Assembly (NCBI GenBank): GCA_025330725.1
Contig: JAIWND010000006.1
Span: forward strand, 1,054,001 to 1,118,000
Source of the DNA: Chlamydoabsidia padenii
Taxonomy: Eukaryota; Mucoromycota; Mucoromycetes; Mucorales; Cunninghamellaceae
Direction of reading: 5' to 3'
DNA length: 64,000 nucleotides
The translations under genes and the position numbers were made by a program. Under the pieces are notes generated by a model that made no database searches, was not told the DNA's origin, and saw only the letters and a list, made by a program, of their open reading frames with translations. This document shows, one piece after another, positions 1 to 64,000 of the stretch (within the stretch, counting starts at the first letter, position 1; the number at the start of each line of letters is the position of its first letter).

Positions 1-432
1 GCACTTCCAAAATATCCAATTGGGGGTAGCCTGGGGGGGGGGCGTAGGTATTTTAGCTATCCAGTTAATTTTAGTTGCACGGGCAAAAAAAAAGCATGGA
101 TTTTACACGATTCATCATGTATAGGTGTTATTCATCGTGATACATAAATCATTTATGATAGAATCACCTTCATTGATAAACTTAATTATATTGACCAGCA
201 AATATATGATAAAACAAGACTTTATTGACATTAAGATTAGATATAACACTATATTTACAATAAAACTAATCTATCACCATTGTTATCTACAAGCCATCAT
301 CTTTTGATCTTGGTGGACCAATGATTGATTTGACATTCATATATATCCCCAGCTCCAATCAAGAGGTGTACCATCGTCGCACTTGACCACCCAATCCATC
401 CTCGATGTCTACCGCGTTTGCGATAGCATCAT

Positions 433-479
<47 letters not shown>

Positions 480-1887
480 CAACCAAAGCCTATTGCATTC
501 CATTCAGAGAATGTCGTCCTTTTTCCCAATTTGCAGTATCAGCCAAAAAAGAGATTCGTGCAGGGACAATTGGTAGGTCTCGATTCTACATCAACATGGA
601 TTGGAAAGTATTAGTATCAGAGTCTTGGGTAAGGTGATTGTCCAAGAAGAAAGAGACAGTTTAGATTACTACCACTTTCTCTTTGTGCCTTCCTTTTACC
701 TTTGCCGTGTTCATCCTGTTAGGATAAGTTCAAAGAGAGCCCATTACTACCACAGTCATTTGCTTCGTCACCTCTTTTTGTTTATCTTCATCATTCAATC
801 GTTACAACAAACGGGAGTTCCCTATTGAAGAGGACCAAGTTGATTATCTTTGGAATAAAGAAGAAGGAAATGCTTTTCCGACAAGTCATTAGAATCCCGC
901 CACATTGCCAACTATAAAAACGCGATTTCTAAAATTCCATTTCTTTTCTTCTCTTTCCTCTCTTTTATTTTTTTTTCTTTTAAACTCCCCTATACAAAAA
1001 CCTCCCCTTTAAACAACCCCGCCCCCCAAGAACCTGTGCTTGACAGACAAGTTGTCCCCCGCACTCATTCCTATTGCTGGCCATGATTACGAGATGGATT
1101 AATTCACACACAAAAGTAATCCATGAATTACCTAATGGCTGTCTATATGAAAAACCTGTTTTCTGGTGGATGTAATCTCATGGCTTCTCTCTCTTATTGT
1201 GATTCTGGTCATAAAGGTAAGTCAATGCATCTTGAATGATACTCTGCCAAAGTTGTTACTGTTTCATACTCTAACTGAATTGCTAATTATTTACACTAGA
1301 TTTATGCTCCCTCTCTGTCCCTGATATGTGAAGTCTCCTGTTAGTAATCAAATGGATAAGTTGGCAGATTTTGCGAGGCGGCTACCTTTGTGTAGAATAG
1401 CGATTAGGCCTAGCCTTTTTGCCGTGGCAGGACGTAGGCGACATCGTGTCCTGTTCCAAACCTGGATCTGCTAGCGAATGGGTTGTGCTGGTAAAGCGGG
1501 ATGTCTGGTATGTTGAAGCATTAATGTGGATCTACCTATTCTCGGGCATGTTGCATTCGCCACCAGTTACGGCGCTCCATTTGATTCTTGGGGATGGACC
1601 ATGATGTTCAATGTTTATGGGTACTTTATTGTAAGTAAAGAAAAAAAAACAAGAAAAGACAATGTTACTAATCACCCTTCTTGCTTTTATTGCAGGCTTG
1701 TCTTCATTCGTTATGGTTGGGTTTTCTTCCTTGGTTGTTTTCTCGGGTGTTTCGTGGTCTGTCTTTGCTTCTGGTGCGAAGTCAGTAAAGGAGAAGAAAA
1801 AACATGAAAAGACAAGGTTATTAATCACATTTATTAAGGTTGTAGGTTTTTCTTCTTGTTGGTTGTTGCATACTTGTTTTATGTAAT
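1..1887. other. Gene-poor left edge
   Basis: No gene can be supported here. Short frames exist around 480-830 and 1420-1620, but none shows a recognisable domain or a coherent set of exons. The stretch holds the T45 run and AT-rich DNA. Confidence 0.5.
435..479. repeat. 45-base poly-T run
   Basis: An uninterrupted run of 45 T lies in gene-poor DNA. Two overlapping frames downstream (about 480-830) look faintly protein-like, but I could not assemble a gene from them. The run could be the polypyrimidine tract of an intron or a simple low-complexity tract. Confidence 0.85.
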
Positions 1888-2258
1888 GTGGCAAGGAACG
1901 ATGTGAATGACATGATCTTCTTCAACACCAACTTGGAACGACGACGACGGACTAGATTTACAACTTATGCAACGGAAGCACGACAATGGATGGCAAGATA
2001 CGAACCTTTGATGGAATTATTTGGCTACACTCCTGTGGAATTTATGGAAGACACTAAAAGCTGTTTTGGAAGATCAAGCTTTTAGTTGTCATACTCGGCT
2101 ACAGCGTATTATCAAGAAGGGCGGGGGGGGCACTGATAAGCAAACCCTTACATCAATATAATGAAGACTCAAATCCTGTTATGGCGGCTGTTGACGAACT
2201 CAAACTAATCAAACAAGAAAAAATGACAATTGGTGAACTGGCTTCTTTTAGATTATAG
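1888..2258 (+). pseudogene. Decayed coding remnant with apparent frameshifts
   Basis: Three consecutive stretches in different frames read like one hydrophilic protein: first a piece with the basic run LERRRRTRFTTYATEARQW, then a piece ending near a G-run at about 2125-2132, then a piece ending in GELASFRL and a stop at 2256-2258. At least two frame changes would be needed to join them, and no plausible introns bridge them. I do not recognise the family. The simplest reading is a broken gene. A real gene with unusual introns, or chance open frames, cannot be excluded. Confidence 0.3.
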
Positions 2259-3679
2259 TAGTGTTTATTATGTTGTCATATTGTGTTGGTTATTATCCCC
2301 TATCCTCCCATAAACCATCTACTATTTATCAATATCTATATAATCTTATTAAATAAAACCACTTATCTTATTCACTAGCCTTTACTGTCAAGTTATAAGA
2401 CAGTATTAATGAACTTTTGACGTACAGCTAATTACCCAATTACATTATACGGTTTTTTTGTTGGACTTTTCATTCCCATATATGGATTTGAAAAGGGCGG
2501 GTTTTTAATAAACATGGACAATAATCTTGATGCATCTACATGGCTTCACTCCACCTGCATGGCTTGATTTTATCTATGTCTTCTATTAATCTATATGTAT
2601 TGTTGTATATATGAATGCCTTTATTTTATCTGAGTGTTTTTTTTTATTAATTTATATGTGTACTATATATGTTTCTACTGTCTATACGTATTGCTACTAT
2701 CTTTACCGTCTGCATTGACCTGTATTGCAATGTATCGGTCGGTGTCACCATTGTTTATATGTACGCCTTTGTGGTACCAATATCGGATCTATATAAATTT
2801 CAACATTGCGGCATTGACATGTAGCCACCCATAATCACTATATCCATATATATAGACAAAACTCGACTTGAGACGACAAAAAGGTATCGAGGTCGTTTGC
2901 TTGAATTTCGGGATATGGGAGAGTATTTGTCTGGTTCTTCTTCGTGATTTTTTTTTCTTTTTCTTACAAATGACAGGTAAAAGTCATCGTAAGCTTGTAC
3001 ATACTGACACAAGGGTCGTGGAACTTGGCTTTTACGATGACTTATGTTGGATATATGCTATATTGTCCATATCGCCACTTTAATCATTAGCATCTGTTGA
3101 CAATTGAGCGAGCAGTTTCTTGCCAAATCTTAGTAGGGAATCAAGGGGCGGGCGGGATTTTTCAAACTGAATGTATCACCTATTACCAAATACGGGATTC
3201 CGTTGTATGTATTACAGTGTACAGCAAAAATACCAACACGCAAGAAAAGAGGGAAACGGGTTTGCTAATGGTCATGTAGTTTATTTTTTTATCCGCCGTG
3301 ATTGCAAACATAATCATACATTGATTGGATAAGAAGACAAAAAAGGCAATAGCACTTATCGGAAAGAGAGAATCTGGAGCATCATCTAACGAAAGTTAAG
3401 GGGTAAAGGATTTCGTCGAAGTGCCTTGAGCAACGTTAATAAAGCCCCCCTTTATTTTTGTTTCAAGACAAATGATTCATGTTATGTAAGATATTGTTGT
3501 TTATTGTATTTTTCTGTTTTAAATAACTATTCTACTAAATCTATTCTAACACCAATGCATGGATCTTGGTCTTATTCACCATGATCACACTTCTTTTTCA
3601 TACAAAGGCAACAGGAAGAAAAGGCAAAGAGATTGATCAATCCATACATTTTAAGCGGTGTTCATAAAACTACCCAATA
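2259..3679. other. Intergenic, no gene seen
   Basis: AT-rich DNA with only short frames. A segment near 3075-3110 (ACTTTAATCATTAGCATC...) resembles one near 48431-48466, suggesting a shared short interspersed sequence. Confidence 0.45.
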
Positions 3680-5124
3680 GGAAGTGAAGATCAGCAAATC
3701 GAAACCCACCCCATCGTGTCAAAGAGCATAATCGTCCTTGAGCCAAACAACATTAGTAGATAAAGGGACAGGGGCCACCCATTTTTGTAAAGTAGTGAGG
3801 CAACCATAATGGAAGCCATGTCAAATAGCGAAGAATGCTCAAGTGCGTGTTTGCGACCCCGTTTTAAGACTTCGTCCATCATCGCTTGAAGACATAGTAG
3901 TTGGATCAAAAGTTGGTGTTGATGTCAAAGCTGCCGATAATGTGTTCGAGTGAGATGGTGGCTTCGTACTTGATTGGGTTGTCATTAGCAAAGTGATAAT
4001 CTCCTTCCAGGGTTTAATCCTTCATAGCCAATTCCAAATAGTACTGTCGCACCTATAGATAGTAAAAGAAGAGAAGATGAGAATCAATCAATCGCGTCCC
4101 CCCCTTTTTTTTTCCTTGCTAGTCCATTACATATCATACTTATCTTTTGTTGACAGCCAAACACCTAACTACTTTATAAACACGAATTTGCCAGACACCC
4201 AAAAGATCCCAAAACGTTAAAAAAAGCCCAAGGAAGCATAATCAAAAGTCAAGAGATACAAAGTTGGGAAGTGAGATCCCACGAGCTGTTGCATTGATAG
4301 ATAAAGGCCAATGACGAAGGAAGAGGGATTAAAGTAATAAACCAACATTTGAGTAAAGGAAGTGAGGGTCGTCAAAGCTGTGTTGACACCAAAAGATAAA
4401 GGTCTTGGTGCTGGACCTACCTTTTCACAGTGGTGATTGAAGAAGAAGAAGAAGAAGAAGAAGAAGAAGAAGAAGAAGAAGAAAAAGTCACCCTGTTAGT
4501 CATCCCCTCCAATAAAGTCGTTGTTGTCACCAACACAGTGGTTGTTTTTGTTGAAGTAGTTTCGTACGTGTAGAGCCCTTTTCCACAAAGTCCGTACTGA
4601 ATCCCATGAGTCGCAATGAGGCATTGTCCCAGAAATGTCATAATCATCCACCAACTTTGTATGACATCCCACCAAGTGATAAGCCGTGTTGAAGTTTTAT
4701 ACCAATGCCACCGCGTTGCCGTTGACATGCACGATAAAAGCCATCGCTGACAGCCAAAGTCACCACACCAGAGCATTGGTCGACCCACCAAAGAAAGTCG
4801 CAAAAGATATATCAGGGGCCAAAATATGACGATTGCGAGCATTGAGTGTCCTTGTAAAGCCTTCTTTGGTTTGGTCGTCATCTTGTTGAATGGGTTTGCT
4901 GGAATAGAGAGAGACCAGAGTCCAACTACCGTAGGATAAGCTGACAAAATAATGATCAATCGTAAGGCAAAGCTGTCGGAAGTTGCATCGTAATTGTGTT
5001 CATGGAGGGAAGTTAAAAAAAAAAAAAAAAAGAGCGGACGGGGAAAGGGATGAAATTGTTTGAGGCTCACCGACACAATGCAATTTTCAAAACCCGACAC
5101 TACACGTTTTGTCCATTTGTCCAA
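3680..5124 (-). pseudogene. Candidate decayed membrane-protein gene
   Basis: On the minus strand, several frames carry stretches with natural protein composition, for example one reading ARNRHILAPDISFATFFGG, then a hydrophobic piece with VNTALTTLTSFTQMLVYYF, then YLELAMKD and GDYHFANDNPIKYEATISLEH. In the best frame these are interrupted by stop codons not obviously inside introns. A run of GAA/TTC triplets (about 4440-4482) and a 17-bp A-run (about 5014-5030) lie within. I do not recognise the family. It may be a degraded multi-exon gene with membrane segments; some in-frame stops may sit in introns I could not define. Confidence 0.3.
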
Positions 5125-8100
5125 AGTGAAAGCACTCTATTAGAAAACAATATACCATTCTATTAGATATACCATAAAACCACATGTAGCTATAGTTGTA
5201 TTAAACTTTATTTTAGGATATTGTCATTTACAAATAAAATCCACAAGACAGATAGTTATGGAGTATATTTTCATTGGATTCATTGTTTTTAAAAGACAGA
5301 GCATTCAAAAGAATGTTCAATATGGAGCGAGTCAGAGTAGATTGGTGTCTTGTATTAAGAATATAATAACCCTAATCATCAGAGCAATCAGCTTTGCTCA
5401 TCATCCCAATTAGATAACTTTGTACTGAAGAAAAGACCGCGATCATTCTCGAGGTTGTCGGAAATCAGACGTCAAGATAATTGAACCAATCAAAACGCTT
5501 CCCTTACTCTTTATGTTATCATGCGCACTGTCCTATACTACTTTCCTAGCCAGAGGGTTACTTTATTGTCATGAAAACAACTAGACTGTTAGTGATTACT
5601 CTTTCCGCATCTATAGAAACTTGAACCAAAACAAATGGATGACCGTGATCCTTTTTGCCCTCATCATTCTTCTTTTTTTTTTTTTCTTGAGAAATAGGTG
5701 AAATGGGAGGATAGTAAATCGGGAATTGAAGCCTGTCATTTTTTACATTAATAAATCATTGTAGTAGTGATGGATAGAGTAATAATGATTATTGAACTAG
5801 AAAGAAAATTCCAGAAAGCAATAGTAATAGGAGATGGCAGTATGAGGTCATAACTGCATAATGTTAAAGGAAGGAGTAGGACAGTATGATCGAACGATAA
5901 AAGTTTTGTTGTTATTGTTTTACTTATCTGTCATGATAATTTAGTCGACCTGATTTGTTCACACCGCCCCCATCCAGTTTCCTTCAAAGTGACAAGAATG
6001 AAAGTTCATGCATGCGGTGTTTGAAACTGACGAAACCGTTCCCCCTTTTCTTTCTTTCTTTCTTTCTTTAATATTGCTGAATAAACAGAAATTGAGTAAG
6101 TATAGTGTCATCAATAAACGGAGATTGGTATACTCATAATCCAAGCTTGACTTGATCTCCCGAGAAAAGCGTTTATGCAGATAGCGATACCGGGATTTGA
6201 AATTATACTGGACGAAATGTATCAGCACCTAATGGTCTTTACTTTTTTTCTATGTTAAAAAAATATATAGATTTATAAGATATTCCCATTTTACGGGGGG
6301 GAGTGAACTGTAATATATTGCATGTCACAGTAGTCGTCAGAAACACTTGCGTGCACCGTCTGTTGTTTTCAATGTTCCTTTTTGGTCAAGAGATAACACA
6401 ATGAATACATAATGATATCAACTTGACTAAAATAGTACATTGGTTTGAATGGTAGTATTGATCAGGCAACAAGAGTATTTCGTTTAAACTTATTGTCTAC
6501 TCGATGGAAAAGTCAAGGCAGGTGTCGGGATTTGAAACCAAAGCCAATGGAACGAGATTTTTTTCGTTTGAAGCATTTCCGCCTCTTCCTTCTTTATTCT
6601 ACTCGCATACTGGAATGCTTTACTTTATTGATTGACACCTCTTCTTTACTTAGTTATAACACACGCATATGGACGATTGCTAATCCTTATTGAATCGTAC
6701 ACTGTTTTACACTAACCTTTGACCAAAGGTAAGAAAGATAGCTGTTTCTTCGCTAAATGGTTAACCACCTTTTTTATTATGTAGATGCCACTCAAAAAGT
6801 ATACTAAAGCTAATATACTCAAGGATAGCCACGACAAGACCAACACGAATCCCTCTTTGCACTAGTGACCATAGCATCCCGGTTGTCTCTTCCTCATTGA
6901 AGGTAAAGTATTTATGATTTAGCTTGGCAAAAAAACAAAAAACAAAAAAAAAACCAATGACTCATCACTGAACAATACTTTTTCTCTATTCAATAAGGTC
7001 AAATACTCTTGTCTGGGTCATACAACTCTGGTGACTTCTCCTCAAGCGGCTGCGTTGTAAAATACAGTATGGTAAGAAAACAAAAAAAAAAGTCGGTGAA
7101 TGATGATATGACAGTCTAATCAATGGTTGTTTTTGTAGCGACCCAGTTTTTCTCCTTTGTTAGCATCGCTGACCTTGTGTTTGAAGTATTGGGTCAGATC
7201 TTCTCTACCTAGTTAAAAGAATAGTGGATGCAGTATGGCTCGGTCTGTCAAAGGTATATACTTGGTTGGAGATGTGCAACGTAAAATGGCTATTCTTCGT
7301 TTGGTGGGGAATCAAATAAAAAACATAGTAGGTTATACTTGTTTAGTGTTTATCACTTTGGTATTTGCTGATGTCAATATCAAAATGGTTTATCAAGGTG
7401 CCTCCGAAATCGATGTCTCTTCTGTGTCATTGAAGAATCTTATACTGCTGCGAATAATATCTACGATTGCAATGCTCAGCAAACGCAGTAATCTGATATT
7501 ATCTGGCTCTTAGAATAGTTTTTGTTTACTAGCTTTTGTATTTAACTTTACTTGTAATATAATAAACATGATTAAAATCTGTCCAAAGTGTAATTCATGC
7601 ATTTAGACGAAACTCCGACAAAGTCCCTTTTTGGATTACTGGTGTGATATGTGTTTTAATACTGTAGTTTTTACATGAATTGGGATATCTTTCTAAAACT
7701 TTGAAGCATGGACGTAATTAGTGCTATTCAAAATCTTACCTTAATATGATATGAATTGTAAAGCCTCTGGAACAATGGTACCATGGGCACTTTTGTCATG
7801 GCTTCAAGTCCTTTCGTCGAACTGATCATGTGTGATTAAGCATTGAAGTAAAGAAGTATTAGACAAGTCAATCGTGCTATCAGCATCGATTTCTTCAAGA
7901 AGATCGGAATTTTTCTATTTTAAGAAAAGGGGGGAAAAGAATAATGGTCCGAACATGATCTCTTTGCGTTTGTGTTTTTCAAAGTCCGAAAATTCATCTT
8001 GTCTTTCTTTCTTAACATTATTGGTCTCTCCCTTACAATGAATAAACGGTTGACAGCAAATAACAGGGTCTGTATGTACTGCAGGTAAGTTTGAAACAAG

Positions 8101-8140
8101 AAAATTCACATTTGTAGTTGATGAATGTCAAACTGAACTA
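5125..8140. other. Long intergenic stretch, no supported gene
   Basis: Only short frames are present. Two exact copies of the CGGGATTTGAA word occur at 6191-6201 and 6526-6536. An open frame at 7235-7513 (begins MARSVKGIYLVGDV) has ordinary composition but no recognised domain and no convincing splice partners, so it is not called as a gene. Confidence 0.45.
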
Positions 8141-10471
8141 ATGACTAAAACCAAAAAGAACGCTTTTGATAGTTTACTGGCCGTGGGTGGCTTCCTGGTA
8201 AGTTCTCAAATAACAACAATATACTTACACTTGAAACAACTCAACTCCATTCTTTTTCTTTTTTAACTATAAGTTTGGGTAAGGGTGTGCGATTGTGGGT
8301 ATGAATGTCTCTCGCTGGTCTCATTAAATCAACAACAACAACAACAATACGGAACGGGACCACTAGCTAAAGAAACCAACTTTTGTTTATTGTATATAGG
8401 TATAACTTCAACATTATGACGACTGTAGACCTAATGCCCTACTATATAAAAGAAATCAGCTTTGCAACAAAACGTCGTGGGTATATTGGTACGATGACTC
8501 TTGGTGCTATTGTTGGCGCTTTGGTGGTTGGTGTACTAGCGGACAGAATTGGGCGTAAACCGACCATGGTCTTCTCCTGCATTATATTTTTGGTGGGAAG
8601 TCTCTTCCAAACAGGTGCTGATAATGCTGCTCTTATGTTATCCGGTCGAGCTGCGACGGGCTTCAGTGTAGGGTAAGTCTATAATATAATGATCCACGGT
8701 ATACTTACTCTTCTTTTGATTAGAATATACTCCGCTTTGGTGCCATTATGTACGGAGGATAAGGAAACGGATTGGGCTTGGAAATGGATTGCATGACTAC
8801 GGAATAACACTCTTATCTTTAAATACTTGTATTTTAGATCAAAGCGAGCTTGCACCAAAGCATTTACGGGGTCGACTGATTGCTATTTACCAGTATGCAA
8901 TTACACTAGGAATATTTTGCGCTTCTTGGGTAGCATACGGTCTCAACAATATTCAAAGTGGCACATCATGGAGGTAACCAAATATGAATAAAAAAGTACC
9001 ATATTTTATCCTGATCTTTTGTTCTTTTATAGGCTAGCAATGGGTATTCAAATGATTCCATGTCTGATCTTATTGTTTTTAATCTGCTTTGTACCGGAAA
9101 GCCCAAGGTATCTGATGTATCGAAACTATGACAACGATGCCCTTCACGTATTATCCAAAATCCATGGCGACGGGTCTGCCGATCATCCTGATGTCTATAT
9201 GGAGTATGTGGCCATTCAACAATCCATCAAGTATGAAAAAACATTCAAGAACCGTAATAGCTATGCTCGTGTATTCTCTGGCAGTCCTGAAAACAATCGA
9301 AGGCGTCTCTTATTGGGCATTCTAACTCAAAGCTTCCAACAGCTTACAGGTATAAATCCTATTTTGTAAGTCTCTCTTATCCCATCACTTGGTCATACCA
9401 TCTCACTACATATATATTTAGAATGTTTGCACCACAGGTATTACACACAGCTGGTTTGTCTGGTTTGCACTCTTCTTTGATCTCCACTTGTATAAGTGCA
9501 ACGGTAAATATGGGGGCAACTATTCCCGCTCTCTTTTTGGTAAGCAAGAACCTGTATTGTTTGACCAACTTTATGTATTAATCCAGCATATATTCTAGTT
9601 GGATCGATTTGGACGACGCGGAACGATGCTGGTTGGTGCCGTTTGCTTGTGCATATGCCTGATTGTCATGTCCATCCTCTCTATTACCGCCCATTTCGTC
9701 TACGGTGGTGATTATGCTACTGAAATTGAAGTTACAGACACTGCTACTCATAGTGTGTTTGGCATCATTGGTCATATCAAACAAGAAGCCATAGCCTTTA
9801 TCGCCATGCAATATCTTTATGTGGCAGTCTTTGCTTATACGTGGGGCCCTTTAGGTTGGATCTACCCTTCTGAACTTTACAATCAAGGTATGTACGAAAA
9901 GGAAATGCTCATTGAAGCTCTGGAATTTTGATTTATTAACTTTTTACTCAATAGGTATACGGGCAAAGGCACTCTCTCTTACAAGTGGTTTTAGCTGGAT
10001 TCTCACATTCGCGGTCTTTGAATTCTCCACACCTATGCTCTTACAGATTCATGGGAAAAGCTACGTTGTCTTCACCTGCTTTTGTGTCATCATCATAGTA
10101 GTTGTCTACTTTTATTTCCCGGAAACAAAGGTAACAAAAGAAAATGCTGGTGATAGGATCTGATTGATATAACTTTCTTTTCTCTCTCTTTCATTTAGGG
10201 TAAATCTTTGGAGGAAATCGATCTTATATTTGGCAGCAATATTGGCTATTTTGATGTCAACTCACACCATATTCATCAAACTGCCGCTGCTACTCTGGTA
10301 CACATGGAAAAAGTTCAACGAAAAAATGCAGGCCAATACCCATTCCAACTTGGTGATACGGGACCTCATCTACCTACTTCTTCGGACAACAGATCATTGG
10401 CACCTTGTGATGAATACGACGCTACACGGCATCCTACCTCTATTGATATTCAAGCAAGTCAACCACTGTAA
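8141..10471 (+). CDS. MFS sugar-porter-type transporter (10 exons, one of 5 nt)
   Basis: Probable proton-coupled sugar transporter of the plasma membrane (MFS sugar porter family). Exons: 8141-8197, 8274-8278, 8400-8672, 8724-8749, 8838-8973, 9033-9365, 9422-9539, 9599-9887, 9955-10130, 10199-10471, together 1686 nt, giving 561 aa. Family signatures appear in order: GGFLFGYN in TM1, DRIGRKP between TM2 and TM3, APKHLRGR, PESPRYLM, QQLTGINPI in TM7, LDRFGRR, PSELYNQGIRAKA and PETKGKSLEEID. The tail of about 90 residues is hydrophilic. The second exon is only TTTGG, but it is needed to restore the FLFGY motif and the frame. Substrate cannot be told from sequence; a myo-inositol or polyol transporter is also possible. 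The start is the first in-frame ATG before the conserved TM1. Confidence 0.9.
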
Positions 10472-11054
10472 AATCCAGCAAAACACCGGTCTGAATAATT
10501 TGTTTATTGGGTCAAAACCTTCCACCTGTTACCCCACCCTAATGTAGTTATAGTTTTATTTATCGTACGAACTTTTTGTATACATTACCCTCACTTATAT
10601 ATACATTTATTAGATTAACAATAGATACACATCCTCTCTCCTTTAATTTTAATTACAATAGTAGATATTGACTTTTATACACAATAAACATAATATCATT
10701 GTGCCTGATGACTAAACAAAACAAAATTCATGCAATTGAACCCCTGAATAATCGACAGGTACATGACTTTAATACGATACATAAAATTAGTAGAAAAACA
10801 TATCCAAGCGGGTTTTGTATATGTGTAGGGGCCGTCAAACGCCGCTAGAAGGTTTTCATACATCGATTCCCGTGCAAAAAACACCCTATTCGCCGAATCC
10901 TACCTTACGCCCACTTTTTGAATCAACATGCTACATGACACATCCAGAGATGAGTGTCAACAACCATCCACCAATCAAGTTTGATCCAAATATAAACTAG
11001 GTTTTTATTATATAAACATTCTGGACTGTTATCTACACTAAAAGCTACAATTAT
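10472..11054. other. Convergent 3' intergenic region
   Basis: Between the tail-to-tail transporter and HMG-CoA lyase genes. AT-rich, with AATAAA-like signals on both strands, and no coding evidence. Confidence 0.5.
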
Positions 11055-12283
11055 CTACAACTTGGATTCCAAAGCAGCCTTTCTACGACGAGCCACTGTC
11101 AAAGCAGCACCTGCCCTTGAGTTTGTTTCCCGGCCCAATTTTTCCGAGATCCAATTACCAACATCGATAAGTTGATCCAGGTCCACATTAGTTTTGAATC
11201 CGAGTCCATTCAGCATATAAATCACATCTTCCGTCGCAACATTGCCTTTAGCACCAGGAGCATAAGGACACCCACCTAAAATAGAAATAGCCAAGTCAGT
11301 CCATCCGTTTATTCCCCTCCTCTCTCTCTTTATTACCTAAACCAGCGACAGAACTGTCGACCACCCGAATACCATATTCCAAAGCCTTTAGAATATTTGC
11401 CAAGGCTTGACCATAGGTATCATGACAATGCACAGCCAAAGCTTCAGCAGGGACAACCTTGAGTACTTCTTCCAACATGCGAGCAGTAGATCCAGGCGTA
11501 CCCACACCGATGGTATCACCAAGACTGATTTCATAACATCCAGCTTCATATAACCGTTTCGCCATATCGGCCACCTTGACTGGATCGACAGGACCTTCGT
11601 AAGGACAACCTAGGACGCAAGAGACATAGCCACGTACACGGATGTTTTGAGCCAAGGCATGCTGGGCCACCTCGGTCAAACGTCGGATGGCTTCTTCTGT
11701 TGAGCAGTTGGTGTTTTTCTGGTTGAATGATTCGGTCACAGCAGTAAACATCGCTACTTCCTTGGCACCGGCTTCGATCGCTCCATCTAGACCACGGCGG
11801 TTGGGAGTCAGCACAGGGTAACAGACGTTAGGTTTCTTGTTGATGGAGGTAAAGACTTGTTTGTTATCGCCCATCTATTGGAAAAGAGAGAGAGAGTGTA
11901 ATGCATAAAGTTTAATAATAACTCTTTCTTTTTCTTCTTCTTCTTCTTTACCTGAGGAACCCACTTGGGGCTGACAAAGCTAGTGACTTCAACCACAGGA
12001 AGACCGGCATTGGCAAGACGTTCAATCAGTTCAATCTTGGTTTCGGCTGGAATCAATTGCTTTTCGTTTTGAAGACCATCACGAGGTCCCACTTCCACAA
12101 TCTTCACAAAGTTGTTTTGGACAGGAGTGGATAACATACGGCTCTAGTTTTATAAAATATAAAAAAGGCGTGAGTCATACTTCAATTTATACACCTGTTA
12201 AAGAATAGTGGTCGTACCTGATTAGTAATGAATGGGCGGTAGGATTGACCTAAGCGTTTGGTCACTGATGTTAACGAGCGCAT
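11055..12283 (-). CDS. HMGCL: Hydroxymethylglutaryl-CoA lyase, with PTS1 tail
   Basis: Cleaves 3-hydroxy-3-methylglutaryl-CoA to acetoacetate and acetyl-CoA, the last step of leucine breakdown. Exons on the minus strand: 12283-12218, 12143-11952, 11874-11337, 11275-11055; 1017 nt, 338 aa, close to the usual size. Visible family motifs: [11 protein letters not shown] (catalytic Arg43 and Asp44), [36 protein letters not shown], the metal-binding HCHDTYGQA and the active-site loop [14 protein letters not shown]. Exon 1 encodes only a basic, Ser/Thr-rich presequence ([18 protein letters not shown]) typical of mitochondrial import, and the protein ends in SKL, a type-1 peroxisomal signal. A second Met (residue 25) right after the first splice could start a form without the presequence. 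Divergent from RPB10. Confidence 0.96.
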
Positions 12284-12681
12284 TGTGGGAATAATGTAAG
12301 TGTATATATCTAAAAGGAAGAAAAGCAGCAAATAAAAAAAAGTGAGGGGAAATAGATTGAAATGCGGGATTTTAAAATTGAGATTCCCACGGGTGAGGAC
12401 GGCAGACTGGATTTTATCGGGTCAAAGTTGGGTAATGCACAATAGTATTGAAGATTATTATCATCATCATCATCATTATTATTATTATTATTATCATCAT
12501 CATCTCCTCCTCCTCACAGTAATGACTAATTCTTTTATCTCAAATGAATGGATGGATCAATGCCTGTCGACTCTGGCGGGATTCTAAATCAGTAAGCGCG
12601 TGACAGGGTTTTGATAAAAAATAAAACTCTTCAACAACCGCCTTCTTTCTTTCACATCTCTATTCTTTTTTTAAATCAATA
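12284..12681. promoter_or_regulatory. Bidirectional HMGCL/RPB10 promoter region
   Basis: 398 bp between divergent start codons. It holds CGGGATTTTAA at 12366-12376 (one mismatch from the recurrent window motif, 83 bp from the HMGCL start) and GGCGGGATTCTAAA at 12575-12588 (about 95 bp before the RPB10 start), plus imperfect ATT/ATC triplet repeats near 12450-12505. Confidence 0.5.
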
Positions 12682-13121
12682 ATGATCATTCCTGTACGTT
12701 GTTTCTCTTGTGGCAAGGTCACTGGTAATAAATGGGATAACTACTTGTCTTTATTACAGGCGGAATACACTGAAGGGTAAGAGAAAAAAAAAAGATTAAA
12801 TAGTAAAACTTCCATCTTGCGGTGATCATTGTCAACTCACCCTCTTCAATTTAATACACACAGTGAAGCATTGGATGCTCTCGGTTTGAAACGGTATTGC
12901 TGTCGACGAATGGTGCTTACACACGTGGACTTGATTGAAAAACTTTTGCATTATAACCGTAAGTGAAGAAGACTCTAAAAGAGACTACACATTCTATGCT
13001 CATTATATAAATTGATACTAACCTATTCTTTATATCTTCTCCCATCATACTTGGCAAACCAACCATCGAACATACGACCTGATCAGCCTTGGAACGTAGT
13101 CGTGATCGCAGCCGTACTTAA
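12682..13121 (+). CDS. RPB10: RNA polymerase subunit Rpb10 (ABC10-beta)
   Basis: Small zinc-binding subunit shared by RNA polymerases I, II and III. Three exons, 12682-12776, 12864-12958 and 13087-13121, total 225 nt, 74 aa. The protein begins [19 protein letters not shown], carrying the first CxxC pair, and continues with the hallmark [10 protein letters not shown] and [14 protein letters not shown] blocks, then [12 protein letters not shown]. The atypical zinc site of the family (CxxC plus adjacent CC) is intact. The length matches the family (about 70 residues). The exons are short, so no single long reading frame marks this gene; splice sites GTAAGA/CAG and GTAAGT/CAG join it in phase. 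The terminal Arg-rich extension is slightly longer than in yeast. Confidence 0.96.
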
Positions 13122-13342
13122 GGAACCTGTGTTCCTGCTATCATCATATCCCCCGTCCTTATTCATACTTCTACTCTTCCTTGTTGTCGTCTACAATAGA
13201 CGTTCAACCTACCACTAGTTTATCACACATGTCCTTCACATCAATAGCATTCTTTATCAAATAAATTTGTATACATTAAAAACTTTATTATTGTCTTCAT
13301 TGTGTTGTGGACTGGGTGTGTAATAAACAAGAGGGAGGGGGT

Positions 13343-14104
13343 TTAACTTCTAGGGCCACCAAAGATACATGTAAAGCAATACCATAATGATCCAAACAGC
13401 AGACCAACCATTGCGCCAAGATGCATCCAAATACAATCACCTAGATTACCATAAGAGTACCTATTGGCTTCCCTTGCCGCATTGGTCCCTCGGAGACTAA
13501 TCACCAGGACGATGACAAAGGTTACCAACATGACAATAAAACCCAGGAACGTCGCTAACGACGCAAAGAAATCAACACCTCTTCCAAAATGTGAAAGAAT
13601 CGTCACCGCCAAAGCACCTATAGTGATGCCAAATGCTATCCAGTATAATATAAAGTTCGCCAAGTATACCTTGTCCATTCCTACCAATCCTGTTGTATAA
13701 TATCGAATATCGGGTGCTGAAGCTAAAAAAAAAAAAAAAAAAAAGCCGGGATTTGAAAAATCGGGTAAAGGGGTTCAATAGGTAAGAGGATCAAACATGG
13801 ATCAAAAAAGGCTACTTACACCATATGAATGCCGCCGTTGGTTTACTACAGCTTGTTACCCCAGCCTTGATGGTTCCTTCACAGTATCCCCTACGAATAT
13901 ATATATAAAAGAAGATGAGAACAGATGATGATCTATAGAAAACGTCAGATACCATAGACCGAGATTCAAAAAACTATCATCAAGTGTAAATTGAACAAAG
14001 TAAAGAGATTTTAAAAAGGGTTTATCGTAGGTTGAGGCCAAGAGAATAAAGATTTCAAGCACCAACGCACCAAAGGTGAAAAACGTGGCCAAGTAAGCAA
14101 ACAT
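13343..14104 (-). CDS. Sur7/PalI-like four-TM claudin-fold membrane protein
   Basis: Exons on the minus strand: 14104-13953, 13890-13820, 13722-13343; 603 nt, 200 aa. One N-terminal membrane segment is followed by an extracellular loop carrying GLWGYCEG and a further Cys in GVTSCSKP, then three more membrane segments. The GLWxxC-type loop motif is the signature of the Sur7/PalI (claudin-like) family, which in fungi organises plasma-membrane domains or senses pH. The splice that creates GLWGYC supports the model. The start is the first in-frame ATG of exon 2; an upstream exon (ATG near 14330) probably exists, because a strong acceptor with a 23-T tract sits just 5' of this ATG, so a longer N-terminus is possible. 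Exact role unknown. Confidence 0.75.
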
Positions 14105-14414
14105 GGGTTGGGCTTTTGTAGAGAAAGGAAGATAAAAAAAAAAAAAAAAAAAAAAAGAAGAACAACAAACATGGCTTTGTATCATATAAATAGTTTGACG
14201 GACGTTTCCCACTAGAAAACTTTAAAATACAAAGATGTGTGTCCGCGTGACAATATTTAGCGGAGGAATACAATGGTACCTATGATAGGACCACACCTGA
14301 TGATGAGAAACAAACCGATGTGTGCCATTGTTATCGGGTGTGCCATAAAAGGGTATCGATCTGGTAGGGGGTCAGCCTATGATATATTTCAAATGCCGCT
14401 TTCATGCACATTTT

Positions 14415-14425
14415 TTCAAATCCCG
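14415..14425 (+). promoter_or_regulatory. Recurrent 11-mer TTCAAATCCCG upstream of the Sur7-like gene
   Basis: Exact copy, 85 bp 5' of the alternative start near 14330 and about 310 bp from the start used here. See the finding on the motif. Confidence 0.55.
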
Positions 14426-14490
14426 AAAAAGTAATCCATTTGCTTTTTATTTATTTATTTATCTATCTATATACAAACTATAAGACTAAT

Positions 14491-16039
14491 CTACATGTAT
14501 GCGGGAATAATGTTATGATCATCTTGGAAGTCATATTGTGTCCAAGTCAAGTGTGAGTGTGTAGTTGAATAAGACCACTGTTTCCCCGAATACCGTTTTG
14601 CGTGCAACCAAATCCCCAAATATTGACCAGGTAAAGGATCCGGGACAAGCAAACCACCACAGTCATCACACCGAGGTTGTCCATCCGTCACATCCAAAGA
14701 ATCAAACGAGGTTTTTTCCAACATCTTGTCAATCACCGGCGTAAAAGAGGCAAGGCAAGTAGGATCGACAGCATCAAGCAAGTGAGACCAAGGTGTATGG
14801 CGACCATACAAAGGATCATTGGCGATAGGGTAGCCGAGATAACGGAGATGGACCCTGAGTTGATGAGTTCGTCCAGTCACAGGGTAGCATTTGACGAGAC
14901 TTGTTCGGCCATTGTAGGATACACGTTCAAAGAGGGTCTGGCTTGGTTTCCCGGTCATGTCCACATACTGGAATGAGAATTTAAAAGCAATGGTTTTAAG
15001 TGGTGCATCGCATTGAATAGGTTCACTGTATAAATAAATCATAAAAAAAAAAGAGTGAGTGAAGAGTCGTAGTTTTTGTATATTTACCTTGGGAATTCAC
15101 CTTCCACTCGACACAAGTATTCCTTTTCAACAGATCTTGTTATCATTTCTTTTTGCATGGCCTGTGTTTTCTGAGCATTCAAGCCAATCATCATCAAACC
15201 AGAGGTTAGTCGATCGAGCCTATTAATTGCTAAGCGGATTTCATTAGTGAGTTTCATCATTTTCTTTTTATTGTCACATACGGAATAAAGCAGGTAGATC
15301 CAATTGTTTTCGCAAGATATGAGTAACAGTGTTATGTCTGTGCCTGCCACTGGGATGTGCCTGAAGACCACCTGGTTTTTGAATCACCAACAGGTCGTCA
15401 TCTTGATGAATAATTTTAATAGGTTCAGCTGCCGCGGGTGGTTCATGACGATGGACAGAGTGGCTCATGGTATCACCCTTTTTAAACAAAGTATCCTTGG
15501 TCACTTGTTTGCCGTTGATTTTGATAAATCCCTTTTCGATCGCCATTCTCTATTAAAAAAAATGAGTATCATGGTTGACAAACGTACATTTTTTATTTAA
15601 TACTTACAAAGTACTGATCGTTACGATCTCGGAATTCTGTGTTCATTACTTTCAGCAAAGGTTGATCCACCCAGTGTTGTTTGGTAGAGGCAAAATAATC
15701 AAAATAATATGGCTGGACTTTTCTTAATCCTATCATAATTAAAAGTAGAAAGTAAATATGTGCATGTAATAAAGAGAGAAGGAGGATCTTACCATTTTCA
15801 AAGTAGTAATTAGCAGAAGATAGATCGTCTACGTATCTTAACTTTTTGGTGTTGGTATGGTTGGCTGTCACTGTGCTGGCCGTTGGTCTGGAATGGTATT
15901 GAGTGTCAAGTGTCTGACAGACAGAGGAAGTGAATCCACGGCGACAAAGTGGTCGAATAGAGTGACGCAATATAATGTGTGTAATTGATGGTGTCCATTG
16001 TTGTTGCTTGTCAAGTGTTAGCTGTTTAATCGATCGCAT
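14491..16039 (-). CDS. RluA-family pseudouridine synthase (Rib2/Pus8-Pus9 type)
   Basis: Converts uridine to pseudouridine in RNA, most likely tRNA. Exons on the minus strand: 16039-15793, 15729-15608, 15549-15282, 15229-15088, 15025-14491; 1314 nt, 437 aa. The N-terminal 80 residues are Ser/Thr/Arg-rich and could direct mitochondrial import. An S4-like RNA-binding segment (GFIKINGKQV) follows. The catalytic domain has DDLLVIQKPGGLQAHPSGR, the active-site NRLDRLTSGL (nucleophile Asp218), and the C-terminal CYPVTGRTHQLRVHLRYLG and PIANDPLYG blocks. After the catalytic domain a CxxC (RCDDCGGL) is followed by LWLHA-like sequence, as in the eukaryotic Rib2/Pus8/Pus9 group. No deaminase domain is seen, unlike S. 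cerevisiae Rib2. An exact CGGGATTTGAA lies 73 bp upstream of the start. Confidence 0.92.
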
Positions 16040-16111
16040 CTGGAAGGAAGAAGGGAAGAGGGGGAAAAACAAAAAATTCACCTTTTTCATTTTTTTTAAC
16101 CCAGCGAGGAT

Positions 16112-16122
16112 CGGGATTTGAA
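16112..16122 (-). promoter_or_regulatory. Recurrent 11-mer upstream of the pseudouridine synthase
   Basis: Exact copy (CGGGATTTGAA on the plus strand, forward relative to the gene), 73 bp before the start codon. Confidence 0.6.
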
Positions 16123-16289
16123 TCACATCAGAGTCAACCATGCATAATAGCAAATTTAAAAAAAAAATGACGATGGACACTTCAGACAGCCATCAACTGC
16201 ATTAACCCATTTCCATTATTTGGACATTGTGATATTAAAGACGAAGCGTTTATTATGTACAAAGGGGGAGGGGGATATTAAACTACTAG

Positions 16290-19200
16290 CTAAGTATATT
16301 TATATCCATTATCATCAGTCCGTTCAATGTATTCCCTACAAAGCAAAACAAAAGAGTTAGTATCCCACATTAGTCGTTTATTTTATACTTACTTTTCAAT
16401 GAGCAATTCGATACGCTGTTTGACTTCAAGTGCCTGTGTGGTTAAAAAGAGGAATGAGTATAAAAATAAAAAACACGAAGAAGGGACGGGGAATATGCTA
16501 AATATACTTACCGTCACTGGGAATCGAATTTGTCGTGTCACTTCACCCAAAAGAGCACCATGACTTAAAGATTGTTTGGCTTTCAAAAGACGGACAATAG
16601 CAGCATCCACCTGAATATGTAAAATAGAGATTGTCAGATCATAGCACCGTTCCACCATCCTTTTAATAATTACCTGTTGTTCTCTTGTTATAAGTACTGT
16701 CGCATCAATAGAAGCGTTGTTTTCAATGGCTTCGTTAAGTTTTTCGGTGTTCATAGAAATAAAAGTGTCGTTCGATTCAAAGTCATCGTTGTACATAAAG
16801 TAGTCCGTCTGTTCCACATCAGGTCCTGCCGGTTGCTTGAGCAGGAGGGCATATCGTCCGCATGCAAGTGATTTCAAGGTTCGTTGAAGTTCCAATTCAT
16901 CTAAAAGATCAAAAAGTTAGCTGAATTCATGCCTATGAGAAAGAAACATACCTAGGTTCGTCATCGCTAATATTTCGCCAAAGGTGAATCCCCGTCTGCT
17001 TGTATCATTAAAAATGAGTAAGATGACTGTTTGATGTAGTGTGAGGGTGATGTTATGAGTCCCCTACAAGGAAAATGGATGGTTAGTATTGTAAATCCCA
17101 CTTGATATTTTGTTTTATTTATCCACTTTACCCTGTAGTAATTTGATTTCACTTCACACACGCTTAGTGTGTTTTGCCATGTTAGTCTTCGTTTTGGGTG
17201 TTTGTCGGTGTAAAAAGCGTTGAATTCATCTTGTGCCAGTTGAAACTACATTCATTTTCAAAGGTAAAAGTTAATTTATAATGTCATTCATGTTTGATCC
17301 AACTTACCTGTCGTGGTAGTGTCACATTGTTAGGTATGTCAGACGGCCAGAATCCATAGGTGAGAACCTTCACTTCCAAATGTAGATTAGTACTATGGAA
17401 GTTATTGTTATCCTGTTCCTGAATGTTAAAAATAAAAAGTGTTAAACAATACCCGCCTAATACTAATGATGGTTTATGACTTTGTTACCTTGAATTCCAC
17501 CATAAGTTCAGAAGAGTGTTTCATATCCTTCAACATCTTGTCCAATTTGCTAGTGTATGCCGGGCCACATTCTATTACAAAAGAGAGGTCAGTTCTCATT
17601 CTTCATGATCATCATCATCCATTTTCCTATTACCTTTCATCATCCTAGCCAACATGGCATTTTCCATCTTGTTACTGCCTACATCCAAAATCAAACGCTT
17701 TGCAAGATCCTGCTTGTAAAACACTTCGAATGCATCTTTGCTCTGTAGGATCCGGAAGAATACCATGCAAGTTTCCAAAGCTTTTTCGTCTACCTATTCA
17801 CATAACCCAAAAAAAGAGAGTGAGTAATTAACCATATATATATATATATGTATATATACTTTGTTTACCTTATCATTTCGTAAAACAGCATCTGTGTAAT
17901 TAGCCAAAAGCTTGGGAGCATTATTTTGTCGAAGATTGATAAAGTAAGCAATGCTGTCTTTACACCCATTCAAAAACAGTTCATCTTCTTCAAAGCTATG
18001 TCGGACCACTGTGTTCACTTTTCTGATAAAGGATAGTAGAATGGCAAAGGTATCTTTGACTGTGCTGTGATCCTTGAGTATAGATGTTCCTTTTGCCTTG
18101 TTTGTATATAAAAACAGAGTGTCAGTGATCAAGTAAATTTTTTCCAATTATCATATTTACCTTGACATAGTCCATAAAGTATTTTGCACAAATATCCAGT
18201 TTGTCCACCTTCTTCAACAGTCGGTACAACAAAGAGAGATCATCTTCTTGGCGAGTATCCATAAAGTAATTAAACCCTACAAGAAGAGTACAAGTGAGTT
18301 GATTGAAAAGAGATATGAATTTATTTAATTTTATGTGTTTACCTTTATCGAGAATGACATGTACACGATTTGATAGTAATTGATCTTCAACAATAGCGGT
18401 GATAGGAGCTTTGGATGACTTGTCAAAATAATGTTTCATTCGAAGTGTGCATTCCTGATGGACCCGTTTGGCAACATGTTCTAGGTAGGCTGACATGTTC
18501 ATTTCTTCAATCAATCGATCACCTTCCATCATGTAAAATTGTCGTGTTTGATCCAAGAATCGACCTTCGAATTCCGATGAGTACAAATTGAGATCCATGA
18601 GCATCCGTAAACTATGTTTCAATAATGATGCGTCAATCTCGACTTCGTTCCTAGTAATAAACAATATTAATAAAATAAAATGGAGTGTATCCTTTCCTTT
18701 CCTTTTTGGTATTGACATACCTTTCCGAGGAAATCATGTCCAAGATAGATCCAACCACTTTTTCGCGAATCAAAGGTGATTGTAGATAATAGGTGCAAAA
18801 GAGTTCAATAGCCAGTTCCCTAAATAGTAAATAAGCAAAAGTAGATTCATTTAGTTCCTTCATGATTCCTAGTTTACCGATAATCAACTTACAATATAGA
18901 CCGGTACGATCGATCCAGGTATAAGAATATGCATCGGATTTGATTCTAATAGACAAAGATAGAGTTTATATGTAGTATGTCAAAGCAAAGAATGTAATTA
19001 CCATTTGATCACTGTAAGTAGTCCATAAAGTATTGACCGTTTCCAAATATTGCGTACCTTCAGAGGGATCACTATGTAAAAAATAAATTGTGAGTCAATT
19101 TTCCCATGTGAGTTATTTGTGTTTTTACTTACTTTTCCAAAGCAGCAAACATTCTACCAATATGAGCTCCACACACTTCCTTCAGCTCGTTGTAGATTTG

Positions 19201-19686
19201 TTGACTATGGTTGTGTTGACACAGATTTTCGCATATCTACAAAAGAAATAAAGTCGGTATCTTTTTCAAGAGATAAATTTTTGAGTCAAAACGTACCTGA
19301 TAAAGAGCTTCCAAACTTTCAGACGGTTTATTGTTCCTTTGGATTGCATAGACAGCTTCTTGTAGTCGGTTCCACGCATCACTATCGTATCCTTCTGGTA
19401 AACTTGGGCTGTCCACTAAATCAAAAGAATCAATCAGTGAGTAAAAATAGCATGGTCACTAAATACATTGGTTACCTTTCAAGTCATAGACCATGAGTTT
19501 CTTGTCAGAGAGTTGGTGTTTCGTTTGTCGACCCAGGTTGGCAAGTACGTTGCTGAATGGTTTGTTGGCTGTATTCATCATGGGTGTCCTAAAACTTGTT
19601 GTAGAATCGAGCAAGGAGGTTTTTGGTGAAGATGGTAAAGAATCAATGGTATCCAAACGTGGTCTTTTGTTGCTGTCAGTATCCAT
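16290..19686 (-). CDS. CUL4: Cullin-4-type ubiquitin-ligase scaffold
   Basis: Scaffold of a cullin-RING ubiquitin ligase, binding a DDB1-like adaptor at its N-terminus and the RING protein at its C-terminus. Intron-rich on the minus strand; I followed more than ten exons. The start MDTDSNKRPRLD with a Lys/Arg patch suggests a nuclear signal. DKKLMVYDLK and LPEGYDSDAWNRLQEAVYAI align with the CUL4 start rather than CUL1 or CUL3. Cullin repeats follow, then the conserved KDAFEVFYKQDLAKRLI. The winged-helix tail carries DAAIVRLLKAKQSLSHG, whose Lys is the expected neddylation site, and the end is KEYIERTDDNGYKYT after a final splice. Frame stays open across the junctions I examined, but I did not sum every exon. 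Confidence 0.9.
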
Positions 19687-19908
19687 ATCAGGTGTAAAGA
19701 AGGTGTATTGGAAAAAGATAGAACCGCGCCCTCTCTCTCTCTTTTTTTTTTTTTTTTAATATCTTGGTCGTGACTTGAGAACTCATTGGGCAATCCAAAA
19801 TACGTTTTCAAATCCCGCCTTCTGGTCTGCATTGGCTAATTTTTAGCACACACACCTTTTTTTTTTTTTTTTTTTTTTTCTATTCATTCTTTTCTCTCTT
19901 TCTCCAAA
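19687..19908. promoter_or_regulatory. Compact bidirectional CUL4/Rho promoter
   Basis: Only 222 bp separate the two divergent start codons. The single recurrent element TTCAAATCCCGC (19807-19818) lies about 120 bp from the CUL4 start and 91 bp from the Rho start. T-runs flank it on both sides (about 19742-19757 and 19859-19879). Confidence 0.55.
19807..19818 (+). promoter_or_regulatory. Recurrent motif TTCAAATCCCGC between CUL4 and Rho
   Basis: Exact copy in the centre of the 222-bp divergent promoter. Confidence 0.6.
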
Positions 19909-20819
19909 ATGTGCGATTGTGGAAAACCAACATCCAATACACCTCTACGTCGTAAAATGGTAGTGGTGGGTGACGGCAACTGTGGAAAGTCCTCTCTCCT
20001 CAATGTTTTCACAAAAGGCATCTTTCCCCAGGTAAAGTAAAGAATACAACTCCCCTTTCTGCACATATCTAATACTAACTAGGTTACTTTTTAAAACGCT
20101 CATTGTTTAAATTAGGTGTATGAACCAACTGTCTTTGAAAACTATGTCCACGAAATCACTGTAGATGGTCAACAAGTAGAATTTGGCTTATGGGATACTG
20201 CAGGTAAAAGAATGGGAAGGGGGGGGGGCAGTGTACTTGATCATTCTTATTATATTACAGGTCAAGAAGAATACGATCGATTACGAACGCTATCATACGA
20301 AAACACCCATATTGTTTTGATGTGCTTCTCTGTGGACAATCGGGTTAGTTTGGATAATATACTCGAAAGGTGGCTACCAGAAATCAGTGATCATTGTCCT
20401 CGGTCCAAACTCATGCTATTGGCGCTAAAATGCGATTTGCGTGATGAACATGATACTACAACTGAACCGATCATGTATGAAGAAGTAAGCAAGTTGGAAT
20501 ACAGAATGAAATACTATATATACTAATAATGGATCTCTTTTATAGGGTGTAGAAATGGCTCAGCGGATATCTTCTGTCCGATATCTAGGCATGTCATCGT
20601 GTTGTTGATATGAACATATATGGAATTAACCTTTTTTTGTTTACACCTGTAGAATGCTCGGCAAAACATAATAGAGGTGTGCGTGAAGTGTTTGAACAAG
20701 CAGCCTTTGTAGCTATTCAAGGTAATTATAGATCTGCATCTGATCTTGGACTTGAATCTAACCATATTCCTTTTTCAGATTACAAGTCCAATCACTCCAA
20801 AAGCTGTGTTATTAGCTGA
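19909..20819 (+). CDS. Rho-family GTPase (Rho3-like) with CaaX box
   Basis: Membrane-anchored small GTPase controlling cell polarity and actin. Exons 19909-20031, 20116-20203, 20261-20484, 20546-20588, 20653-20819; 645 nt, 214 aa. P-loop GDGNCGKSSLL, switch I YEPTVFENYV, switch II WDTAGQEEYDRLR, then ALKCDLR (a variant of the TKxDL base-specificity motif, as in Rho) and ECSAKHNRGV. The Rho insert region follows CDLR. The C-terminus CVIS is a prenylation box. The sequence WLPEISDHCP and the N-terminal extension fit Rho3 best, but Rho4 or an unassigned Rho is possible. The fourth intron starts with GC rather than GT (donor at 20589), needed to keep CTA-GAA-TGC in frame. It has two neighbours: divergent from CUL4, and convergent with the PPR gene. 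Confidence 0.92.
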
Positions 20820-21184
20820 TGATCAAGGCACCTCTTGCCAAATAGTATAGTAGCCATGTAATACCCCCACACACAAATCCTAGTATAGTCATATCCTATT
20901 TTATCACCAATAAAAGACCTTTATAGCCAACAATTTGTCCCGTCTTTATCATTATGATTTGATGTATATGTTTATTATATGAAGAAGATTAAGAAAAGAA
21001 GAAATAAATACAAAGAAGATGAATAACAGTTATAAAATAAGTATAAAAAAAAAGTGAAGAGTGATGGAGGTGTTAATTCTACAATGGCATTCTATATATG
21101 TAAGTGAAGTGAAGGGATATAAATGAGGATGTAAAAAAAAAAAAAAGTTGAAGTATAAAGAGGAGGATACTAGTAAGGATATAA
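20820..21184. other. Convergent 3' intergenic region
   Basis: Short AT-rich gap between the Rho gene and the PPR gene. AATAAA-like signals appear near 20909 and A-rich tracts near 21044-21052 and 21133-21146. No coding evidence. Confidence 0.5.
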
Positions 21185-23632
21185 CTAAAGAGTTTGTTGT
21201 TTATGTGCCCGGACCATATCCCCAAATTGATCGATTTTCTTCTTGTCCAAGCGTGCACGTACCAAAGCCTTGAGCAAGTAGTGACAGATTTGAGGATTAG
21301 GTATTAAATGATGCTTTTTTCGTTCCTGCATATGTTGCAACACCATCATCGCCATGGGAGCATTCCGGAAAATTGCACAGCCTTGAAGTAATGCCACATA
21401 TGTTTGCATCACTGGTTCCACCCCGTCCTTGCACATATGAGCAAAAATAGTCACCGCGCGCCCAATGTTGTGTTTGGCAAAACAAGCAATCAGAGTGGTG
21501 TAGGTGTAGACATTCGGTTTGTTGTATCCCGTCATTTTTCGAAACATGATATAAGCCTGGTTCGGTCCAATCGTCTTGTCGCCCAACAGTCCCGTCGCTA
21601 CTGATGATGTATTGGTGATACCAAGTGATGATTCCAGTATATCTGCAGGTATAGGTTGGTCGTTGTGTTCGGATTGCTGCTTTGTCGCCCCTCGTTTTCC
21701 ACCTTTAATACATGTCTTTAATATCGACGTATAAGCATGCATATTGGGTTCCAATCCCGAGAATTTTAGAGTTTGGAAGAGTTGCCATGCCAGTTCGTTT
21801 TCTTCGTTCATCACCAATCCACGGACCACCATTGCCATTGTAATATCATCAGGTATAGAATGTCGACGCATCACTGCCAAAGCAGATAGAGCAGCAGGTA
21901 CATCACGACATTTGAAGAGAGAGTCCACCAGATAAAAGTAAGGATCGACAGGATCACGCCGATGAATGCTTTTACTACTGGCACCAGAAGAAGATGGAGG
22001 GATGTTTTCATGTAGAGCAAAGCTATCCAGTACTTGTTGTTTTTTCCTAGCATCACCATATCCACTAACTAAGTGATTGACCATGACTGCATCCACATAG
22101 TTGGAGTTTTGCTTGTATAGAGATTCATAAAACCCACGAGCCATTTCAACATCTTCAAGGACCTTGACCCATATGACCGCCGACCAGAATTCAGGATCCA
22201 TCTTCTTGTCCACCGTCAAACCCATCTTGTTAACCCAAGTCGCAATCAACTCTTGAGCATGGTCCAGCCTTTTATGTCGAATCGAGTTGACTAATACCGA
22301 AGTTGCCATTACCTTGTTAAGTTGTCCCTTGTTTATAAAAGTGTACTTCTTCATTAGACTCATTGCCGCCTTGATATTACCAGCCTTTCCATACGCTTCC
22401 ACCATTGCTGTGTATGTCGCAGTTGTTGGTCGTAACTTGTTTTCCCGCATCATCTTCCATACCTTCCGAGCATTGACTTGATCCCCTTTTTGAGCCAGAC
22501 CAGATATTAATGATGTATAGATGTTTACGTTGAATTGCTTGGTCGAATCATTTATTTCAAGTGTAATGTTGTTTAACTGGGTGCTGTTATCGTCTTCCAA
22601 CACCATCATCCCGCTTTCCTTCATTGTCGTCAAAAATCTAGCCACCGCATCCATATCCTTCGAGAGAGCTGCAATCATCATAACACATGCCCTTTGTTCC
22701 AATACCACACCCTTCTTCATCGCTTGATCCATGAGTTGAGCTGCCGTCAAAGAAGAGGGGAGATGACCTTTTCGTTTCGCCGCCATTGCCAAGGAAGTAT
22801 ACCAGCTTGCCTGTAGCATACTACCATCACCATGACGTGCCAAAGTTCGAAGAATTTCACAAATACCCTTGACATCAGCTTGCCTTGACATTCCAAACAT
22901 GATTTGAGAATAATGACGAGCTTCTATCACGATCCGTCCTTGTTGTTCAGCCAGTTTCATTTGTTCCATGATTGCCAAAAGTTGAGGTGTCGCGTTTGGA
23001 GCATACTTGATGATATTTAGCAAGACCCCATAATGATTCGCCCGCAGATGATCCACCACTTGATGTTCCACCATAGCTTCGTAAATCATCCAGGCCAATT
23101 TGTGTTTGTGTTGTGACACATTGAATAGGAGACTACGCAGTGTTTTGAATATAAAGGCATCGTCGAGTTCTTGTCGATGAGTTTTGAGTAGTTGAAGTTG
23201 GTGATCAATGTCGTTTGTTGAATTGAACCACCGAGGATGAGGCAAGGTCGTCGTGTCAGTTACCGCCGAAGAAGAGAGAGAAGAAGAAGAGGATGGTGAG
23301 ATTTCCTTTGTCGATGATGAAAAAGACGAGGTTACTGTTGCTGTCGAGAATGTTAATCGCGCATGGTGAGGATGGATCAGGTGGTTTTGATGATCAATGT
23401 CCCTTAAAAGCCACTGCCGAGTCGCTTGTCGATCCTTTTTTGACCACGAGCTGGATCGTAGTACACACGAAGAATAAGATCGACAAAGATTTCCGCCTTG
23501 TTGTTGCTGTTGTCGTTGTTGTTGGAAGAGGACAAGATTTCGAAAGTAACAAAGCCAAAGAGATCGAGTGGATATACAAGTGGAAGTATGAGACCTGTTT
23601 CCTTTTCCAGGAAAACCAATCGTTGATCGCAT
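21185..23632 (-). CDS. Pentatricopeptide-repeat (PPR) protein, mitochondrial
   Basis: Single-exon gene. The first in-frame Met of the open frame is at 23752, but the Met at 23632 begins MRSTIGFPGKGNRSHTST, a better mitochondrial presequence (Ser/Arg-rich, few acids), so I use it: 815 aa. Many degenerate 35-residue helix-turn-helix repeats are visible, for example NIYTSLISGLAQKGDQVNA, TYTAMVEAYGKAGNIKAA, and near the C-terminus VYTYTTLIACFAKHNIGRA and MQTYVALLQGCAIFRNAPM. PPR proteins bind organelle RNA and act in processing, stability or translation. A poly-Gln stretch and a Ser-rich linker precede the repeats. The exact orthologue (for example a Cbp1/Dmr1/Pet309-like factor) cannot be told. 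Confidence 0.88.
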   Translation of the reverse strand: MRSTIGFPGKGNRSHTSTCISTRSLWLCYFRNLVLFQQQRQQQQQGGNLCRSYSSCVLRSSSWSKKDRQATRQWLLRDIDHQNHLIHPHHARLTFSTATVTSSFSSSTKEISPSSSSSLSSSAVTDTTTLPHPRWFNSTNDIDHQLQLLKTHRQELDDAFIFKTLRSLLFNVSQHKHKLAWMIYEAMVEHQVVDHLRANHYGVLLNIIKYAPNATPQLLAIMEQMKLAEQQGRIVIEARHYSQIMFGMSRQADVKGICEILRTLARHGDGSMLQASWYTSLAMAAKRKGHLPSSLTAAQLMDQAMKKGVVLEQRACVMMIAALSKDMDAVARFLTTMKESGMMVLEDDNSTQLNNITLEINDSTKQFNVNIYTSLISGLAQKGDQVNARKVWKMMRENKLRPTTATYTAMVEAYGKAGNIKAAMSLMKKYTFINKGQLNKVMATSVLVNSIRHKRLDHAQELIATWVNKMGLTVDKKMDPEFWSAVIWVKVLEDVEMARGFYESLYKQNSNYVDAVMVNHLVSGYGDARKKQQVLDSFALHENIPPSSSGASSKSIHRRDPVDPYFYLVDSLFKCRDVPAALSALAVMRRHSIPDDITMAMVVRGLVMNEENELAWQLFQTLKFSGLEPNMHAYTSILKTCIKGGKRGATKQQSEHNDQPIPADILESSLGITNTSSVATGLLGDKTIGPNQAYIMFRKMTGYNKPNVYTYTTLIACFAKHNIGRAVTIFAHMCKDGVEPVMQTYVALLQGCAIFRNAPMAMMVLQHMQERKKHHLIPNPQICHYLLKALVRARLDKKKIDQFGDMVRAHKQQTL

Positions 23633-24639
23633 CAATAACAATAAAAAATAAACACAAAAGTCAAGTTGGAGTTTTTGTGGTATGGAAGGGGGGGATGACG
23701 GTGGTAGGGGAAGGTGACAAATGAATGATAGAGTTAGTGGAAAGATACACAAAGGTATGATTAGGATAGGTGGAGTGAGTAAAAAAAGGACGAATCAGAA
23801 GGGTATCGAATAAAACAAACGAAGGAAAGAGCCTGTCAATTCAAATAAAACCGGCGCGACCTAAAAGGGGAGAAAAAAACAAGTGGGAAAAAAAAGTGAT
23901 GTCACATACATTTTGGAACATTCAACCCCCGATACAAAGAGCCACCTGTCAAAACAATGTTTCTCCAGGTGCCATGTATCTACTATACACCAAGAAACGA
24001 ACATGTACCTTTATTTTTCAAATGAGTCTTGTTTTTATTATTATTACTGGCAATGACATGGATAGTTGATTTACAATGACTAGTGTCTTTACCAGGCTCC
24101 GTTTAACCTCGTGAAAGGGCCTGTCTGCCTTTTGTTTTTTGTTGTCACCTGTTTAATTCAAATCCCGCATTCGTGTCACTCTTTATAGATGATCCGGCTT
24201 TCATTCCTAAAAGTAATAATGAATATAACAAGCTATATTCAAAAACATTGAATAGGCAATAATTTGATTTTATATAGGTGAGGTATGAATCCGAAAATTC
24301 GAGGCAAAGGTTTAGGTGAAGTGAGGGTATTTGAATTCGCGGTAGTTGATAGAATGAGAGGCCCAGTGTTACTGGAATAATATTAAAAATGAAATCTATT
24401 CTTTCTACTTGCTTGTAGTGGTTTATGTTGGCAATTTTGATATGTATATCTCAAGATAAGGTGGATAGACTTTAATGTTGCACGTTAAAATGTAGTGCCT
24501 GAACTGCATGTCACATGGACTTCATATCCCGCTCTCGGGCAAACCCAATAATTAATGTCGATTTTTCTCATTTCCTATTTTTTGACTCTTCTTCCACTAT
24601 TCCAACCATAATTAGAGGGCTTCTCCTCATTTGTCACAA
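23633..24639. promoter_or_regulatory. Divergent PPR/RapGAP intergenic region
   Basis: About 1 kb without coding evidence. It holds one exact recurrent motif TTCAAATCCCG (24157-24167) and a one-mismatch copy TTCATATCCCGC (24521-24532), the latter 108 bp before the RapGAP start. Confidence 0.45.
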
Positions 24640-27600
24640 ATGGCCCTTCCCATTCCTTCCTCTACCTCTTCATTACACCTTGAAGCTGACCATGCTTCCT
24701 CTTCTTTTACTTTTATACCATCTGATTCGGACTTTGAAGATCTAAACCATCCACATTCAGTCTCCCACACCAACAGCGACTTGGGTAAAGCGTTCATTGA
24801 CTTTAACATTGAAGACGACACTGACAAGAACCAACGATACCATCAACAAAAGCAGCAACGTAAAACGTGGGCACCGTCATCCTTATCTTTAAAACCTCTC
24901 CGGGCAAAACCAACAGGGCGAAACTCTTTACCAACCGTCAGCGCGCGCAAGACAAAAACCTTATCCAACAGTACTATCAGCAGATTTGTATCATCACTAG
25001 CATCCGTCGCAGTAGCATCGTCATCACGACTGGATCCCACTGTGGAGGAAACCAACCAACTTTTGCCCGGTTCATCGCCTTCCTATCGACTGTCCTCCTT
25101 CTTCTTTGAAACAACAACGATACCGATCAGTAGTGTGAAGACTAACACTTCGTCTCCTTCTTCCTCTTCAACGACATCGATTGACTCCTCCACACTGACC
25201 TCATCGTGTACACCATCGGCAACGAACTCTACTAATAACAAGAACATATCCACCTCCAGTATATCAGCACCAACCACTACCACCTGCCCTGGATCATTAT
25301 CATCATCACCAAACCATCAAGTCGGACAACTTTTATTTGGTGCACCCATATTGGATGATCCTGCTTTTTTTGAAAAGGAATTTCATGCTATTATCAACGA
25401 TCATCAACTTTATCGTCATCCGGTGTCGATCCTTCATCCAAAACAGGTAATATTGATCATCTTTAACAAATTTGATATACTCACGTATCTTTTTTCTTCT
25501 TCTTCCGCCTAGAATACTCATTGGGACGATGATGATGATAAACAACAACAACAACAAAGGATCGATGATGGGTTCCTTCTTCTAAAGACGATGAACCTCC
25601 AGCAACTATATACGGATTGTCAACATGTTGGGGAAAGTACAACTCAATGGATGCAGGATCAAGATAAAGAATGTCAAGACGATCAAGTATCTCAACTCAC
25701 TTTGGAATGGGGCTATATCAACTGTCACCGCATTCTCGAACAATACAATCGACTGTTGGCGCCTGAAACGCATAGTGGAAGCAGTGATGACAAGAAAGCG
25801 CTTTATTCATCTATACGACAACAATTGGATACAATGGAGGATGATATTGCCGATGAACATACTATGGCGGGGCTTGAAAACTTGGTAAAAGATAAAAAGA
25901 ACATCATGATAGACTGAATACTAATACACTTGAACTCCCTTATTAGGTACAATCCTTGGCAAACGCAATCTATCAAGGTATTCTATTGACAAACTATGGT
26001 CGGACGGTGATACCTAACAAGGATTATTGGATTGAAGGAAGCAATCATCATCATCCGCCATCATCATCATCAACAACAACAACAATAACAAGTTACAATA
26101 CAGTCGATCATCGAGACGAAAAAACGACATGGTATCCCGAATTATTTGCTGGTCAGTCCTATCACACCTTTGCAGGATATAAAAACAATCAGCCTGTGGT
26201 ACTGATGACTTTATGGGATGGCATGACGAACAGGTATATGTGTATCTATCGATCCACCCTGGGTCCAGACATACGACTTTTACTTGTGGACAACAGCAAT
26301 AGCAACATCAACGACGACGACGACGAGGGATATCAAGAAGACAATACCTGCTGCATACAAATAACAAGAATGACACCGGAATGGGAATCGGCACTCGAAG
26401 AAGCTTTTGATCTTGACTTGACACAACTTGTACAAATCGACTCGGCTCTTGTCCGCTCCAGTGGCATTGAACAAGACTTGATACGACTAGATAAAGACAT
26501 GGTAATAATATATTATGCTAACATTTCATATACTCATTCTTATTTTTATATATAATAGAATCATTATCAATTCAAGTGCGGGGTCCTTTATGTCAAAGAT
26601 GGTCAATACAAAGAAGATGAGTGGTTCTCTAATAATCATGGATCGACTAGTTTTGATTCCTTTCTGGACTGTCTTGGTGAAAAGATCTCGTTGAAAGGAT
26701 ATCAAGGCTGGGCTGCTGGGCTGGACACAAAAAGTAAGTATAACAGAAATAAGGAGGAGAAGAGGTATGAACTGACAAGAATCCTATTATCAACATTTGC
26801 ATAGGCGGGGACTCCGGCGATTATACCTATACATCAACTTGGCAAGATATTTATCAAGTGACATACCATATCTCAACATTGATTCCTTCTACATCTGGTG
26901 ACAAACAGCACATTCAAAAGAAACGGCATATTGGAAATGGTAAATCACAAGTAAAAGATGGATATTTGCTCATACTCACCCATACTTTTTGGTTTTGTTA
27001 GATATTGTATGCATTGTATTTGTTGATGGGAACAAACCTTTTGATCCAGCAGCAATCAAGTCACAATTCCTTCATGTATTTATTATAGTGCATCAAGAAG
27101 AACTGCATGGGCGCATTGGCTGGAGGTAATGTATACAAAAAAAAAAAAGGGGGGGGAAACCAGACATACTTACATGTGCGTTTCAAATCTTTTAGGGTAG
27201 AAGTAACCTGCGTCAAGGATGTACCTCTTTTTGGTCCGGCGGTAACAAATCAAACCTTTTACGATAAACCTTCTCTTCATAACTTTTTGCTGGCTAAATG
27301 TAAGTATCTACTTATAATGGATCAAAATCAAAATGAGGTGACTAATGACTTTATATACGTATACATCCAGTGATCAATGCGGAATATGCTGCTTTGAAGG
27401 CGCCCAAATTCACCAAACCATTGGACCGTGCACGAAAAGGTATATTGTCAAATGTGGTGGAACGTATACTAAAGATGCAACAAAACAGCAGCAACAAATC
27501 AGGTGGTGTAAAAGTACATAATAATAATAGCAAAAGCAGCAGCAATAACAACATCAGCAAGTATCATGTGACATCTCTTCGACCTTCTTCTGCAACCGCT

Positions 27601-27672
27601 GGTCCTACTACATTACTCAAGGATCTTCTTCTTTCTTCAGAAGGATTGGTGGGAACTTTGGGACGACCTTGA
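24640..27672 (+). CDS. RapGAP-domain protein with long disordered N-terminus
   Basis: Probable GTPase-activating protein for a Rap/Rheb-like small GTPase. Exons 24640-25446, 25513-25884, 25947-26501, 26559-26733, 26805-26939, 27002-27125, 27196-27299, 27371-27672; 2574 nt, 857 aa. Residues 1-270 are Ser/Thr-rich and disordered. The C-terminal half has the classic Rap-GAP signature: HYQFKCGVLYVKDGQ, FDSFLDCLGEKI, GLDTKSGDSG, YQVTYHISTLIPS, KRHIGNDIVCIVF (with the catalytic Asn-thumb in HIGND), FDPAAIKSQFLHVFIIV and DVPLFGP. The family acts through that Asn rather than an Arg finger. The 3' end is uncertain: reading straight on reaches a stop at 27670, but spliced alternatives (an exon starting at 27642 that reads KDWWELWDDLEQ, and exons to about 27968) are plausible. 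Confidence 0.9.
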
Positions 27673-28995
27673 ACAGCACAGTCTTCGATTCATCAAGGTA
27701 TTATAAAAGAATCAGGATGCATGAATGGTTACACTATCGGGGTTTTAATTATGTTTGTCTATAATGCAGGACGCGAAGCAAAAGCAGTGGAATCAACACA
27801 CATCTCTAATACCACCTCTGAAACTCATTCTACATCGACCATGTCATCTCATACAAATAAACAGACAGCAGACAACAGGTAATACGAAGGATGGGGAAAA
27901 GATTGTTCTATTTTGATACTGACAACACCTTACTTTATAGACCGACCTCCACAATCATGACAAGCTGACATTCCTGGTATCCTATTTATCTATTTACTCT
28001 TTTATTATTATTATCATTATATCTCTTTATTACTATTTATCTTATCTGTTATGTATTTGTATGCGTGTGTGTATGTGTGGCCCTACCTAGTATAATAGCA
28101 TTCTCTTTAATTCATATTGATTAAATAAACCCCATATCTCTCTTCCATATTGTGATTATGACTAAAAATAAATAACCTATAAAGTACTCATGCTCTTTTG
28201 CTCGCAAAATGATCGGCTCAAGTGTCGGAGGGATGGTGAAATTATTTGTTATTGCGATATCACACGCACAGACTAAAAAAAGAAAGAAAAAATCTGACTC
28301 TCTCCAAAGGCATGAACATATTTCCATTTATTGACATTCTTCTTGTTGTTGTTGTAAAAGATTGATGCAATTGAAAAACATCAACAAAAGAATGATGTGA
28401 AATCAATTGTAAGGGGAAAAAGAAACCATGTCTCTTGAATTGATTTTGCCCTTCTTCTATATCCCCTTATGAAAATGCACTTTCCCCCCTCTTTGTTGCA
28501 TCATTTGCTCCCCCCCCCTAATATGAATATGTATGAGTATGCTTTTTTTTTTCATCCTTAGATGATAGAGTAAGTATGTGTTTCATTACAAGGAGTAGAA
28601 GAAATGCTTACCATTTCGGTTTGTCAACTAGATCGATTCTATCGTATATCGGTACCTTTTCGATGCATTCATTCATTCATTCTCAAAGGGTTAATTTCAA
28701 ATCCCGACGAGGCCATAGCGGGGTTGGTTTCCCGCCAAATAATTTCCCCTCCCCCTTTAATTGAGGGTCCTCTCCCATTTTTCTTTTTCACCTCTTTCTT
28801 TCCTTTTTCTTTTCCTTTTTTTTTTCCATTGCCTTCTTTTTTATACTTCCTTTGTCTATTATTGTATTATAACAAACCAAACCACTTTTAATAGACTTTA
28901 TTTTACCTTACGATACTGTAACACCCATTCAACTTTTTTTTTTGTACCATTGCATTTTTAAACCTCTTTTACTCGCTCTATTGATACTGACGACA
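27673..28995. other. Intergenic region, possible extra RapGAP exons at the left end
   Basis: 27.67-27.97 kb may hold two more short exons of the RapGAP gene (splice-like GTATTA/GCAG near 27700-27770 and GTAATA/ATAG near 27880-27940). The rest is AT-rich, with an exact recurrent motif at 28696-28706 and a T/C-rich promoter stretch before the next gene. Confidence 0.4.
28696..28706 (+). promoter_or_regulatory. Recurrent 11-mer upstream of the integrase-finger gene
   Basis: Exact copy, 290 bp before the start codon; a 5' UTR of unknown length intervenes. Confidence 0.45.
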
Positions 28996-30248
28996 ATGAA
29001 CAACACTTTATACTCCTCTTCCACCACCATGTATGCAAAACCAAACAAACTTACGCCCCTATCACAACATTATGATCCTTCTTTTGTATCCTTCAAAACA
29101 GAAGCTATTGACCATACTGGACGACACGATCATTGCTTATGCTATGAAACGAACCAAGAACAAACTATGGACCTTAACAGCACTATATCATCCTTATCAT
29201 CACCATCTTCCACCTCCTCTTCATCCTTCTCATCACCATCACTCTTATCACCCACCATGGAAATGGACTATCTGTACGACCAAGATCAATACCCTTCTCC
29301 TCAAACCTTTGGCACCATTGTCCAAGATTATCTCCAGAACCTATCAAGTAAAAAGCGGGACAAGGCATTGGTGGATCAAAATAGATATGGTCTCATTCTT
29401 CAAGTCTTGAAGGATCCTCGTAACACGGCGATCAGTACGGCTCAATTCCGATTCTGGGTCAAAAAGATGTTCCAACTGAATGAACCAACAACTTCAGGGT
29501 CTTCTTGGGCGGTATATCATGACAATAAACCGGTGGCTATGCAAGAACAAATCTATCCTATCCTGATCCAAGCTCATAGGGAGGCTCAACATGGTGGCAG
29601 GGATAAAACATCGGCTTTGGTAAGGGATATCGACCATCAAAAAAGGCTTTTTTTTTTTCTTCTGTATACTCATCCCTCCTTTTTTTTTTCCCTTGGTTAA
29701 TGTAGGTACGTAAACGATACTCATGGATTCCTAAAGAACTAATTGCCCGATTTGTTCGCCGATGTCCATTCTGCATCTCTCGTCGAAATGGTCATATCAG
29801 TCGCCCGACTCGCTCTCATCAGACGACACAACAACCCACTCGCCCCAACAAAGGCGCACACTCTGCTCATCAGTCCACACTTAAATCAAATAGCCTAACG
29901 AATCGTCCTCACCCATATGAACCCAACTGGAAATCAGGATCACCTTCATCGATCGCCACATCGGCTGCTGCATCGGCGGTTTCTACTCAATGGATCGAAC
30001 CTGGATCGACCCCTTTTTACTACTATTCACCTTCCTCTCGTGATTCAAGGCAACAAGATATTCATGCTCTTCCTGATTATGCGGCACTCGGTTACATGGA
30101 TCAACGACAACAACAACAACAACAAGATTACAATTATCCTCCATACTCACAATTATTACCGGATGAATCATATCAAGGGTCCTCTTCTTTGTCTGCTCTT
30201 TATGGTATGCCTCCTACTATCTCTATGGAGATACTATCTCACCAGTAA
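28996..30248 (+). CDS. Integrase-type HHCC zinc-finger protein, no catalytic core
   Basis: Two exons, 28996-29619 and 29706-30248; 1167 nt, 388 aa. After a Ser-rich N-terminus, residues 125-170 form a helical segment (LSSKKRDKALVDQNRYGLIL). Then His194-x4-His199-x28-Cys228-x2-Cys231 (HREAQHGGRDKT, then WIPKELIARFVRRCPFC) matches the H2C2 zinc-binding domain of gypsy/retroviral-type integrases. No reverse transcriptase, RNase H or DDE core follows; instead there is a Ser/Pro/Gln-rich tail containing poly-Gln (QRQQQQQQQD). The intron splits the zinc finger, and there are no internal stops, so this is more likely a host gene that has recruited the finger than a broken element. A DNA-binding or regulatory role is an inference. 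The 3' end converges on BCS1. Confidence 0.75.
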
Positions 30249-30626
30249 ATTATTTCCCCCACCCACCTTCTTAATCACTTGCTCTACTTTTTACCTTGTT
30301 TATATTCTTTCCCCCCTCCTTTTTTTTTGTTATATACAGTACACATATATATTCATTTACTCTTATTTATGATCAATCACTTTATATGAATTTTCCCATT
30401 TTTATCCCCCCTTCTTATTTTACTTTATGATCCTTTTTTTATATACGTATCCTTCTACCTATTACTATCTACAATAAAAAAACATGTCTTCTTTTACTAT
30501 TTTAAATCCCGCCTGCTTGGTATTCAAATGTTTTCTACTTTATTACATAGGGTTACATAAAAAAAGGTGATCTAAACCAATATGACTAAACTATAAACAC
30601 CCCACCCATCTATATCAACCTATAAT
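30249..30626. other. Convergent 3' intergenic region
   Basis: AT-rich DNA with AATAAA at about 30473 and a one-mismatch recurrent motif TTTAAATCCCG at 30501-30511, here not near a start codon. Confidence 0.45.
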
Positions 30627-32663
30627 CTATCCGGCTGTAGTCCCATCTTGTTTTTGCTGTGCTTCTTCATCAGGTTTTTTCACTTGATCCGGTGTAGCGT
30701 TGTTTTGGTTTGATGTGTTGTCCTTTTGTTCCCCTTGTTCCATTGTTGTATCCTGTTTCTTATCAATACCCTGATGTTTTTCAGCATGCAAACGATCCGC
30801 TTTGACAGTTTCCAAGAATCCAGGGACTAGATCAATGATATGTTGGATAGGATCAGGGCTAGCTTGAATAGCATCGAGATGACAAATAAAGAAGTTTTGT
30901 AGTTCGGCAGGTGTTACATATTCAGCAGGAATGGCGCGCACAAAACGATCCACATCAGGAAGGACGGTATCTGTAGAAGATGTTATGGTGGAGACTGAGG
31001 AAGTGGAGGAAGGCGATTTAATCATGAGTAAGGATTGGTCTTTTTTGTCGGCGTTGTCGTCGTTGTCCAGTTGGTTATCGTCGTCGTCCATAAACCGGTG
31101 ATACATTGCCCTGATTTGATCTTGATCCGCATACCCCAGTTCCATCTTGATATCAATACGACCGGGGCGAAGTAGAGCAGGTTCAATATCGTCCATGTTG
31201 TTGCAGCTCATAAAGATCATCGAGCCTTCTTGTGCTGTCACACCATCCAAAGCGTTGAGAATACCCGTCATTGAGAGTCGAGGTTGGCCAGGTACGTCGT
31301 TTGATGATCCTTCCGAAGCACCCTTGCCAGACTTGTTTTTAAATCCCGCACAATGGTCAATGTCTTCGATCAAAAGGATGCTGTTGTAAGGCATGGTGCG
31401 AAGGAGGTATTGATACAGTTCGTCGTCCATTTGGTTATTGATGCTGAGGATCGCCACATTCATGTTCAGTTTGCTGGCGATAGATTGGACAAGTGAGGTC
31501 TTGCCGGTACCAGGAGGACCACGAAGTAGATAACCACGTCGATAAGGAAGACCAAGTTTAGCATACCATTTTTCACGTTGTCGGAAGAGTTGAATGTCTA
31601 AATAGAGGAATGTGTCAGCAAGTTCTTGTCTTTGTTATCCAACACCTTTCTTACATTACCTTTTAACAATGTTTCTTTTTGTCCACTTTTCAAAAACACC
31701 GAATCAAATGATCGCATGGCTTTTGTCCCGACTTGTATCCATGAGCTACCAAAATAGCGAGAGGTAGAGCTTTTATAAATCGTCATCTAAACCACCACCA
31801 AAAAGAAGAGAAAAAAAGCATATTAGCACAAACAACCTTCATTTAGTAATAAAACCTTACCTTTCCATACTTCTTTTGATGTTGTATTTCGATCCATTCT
31901 TCCATAAAACCATGTAGTAAAGAAGTTTGACGAGTGCGCATTGTGATTGACATAACATCGACCTTGTTCACCATATTCAAGACATCCGAGAGTTGTCCAT
32001 TACCCATGTCGGTATTATCAAAAGAGCTTGGAGTTTCCTTGCCAACGTAAACCCAGATCTTGTGTCCTTTGTAATAGAATTCATGGTTCTTATCAGCTAC
32101 ATAAACAAAATAAAGAAGAGTTAGTTAGTTAGTTCCTTTTTTTTTGGGGGGGGGGCTGGTGCTTACACGGAAAGAGTTCCAGTTTGGGTGCTTGTTGAGG
32201 ACCAGTGCGTTCTTCGTGAAAGTCATTAGCGTCAGGAGATTCCAACATTTTGGCTTCCACATTTCGGAAATCTTTTTCACCCAGTTGAGAAGCAATAAAG
32301 CTTTGGAGAGCAGTAAAGACCGCAGTTTCTTTTTCATTGACCTTGATAGTAGTGTACCAGTAACTATAAAACTTAGTGGTGCTTGTGGAAACCAAGTTGT
32401 TAAAGGGTGCAGTTATTAATGCTAAGTCGATTCATAAAAAGAGAGAGGGTTAGATTAATTTCATCCATCCTGTTTGTTTCCATATGGAGAAACTTACGAA
32501 TAATATAGAATAGCATGCCACAAAGAACGACGTCGTTGCCAAAGTATCGTTTCAATAGATTAAAGAGTCGATCACCAAGAAAATGGAGCCAAAAGGATTC
32601 TTCGGTTAGTCGCCATAACCAATTCAACAAGATATCAGTCCATAAACTGAAAGGTATGATCAT
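30627..32663 (-). CDS. BCS1-type mitochondrial AAA ATPase
   Basis: BCS1 proteins sit in the mitochondrial inner membrane and translocate the folded Rieske protein during complex III assembly. Minus strand, about six exons. A hydrophobic N-terminal region is followed by the BCS1-specific domain (SYWYTTIKVNEKETAVFTAL, then MRTRQTSLLHGFMEEWIEI) and the AAA module: Walker A RGPPGTGKTSLVQ, Walker B SILLIEDIDH, then MTGILNALDG and the SCNNMDDIEPALLRPGRID block with the arginine fingers. The C-terminal tail is an Asp-rich insert plus a Gln/Asn/Lys-rich extension, unlike yeast Bcs1. Fungi often have several BCS1-like paralogues, so this may not be the orthologue that matures Rieske. Start chosen at MIIPFSLWTD. 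Confidence 0.88.
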
Positions 32664-33530
32664 GTCCAAAAAGAGTGGAGGGGTATATTCTTTTTAAAGG
32701 TGAAAGAAAAGAAGAGAGTTGGAAAAATAACTTTTTTTCAGCCCAGCCCTTTTAATGCTGCCGAATTTAAACGCCGATGTGGCACCCTGCTCAGACTAAA
32801 CTTTATTCGATTGAATATCCATTGTGACAGCGTACCATACCGCAGCGTGTCAGGGTTACATTCCTGTATTGAATCCCATCGGGTGGCACCCCTCACTGCG
32901 GAAACATGATCGTAAGAAACTTCTTTTTGGTTATGATGGCTAGTACCTGATCCATGTAGGCACTTTTCAAAAAAAAAGGGGGGTTAAATATTTAAACCCA
33001 GCCATAGTGAGCGAGTGAGACAACGATGGAAATGGCACTGATTGTTTTACTTCCCAGTTTCCCTCTCCGTGTCGTATTACGTTAGGAATCATTATTGTCG
33101 GGCATGAACACAATCTTGCTTTACTAATATCATACTCTCTGCCCTTAAAGGGAGAACCTTGACGAAGATTTTTGATTCGCACTCGTAGTTCATTGACCGA
33201 GGTATACTCTTCTCAACCAGGAACGGCTCGTCAAGACCGATTTGGTTTCATCGTTTTCTGGGGTAGAATACGGGTCCATCACATGATAGGAACGCCGCTA
33301 GTTTTTTTTTATTGTGCACCTCCCTTCTTGGTTTTATCAGATCTAATTGACCAATTAGATACATGGGTTTGTCTAGCACCCTGAGAGCGGCGTTTGAAAA
33401 GGATTTTTTCCCCTTCTTTATTTACTTTTTTTATTTTCCCATTCCCCTTCTTCTCTCTTCCCATTCATTTAACTATTTATTGGCACAGATTGTTTAAAAC
33501 TATACACCACAATCTTTATTCCATTATAAT
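32664..33530. promoter_or_regulatory. Divergent BCS1/GATA-factor intergenic region
   Basis: 867 bp without coding evidence. T- and C-rich tracts precede the GATA-factor start. No exact recurrent motif was found here. Confidence 0.4.
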
Positions 33531-35681
33531 ATGCCGCCCATTGTATTGAAGGTTAAAGGCAACAAATCCTTCTTCCCATTCTCAAACTTGGACTCTGAAG
33601 AAGACCTCTCAAAGACGTGGCGGGTGTGCACCAAAGTCAAGGATTCTCTGGAAAATGGCTCTCGTTTGGAAAACTTATCGTGGCGACTATGGTACTTTAA
33701 CGACAAGTGCAACAATGGTGCCTTTCAATCCTTATCAAGAACAACTGCTCTGAAACTAGACCACCACCCAGTCAAGATTCGTCCCCTGAAAAACAAGAAG
33801 AAGAAGAAAAACAACATTAGCAACACAACAAGTGAACTTTCAGCAACAACTCCTTCGGCCATGGTAATGCCCCAAGAAGAACTTGTGCCTTCTTCAACTG
33901 TGTATCCACCAAATCAGCAACAAAACATGTCGAATCGTGGTCTGGAACAAACATTGGTACAGCTTCAACAACAATCGTCATCATCAACACCATCATCACC
34001 TTCCTCCTATTTAACAAAACAACCTTTGATGATCGATACAAGTCATACAACGAATCATTACATGCTAAATCAGTACACATCGAATCAAAACAACAATGAC
34101 TCACCCATGGTAGAATTGGATCATCTTTTTGGTGTGGCATTCGACCATGGTGATGATAGTGGCGGATTATTACAACAAGCGGAAAATGCGACAGATCTTA
34201 TGATGGACGATTCTAATTGGATTTCAGGACCACCTTCCTCTGCACCAGGTACATCTTCCTTTGACAACAACTTTACATCGACAACACCAGGTTATCAACT
34301 ACCCATTCAAACTACTTCATCCATTTCTGGATTTCACTATCATCATCAACCATCACCACAACGTTATACATCTTCTCCTTCAATTGTTAACAATTATAAC
34401 ATGTCGTTATCCATGCCATCTAGTCCTTCTTCTTATTTACCACATCATCATTCAGCAACATCGACTACAAATGATGCCATGTATGTATCCTCTTCCTCAA
34501 CCATGCCACTCTCTCTTCCTACTGGTACTCTTGGTATCAAGTTGTATGCAAATCACGGTCTGAATCCTCAATCAGTGGAAGATCATCATCATCATCATCA
34601 TCAACAACAACAACAACAATCCAATGGCGATGATTTCTCACTGTAAGTCATTGTGGAAATACCACGTGCTAAAGCTTTATACATATACTTACCTTTTTTT
34701 TTGTTATATTGTGCTATATAGGGGATCAACAAATTGTAATATAACAGCAACAACAGTGGTGACACCAATGACAGATACCGATTCAGCAAATCATCAACAT
34801 CCTCTTGCAGCAACAACAACGACTCCTTCACATACCCCGCCCAGCAAATCCACTCATACTGCACCTGAAATTGCTGATCCTGTTTGTACAAACTGTGGTG
34901 CTACTTCTACTCCATTATGGCGCCGATCTTTTGAAGATGAAGTTTTATGTAATGCATGTGGTCTCTAGTAAGTCAACCTTCTCTCCTTCATATAACCTTA
35001 TCAGATACTAATTCTTTTTACTATAGTGAAAAATTACATAACGCTCCTCGACCAAAGTCCTTGAAACCTCATAATACAAGAAAGGAAATCAAGGAGGAGG
35101 AAGTGGTCCAACTGGTATGCTCAAATTGCTCAACTACAACTACACCTCTTTGGAGGCGGGACGATGGTGGTGCTTCTCTTTGTAATGCTTGTGGATTATA
35201 GTAAGTCATCAATCAATCGACTATACTGGGGATCATTATTGACTTTTTTTTTTTGTCTAGCTTTAAACTCCATCATGAAAGACGACCACTCTCTATGAAA
35301 ACGGATATCATCAAGAAACGACAACGTTATGAAAGCAGCAATAGCAATCACCCAAATGGACGCAGGGCTCACCACAAAAAAATGAAAAACGAAACTATAG
35401 CAAACCCAGTAACAGTTCAAACATCCTCGTCTTCTTCAACATCATCACACTCGTCACCACCTTCACCAGCAATGACGATTGGAAATCAACTACCTACTGT
35501 TACCGCAACGAACATCAAGGACGACGAATACCAGATGATACATGATATTTATCCAGTCTCAGCCTCCTCATCACCTTCAACCCCTACATCGACATCTCCT
35601 TCTTCACCCACTGGCCACACCATGCTACCTTACAACTTTTTACAACAACAGCATCCATCTCCTTTTATGTATTCTGGATAA
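33531..35681 (+). CDS. GATA transcription factor with two zinc fingers
   Basis: Exons 33531-34642, 34722-34967, 35027-35200, 35261-35681; 1953 nt, 650 aa. The N-terminus has the block [30 protein letters not shown], known from fungal AreA/Nit2-type nitrogen regulators. Two C-x2-C-x17-C-x2-C fingers follow: [14 protein letters not shown]...CNACGLYEKLH and [14 protein letters not shown]...CNACGLYFKLH; the second is followed by basic KKRQRY. Between N-terminus and fingers lies a long Ser/Gln/His-rich region that could be a transactivation domain. AreA normally has one finger; two-finger fungal GATA proteins include iron-repressor types, but their N-terminus differs. Both fingers are interrupted by an intron at exactly the same codon and phase. 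A nitrogen-regulation role is inferred from the N-terminus only. The 3' end is copied at 41.4-41.7 kb. Confidence 0.93.
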
Positions 35682-36039
35682 TGGCATCTTAATCTCTTGT
35701 CCCCCCACTCTCTCTCTCCCCTCCACCTTTTAATACTATATATATATATATATATATATATTTCTCATTATACATAGTTCATCCCACTTGCATTATTACT
35801 TTGTTTTTGTCATATATCACCCATACATTCTTTAGTTTATTACATTTATTATATATCATATTAGTATAGTCCCCTCCCAACCTTTTGCTTTCACATATAG
35901 TACATACACCCCTACTCTTTAATCGTCCTTTTTTTTTTAATAGTCTATACATATATATTTAAAAAAAAGCATGAAAATGAAAAACCCAATAAAAACAATT
36001 TTTACAATAACATGTTACAAAATAGGGTTTATTAATTAA
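35682..36039. other. GATA-factor 3' flank
   Basis: Non-coding. Contains a (TA)n tract (about 35741-35761) and AATAAA near 35990. Parts are matched in copy 2 at 41672-41846. Confidence 0.5.
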
Positions 36040-36162
36040 TCAATCAACAAGGGATACAGGGGAATATGGAGATGTAGTATGTATAATATTAATGGTACTA
36101 CTATCGTCATGACCAAGGTCGCCATGACAAGGATCGACCAGTCGATCAAAGTAATGCCGATC
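36040..36162 (-). pseudogene. Orphan last exon of the coiled-coil gene (copy 1 relic)
   Basis: 123 bp matching the final exon (41847-41969) of the coiled-coil gene in copy 2, same length and reading frame, with the acceptor (TTTAG) and stop codon preserved. The four upstream exons are missing: sequence right after it jumps to the stretch that in copy 2 lies beyond the gene (about 43260). This is a deletion relic, not an expressed gene. Confidence 0.88.
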
Positions 36163-36316
36163 CTAAACATACATGAAACATAACGTGTGAGTCATTTGGT
36201 AACGTCAAACGACAGATAAGAGGTTATTTATTTACGTAAAGGTAATATTTAATACAATATTTACAACTATTCAAGGTATAATATATTAATCAAGGTATCA
36301 ATCATCATCAGTCATG

Positions 36317-38343
36317 TTAGTCAGAGGTTCGCCTTTGCTTGGTTGATTCAAGTACTTCGTTTGACCGCCAGGTAGATCCAGTCAATTTTCTTTTTCCTGT
36401 TGCACTGATCAGTTGAGCATCCTTGAGTTTCTGAGCCACCATAACAGCAAGATTTTTCACTTGGAGAAAGCACCGGAAGACCACAGGAAACGCAACCAAG
36501 CCAGATTGTTGGGATATCATATCACAGCTGTCAAGTTGCACCATACGATAGATTGAGCCTTTCATATCCATGGTAAAAGTTTTCACAGAATACCCTGTAA
36601 GAAATGTAAGTAAGATTTTTTTTAAAAGAAAAAAAAGAAAAAAGCAATTTACCTTCAACCAGAATACCAAATACGGCAGCGTCTTCAACCTTGATGATGT
36701 CCAGCATCTTGTTCAGCATACCCCGCATTTCCAATCCAAGCTTGACAAAGTCAAAATGATCAGAAGAAGTTCCTTGTTTGCTTGGTGGCTTTACTTCGCA
36801 GGTCGTGATATCAATCTTCGTATGCCAAGGGCGAATGTAATTCATCCAATCGGGCTTCATAGTTTTTGATGATTCGAGAGAGGAGTTGGCCCTATATAAA
36901 GTTAAACAAAATAAAAGAGGATGAGTATTATTATTATTATTCCAAAGGAGTATATACGGCGGCACTTACCATGACTGGTAAAAGATATCATCTACCGAGA
37001 ATAAATCTTCCAAAAGCGAGTCAAAATACAAGTGGACATAGGTGTCTTCGATCATGTAGCTCTCCCTTTTCCTGACCACACGTGGAGCCCTATTAATATG
37101 CAAATAAAGTTAGTGATGCTATTACCATTGTTCCTTCTTCTATCCTTTCATAACTTACAAATTGTAGAGTATATTTGCCGCCAAAATATCTGTCTGGTCA
37201 CCCTTTGCATTAGCCTTCGTCAGAATGTCAAAACACTTTTGCTTCATAGTGTTGTAGTTGTCGTTTGTTCTCTAAATAGAAAGGCGTAAATAAGATTTAG
37301 CAGAAAGTCAAAGTTTATATATGATTTCCTTACTGTTAGCGAGAGGCACCATAGAGTAAGGTCAGTAGAGTCAGTAGGAATGCCACCTTTTAATGAATTC
37401 AAGTCCGCCATTATTTCGTCGTGATGACCGAGGTACATAGTAATAGATTCATTTTCCTTGATCATAAAGGGGAAGATATGATGGATAGCTCTAACAATAC
37501 AAAAAGAAGCAAGTAAGTACAGCATTGTTGTGTGTTTTTAACTTACAAAAGACGCATATCGCTGATATTTCCTTGTTTTTCTGCTAGGTGACTGGATGCT
37601 TCGTAAAACCCCTTTAAATCCGTCATGATATCATTGTTGCCTATCATCCACTATACATAAAACACAGTGAATTAGTATGGGGATAATAAATAAATAAATA
37701 GAATGATAAAACTTACTGTTGAGTGATTTTCAGGCCAAGTTTCAATGTTGTGGTAGTAGTGGATCTTGGTACGGCGAGGGTGATATTCATCACTAAGGAA
37801 GGAGTTGTGTAGTTCGTTGGAGTCTTCATCATTGTCAGTGGTGTGTTCAGTACCAGCATTATCAGTAGCAACTTCTTCATTATCAGAGCCTTCATTACGA
37901 CAGGGAATAGGAGATAGATCACAAGCAAATGGTTCGGCTTGATTCTATTACAATCATAAAAGGAGATCAATTCAAAGTATGCTCACTATTTTTCTTGACT
38001 TACAATAACATTGACAGTGTTCTTGTCACCCACAAAAGAGTTGTTTACAACGTTGCCACTTGAAGGCAGACGAAAGTGGACCTTCAACGAATCCTATAGT
38101 AATAATGTAATAAAAAAAAACACGTTATTTGCTACCCTAATTCTATCATATCCGTGATTTTACTTGTAACTTCGCCAAGAATTGTTTGGCAGCTTCTGCT
38201 CTATTGGAGTTAGTAAGGCTATTCAGTTCAGTCACCAGCTTTACCAGCGGTATATCGTCAGTACCAACAATATTTTCTTCAGCCCACTTCATAGCATCAT
38301 CAACGTTCCAAAGATTAACATTGGTACGCGAAAAATAGGACAT
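36317..38343 (-). CDS. Nine-exon family protein with Glu-x-Lys block, unknown function (intact copy)
   Basis: I do not recognise a named family, although the C-terminal block resembles proteins I recall as abundant in Mucorales. Nine exons can be joined on the minus strand from MSYFSRTNVNLWNVDDAM to a stop at 36317. Visible segments: an N-terminal helical region; an acidic linker with HYYHNIETWPENHST; VVRKRESYMIEDTYVHLYF; DWMNYIRPWHTKIDITTCEV followed by KPPSKQ; then DFVKLGLEMRGMLNKML, GILVEG and MDMKGSIYRMVQLD. The D...CEVKPP arrangement is reminiscent of the D-(E/D)xK core of restriction-endonuclease-like folds, which is only a suggestion. Its duplicate (43368-44759) is decayed. A near-match of the recurrent promoter motif lies 95 bp upstream. 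Confidence 0.7.
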
Positions 38344-38351
38344 TGGAGATA

Positions 38352-38352
38352 G

Positions 38353-38382
<30 letters not shown>
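38352..38382. repeat. Poly-A run upstream of the family gene
   Basis: An almost pure A-run of about 30 bp (T-run on the coding strand) lies directly 5' of the start codon at 38343. Similar runs precede other genes in the window. Confidence 0.8.
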
Positions 38383-38383
<1 letters not shown>

Positions 38384-38437
38384 GGAAGAGAGGAGGAATT
38401 ATGTAAAAGTTAAAAATCTGAGTAAAAGGGTTTATTG

Positions 38438-38450
38438 TTCAAGTCCCGCC
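38438..38450 (+). promoter_or_regulatory. Motif variant TTCAAGTCCCGCC upstream of the family gene (copy 1)
   Basis: One mismatch, 95 bp upstream of the start at 38343. The corresponding site in copy 2 (44854-44865, TTCAAATCCTGC) lies at the same distance, although the DNA between motif and start has diverged. Confidence 0.5.
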
Positions 38451-38582
38451 GGCGCTTTGATTGCCAACATACAACTCACTATCCAAGACTTTTTTCGTTT
38501 ATCACAAAGTGACAAGTGTAAAATGTTATGTCGACATGATCATTTTTATTACATTCAGGTTAAAATAAGAATCATTCATATA

Positions 38583-39400
38583 CTATGGCTAGACTAGGAT
38601 AAGATGGAAGGGGGCGTGGTGATAAAAAGGGAGACAAAGCTACGTGTTTGTGTGGAGGGAGAGAGGGGAAGATAGATAAATAAAGCCGACAAAGACCAAA
38701 ATGGACCAATATCACCACTTTGTTTCATTGTTCGATTCATCCAATTCATTTCAATCCAATTCAAATCCAATCCAATGTTGATTGTTGATTTTTGACTGGC
38801 CATTTTGTTGCCTATTTGAACCCATTGTTGTTGATCATCACCTAATCCAGCATACATATGATTTAAGAAATAGGATTATCGATCTACCGTAGTCATCCAA
38901 GTTGCCTTTTGCCATTCATCATCATTTAGTTGTTGTTGCTATGAAGTGGTAGGGGTGGTGGTGGTTGTAATTGTTAGCTCAATCCATATGCCTTCATTCG
39001 AGACGTTGATGAGAAGCCTACCCATTCTCAGATTTGCCGAGATCGCCGAAATCAACTGTTTCCGTAATGATATGGTTACTGATCGAGTGTTGATGTGTGC
39101 CCAGTTTGCTCGCCCAATCTGATTTATTTGTCCAAAGGAAGGTATGTAATAGCTGTACGACGAGATATCATGATGTAGCATTGGTCATATAATCGGATGT
39201 CACTACCCTGCTGAAGATCGTTCATTGCTACATATAATCGTCGTCAAAGATGGATAAATTGTCCTATTTACTGCTACCTTGTTGCTGCTGCTACCAGTAT
39301 TTGTTGGTGTAAGGCCATTTTAATGCACCATTTGGTATAGCTGTCGATGTCCACCCTAAATCCATATATCATTCATTCAAAAGAAGGCCGTCCTTTTCCC
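38583..39400 (-). other. Possible small minus-strand gene, unresolved
   Basis: Several minus-strand frames have natural protein composition, for example NDLQQGSDIRLYDQCYIMIS, then INQIGRANWAHINTRSVTIS and RMGRLLINVSNEGIWIEL followed by Thr- and Gln-rich runs. A short upstream piece (MDLGWTSTAIPNGALKW) could be a first exon. I could not find splice sites joining them in phase, and no domain is recognised. It may be a gene, or a decayed one in the insert between the two duplication copies. Confidence 0.25.
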
Positions 39401-39468
39401 ACCCGCTAGTTTGTTACCAGTACACAGTTTAGGTACAAGTAGTTGGTACACCTTCGTTTCTATTTGCG

Positions 39469-39500
<32 letters not shown>

Positions 39501-39989
39501 TCAGTACCAGGGCCATCTTGATGAATGAGTTGATCCAAGAAGAAACAGTTACACTACCACCACCTTTATTTTCGTACCTATTACTTCTTTTGTTTCTTTA
39601 CCTTTGTTATATTGATCCAGTCCAAAGAGTTTCAATAGAGAGTCGGCCATCATCAGTTAAACGCCGCCCATTACCACAGAGACAGTTGCCAGTTGTGAAG
39701 AAGACCAGTGGGGGGAGGATCCTAGTTGAGGGTTCGTTCGTTATTAGAATTCGCACGATTGGTTGACTTGATTGAAACCAGCAGGGTTTCTAAACCATTG
39801 TCAGTGGTGCAGTAGTCATAACGTCGCATGTTGAAGAGTGATTAAGAGGGAGTGGAAAAAAAAAAAAAGGGAACTGGTAAATAAAGCAATTCAAATCCCG
39901 CAATTGGCGCTATCATAATGGGGTCACTCTATCTCTCTTTCTCTTACGTATTTTTTTTTTCCCTTCAATTCAACTTTTAAACACAATAT

Positions 39990-41230
39990 TCAAGTCTACT
40001 CCTGTCATTTATTGCTACTTTGAATAACTCTTTGCCTTTTGATCTCTACTTTGGTGCATGGATAAACCGTAAATCTCGTCATATTAGCTTTGACGCTCAT
40101 ATGTTTTTTGCAAATCACGCTGCCCTGCTGGTCCTCGGACTGGTTCGCCAAATGTTGTGGCCTATCTGCGCTTTCTATGTAATGTGGATTCCCCAGAGAA
40201 TATGGCTTGCGAACATTTTGATATTGGATTTACTGGTGCCTGGATAAACCATGGGTTCCGTCATAATTATATTAATGGTCAAATGTCTTTGCAAATCACG
40301 CTGCCCTGCTAGTTTTTGAACTAGTTCGCCAGATGTTGTGGCCTATCTGCGCTTTCTATGTAATGTAGATTCCCCAGAGAACATGGCTTGCGGACATTTT
40401 GATATGGGATTCATTGGGTTTGGTCATCTGAATGATTATGCTTTTGCATCTCTTCCCGAGTTTGTGGACATTATAGTCATTTTGCTCTGGCTGGACTAAA
40501 GGGCTATCCTGTCACTTTGATCATTGATCATTGGTCAAAGGGGGTTACATCTACAAGGTAAATGTGTCAAAATAAACTACATTGTCAAATGAAAGACTGA
40601 TTCTACTTTTTTTTTTCTAGTGCTTTAATCAAGTCTGCTTCTGCCATGTTATTGCTACTTTGAATAACTCTTTGCCTTTTGATCTCTACTTTGGTGCATG
40701 GATAAACCGTAAATCTCGTCATATTGGCTTTGACGCTCATATGTTTTTTGCAAATCACGCTGCCCTGCTGGTCCTCGGACTGGTTCGCCAGATGTTGTGG
40801 CCTATCTGCGCTTTCTATGTAATGTGGATTCCCCAGAGAATATGGCTTGCGAACATTTTGATATTGGATTTACTGGTACCTGGATAAACCATGGGTTCCG
40901 TCATAATTATATTAATGGTCAAATGTCTTTGCAAATCACGCTGCCCTGCTAGTTTTTGAACTGGTTCGCCAGATGTTGTGGCCTATCTGCGCTTTCTATA
41001 TAATGTAGATTCCCCAGAGAACATGGCTTGCGGACATTTTGATATGGAATTCATTGGGTTTGGTCATCTGGATAATCACAATAGATCCTGCTCTGACTGA
41101 AATAAAAGGCTATCCTGTCACTTTGGTCATTGATCATTGGTCAAAGGGGGTTACATCTACAAGGTAAATGTGTCAAAATAAACTACATTGTCAAAATGAA
41201 AGATTGATTCTACTGGTTTATTGTTTAGAT
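39990..41230. repeat. Two ~640-bp tandem units with nested ~181-bp repeats
   Basis: Two direct units, about 39990-40620 and 40628-41228, offset about 640 bp and nearly identical (the 75-codon frames at 40020 and 40660 differ at a single residue). Within each unit a segment starting GCAAATCACGCTGCCC recurs about 181 bp later (40110 and 40291; 40750 and 40931) with more divergence. Each unit ends in an intron-like GTAAATGTGTC...TAG sequence. In one frame the nested repeats read CKSRCPAxPRTGSP, but 181 is not a multiple of three, so the frame is not kept. An additional Cys-rich stretch (GRCQGPRCTKF) follows at about 41275-41310. I do not recognise an element family. Confidence 0.8.
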
Positions 41231-41379
41231 CTGTGTTGTGTCCACGGCGAAATAGATGGCAAGATTATAATCAAGGTCGTTGTCAAGGTCCTCGGTGTAC
41301 CAAGTTTACAATAAACATATTTGTATGTCCTTGGCGATCATCAAGGTAATGAAAACAAGGCGGCTTATGGATGATAGTG

Positions 41380-41671
41380 GTGCTTCTCTTCGTAATGCTT
41401 GTGGTTTATAGTAAGTCATCAATCAATCGACTATACTGGGGATCATTATTGACTTTTTTTTTTTTTTTTTTTTTTTTGTCTACCTGCTATTACAGAAACG
41501 AACATCAAGGACGACGAATACCAGATGATACATGATATTTATCCAGTCTCAGTCTCCTCATCACCTTCAACCCCTACATCGACATCTCCTTCTTCACCCA
41601 CTGGCCACACCATGCTACCTTACAACTTTTTACAACAACATCACCCACCTGCTTGTATGTATTCTGGATAA
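41380..41671 (+). pseudogene. 3' fragment of the GATA-factor gene
   Basis: Begins within finger 2 (matching GGTGCTTCTCTTTGTAATGC with a Cys-to-Arg change in the CNAC motif), keeps the following intron donor and acceptor region, has an expanded T-run, and then lacks about 225 bp of exon 4, resuming at ACGAACATCAAGGACGACG. It ends at the same TAA. It has no start, no first finger and no complete second finger, so it is a relic. Confidence 0.9.
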
Positions 41672-41846
41672 TGGTACCTCGATCTCTTGTCCCCCACCCC
41701 ACTTTTTGCTTTCCCATATAGAACATACACTCCTACTCTTTACTTGTCCTTTTTTAGTAGTCTATACATATATATTTATGAAAATGAATAACCCAATAAA
41801 AACAATTTTTACAATAACATGTTACAAAATAGTGTTTATTAATTAA

Positions 41847-42920
41847 TCAATCAACAAGGGATACAGGGGAATATGGAGATGTAGTATGTATAATATTAAT
41901 GGTAATACTATCGTCATGACCAAGGTCGCCATGACAAGGATCGACCAGTCGATCAGAGTAATGCCGATCCTAAACATACATGAAACACAAAATGTGAGTC
42001 ACTTGATTTCCTTTTTTTATATATGCTAATTACCTTTTCCTGAAGATCCATCACTTGTAGTTCCATCCTACTAAAATCCGATTCCAATTGACTGACCATG
42101 GCATCCTTCATTTGTAATTCGCGAGTCAAGACCTCGGCCACTTGATCTTTTTCCATTAGTAAGAGTTGTAGATCATTCTGGACGAGTTTCAAGTTAGCCA
42201 GATCTTGTAAAAGTCGACGATTTTCTTTCTTGAGAGAGGTATCAGGGCGAGTGGAATGGATGACAGGGCGGCAGATATGTTGAGCTTCAGGTCGTTGTTC
42301 TTCGGTTTCGGGAGGTAAGGTCAGGACAGAGAATCCTTGACTAAGAGGTTGGTTGGTATAACAACATGTCTTGTCACAATTGGTTTTTCCATCTATCTAA
42401 AAAACAAAAAAGTGAAGTCAGTATTGATGTGTATATCCCCCCCCCACACACACACACTTTTTTTTTCTTACCTGTCTATATAGTAAGTGGATCATTTGGA
42501 CTAGGTATTCATATTCAGGTCCAACGTTTTTCATTTGCCGAATTTGATCATCCCGCATTGAGCGTAATTCTTCCTATGAAAATCAACTTAGTCAATAGTG
42601 AAGGGTAGAAGGGAGCCCTACTTACCGTTTTTATAGCCATGTCGTCTTGTAAGAGACGATTACTTCGTTGTAACTGCACATTCATCCTTCGAAGTTCTTG
42701 TAATTCTTCTTTGAGTAACTGCGTCTGTTCATCCACCAATCGATCACAATCAAGTTTCAGAATACGGTTGGTACGAAGTAGTCTGACATTGGATAAGGTG
42801 AGTTGTTCAATGTCATATTCTAATTGTCGAAGTCGAGTATGGACGTCTGTATTTTGGACTTGGCGTCGTGGTGTGGGTGGTGTATCTTCAGTTAACTATA
42901 AGAATAGGATAATAATAAAA

Positions 42921-42964
<44 letters not shown>

Positions 42965-43014
42965 GTTTGAGGATATCAAGGACTTACTTCAAATGAAGAC
43001 GTTGAGTTTGGCAT
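41847..43014 (-). CDS. Coiled-coil protein, unknown function
   Basis: Exons on the minus strand: 43014-42988, 42895-42626, 42573-42472, 42396-42034, 41969-41847, all phase 0; 885 nt, 294 aa. Exon 2 and the middle of exon 4 form long heptad coiled coils (VRLLRTNRILKLDCDRLV, KEELQELRRMNVQLQRSN, LKKENRRLLQDLANLKLV). A Cys-rich patch CDKTCCYTN lies between. The tail is DRHYSDRLVDP...SPYSPVSLVD. No known family is recognised; microtubule or spindle-pole adaptors look like this, but that is guesswork. The ATG (MPNSTSSFE) is the only Met in exon 1, and a coding-like frame without ATG continues 5' of it, so an upstream exon is possible. Copy 1 keeps only the last exon. Confidence 0.72.
42923..42961. 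repeat. (GA)n microsatellite in intron 1
   Basis: About 19 GA repeats inside the first intron of the coiled-coil gene. Likely to vary in length between strains. Confidence 0.9.
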
Positions 43015-43367
43015 GGAATAGTTCAATAGATTATCAAGGGTATCCAATGTATTATGTGAGTTATTGGCGTTATCAAAAGATGGTAGTCGGGTCTTGTTTT
43101 TGGAGAGAAAAGGGGAAAAAAGAGGGGATGGTCAAAGCAAAAAAAAAAAAAAAATTGAGATTGCAAATAAGCGGGGTTTAAATATCGCCTGGTGAGCTAT
43201 GGTTTTTTGCACCACGGTGTATCTTATGGAGATGTCTATAATAAACAACTGTTTCAAACTATTTGGTATCGTCAAACGGCACACAAGAGATTGTTTATTT
43301 AAGTAAGATTATATAAAGGTAATAATACAACTATTATAATTATCCAGGGTAAGCTATATCATCCACT

Positions 43368-44759
43368 TCATTTCGACCGCCAGATACTTTGGTTGAGTTT
43401 TCTTTTGCCTGTTGCACTGACCAGTTGAGCGTCCTTGAGTTTGTGGGCCACCATACCAGCAAGATTTTTCACTTGGAGAAAGCACCGGAAGACCATAGAA
43501 AACGCACCCAAGCCAGATTGTTGAGATATCATATCACAGCTGTCAAGTTGCACCATACGATAGATTGAGCCCTTCATATCCATAGTAAAAGTTTTCACAG
43601 AATACTCTGTAAAAAATGTAAGTAATATCCAACATCTTGTTCAGCATACCTCGCATTCCCAGTCCAAGCTTGACAAAGTCAAAATGTTCAGAAGAAGAGG
43701 TCCCTTTTTCTTCGGTGGCTTTACTTCGCAGGTCATCATGTCGATCTTTATATGCCAAGGTCGTATGTAATTAGTCCAATCAGGTTTCATTGTCCTTATA
43801 AAAGTTTACATCATATCCTTCAGTAAGCTTTTGCATAATAAAATTCTCATTGGCGATTCAAGAGAAGAGTTTACCCTATATAAAGTTAAACAAAATATAA
43901 AGAAGGATGAATATTATTATTATTATTCCCAAAGGTGCATATGCGGCGGCACTTACCATGACTGGTAAAAGATATCATCTGTTGAGAACAGTTCCTCCAA
44001 CAGTGAATCGAGATGGATATCATTTGATCATGTAACTACCCCTCGCCCAAATCATTCGTGGAGCCCTATTAACATGCAAATAAAGTTGCCAATAATTCAC
44101 TATACATACAAAACAGTGAGTTAATAAGTTGATAATAAAAATATAAAAAAAATGATCAAACTTACTGTCGAGGGTTTGTCGGGCCACTTTTCAATATTAT
44201 GGTAGTAGTGAATATTGGTACGACGGGGATGATTTTCATCGCCAATGAAGGAGTTGTGTAGTCCATTGTCTTCATCGTCAGAGTCTTCACTGTCAGCGTC
44301 TTTGTTGCGGGAAGGAATGGGAGATAGATCGGACGCAAATGGTTCGGCTTCATTCTATGAAAATCATAAAAGGAGTTCAGTTTGAAGTATGTTCACTCCA
44401 TTCAGTTTTTCTTGACTTACGATAACAATGACAGTGTTCTGGTCACCTACAATGGAATTGTTTATAACATTGCCACTTGATGGTAGATGAGAATGGACCT
44501 TCAGCAAATCCTATAGTGATGTATGTATTCATAAAGCATGTTATTTACTGCCCTATTTTTATCATATCCGTGATTTTACCTGTAACTTCGCCAAGAATTG
44601 TTTGGCAGCTTCTGCTTTGTTGGAGTCCATAAGCCAATTAGCTTCAGATACCAGTTTTACCGGCGGCATGTTGTCAACGCCATCAGTATTTTCTTCAGCC
44701 CACTTCAAGGCATCATCGACGTTCCAAAGATTAGCACTGGTAAGATAAAAATAGGACAT
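43368..44759 (-). pseudogene. Decayed duplicate of the nine-exon family gene
   Basis: Exons 1-3 are present and similar to copy 1 (MSYFYLTSANLWNVDDALKW; NEAEPFASDLSPIPSRN; HYYHNIEKWPDKPST). Exons 4-6 are gone: the sequence jumps at about 44092 from the intron before exon 7 straight to the intron after exon 3. Exon 7 has lost its match and contains a stop (IKxYPSRF). The exon 8/9 junction has lost the segment corresponding to KVEDAAVFGILVEG, and the C-terminal stop region has diverged. The promoter motif remains as TTCAAATCCTG. Confidence 0.85.
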
Positions 44760-45839
44760 TGAAGTAAGTGATATAAAAGGTTATGTTTTTTTTATGATAG
44801 AACAAAGAAAAGAAGAGCGAAATACCCTCTCGCCCTATCATAAAATATAAAAATTCAAATCCTGCATCCTGACTGTTCAGGGTAGCTTGATTTTTTCGTC
44901 GAATAAGCGGATAATGAAATATCTCCTCCAAGAATTGACCGACAAGTTTATTCATATGATGTGAAAAAATATAACAGACTTATATAGGACAAGCAGAACA
45001 GGAATGTGGTCAACGATATCATTGGCCATCTCGCTCGCATTAATTAAATGACGCCTATAGGAAGCCACTCGGGCTAAAGTTTCATTCACTGACCACATTT
45101 CTGTTATCGTTTACGGATGAGTGCTTCCGAAAAATCAAAAAAGTTACACCCGACAGATGAAAGCGGAATTTCAAAAAAGGGGAAACGGGATGAAGGCAGT
45201 AAAAGTGGGTGTATGCTGATTGATCTTAGTTCTATATCACCGCCTTCTCTCCTTTTGGTCATTAGACATTAGCTTACTACACAAGGCATGATTTTTGTTT
45301 GTTTTACCTTTCATCAATACAAATACCAGGTCATGCAACTGACAACAAAACATTTTTTGAATGATGTCTTTTGACTTTATTTTATATATGGAAATACGTT
45401 TTTTAGTCTTATGTAATGTTGGCGGGTGAGTCTTTTTACTTTATACTGCAGATCATTATGATACCATCTCTTCTTCCTCCAGCTTGTTGACGTGAAATCC
45501 AATCACTCTTCTAATTCATTCACCGACATTCATGCCGGAGCGTAAATTTAATTGGGTGGGAGCTTTCCCTCATCTTTGAACGCTTTACTTTTCATTAGGG
45601 AAAAGAACAGTAAGACAATTTAGAATATATAAAGTTCAATGTAAACATCCATAGCTTTTGAATAATCTGTTTCGTTGAAAGGAATACATTTCCTTGAATC
45701 TAAAAAGACCATTAGAATGTGGTACCTTTTCAAAAAAGGTAAGCTATACATTTATTTTTAAATCCCGAACAAGTCAAATTCTTTTTTACCGAGAGCGCGG
45801 GAATCCTTTTATCTTCTCTTCTTCCCCCACACACACATT
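44760..45839. promoter_or_regulatory. Intergenic region upstream of the LTA4H-like gene
   Basis: About 1.1 kb with no coding evidence. Contains TTCAAATCCTG (44854-44864, 95 bp upstream of the decayed family gene) and TTTAAATCCCG (45757-45767, 73 bp before the LTA4H-like start). Confidence 0.45.
45757..45767 (+). promoter_or_regulatory. Motif variant TTTAAATCCCG upstream of the LTA4H-like gene
   Basis: One mismatch, ends 73 bp before the start codon. Confidence 0.5.
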
Positions 45840-47118
45840 ATGACGGATCCTAGTAGTTTATCAAACTTACAAGAACTGACTACCACGCACCTCCATCTGA
45901 ACTGGGATATCTCTTTTGAAAAGAAGCGCATTGATGGACATGTTGTTTTGGACCTCAAGACTTTGACTGATAATGTAAACAAAGTGGTGTTGGACACAAG
46001 CTATTTGGATATCAAGAAAGTGGTGTTAAACGATAACTCACTCCAGGCAAGTTATTTGGAAAAGACAAGTATTCCCTCTGATCTCACTAACATACTAATG
46101 ACTCTTTTATATATAGTTTGATATTGCAGAAAGACATCAAGCTTTAGGCTCGGCTTTGACGATTCAATTACCTTCGCCTCTTCGTATCAACACCAGCTTC
46201 CAACTCAAAATCGTATATACTACCACCGACAAATGTACAGCCGTACAATACTTGACACCAGAACAAACCTTGGGAAAGAAGCATCCTTATCTCTTCTCTC
46301 AATGTCAAGCGGTAAAGTAGAACAAAAAAAGTGAAAAGATGGGATGTGTATACTAATGCTTTCCTAGATCCATGCACGGTCCTTTATTCCCTGTCAAGAC
46401 TCACCTTCGATCAAATTGACTTATTCTGCCAGTGTAACTTCACCTCTTCGTGTGGTCATGTCAGCATTGGAACGAGGGGTGTCTACTGGTGGTCGTCCAG
46501 GGGTCTCCACTTATGCTTTCCATCAACCTACCACCATGCCTACTTATTTAATCGCTATTGCTTCTGGGAACTTGACAAGTCGTGACCTTGGTGAAAGGTC
46601 AAAAGTATGGTGTGAACCTGAAATGGTCCAAGCTGCTGCTAATGAATTCGAAGTAGGTATACATACATGTATATAAAAAGAACTAACCCTTTTGATCCAA
46701 CTTGTTTATTGGTCGCAGGATACTGAAAAATTCCTCTCTGTGGGCGAAAAGCTTTTGACTCCTTATGATTGGTCACGCTACGATCTCTTGATTCTTCCTC
46801 CATCCTTCCCTTATGGTGGCATGGAGGTAAACTGATGGGTTTGTTCCCTGTATCATTGCTAACAATTAAAAAATCCTTCTTGAACTATTTTATAGAATCC
46901 TTGTTTGACTTTTGTGACACCCACTTTGGTAGCAGGTAAAATCTCTCGTGGGCAGTTACATATAATTATTGGGTACTTAGTCTGATCTTTTATAGGTGAC
47001 AAATCCGGTGTCCATACTGTGATCCACGAAATCTGTCATAGTTGGATGGGAAACTTGGTGACAACTAAAGACTGGGTAAAACATCAGGTAAAAAGAGTAG
47101 GCATGACTCATGACAATT

Positions 47119-47171
<53 letters not shown>

Positions 47172-48236
47172 CTAGTCCCACTTTTGGCTGAATGAAGGAC
47201 ACACGAAATTCATCGAACGCAAGATTATTGGACGACTGTATGGGGAAAAGGAAGCTCAATTGAATTGTATCATTGGGTGGAAGGCATTGAAGGAAAGTGT
47301 GGAACTCTTTGGAAAGGATTCAAAAGAAACAGTGTTGCAGCCTGATCTCAGCAATGGTGGTGACCCTGATGACTACTTCTCCAGTGTCCCCTATGGTAAG
47401 AGAACCCCTCTCCTCTCTTTAAAAGTGTATAAAGCTAACTTGATATTATATATAGAAAAGGGATTCAATATGCTTTATCATGTGGAAGGTGTGGTTGGTG
47501 GTCCCACTGTATTTGAACCTTTTGTAAAGTCCTATGTCCAACACTTTGCATCAAAATCTATCACCACGACTGACTGGAAAGACTACTTGTATGACTATAT
47601 GGAAAATGTACATGGACAATCCATGGTGGACAAGCTCAACACGATCGACTTTGACACTTGGATTCATGCTCCTGGTATGCCTCCTATCGAGCACCCGGAA
47701 AATCTGTTTGATACTTCTCTCGCCGAAGCTTGTTACTCTTTGGCTAATGCGTGGAATGATGCTCGGGAAGCATCAGACTTATCTCGCTTCTCTGCTAAAG
47801 ACATGGAAAACTTTACTACTGCTCAAAAATGTAAGTTTATAGCAACAACAACAACAACAGCAAAGCAAAGTCCACTCATATTCTTAACTATTCACTTGTA
47901 GCTGTCTTTTTGGAACGATTGTCCGACATGCCCAGTCTGCCTCAACAACTTCTCAAGGCCATGGATGAACTCTATCAATTGACGGCGGTACGAAACTCTG
48001 AAATACGATTCCGATGGCAATTGGTGTGTTTGAAGGCCAACTACCGACCCATTTACTCCCATGTGGTGGCTTTTATCACTGAACAGGGCCGCATGAAGTA
48101 CGTACGACCTCTTTATCGACAACTCAACTTGGCTTCCGACGGTGGCGCTGAACTTGCACAATCTACCTTTATCAAACACAAGGACTTTTACCATCCCATT
48201 GCTGGGCAACTCATTGCAAAGGATCTTGGATTATAG
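45840..48236 (+). CDS. Leukotriene-A4-hydrolase-like M1 aminopeptidase
   Basis: Zinc metallopeptidase of the M1 family, LTA4H/Lap2 branch: an aminopeptidase that in animals also hydrolyses the epoxide LTA4. Multi-exon. Family blocks: [19 protein letters not shown], the exopeptidase motif [17 protein letters not shown], the zinc site [10 protein letters not shown] (HExxH) with the third ligand Glu in [12 protein letters not shown], then [22 protein letters not shown] block and the ARM-type C-terminal domain ending [15 protein letters not shown] and KDLGL. All catalytic residues are kept. The first intron begins GCAAGT (donor at 46047), a GC-AG intron. Another intron carries a run of 48 T. In yeast the orthologue is Lap2 and is cytosolic/nuclear. 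No targeting signal is seen. Confidence 0.96.
47121..47168. repeat. 48-base poly-T run inside an intron
   Basis: Lies in the intron between WVKHQ and SHFWLNEGH exons of the LTA4H-like gene, just before the acceptor AATCTAG, thus acting as an extreme polypyrimidine tract. Confidence 0.92.
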
Positions 48237-48987
48237 AATATAGTTGTTTTAGTCTAGTTGAATTGATAAACAAATAAAGAATGGTTTATTTTGATGAAAT
48301 ATGATGGCAAAAATGCAGCGACGTGCGGGATTTTAATTGGCTTTATAGGTTTGGTTTATTAACTGACAAAGAGTCTGAGGCACTTGGCTTACTAAATAAA
48401 CTTTATAAGGGGTAACATTGAAAAGAATTATAACCACTTTAATTATTAGCATCGTTTGACAGTTGACAAAGTAGTGGCATTTGCAGATCTGACGACCAAC
48501 AACGACTTTTTTTAACTTTCAAACACCGCCTCTCTCCTTGTGGTGCTTGGCTTACCTCACTTGAGGGAAAGATGTTAAAGACCTAATGGTACCAAATACA
48601 TCAGTTTCAAAAGCACAAGTTTTTTTTTGTATCCTTTGATTCTTTCCTCAGAATCTACTTTAACACGCTCCAACCCTTAGTAAGATAATGAATGCATGCA
48701 CGATCCCTTCTTTCTGCCTACAAGCAAAATTTAAGTTCCAGCTGTCATTTTTTTTTTTTGACTCTTATGAAAAGGCCAACGGATTCACCCTTGATAAGTG
48801 ACATTTGCATAACGTGGGGGGAGGGGAGCAAAAAAAAAAAAAAAAAAAAAAAAAAGTTTATATGCATGCGGGCTGTTCCATAAAAACGAACCGAATATTT
48901 CAAATCCCGCCCATTTCAATCAGCGGATAAATTTCACGTTGAGTCAGCGCCTTTCTTTCCTCTCTCTTTTTGTTTATTTGGCCCACA
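48237..48987. promoter_or_regulatory. LTA4H/PEX16 intergenic region
   Basis: Holds a GCGGGATTTTAA copy (48325-48336), the segment resembling 3.08 kb (48431-48466), an A-run (about 48831-48855) and an exact TTCAAATCCCGCC (48899-48911) 79-89 bp before the PEX16 start. Confidence 0.5.
48899..48910 (+). promoter_or_regulatory. Recurrent motif TTCAAATCCCGC upstream of PEX16
   Basis: Exact copy, 78 bp before the start codon. Confidence 0.6.
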
Positions 48988-50347
48988 ATGGATTACCTTG
49001 ATCGATATGAAAACTTTCTTATAAAGAATGCTGCACAAATCACAACCTTTGAATCTTCTTTAAGGTCTCTTACTTATATTTTACCAGGTAAGGCACTTTT
49101 TGTGACCACAAGTGACAATAATGGGGAATTCCCAACTAACTCTTCTTCTTTTTTTTTTTTCGTAGGTCGATTCCATGATGCCGAGTTTGCGTCTCAAGCC
49201 GGTAAGTACAAGTTGGTGATATATGGAATTAACAATTAACATATGGTTTGTCTTTATATATAATAGTGTACGCGGCGTTAAATCTTATTGGTGTTTATCA
49301 TACTTCCCTGTTGCGAAGAGCAGCACAACAAAAAGCCAAAGAACTAAGTCAACCAGAACTAGCACAAGACTCGGCATTCAACAAATATATCTTATTTTGG
49401 AAACAGCATAGTCGGTGGAACAAGTCGGCAACAACCTTCCTTACTATTCTTGCTTATTCTCAAGTATTGATTGAAATGGGTGTCCGCAAAAAGTGGGGAA
49501 CCCGTGCACAGTGGAAAATGATTGCGATCTTGGAAGGTGTCAAGTAAAGATAAACTGGATTGGAATCAAACCAACGAATCACTAACAGTATGAATGATTT
49601 AGGGTATTCTTACGATTGGGCTTACTCAAAACCACGGAGGATCGAATGACATTATCACCAACTCACTTGCAACGCGATGTAGATCCTGCCACCTTGGAAT
49701 CCAAAGCAGGTAAAACAGGACGACATCATCAACAACAACGTCATGGGGAACGTACAGGAAACGAATGGACGAGCATAAATGATTCTTTCTCTTTGGATCG
49801 ACGGGATACATTTGATGATATTGATGCCTTTTTAATGTCAAAGGTTCTGACTCCTGAAAAACTTCGGCAACCACCACAAATGGCACATGTACTCTCGAAA
49901 ATGGGCAATCTGGGTGAACTATTATATATCCTTCGACCTTTGATTTATGGTAAAAACTAGTAAATTTTATTTCAAATCAACTTGGGCTGACTCTTTTTAT
50001 TAGTCTTATGTATTCTTAAATATGGACAAAAGTCTTGGAAACCTTGGTTATATTCTCTATTGACTGAACTCGGCTCTCAAATGGCATTGCGAAAGGCATT
50101 TACTTTGGACGATAATAGTAGACACAACAACATGATGCCATTGGAGAAACAAGAAATGTCAAGACGTACTCAACAAATCTGGTTTAACCTTGTCCGTGGT
50201 GCCTTTTATACTCATATCACAAGACCTTACCTAGAACAATACTGTAATCGCTTGGAATCAAAACCTATTCTTCATCTCGCTGCTGGTGTCTTGCGTGATT
50301 ACTTACCTTTATGGCAAAATATATACTTTTACACATCTTCATCCTAG
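48988..50347 (+). CDS. PEX16: Peroxisomal membrane biogenesis protein PEX16
   Basis: PEX16 inserts early peroxisomal membrane proteins, working with PEX3 and PEX19. Six exons can be followed from MDYLDRYENFLIKNAAQITT. Features match the family: N-terminal YENFLIKNAAQI, ESSLRSLTYILPGRF, a Leu/Val-rich segment ATTFLTILAYSQVLIEM, WKMIAILEGVKVFLRL, GELLYILRPLIYVLCILKYG (probable membrane segment) and a C-terminal region LRDYLPLWQNIYFYT. A hydrophilic insert rich in His/Gln (HHQQQRHGER) sits in the middle. S. cerevisiae lacks PEX16, so its presence fits an early-diverging or filamentous fungus. The recurrent promoter motif is about 79 bp upstream. Confidence 0.95.
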
Positions 50348-50599
50348 TCTTATTTTCCCTCATTACGTTATAAATAAATAAAATGTGTTTGGCTTGTATT
50401 CTTGTATCGGTATGTAAATTCATGCAAACCCCCCCCTCCCCCGATTCCCCATTAATCTTATATATCGACATGGTTGTACTTTTAAAAAGTAATATCTCAT
50501 TTGATATGTATGTATGTGCGTAAAAGTAGTGATTGTAAACTTGGCACCCCGTAAGATAGGAAAGGCTACTTACTTCATTGGGTACCTTCCTGTCAAAAT

Positions 50600-50610
50600 C
50601 GGGATTTGAA
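50600..50610 (-). promoter_or_regulatory. Recurrent 11-mer upstream of NSA2
   Basis: Exact copy on the opposite strand, 149 bp before the ATG-only exon. Confidence 0.55.
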
Positions 50611-50758
50611 TTTAAAGGGTTTTCTTCATTTCTCATTTTAATTGGTCCTCATGTGGCTTATTTTTGTCGCAACCCATTTTTATCTTCCTCTTTTTTTTTT
50701 TTTTTTTTTTTCTAGTTTCTCCTCCTCTTCCTTCCTTTATTTTACCCTTTATCTGAAG

Positions 50759-51758
50759 ATGGTAAGATCTCTACCTTGATAAGCAGAACACTCATATAAA
50801 TGTTTAGTTACATCTTGTAACTATATTCTGGAACTTTGTACTAACACTCCTTCTTTTGTCTTTTTATTGATTTTAGCCCCAAAACGAGCATATTGAAGAA
50901 CACATCAAGCGACATGGTCGTCGTTTCGATCACGAAGAACGAAAGTAAGTATCTTGATGCAGTTAAAGAAGTCTAGGAAAAGATCAAACATACTAATCAT
51001 ATTTTCTCTCCTTTTTTTTTTTTTATTATATGAACGATCTATAAAGGCGTAAACGGGAAGCACGTATGGCACACAAGAACTCTCAATTTGCTCAAAAGGT
51101 ACATGGTCTCCGTGCTAAACTTCACAACAAGAAACGACATGCAGAAAAGATTCAAATGAAGAAGACGATCAAGCAACATGAAGAAAAGAATGCCAAGCAG
51201 AAATCGGCGGATGCTATCCCTGAAGGTGCGGTACCTACCTACTTGTTGGATCGTGAAGGTGAAGATCGTGCCAAGGTCTTGTCAAACATGGTCAAGCAAA
51301 AACGCAAGGAAAAGGCTGGTAAATGGGCGGTACCTCTCCCTGCGGTGCGTGGGATGGCTGAAGACGAAATGTTCAAGGTGGTCAAGTCTGGTAAAAACAA
51401 GACCAAGTCCTGGAAACGTATGGTCACTAAAGCTACCTTTGTCGGTGATGGCTTCACTCGTAAACCTCCAAAGTATGAACGCTTTGTTCGTCCTATGGGT
51501 CTCCGATTCAAGAAGGCTCATGTCACTCACCCTGAACTCAAGGCTACCTTCCAACTACCCATCATTGGTGTCAAGAAGAATCCTCAATCGCCTCTTTATA
51601 CACAACTCGGTGTCATCACTAAAGGTACCGTGCTCGAAGTCAATGTGTCTGAACTTGGTTTGGTCACAACTGGTGGTAAGGTCGTCTGGGGTAAATATGC
51701 TCAAGTAACAAACAATCCCGAAAATGATGGTTGTATCAATGCCGTCCTCTTGGTCTAG
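50759..51758 (+). CDS. NSA2: Ribosome biogenesis protein NSA2 (TINP1)
   Basis: Nucleolar factor of the pre-60S particle, needed for 27S pre-rRNA processing. Exons 50759-50761 (the ATG alone), 50877-50944 and 51047-51758; 783 nt, 260 aa, nearly the yeast length. After the splice the protein reads [17 protein letters not shown], then basic [65 protein letters not shown] and the highly conserved [18 protein letters not shown] and [20 protein letters not shown]. The end GCINAVLLV is the family ending. The start codon is an exon by itself; the GTAAGA donor follows the ATG directly. An exact CGGGATTTGAA is 149 bp upstream. Confidence 0.97.
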
Positions 51759-52272
51759 TTTTAATTTATCCTCATCCATACATATCTTGTCCTCCTAACT
51801 CACCCTTCCCTTTGTACTGTATTATGCTTTTATTTTTGTCATTACTTCTTCCTTTACCCCACATATCATCAATCCACATCCACACACACAAAAAAAAAAC
51901 ATGTCTTCTTATTAGTTTATTACTACCTTTTATGTATATATACATATCTATCATTTACTTCATCTTCATCAATAAATAAAAATATCACTTTATGTGTTTG
52001 GAATATCTTTTATAGAGCCTTTGGATGCATAATGGATTGTATCAAGGTAGTTTATTTGTGTAAAAGTAGTATATTTTATATACAAAACCAAGTCTAATTC
52101 TAAAGCAAACAGGGATCAAATAAAGAGAAGGGGTGAGAGTAATAATGTACATTGTGGCAATAAAAAAAAAAAGTGTTGGGGAATAAAAAAAAAAAAAAAA
52201 AAAGAAACTATTTGTATATACTAATAATATGATGGGGGAAGTTACATGATGCTAATGCTAATGCTAATGTTA
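51759..52272. other. Convergent 3' intergenic region
   Basis: AT-rich gap between NSA2 and the second PPR gene, with AATAAA near 51972 and two A-runs (about 52162-52173 and 52186-52203). No coding evidence. Confidence 0.5.
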
Positions 52273-55062
52273 TTACTGTTGTGATTGTTTTCGATGTTGT
52301 TGTCTAGGTGTTTTGCTGGCACAAGTCGATGATGATGATGATATTGAAAAAGGATCCAGTCCATAAGTGACAAACCGTTTCGCCAACACCGGATCCAACA
52401 ACAAGGTTTCAGTCTTCTTGATTTCCAGTACCCAGGCATTGACGCGATTTGATTTATTCTGCACCAAAAGATCCAACACCAAAGTATACCATTTCGTCGG
52501 TGCTATTGTCCATCCGAGATCTTGACAGGCCACTGCCATCGCTGCCTTTGCCTTGACCAACCGTCCTTTCCGAGCCCAAGCAGCCACCAATTGTTCATAT
52601 ACCGCGATCGGCGGTCGCCAGCCCCGAGATCGCATGTGGTCAAAGATGTGTTGTGCCATATATGTATGATGATTCTTGGTCAATTGATCCAATAAAAGCT
52701 TGTAAGTCATCCCGTCCGCCAAGATAGGTTCGTCCGGTGAAGCAGTTGGAAAGAGATGAAGACGTTTGTTGGATAAAAACACTTTGGCCGCTTCCATAGC
52801 ATTATCGCCCAAGTCACCATTATTGTTGTCGTTGCCATAAAGTAAAATCCTCGTCAGTTTGAGATTGTTCAACCAGATATGATCATGATGTGTTGCTTGA
52901 GGATCATTCATCAGAGTCGTAAACATTTCATCTTCCATCTCCCCGTCTTCTTGATACACATCCAGTAAAGTCCGTAGAGTAGTCGCATTCGATTGTACAC
53001 CCACCAAAGCCATGTGTCGTAAAATATCCAGGATTCGATTCGCCACCGGTTCTTCGCCCCCTTGTTTCCGGAACTCGACTTGTTCTTGTCCAACAATACG
53101 CATCAAGAGATTAAAGTCCACCACGTCCACCACATCTGATTGCTCCACTTCTTCTGGTCTATCGCCACCATCATGATCGTGATCTTGATCTGCTGTTATA
53201 GAAGATGGGGTAAGTGCTTGTGGTTGTTGTTGTTGTTGATGAGCCAAATGATCGAATACCGCCTTTGCTGAAGTAAGTTCCCCCTTTTTAACATAAGTCG
53301 CCATCAACGAGGTCAAAGAGTGATGAGGCAGGTTAGGAAAACCGACCTGGCGTTGTAAAGTCACCACTGATTGGAAGAGATCCGCATCACCTGTTTGAGC
53401 ACAAAGAGAATACACAAGATGGAAGAGCCGTTTGGTATGTTCAGCTTGACCATCAGATACCAAGAGACGAGTTGCTTGAGAGAGGACATCTTGATAAACG
53501 ACAAGAGCATGGTCATATTGTTTGGTTCGAATCAGAGATTGGAGAATATGGGTATAAGCACGAAGTTCCAGAGAAGAGGGATAATGTGTGGTGAAACGTT
53601 GATAAAGACGATACATATCCACGTGGTATTTGGACTTGGCAGCAGTAAGTAAAATCGATCGTGTTTTATTCTTGTCGTATACAATTTGAGCCATGGTACT
53701 GGTGTTGTCGAGTGCTGGTAATGAATCCAAATGAAAGTAGAGGTCAAAGGCATATCGTAACCTGTTTTTCGTCAAGTAGTAGGCTCCCAGTCGATTGGCC
53801 ATCACTTTAATTCCCTTTTCGTGCCCAAATTCCAATGCGTCTTCCAGCAGTTGACGAAGAGTCGATGATTGATTTGTTGCTATACATCGATCCACCAGCC
53901 TGATTAAACCCACTGCCGATTGTTGTTGTTGTGTTGATGATAGTTCCTTCTTGTTGTTGTATAGCCCACATTGTTGTCGATAAAACTGTCGAGCATCATA
54001 ATACCGATCATTACAAGCTGCTTGTTGTATCAACTTTTCCAATCCATAACTAACCACGCCCACCGCATATTGATACGGATCGCCTGCCGATGCTGTTTTC
54101 CAAAAATCTAATACTTGTGCCATTTTTTCATTCTTTGATAGATCAGTGTGTGTGGTTAACCAAGATGATGCTGTTAACAAATCCCCTTGAGCCAAGTATC
54201 CTTGCATCATATACCCCACCATCAGATCGGATGTTGCTGTGTTGTTGTTGGTCGCCGCCAATGTCTTGACTTGATTCCAGTACTGTAGAGCCAAAACCAT
54301 AGGTGATTGATCTTTTATACTTTGATGTCCACATGTTGTTAGAGTCGCAATTAGATATTCGTACGCCTGTAAAGAAGGAGTTGCTAATGGTGAGGTTGTT
54401 GTGACCCAGTCTATCAGATCGACAGCTGCTTCGGCTCTATTGTGGGTTTTATAGGTGGACAGGAGAGCCTCGACGTGGACCATGCTGAATTGATTTGGTG
54501 TATATTTCTGGATATCTTCTAATACATGTTGAGCATTAATGATGAGCAAGTTTAAAGCAGGTTCGTTCAAAGAAGGTCGCAAAGCTTTATATAACGCCAT
54601 GAGTTGATGACTATCGATTTGATTCCACACCAATGGATCGTGGCGAATGGATTCGTATAATGTTGATAGCTTTTTTCTGTGGTTTCGTCGTCGAATGGTG
54701 TGTGTTGTAGAAGACGATGAAGAGCCAGGTGAAGACGGAGATCGTGACAGCAAAGAGATCAATTTTTCCACCCGTGAATCCTTTGGTGTGGCCATAATAT
54801 GTACGTGTCGCTGCTGAGGTAATGGTGAAGATCCAAGTGTTGATAACCGTTGGCGTTGTTGTAGAGGACTCCATCGGTATTGAATCCCAGTGGTGCAACC
54901 AATCGTAGAGTCTGCGACAAGAAGGGTTGGTGTGGTGTGTTGTAAATGGAGAGGACGCCTGCCTAGTAAACAAGTACGACAAACCAGTTGTGTGGATTTA
55001 ATCCGATAATGCCATGATCGTAGTTGTACTCCTTGTTGTTGGAGTAGCAATGGAAAAGACAT
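52273..55062 (-). CDS. Large PPR-repeat protein, mitochondrial
   Basis: Single-exon gene. The open frame extends 5' to 55236, but the Met at 55062 gives MSFPLLLQQQGVQLRSWHYR, a typical basic mitochondrial presequence, so I use it: 929 aa. Repeats are degenerate helical hairpins, for example AYTHILQSLIRTKQYDHAL, LTSLMATYVKKGELTSA and TYKLLLDQLTKNHHTYMAQ, closer to each end of the protein than in the middle. A Gln-rich plus Asp/Glu-rich linker separates two repeat blocks. Expected role is binding of mitochondrial RNA. It shares the general plan of the 21.2-23.6 kb PPR gene but I see no close similarity, so this is probably not a tandem copy. Confidence 0.82.
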   Translation of the reverse strand: MSFPLLLQQQGVQLRSWHYRIKSTQLVCRTCLLGRRPLHLQHTTPTLLVADSTIGCTTGIQYRWSPLQQRQRLSTLGSSPLPQQRHVHIMATPKDSRVEKLISLLSRSPSSPGSSSSSTTHTIRRRNHRKKLSTLYESIRHDPLVWNQIDSHQLMALYKALRPSLNEPALNLLIINAQHVLEDIQKYTPNQFSMVHVEALLSTYKTHNRAEAAVDLIDWVTTTSPLATPSLQAYEYLIATLTTCGHQSIKDQSPMVLALQYWNQVKTLAATNNNTATSDLMVGYMMQGYLAQGDLLTASSWLTTHTDLSKNEKMAQVLDFWKTASAGDPYQYAVGVVSYGLEKLIQQAACNDRYYDARQFYRQQCGLYNNKKELSSTQQQQSAVGLIRLVDRCIATNQSSTLRQLLEDALEFGHEKGIKVMANRLGAYYLTKNRLRYAFDLYFHLDSLPALDNTSTMAQIVYDKNKTRSILLTAAKSKYHVDMYRLYQRFTTHYPSSLELRAYTHILQSLIRTKQYDHALVVYQDVLSQATRLLVSDGQAEHTKRLFHLVYSLCAQTGDADLFQSVVTLQRQVGFPNLPHHSLTSLMATYVKKGELTSAKAVFDHLAHQQQQQPQALTPSSITADQDHDHDGGDRPEEVEQSDVVDVVDFNLLMRIVGQEQVEFRKQGGEEPVANRILDILRHMALVGVQSNATTLRTLLDVYQEDGEMEDEMFTTLMNDPQATHHDHIWLNNLKLTRILLYGNDNNNGDLGDNAMEAAKVFLSNKRLHLFPTASPDEPILADGMTYKLLLDQLTKNHHTYMAQHIFDHMRSRGWRPPIAVYEQLVAAWARKGRLVKAKAAMAVACQDLGWTIAPTKWYTLVLDLLVQNKSNRVNAWVLEIKKTETLLLDPVLAKRFVTYGLDPFSISSSSSTCASKTPRQQHRKQSQQ

Positions 55063-55632
55063 GTAATAGGAGTCGTGAATTAGAAGTGGAGAAGTAAAGA
55101 AGAAAGAAAAGAGACTTTTTTTATTTTTCTTTTTTTCTTTGTTTGTTTTGATTTTCCCAACCAACCGCCCAGCCCAGCCTGGCAGCCTGCGAGCACACAA
55201 ATTTTTTTGAAGCGGCATTTGAAATGCCCACATCAAATTTTAAAGTGAACTCTAAAAAAGGGGGGATGGGGATAAAGGAACGATCTCAAATCGCTTTTCG
55301 TTGTTAGTATAAGTAAACGTGGGCACGGACAATCATGAACCATAAAACCTGTTCATAAAGTCTCCCTATTTGAATTTTTCAAATTATCTATCCAAAAATC
55401 CAAATCAAGAAAGAGAGGAGAGAGACATGCCCTTGCATACATAATGTTCAGCATATTAAACCATGTCTGTTAACATGGGGAACCCGGAAAGAAGACTCCG
55501 AGGGAAAAGGGGTAAAAACCATAATGAGATAAAAGACATGTTTTATTTATTTAAAAAGAATAACTATATACCTATACATTCTATACAAGCTATAAACAAT
55601 ATAAAATGATCCATTCTAACTATTAATTTTCC
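55063..55632. other. Intergenic region between PPR and TMEM115-like genes
   Basis: 570 bp, no coding evidence. GCGGCATTTGAAATGCC near 55212-55228 is a weak, partly palindromic relative of the recurrent motif. Confidence 0.4.
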
Positions 55633-56970
55633 CTATTGGGTGTCGTCCTTGGCCATACTAGCTGATTGTTGCTTTTCCGTCGAGTCACTGGTGTTGATAA
55701 CCTTCGAACTGATGTTTACTGATTCAATATTGCTGGTACTGGTGTTACTGCCGATAATGGTGGCAGAAGATGAAGGTTGTGGTGATACTGAGGAAGAAGA
55801 TCCAATGTTGATGGTAGATGGTTTCGATAATCGTTGATCCAAAGCCTTCAAAGCCAATGCCCGTCTTCGTTCAGCTTCCGCCCGCGCACTTCCTGGTGTT
55901 TGGTGTTCCATATCATACATAGTAGATCGTTGGTGATTGACAATAGATGGAAGTATGTTGAATTTGACAAATAGATGGTGGACAAAGTTGGATAAGAATC
56001 CAATGACAGGGCTATAGAGAGAGAGAGAGAGAGAGAGAGTTGTTAGTAACACAAGTGAGATCAATAAAAGGATCTTTACCGAAGGAAGGGAGGGAAAAAA
56101 GTCACGAGGGCAAAAGCTTCTGTACGATCACCACGAGAACCATTTTCATGATGCTGGAAGAAGCGAAGATAGACCCAACCAATGACCCAACCAATATTGA
56201 CCAGATTATAAAACACGATGGCTTTAAAGAGAATCAAGCATATGATACTGGTAATAGTTGCCACACCTAATAGATCCTTTACCCGAATAGCCAATCGCCC
56301 ACCTATCAGAGACAAGCGATGTTCAGGTATTAATAACTTGAATGCCACCAAGAATCCAGAGAAAACACCGGCCATCCCATTTATTTGGACATAGTAAAGG
56401 TAAATCTCGTCCCCGTCACTAAGATAATAGGATAGCATCACACCGGCCCATGTTACAATGTTTGAAAGAATCCCAGTAATAAGGATATACCGGAGGAGTT
56501 CGCGACTTCCCCAGGCACGTTCCAAGTATTTCCCACAAAAGAGTAAGACGACCATAGATGAGATAAACTAGAAAAGAAGGTCAAGTAATGTGTTAATCAT
56601 CAAGGTGTTGTTTCCTCCTCCTCCCTTCTTTTTTTTTTTTTTGCTTGTTTACTTACTGCCAACAGAGTGTTTTCAAAGAAGATACTGGTGACAATCGTCC
56701 ATGGTGCCTGCAAGATACTAATAACAGTGATGATAATAAAGGAGAAAAAAGTTAATTTCAATCCATCCCCTTCTTCTTCGTCGAATCTTACCTTCCTGGA
56801 ATGAGACCAAGATAGGAACAATGAGCATACACAAGAGGGGTATCAGGTTCCAGTTGTTGTTGGTGATAGATATAAAAAGATCCCATTCCAGAGATCAGCA
56901 AGACGTTGATCAATAGCGTTTTGGTCAAGGTGGGAATGTTGGCCACGACTGAATTAATGTATGGCGCCAT
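55633..56970 (-). CDS. TMEM115/DUF1751 rhomboid-like Golgi membrane protein
   Basis: Polytopic membrane protein of the rhomboid-like pseudoprotease group; animal TMEM115 acts in Golgi retrograde transport. Minus strand, about four exons, starting MAPYINSVVANIPTLTKT. Family blocks: a first TM (LLINVLLISGMG), LVYAHCSYLGLIPG, APWTIVTSIFFENTLLA, then VVLLFCGKYLERAWGSRELLRY (the hallmark GKYLExxWGSxELL), a loop with QINGMAGVFSGFLVAFK, further TMs (LLGVATITSIICLILFK, LVNIGWVIGWVYLRFF) and a Ser-rich cytosolic tail ending KDDTQ. No rhomboid Ser/His catalytic pair is seen. The tail contains an alanine/arginine-rich helix (AEAERRRALALKAL). Confidence 0.88.
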
Positions 56971-57815
56971 TGTTCAAAAGGAAGAACGAGTGGAGTGGGT
57001 TGGAGTGGTGGTGGTGGTGGTGGTGGTGGTGGTGGTGGTGATGGTGGTGTTAATATGCTTGTTGAATAAAAAAGATGATGATGAATTATCAAAAAAGTGA
57101 TAGACGGAGAAAAGAGAGCTGGAAAAAAAAAAGAAAAATCTCTAGCTTTCAAAGCGGGAAATGAAAAAGAATGTTTTTAAATCCCCGATTTCTTTTATCC
57201 AAGCATATGCTTTAAATCCAGGGGTAATGGAAAACATGACAGGTCAAGGAAACCAAGCCGACCAGCCGAGTACAAGTGATGTTATCCATTGTATCACGTT
57301 TATTTCTGCTCTTGTTACTTCCAGTATTCCCCAAGATTGGATAGGATCATCTCCATATCGTCTTTTTGTAAATGGAACTAAATTTTAAAATAAAAAGGGG
57401 GAGGGGAAGGAGAAGGACACACATACATGAATAACGTGATCATCATCAAAAAGGAAACCCATTTAAAGTGATATCCGATTTGTCTAAAAGTCTACATCAC
57501 AGGAGCTCATGATAATAAGGAGAATGACAAAAAAACAGGGTAAAAAAAGTTTTTAGTGTCACTTTTTTTTATGCACTAAGTTTGTCATTCAATTTTTTTT
57601 ATGCTTTAGCGTCGTTTCCTGTCCCTCCCCTCCCCCCAAAAAAAAGCCTTCTATCTCCTTATTTAAACTGGTGATTTAAGGTCTCTCTTTTCTCTTTCTT
57701 TTTTTTCTTCTTTTCCTCTTCTTCTTTTCTCTTTCTCGTTCTTTTTCCGTTTGTGTATGTCACCCAGTGTAATCCGTACTTTATTGTAATACTTTATTGT
57801 CTTTTAGCATCACCA
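56971..57815. promoter_or_regulatory. Divergent TMEM115/CYC8 intergenic region
   Basis: 845 bp. Contains GGT/GTG triplet repeats (about 57006-57048), a degenerate motif copy TTTAAATCCCCGA (57177-57189) and a long C/T-rich tract (about 57680-57760) before the CYC8 start. Short frames only. Confidence 0.45.
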
Positions 57816-60275
57816 ATGACTTCATCGACTACTTTACAAAAGCTCACCACTGCAAATGAACAAGCTTGGTTAACATTAGGTAGGTTGGGATGATAAAGAA
57901 AATGGAAGAATGAATGTTTTAAAGGGGAGAGGAGTGATAGGCAGGAGCGAGTGAGGAGAAAAGGAGGGGAATATCGATAAAAAAAAAAAAAAAAAGTTTG
58001 GATATACTCCTCCTTTTGGTTTTCATATAAAAAAAAAAGAATAGTGTGTGTGAGAAGGTTTATATTTATGTTTTGGTGTATGTGTGTGAGATTATATCTC
58101 TTGTGTAACTGATCATTTATGGGGGGTCGAGGATGATCGGGTTTTAAAAACCAACCATTTATAGGTGCGCCACACATACATTTGCATATGTATTCTATAA
58201 TCAGATCATTTCTAAATCAAGCAAATTTCTTCTATCATCATCTAGGTAACCTTGCAGAACTTATGTCAGACTGGGAAAAGGCGATCCAAGCTTACGAATC
58301 GGCGCTCAAGCATAATCCGTACAGCATTCGAGCATTAACCCAGATCGCCTCCCTATGCCGAGGCAGAGAACAATTCGGTCAAGCGGTAGATTATTTTAAA
58401 CGCATCCTAGCCATCCAAGAAACCAATGGTGAAACATGGGGCAGTTTAGGACATTGTTACCTCATGATGGATCAACTTCAAGAAGCTTACCATGCTTACC
58501 AACAAGCCCTTTATCATTTACCCAACCCAAAAGATCCAAAGTTATGGTATGGTATTGGTATTCTTTATGATCGCTATGGCTCGATCGAGCATGCCGAGGA
58601 AGCCTTCTCCGCTGTGACCCGAATGGACCCTCAATTCGAAAAGACCAATGAAATTTATTTTAGGTTAGGCATCATTTATAAGCAACAGCAGAAATTCGAA
58701 CTCAGTCTGCAGGTAATTTTTTTTACCCCTGAATCTCCACACCTGTCAAAAAAAAAAAAAAAAAAAAAAACTCACATCCCCCCTTGTGTAGTGTTTTCAA
58801 TATATCTTGGCCCATCCACCTAAACCATTGACCAAAGTGGATATTTGGTTCCAACAAGGTCATGTACACGAACAACAAAAGGAATACGAAAAAGCCAAGG
58901 AAGCCTACGAACGAGTCTTGACGGAAAACCCCGACCATTCCAAAGTATTGCAACAACTCGGTTGGCTTTATCATCAGCAAAACACCAGTTTCAGTAACCA
59001 AAACATGGCAATCCAGTATCTGACCCGATCTTTAAAAGCCGATAGTCAAGATGCTCAATCTTGGTACTTGCTCGGTCGATGCTACATGACGGAACAAAAC
59101 TACAGCAAGGCGTACGAAGCATATCAACAAGCTGTCTACCGTGATGCACGCAATCCCACGTTTTGGTGCTCGATTGGGGTACTCTATTATCAAATCAACC
59201 AGTACCGTGATGCCTTGGATGCTTATAGCCGAGCGATCCGGTTGAACCCTTACATTAGTGAAGTGTGGTACGATCTTGGTACGCTTTATGAATCTTGTAA
59301 TAATCAGATTCAAGATGCTTTGGATGCATATCAACGTGCTTGTGAATTGGACCCTAAAAATCCTCATATTCGACAACGATTGGATTTGCTGAAAAGGACC
59401 CATGGAAGTGGAACGGGAGGAACGTAAGTCCCAAGTTTTAAAAAAATGTCGGGTTTTGAAAATGCATGATTTTATAAATGCCTGATTTTTTTTTTTTTTT
59501 TTTTTTTGCGTAGATCTGCCATGACCACACCTATTCCCCAAGATGTAGATAACCCCTATCAATATAACAATAGTCATAATGATACCAATCCTTCTTTTGA
59601 TCAGGGGGAACCACATTCGCATCCTTCTCGACACTCCCCTCCTCCGATCTTACAACAACCCAATTCATCTCCTTTCCAAAGATATGATCGCCCCTTGGTA
59701 AGAAAGAGCAGATGAGGTGAAGAAAACGTAAATGCTTACTTTTTCTCTTATTTCCTATTTAGGCCCCACCTATGATCGAGCATCCTCCAACCAATGGAAC
59801 ATCATCCACTACCACTACTCCTTCTTCCTTATCATCCTCTTCTTCCCTATCGGCAACAGAACCAAGACCTCCTTTAACACCCACCTTGGGTGGTGGACCG
59901 AAACCTTCACTCCCGCCAATGCCACCTATTGATGAACGTATGGCTCCGTCCTTACCTGCCGCATCACATTATTTGAATCATCATCGACCCCCGACCACTC
60001 TTCGTAGAACATCCATCTTATTTGAGGATCCATCCAAACCACCTGCCTTGCCTCATCATCCACCATCATCTACTATGGGTACGACTTTACCACCACCACC
60101 ACCTACACCACCACTTCATCATCATCAGCAGCAACAACAGCAACAACAACAATCTTATACACATGGTTACCCACCTTACCCACCATCATCATCACAATCA
60201 AGACGTGGTTCACATTCTCCTCCTACACCAACCAATGAAAGGAAAAAGCAAAAACTGGCCTCTATCCACATTTGA
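57816..60275 (+). CDS. Cyc8/Ssn6-type TPR transcriptional co-repressor
   Basis: Adaptor subunit of the Tup1-Cyc8 co-repressor, which contacts DNA-bound repressors through TPRs. Exons 57816-57879, 58246-58712, 58792-59423, 59514-59697, 59763-60275; 1860 nt, 619 aa. Residues 20-390 hold about ten tandem TPR hairpins, for example WLTLGNLAELMSDWEKAIQA, AWGSLGHCYLMMDQLQEAY-like, KVLQQLGWLYHQQN, SWYLLGRCYMTEQNYSKAY and FWCSIGVLYYQINQYRDAL, with the order and spacing known for Cyc8. A proline/Ser/Gln/His-rich tail with [12 protein letters not shown] and a KKQK nuclear-signal-like end follows. Tail is shorter than in S. cerevisiae. Two introns contain long A or T runs. Confidence 0.93.
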
Positions 60276-60302
60276 TAAAGTATCATGCAAAATTCAAATC
60301 CC

Positions 60303-60337
<35 letters not shown>

Positions 60338-62717
60338 ATGTGTATGTCTTCGGGAGTGATACATGTATACAAATATGTGCACATATGTCATTAATAAAGA
60401 ACACAACCTAAATTATACTGTTTTATTCATTTTCTGGGTCAGTGTTTGTAACATGATCGTTATCTAAAGCGGGCAGGATCAGTGTTGAACTTTAAGAGTA
60501 TGTGTCAAAACAAGTACATACCTACTTTGAACCATCGTCCCACATACAATTATACTTTTTTTAAGGTTCGTGGGGGAGGAGTACATGGTTTAGTCAGTCT
60601 ATCATTATATTAAAGTTTGAGTTTTTGTGATACATTCATCCCGTCGTTTGAGCCTTTCCATGTTCACCTTTGTTTGTATCATTGGTGCTTCATCAATCAC
60701 AACAATGAAATCAAATAGATATGCACAAGAGTAAAGTATAACATAACAAAACAAAACAAGTTTATTTATTAGAAGTTATATGTTATATGTAAGGGGATAA
60801 TAAGGGAAAAATGGGGGGGGAGAGAGAGTAAATACTATCTAAACTAATGTATATCACCAGTTGGGGGGAGGAAAAAAAAAAAGAGGAGAAGAGACCATAC
60901 GGAGCAAGTCCACCCTAGAGTCAGTTGATACTTATTCGAATCATACCTAAACGCCAATACATTAAGAGAGAATATAAATAAATCAGTGTGATCATCCATC
61001 TTCATTTTGTGATAATAGATATATACACCATTGCGAATCAGACTATTCCTTTTTACTTTTTTCCCGCTTCGTCTTACCTTTTCAACTCGGAGTATCCGAT
61101 AGAGGCAATGTTTCAAGTATGGATGTGTTATTTTTAGATTGTTGGATGCAAAAGGTACATCGGCCAAAAAGGTGGTGATCGGTGAAAGGTATTAGGTAAG
61201 GTGATGGTGATGATGATAATATCGAATAATACATGTTGACCTGGTGATAAGATTAATTGCGTATATGTATGTGTGTTTTGGAGATGCCGATGTCGATGTG
61301 GATTAAGAGAAGGACCCTGTTGTCACCTGGGTATCTCGTCCAGTCCAATGTCACACAGATATGCGTGCGAATAAATGTACCATGTATCCCTTGACCCATG
61401 TTTATCTTCCAATATTGATAAAGAGGATTTGCAGGCAATAATCGGCAGATGGTGAATCACGACGTTTTAGAGGATTTCTAAAATAAAATAAAAAGAGAGA
61501 GAGAGGGTTCTTTGTCAGTATTGATCGATTAATACCTTCCTTACCTAACCAAAAATACGGTTTATCCAGACTTCACAGTGAGTACATCCAATAGATCACT
61601 AGATATTATAAAAATTAAAGCACTAATAGGATTATCATTCTGATATTCTTAAATGTACCTATGTGCAGCTTGCCGTCTTATCAAAGGGACTAGGTGAGTA
61701 TATGCCAGTTTCCCTATCAGCAAAGTAGTCTTCTGTATGGGTTTTGTACAAAGTCTTGTTTGAGAAGAGGCAGTTTCCCCCCCCCATGAATGGATCTTCT
61801 ATACATACATAAAAACAATAAAATCAATGTCATTATTCTACTCCCATCAATTCATTATTACCTTTGTTGGTTGTGCGTTGTTGTCAATCAAAACCAATGT
61901 GTGAAGTGGTTAGTCATAGCTAGTTTGTCACGTCCAGGTCCACCACATTATACACAAACCCCATGTGAGTAATTCCCTTTTCTTGTTTTTATCTCCTTAC
62001 CATTATATACAACAACCAAAGATATACCCAGCAGTATTCGTATTCCTATGTTTAAACAATTGATTAAATCCATCATTACTGGAACTGGATATCCGTTCTT
62101 TAAGTTTACCTGATTCACCCTGAGATGAGGGACATTAGGCAGCCGATTATTTGATAAGGATTGATCGTTAGTGAAAGCGTTTTACTAAAAGAGAGAGAAA
62201 GAATTAGTATTAAGTAATAGATTGTATTAATTGGGCTTACCAAAAGCATGCATTCGAAAAAAAAAAACCCCCCCCTTTATATTTGTTCAAGATGGTGAAA
62301 GCGAAATGTGAGTAATTATATTGTTTCGACTTGTAGCTGTTGACAAAGGGGAGAGAGATCCATGGTTGATGTTGGATAAAAATAAAGTGAAAGAAGTGAA
62401 GGGAAGAGGGGAGAAAGGGAAAAAAAAAAGAAATCAAGCACTCACCATATTCAAATCCCGCCTCAGCGATAATGGGTTGGCAAAATGTATGGTAAGTCCT
62501 GACGCCATTTTTTCAAAAGCCATGATGTAAACGAGCTTGAAACAGTATGTAATGACACCTGATTATCATATGAGTCTTTTTGTTAATGACTGACTTGGTT
62601 TTTTCTTGAACAAATTATGACGAAAAAAGTCGGGATTTGTAAAACGTTTATGCATCGGGTACCCAATTTATATTTTATTGCTACGATAGAGTAAACATGA
62701 GTACGAAGGGAAACAGT
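60276..62717. other. Unresolved region, possible intron-rich minus-strand gene(s)
   Basis: No complete gene could be built. Protein-like stretches on the minus strand include SNNLKITHPYLKHCLYRIL (about 61.1 kb, ending at a GTAAGA donor), NPLKRRDSPSADYCLQILF (about 61.45 kb, with a strong T-rich acceptor and a stop soon after), GKLAYTHLVPLIRRQAAH spliced to SDLLDVLTVKSG (about 61.57-61.77 kb) and, in another frame of the same stretch, YKTHTEDYFADRETGIYS. Which frame is used cannot be told. Exact recurrent motifs at 60293-60303 and 62450-62460 flank the region. A 33-bp T-run lies at about 60303-60335. Confidence 0.3.
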
Positions 62718-63583
62718 TTAAATGTCATCAGGCAAAAGAGGGGATTCTACATGGTAGTGAGAACAAAGAACTTTGACAGAGTCATAAATTTCCTCCAATT
62801 CCTCTTTGGTAGCCCCATTGATTTTCGCTCCCAAAATATGTTGTCTCAAAAGAGGAGTCAATCGTAAGGAATAACAACCGGCCACCAAAATGAAACTCGT
62901 TTCCTTGGCAGAAGTAAAAGTCAAATCTGATAGCAAGTAAGCGTACATAAAATTCTCTATCGACGAACCCAAATCGGGATAGATTTTATCATAGTGGTGT
63001 CTCATCTTGTCCGAACTGCTGCCATAAAGAAGGTCAAAGAACTTTCTTCCTCGTTCGCGCTGAGCAAGTATATCTTGCCAAGTGCCATCTTCACGGATAG
63101 GTTTTTTGGAAAGCATGTCTTTGACTACCTTAGGTATAGTGCTATCTATTGCATTTATGCCTATAATTACCTATTGATATCATGAGTGAGAGAGATTAGT
63201 TCTCATCAAGTGGCGGGATTTGAACCTTTTGCCTTACTTTGGGTGCACCGTAAGGGATCATTCCTTTAAACAAAGTATCTCGCTGCTTTGCTACCACATC
63301 AGCCTTGAGCATTAACTTTTTTTCTGGTGTTAAATCATCCATAGCTTCAATATCTTGATCAATATGTTTCCACAAGTGGGTAAAGTCTTCTGCATGATTC
63401 AAACCACTCATGACAAGCGGCTATTCAAAAAAAAAAAAGTGCATGAATTTACAGGGTCTGATCATTTCATAAATGGTAACTTACTGTGAGGTAGACCCAT
63501 TTATTCATCAAGTAATTCTTACTGGTCGCTTGATCAACCTTGTAGATAGAGCGGGTTTTCTTCAAAGCGTCAACTATAGACAT
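62718..63583 (-). CDS. Carboxymuconolactone-decarboxylase/AhpD-family protein
   Basis: Three exons on the minus strand, 63583-63485, 63420-63238, 63170-62718; 735 nt, 244 aa. The first exon (MSIVDALKKTRSIYKVD...NKWVYLT) is short. CMD-like signatures are in the C-terminal third: ENFMYAYLLSDLTFTSAKET, SFILVAGCYSLRLTPLLRQH, HILGAKINGATKEELEEI and DSVKVLCSHYHVESP. The middle part is a charged helical region. The CxxC redox pair of bacterial AhpD is absent, so a peroxidase-reductase role is unlikely; fungal CMD-fold proteins of this type are poorly characterised. The intron between exons 2 and 3 contains an exact CGGGATTTGAA (63214-63224). Confidence 0.82.
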
Positions 63584-64000
63584 GTTTTCACAGTGATGTT
63601 TGTAAAAAAGCAAAAAAAAAAAATAGAGAGCTCAATTTACCTCTTTTTATATTCCAAGAAATTTCAAGGTTATCCAAAATCGATCGATACCTACGATTAT
63701 GTGCATCCGCGCAATTTGAGCGCTTGGAGGAAATTAAAATCTTGGTGAAGTAATTCTGTAAAGCTATTACACCTTGACTGTACATATAAAAAAGTGAGCG
63801 TAGTAATGGGTAAAGTTTTAAAATCTAGCTGATTACTTGCATCCATGATTCATTTTATTATGATACGATTGGCGTTATAACAACGAGTACAAACTATACC
63901 TAAAAAGTAAACTAACCAATATAACACTATAACACTACAAATTGCTCTTGATGGCTTTTGGTATAGAAGGGATAGGAGCGCCATAGTATCGGCAGAGAGA
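63584..64000. other. Right edge, no supported gene
   Basis: A minus-strand frame at about 63645-63785 has natural composition (ISSKRSNCADAHNRRYRS...NIKR, followed by a GTAAAT donor) and may be a 5' exon of the CMD gene or of a neighbour, but the link is not proven. Confidence 0.35.

What the first reader, a model, noticed from the sequence alone, without database searches (positions are those of the whole stretch)
6191..63224. An 11-base word, TTCAAATCCCG, recurs 14 times and marks promoters across the window
Seen directly: exact copies (either strand) start at 6191, 6526, 13747, 14415, 16112, 19807, 24157, 28696, 39890, 48899, 50600, 60293, 62450 and 63214. One-mismatch copies include 12366, 24521, 30501, 31338 (inside the BCS1 coding region), 38438, 44854, 45757, 48326 and 62631. 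Random expectation for an exact 11-mer on both strands of 64 kb is about 0.03. Flanks outside the core (often A/T before, C or A after) are not conserved, so these are not copies of a repeat. Several lie 70-150 bp upstream of start codons (pseudouridine synthase, CUL4/Rho, PEX16, NSA2; with variants also HMGCL, RapGAP, LTA4H-like, family gene). I know no described fungal element with this consensus. It overlaps the look of a tRNA B-box but lacks the preceding GG. Binding factor unknown; inference: a core promoter or general regulatory site.
Basis: partly seen in the sequence, partly recalled or inferred. Interest (0 to 1): 0.88.

Follow-up and report, generated by a model that had tools for sequence, protein, structure and literature searches.

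The report
Near-universal promoter element in a mould
A short DNA word sits in front of most of the genes examined in a bread-mould relative, most often about 100 letters before the predicted start and in either orientation, which suggests that one unidentified protein marks most promoters of this fungus.

Summary
Confirmed and extended. TTCAAATCCCG occurs 14 times in the window (shuffle mean 0.09) and 3,811 times in the 34.2-Mb genome, against 2 backwards. A protein match and the contig length point to Chlamydoabsidia padenii, Mucorales. The real element is looser, WWTTYAAAWNCCGMY: TTYAAA, 2 bp, CCG (11,456 genome-wide, control 326), by extrapolation about one per gene. In 314 kb with my own gene models, 45 of 84 genes have a site 60-150 bp before the predicted ATG (3.9 expected), 63 of 84 at 60-300 bp (10.7 expected); a position-blind matrix and held-out contigs agree. 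Both orientations are about equally frequent. Five divergent pairs 171-222 bp apart share one central site; three pairs 438-450 bp apart have one each. Carriers are functionally unrelated. Tests speak against tRNA B-box, E2F, CHR/LIN54 and Reb1 sites. Best reading: binding site of an unidentified general regulatory factor that opens most promoters, upstream of a pyrimidine-rich presumed initiation zone. Factor, nucleosomes, TSSs and related species were not testable; only 3 of the window's 14 exact copies lie within 150 bp of a predicted start.

The parts
6191..6201 (-). exact word
   Evidence: no predicted start within 500 bp
6526..6536 (-). exact word
   Evidence: no predicted start within 500 bp
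12365..12375 (-). variant TTAAAATCCCG, 87 bp upstream of predicted ATG of gene 11055-12283 (-)
13747..13757 (-). exact word; in a predicted intron of model 13297-14104 (-), possibly a mis-modelled first exon (reader: PEX16 promoter; not tested)
14388..14398 (+). variant TTCAAATGCCG beside the exact copy at 14415
14415..14425 (+). exact word, 316 bp upstream of predicted gene 13297-14104 (-)
16112..16122 (-). exact word, 27 bp from the predicted ATG of the pseudouridine synthase gene 14491-16090 (-)
19807..19817 (+). exact word between a divergent pair: about 125 bp from the cullin-type gene (16290-19686, -) and about 97 bp from the Ras-family GTPase gene (19909-20850, +)
   Evidence: the cullin match is below Pfam's cut-off
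24157..24167 (+). exact word, 477 bp upstream of predicted gene 24640-27672 (+)
24521..24531 (+). variant TTCATATCCCG, 113 bp upstream of predicted ATG of gene 24640-27672 (+)
28696..28706 (+). exact word, 294 bp upstream of predicted gene 28996-30248 (+)
32766..32776 (+). loose site TTTAAACGCCG, 108 bp upstream of predicted ATG of gene 30627-32663 (-)
33388..33398 (-). loose site TTCAAACGCCG, 137 bp upstream of predicted ATG of gene 33531-35681 (+)
38438..38448 (+). variant TTCAAGTCCCG, 100 bp upstream of predicted ATG of gene 36317-38343 (-)
39890..39900 (+). exact word, 242 bp upstream of predicted gene 38594-39653 (-)
44854..44864 (+). variant TTCAAATCCTG, 100 bp upstream of predicted ATG of gene 41847-44759 (-)
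45757..45767 (+). variant TTTAAATCCCG, 77 bp upstream of predicted ATG of gene 45840-48236 (+; weak peptidase M1 match, below Pfam's cut-off)
50600..50610 (-). exact word in a predicted intron of model 48988-51758
55213..55223 (-). variant TTCAAATGCCG, 156 bp upstream of predicted ATG of gene 52273-55062 (-; its database relatives carry PPR domains)
60293..60303 (+). exact word next to a 32-bp T run; no predicted start within 500 bp
62450..62460 (+). exact word (22.7 bits, equal best in the window); no predicted start within 500 bp
63214..63224 (-). exact word, the only one of the window's 14 preceded by GG; in a predicted intron

Best explanation
The word is the strongest form of a near-universal promoter element of this Mucorales fungus, WWTTYAAAWNCCGMY (TTYAAA and CCG held 2 bp apart). 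Shown by computation: it is hugely over-represented, lies mostly in intergenic DNA, peaks 60-140 bp before predicted start codons, occurs in both orientations, numbers about one per gene by extrapolation, and is shared or doubled by divergent genes according to their distance. Inferred: one abundant sequence-specific protein, or a small family, binds it as a single rigid unit and acts like a yeast general regulatory factor, keeping a nucleosome-free gap open so that the transcription machinery can enter; initiation then takes place in the pyrimidine-rich tract that begins about 40-50 bp downstream of the site. Because the element has no fixed direction, the direction of transcription must come from other sequence, plausibly the pyrimidine tract. 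The identity of the protein is unknown.
For: Genome-wide: 3,811 exact against 2 backwards; TTBAAAHCCCG 8,469 against 82; TTYAAANNCCG 11,456 against 326, while a 3-bp spacer gives 1,627 against 389; in 96 kb of intergenic DNA spacers of 1, 2, 3, 4 bp give 0, 105, 6, 0. Its pieces are the most over-represented words in non-coding DNA of 314 kb after simple repeats. Position: with a matrix built from 82 non-repeat copies without regard to position, 34 of 84 genes have a site within 150 bp and 50 of 84 within 300 bp upstream (6.4 and 12.1 on 200 rotations, maxima 12 and 21); 33 site-gene pairs lie -140..-61 and 1 lies -60..+159. Held-out tests: a matrix trained on contig 1 places 13 of 30 genes of contig 56 at 60-150 bp (1.5 expected, maximum 7), the reverse 18 of 54 (2.7, maximum 7). 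Genes found by homology elsewhere: 3 of 5 Ras-family genes with a readable start have a site at -71 to -96, and 2 of 4 histone genes at -131 and -148. Divergent pairs under 600 bp: 10 of 11 have a site; five pairs 171-222 bp apart share a single central site, three pairs 438-450 bp apart have two, each 85-114 bp from its own gene. Orientation 21 against 23, 16 of 32. A/T runs of 10 or more within 50 bp of 32.5% of 80 sites against 13.6% of random intergenic points. Pyrimidine tract downstream. Unrelated gene classes.
Against: No transcript, TSS, nucleosome or binding data; gene models are my own ab initio ones and start codons are unverified. In the window only 3 of 14 exact copies lie within 150 bp of a predicted start, 3 are in predicted introns and 4 have no predicted start within 500 bp. 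Sites also occur in predicted convergent intergenic DNA (12 in 19.8 kb), coding exons (17 in 173 kb) and introns (21 in 45 kb). 35 of 84 genes have no site of 11 bits or more within 300 bp, and two Ras paralogues have none within 250 bp. Of the 11 divergent pairs, one (340 bp) has no site and two (236 and 306 bp) have a single off-centre one (82/154, 74/232). Best sites in -150..-60 lean 24 to 14 towards one orientation, not clearly different from even. The A/T-run enrichment is partly expected for any promoter position. Conservation in other species could not be tested.
Confidence: 0.75

Rival explanations
1. Site of a pathway-specific or growth-regulated transcription factor (ribosome biogenesis or cell-cycle type) with a very large regulon, rather than a general promoter factor.
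For: Some carriers look like growth genes: Ribosomal_S8e-domain (NSA2-type), pseudouridine synthase, CSN8/PSMD8/EIF3K family; 35 of 84 genes have no strong site within 300 bp.
Against: About one site per gene by extrapolation and carriers of unrelated function: PIGA, Ric8, syntaxin-18-type, VPS53, copper transporter, mitochondrial carrier, calponin-homology protein, Ras-family GTPase; 45 of 84 models have it at 60-150 bp.
Confidence: 0.1
2. Directional core promoter element, for example a TBP/TFIIB (TATA plus BRE-like) site, with TTYAAA as the A/T half.
For: Tight distance from the ATG and an A/T half next to a CCG half; TATAWA itself is in at most 7 of 49 site-bearing promoters per 50-bp bin.
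Against: Both orientations are about equally frequent and one site can serve both genes of a divergent pair.
Confidence: 0.06
3. The word was spread by a transposable or tandem repeat (the ~240-bp family that carries it) and is a relic, not a functional promoter element.
For: 16 of 98 degenerate and 4 of 45 exact copies in 314 kb lie in that family, which has 605 first-look candidates genome-wide, 40 of them scored.
Against: 82 of 98 copies lie outside the family; a relic would not sit at a fixed distance from start codons nor keep only an 11-bp core.
Confidence: 0.03
4. A DREAM-like hybrid of an E2F half (CGGG) and a CHR/LIN54 half (TTTGAA), as described for worm, fly, human and Tetrahymena.
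For: The reverse complement GGCGGGATTTGAA has the order E2F-like half, then TTTGAA, that PMC3093354 describes in words for its motif 1 (passages; the worm letters themselves are recalled) and PMC8216455 reports for Tetrahymena (passages); six E2F/DP domain hits.
Against: E2F consensus TTTSSCGC (recalled) is not enriched (8 against 7 backwards) and the CHR alternative TTCGAA (recalled) is rare in this setting (TTCGAATCCCG 2 against TTCAAATCCCG 35); no LIN54 CXC or LIN9 DIRP match (none with a positive control); a PMC7225089 passage reports no LIN9 homologue in fungi; far more sites than cell-cycle targets would need (inference).
Confidence: 0.03
5. B-box-only TFIIIC sites (ETC type, chromosome-organising).
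For: TTCAAATCC equals a tRNA T-loop/B-box half (recalled); of the 17 papers holding the word or its complement, several are tRNA papers by title (listing only).
Against: 1 of 45 exact copies has the preceding GG; GGTTCRAATCC occurs 94 times genome-wide (control 19); the position equivalent to the key C56 (recalled) is the most variable one (T14, G10, A4 of 88 one-mismatch copies); no tRNA in the window, one in the 25 other stretches.
Confidence: 0.02

Closest known systems
Yeast general regulatory factor sites (Reb1, Abf1, Rap1, Tbf1, Cbf1, Rsc3; class features recalled, PMC9481977 and PMC2897762 seen as search listings only)
   Same: Short strong site at a preferred distance upstream of many unrelated genes, in both orientations, near A/T runs, shared in divergent promoters.
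   Different: Different sequence (Reb1 core TTACCCG 4 against 13 backwards); one element seems to serve about half to three quarters of the genes examined instead of several factors sharing the job; factor unknown.
Metazoan housekeeping promoter elements (for example Drosophila DRE and motif 1, human ZNF143/THAP11 sites; all recalled)
   Same: Position-restricted housekeeping promoter word with long footprint.
   Different: Different sequence and lineage; no homologous factor was sought or identified.
DREAM/DRM E2F-LIN54 hybrid motif (PMC3093354, PMC8216455 passages)
   Same: Similar order of a CGGG half and a TTTGAA half.
   Different: Halves closer together, E2F and CHR preferences not met, LIN54/LIN9 not found, abundance far higher.
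tRNA B-box / TFIIIC extra sites (recalled)
   Same: Shares TTCAAATCC.
   Different: No GG, extends into CCG, wrong variable position, not at tRNA genes in the stretches scanned.

Membership tests
TFIIIC B-box / ETC sites | GG directly before TTCRA | tested here: not met
   1 of 45 exact copies in 314 kb; A/T preferred at -2 and -1
TFIIIC B-box / ETC sites | C of TTC nearly invariant (recalled) | tested here: not met
   Position 3 is the most variable, 28 of 88 one-mismatch copies
E2F/DP sites | TTTSSCGC (recalled) enriched in intergenic DNA | tested here: not met
   8 against 7 backwards in 96 kb intergenic
CHR / LIN54 sites | TTCGAA about as good as TTTGAA (recalled) | tested here: not met
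   TTCGAATCCCG 2 against TTCAAATCCCG 35
DREAM/MuvB complex | LIN54 CXC and LIN9 DIRP proteins encoded | tested here: inconclusive
   No matches but no positive control; LIN9 reported absent in fungi (PMC7225089 passage)
Reb1 sites | TTACCCG core (recalled) | tested here: not met
   4 against 13 backwards; position 7 is T in 64 of 82 copies
General-regulatory-factor-type promoter elements (class) | Position-restricted sites in both orientations at many unrelated promoters | tested here: met
   genes
General-regulatory-factor-type promoter elements (class) | Bound by a factor that creates a nucleosome-depleted region | not testable with these tools
   No chromatin or binding data available
TATA-type core promoter | Fixed orientation relative to transcription | tested here: not met
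   21 opposite, 23 same
Dispersed repeat family | Homologous flanks between copies | tested here: not met
   82 of 98 copies lie outside the repeat family

The most novel reading that the evidence does not exclude
Mucorales promoters run on a one-element grammar: a single lineage-specific factor marks nearly every RNA polymerase II promoter at a set distance, in place of the mix of TATA boxes and several general regulatory factors known in yeasts, and its loss or turnover would re-wire the whole genome's chromatin.
Probability: 0.3. Interest if true: 0.87.

Novelty: new member of a known kind. Interest (0 to 1): 0.74.

Why it matters
I found no description of such an element: none of the papers listed reports it as far as titles, abstract starts and the few passages I read show; most of these lists were capped (for instance 20 of 2,183 papers, 15 of 465), the library holds open-licence papers only, and the exact-word search (17 papers, all listed) was seen as a listing. 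A site present about once per gene would give a handle on three things: where promoters and true start codons lie in Mucorales genomes, which protein organises their chromatin, and how minimal promoters could be laid out for laboratory strains. It also bears on the open question of how the dominant promoter factor changes between fungal lineages.

Tried and rejected
tRNA/B-box, E2F, CHR-LIN54, Reb1, TATA and repeat-relic readings were each examined and set aside. Rfam gave no match at gathering thresholds in the window or in eight of the 25 other 10-kb stretches. A first gene-finder run over-predicted introns and was discarded; the second was used throughout: 106 models, 84 of at least 150 aa with closed ends, 83 in the EM step because one lacked flank. 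The EM matrix was trained on the -180..-50 region of the same genes, so its positional counts are partly circular; the position-blind matrix and held-out contigs are the clean tests. EM on block-shuffled promoters reached likelihoods about as high as the real ones by fitting T runs, so neither that likelihood nor the fitted fraction of promoters is used as evidence. Words enriched in promoters without a site were weak. The word TGCATGA/TCATGCA is no commoner beside the element: 4 of 49 site-bearing against 4 of 35 other promoters. The fold of the 240-bp repeat showed no convincing conserved RNA structure.

Species: named from one protein hit (92% identity over 66% of the query, hypothetical protein of Chlamydoabsidia padenii) whose contig length, 1,318,596, equals that of the window's contig.
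Full report
What was checked. In the whole 34.2-Mb genome the word occurs 1,909 + 1,902 times, and its backwards control once on each strand. This is a genome-wide signal.

Where it is. The protein at window 52276-55062 (-) matches a hypothetical protein of Chlamydoabsidia padenii on a contig of exactly the same length as the window's contig, with three Absidia species next at 53-60% identity.

Material. 250 kb more of the same genome were fetched, giving two contiguous blocks of 200 and 114 kb that include the window. A hidden-Markov gene finder written for this purpose learned a plausible gene structure from long reading frames (GTAAGT donor, TAG acceptor, 72-bp median intron, 4.9 introns per gene) and gave 106 models. 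Largest-exon pieces of 28 models were scanned against Pfam: the 26 models that have a degenerate copy within 300 bp upstream, and two others; 17 of 28 have a family at E of 0.001 or better, 13 of them above Pfam's cut-off. The other models were not scanned.

The true element. Of 88 one-mismatch copies in 314 kb, 28 differ at position 3, 22 at position 7, 11 at position 8 and 27 elsewhere. A matrix from 82 copies outside repeats gives A/T at -2 and -1, C/A at +1 and C/T at +2. Expectation-maximisation on promoters loosens it to WWTTYAAAWNCCGMY. The two halves TTYAAA and CCG keep a 2-bp distance: 105 intergenic sites against 0 at 1 bp, 6 at 3 bp and 0 at 4 bp; genome-wide 11,456 at 2 bp (control 326) against 1,627 at 3 bp (control 389), some of the latter, such as TTTAAAATCCCG, containing the 2-bp form TTAAAATCCCG. 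So it looks like one rigid footprint. With 106 models in 314 kb, extrapolated to about 11,500 genes, 11,456 sites are about one per gene; this count includes copies in repeats and in coding DNA.

Where it lies. Degenerate copies have a density of 0.04 per kb in coding exons, 0.24 in introns, 0.86 in divergent, 1.01 in tandem and 0.50 in convergent intergenic DNA. Of 80 intergenic ones, 14 lie 60-140 bp upstream of a predicted ATG against 5.2 expected (none of 300 simulations as many). With the position-blind matrix, 34 of 84 genes have a site within 150 bp upstream and 50 of 84 within 300 bp, against 6.4 and 12.1 on rotation (maxima 12 and 21 of 200); the profile peaks from -140 to -61 with 33 site-gene pairs and then drops, with one pair between -60 and +159. 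Training on one contig and testing on the other repeats this: 13 of 30 and 18 of 54 genes at 60-150 bp, against 1.5 and 2.7. With the EM matrix 45, 63 and 69 of 84 genes have a site at 60-150, 60-300 and 60-500 bp (3.9, 10.7, 17.9 expected), somewhat optimistic because the matrix was trained there.

In the window itself. Of the 14 exact copies, 3 lie within 150 bp of a predicted start, 4 at 242-477 bp, 3 in predicted introns and 4 have none within 500 bp; many window genes have instead a one-mismatch or looser site at 77-156 bp (gene starts near 12283, 24640, 32663, 33531, 38343, 44759, 45840, 55062). Some of the misfits may be wrong models.

Genes chosen without regard to the motif. Ten stretches upstream of Ras-family first-exon matches were fetched; five show an in-frame ATG and three of these have a site at -71, -83 and -96; two paralogues have none nearer than -287; the other five have no in-frame ATG in the stretch and were not counted. 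Of two divergent histone promoters (named H2A and H2B by me from Pfam histone matches and N-terminal sequence), one has two sites (-131 and -148 from the two starts), the other one at -174 from H2B. That is 5 of 9 genes with a site at 60-150 bp, close to the main set.

Grammar. Orientation is even: 16 of 32, 21 against 23; among EM best sites at -150..-60 it is 24 against 14. Of 11 divergent pairs less than 600 bp apart, 10 have a site. Five pairs 171-222 bp apart share a single central site (distances 99/92, 90/81, 72/104, 113/93, 125/97); pairs of 236 and 306 bp have a single off-centre one (82/154, 74/232); a pair of 340 bp has none; three pairs 438-450 bp apart have two sites, each 85-114 bp from its own start. 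Composition downstream shows a pyrimidine-rich, G-poor tract just before the ATG, beginning about 40-50 bp downstream of the site, as expected for a fungal initiation zone (recalled). Runs of A or T are about twice as frequent within 50 bp of the site as at random intergenic points.

What it serves. Pfam names among carriers include PIGA, Ric8, syntaxin-18, VPS53, DUF3712, the CSN8/PSMD8/EIF3K family, copper transporter, mitochondrial carrier, calponin homology, pseudouridine synthase, Ras and Ribosomal_S8e, and below the cut-off cullin, peptidase M1, Pyr_redox_2 and LRR_9, besides histone genes: no common pathway is apparent. Non-carriers were not compared.

What it is not. B-box: no GG, wrong variable position, and GGTTCRAATCC numbers only 94. 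E2F and Reb1 consensus sites (recalled) are not enriched. A LIN54-type reading is tempting because the reverse complement reads GGCGGGATTTGAA, much like the worm DRM hybrid motif discussed in PMC3093354 (passages) and the Tetrahymena one of PMC8216455 (passages); but the alternative CHR form is rare, LIN54 and LIN9 were not found (no positive control), and PMC7225089 states that fungi lack LIN9 (passage). Reported 6mA motifs of Mucor and Phycomyces differ (PMC11258239 passages). A dispersed 240-bp repeat family carries the word but holds only 16 of 98 copies.

Mechanism proposed. A protein recognises the 11-13-bp site on either strand and holds open a gap in the nucleosomes; the polymerase starts in the pyrimidine tract below. 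Shown: sequence, abundance, position relative to predicted starts, spacing rule, both orientations, mixed gene spectrum. Inferred: a single factor, nucleosome exclusion, and that the pyrimidine tract is the start zone. The CCG half might suggest a zinc-cluster protein, but that is only a guess from recalled preferences; no candidate protein was examined.

Limits. Starts are predicted, not mapped; no transcript or chromatin data; no second species. Sites in convergent, intronic and coding DNA, and genes without a site, remain unexplained and may reflect wrong models or real exceptions.

Noticed in passing
window 2955-3171 (-); weak copy 48362-48495 (-); L015, L017, L019, L021, L023, L030, L032, L038, L039: A dispersed family of ~240-bp units, singly, in dimers or in arrays of up to four, in intergenic DNA; 76 match rows from 40 scored of 605 first-look candidates genome-wide. 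Most units carry the promoter word near one end and a conserved GATGCTAATGATTAAAGTGG-like block; no Rfam match in the stretches scanned, no convincing conserved fold. Nature unknown.
   Followed up: partly
314 kb including the window: Second-rank over-represented non-coding words TTCATGCA/TGCATGAA and CCACTTTAAT; the latter and GATGCTAATGA are part of the 240-bp repeat unit. TGCATGA/TCATGCA shows no preference for site-bearing promoters (4 of 49 against 4 of 35).
   Followed up: partly
G000 C7:409295, C56:775491, C19:83438, C67:231154, C1:2062540, C8:577276 (L009-L014): Six E2F/DP-domain matches in this Mucorales genome, a family absent from budding yeast (recalled).
   Followed up: no
L050 and L051: Two divergent histone gene pairs (C3 and C31) with very similar coding starts differ in the number of promoter elements, one against two.
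   Followed up: no
window 25865-25881 and 31335-31351: Strong sites (18.9 and 18.6 bits) inside predicted coding exons, possibly cryptic or antisense promoters or wrong models.
   Followed up: no
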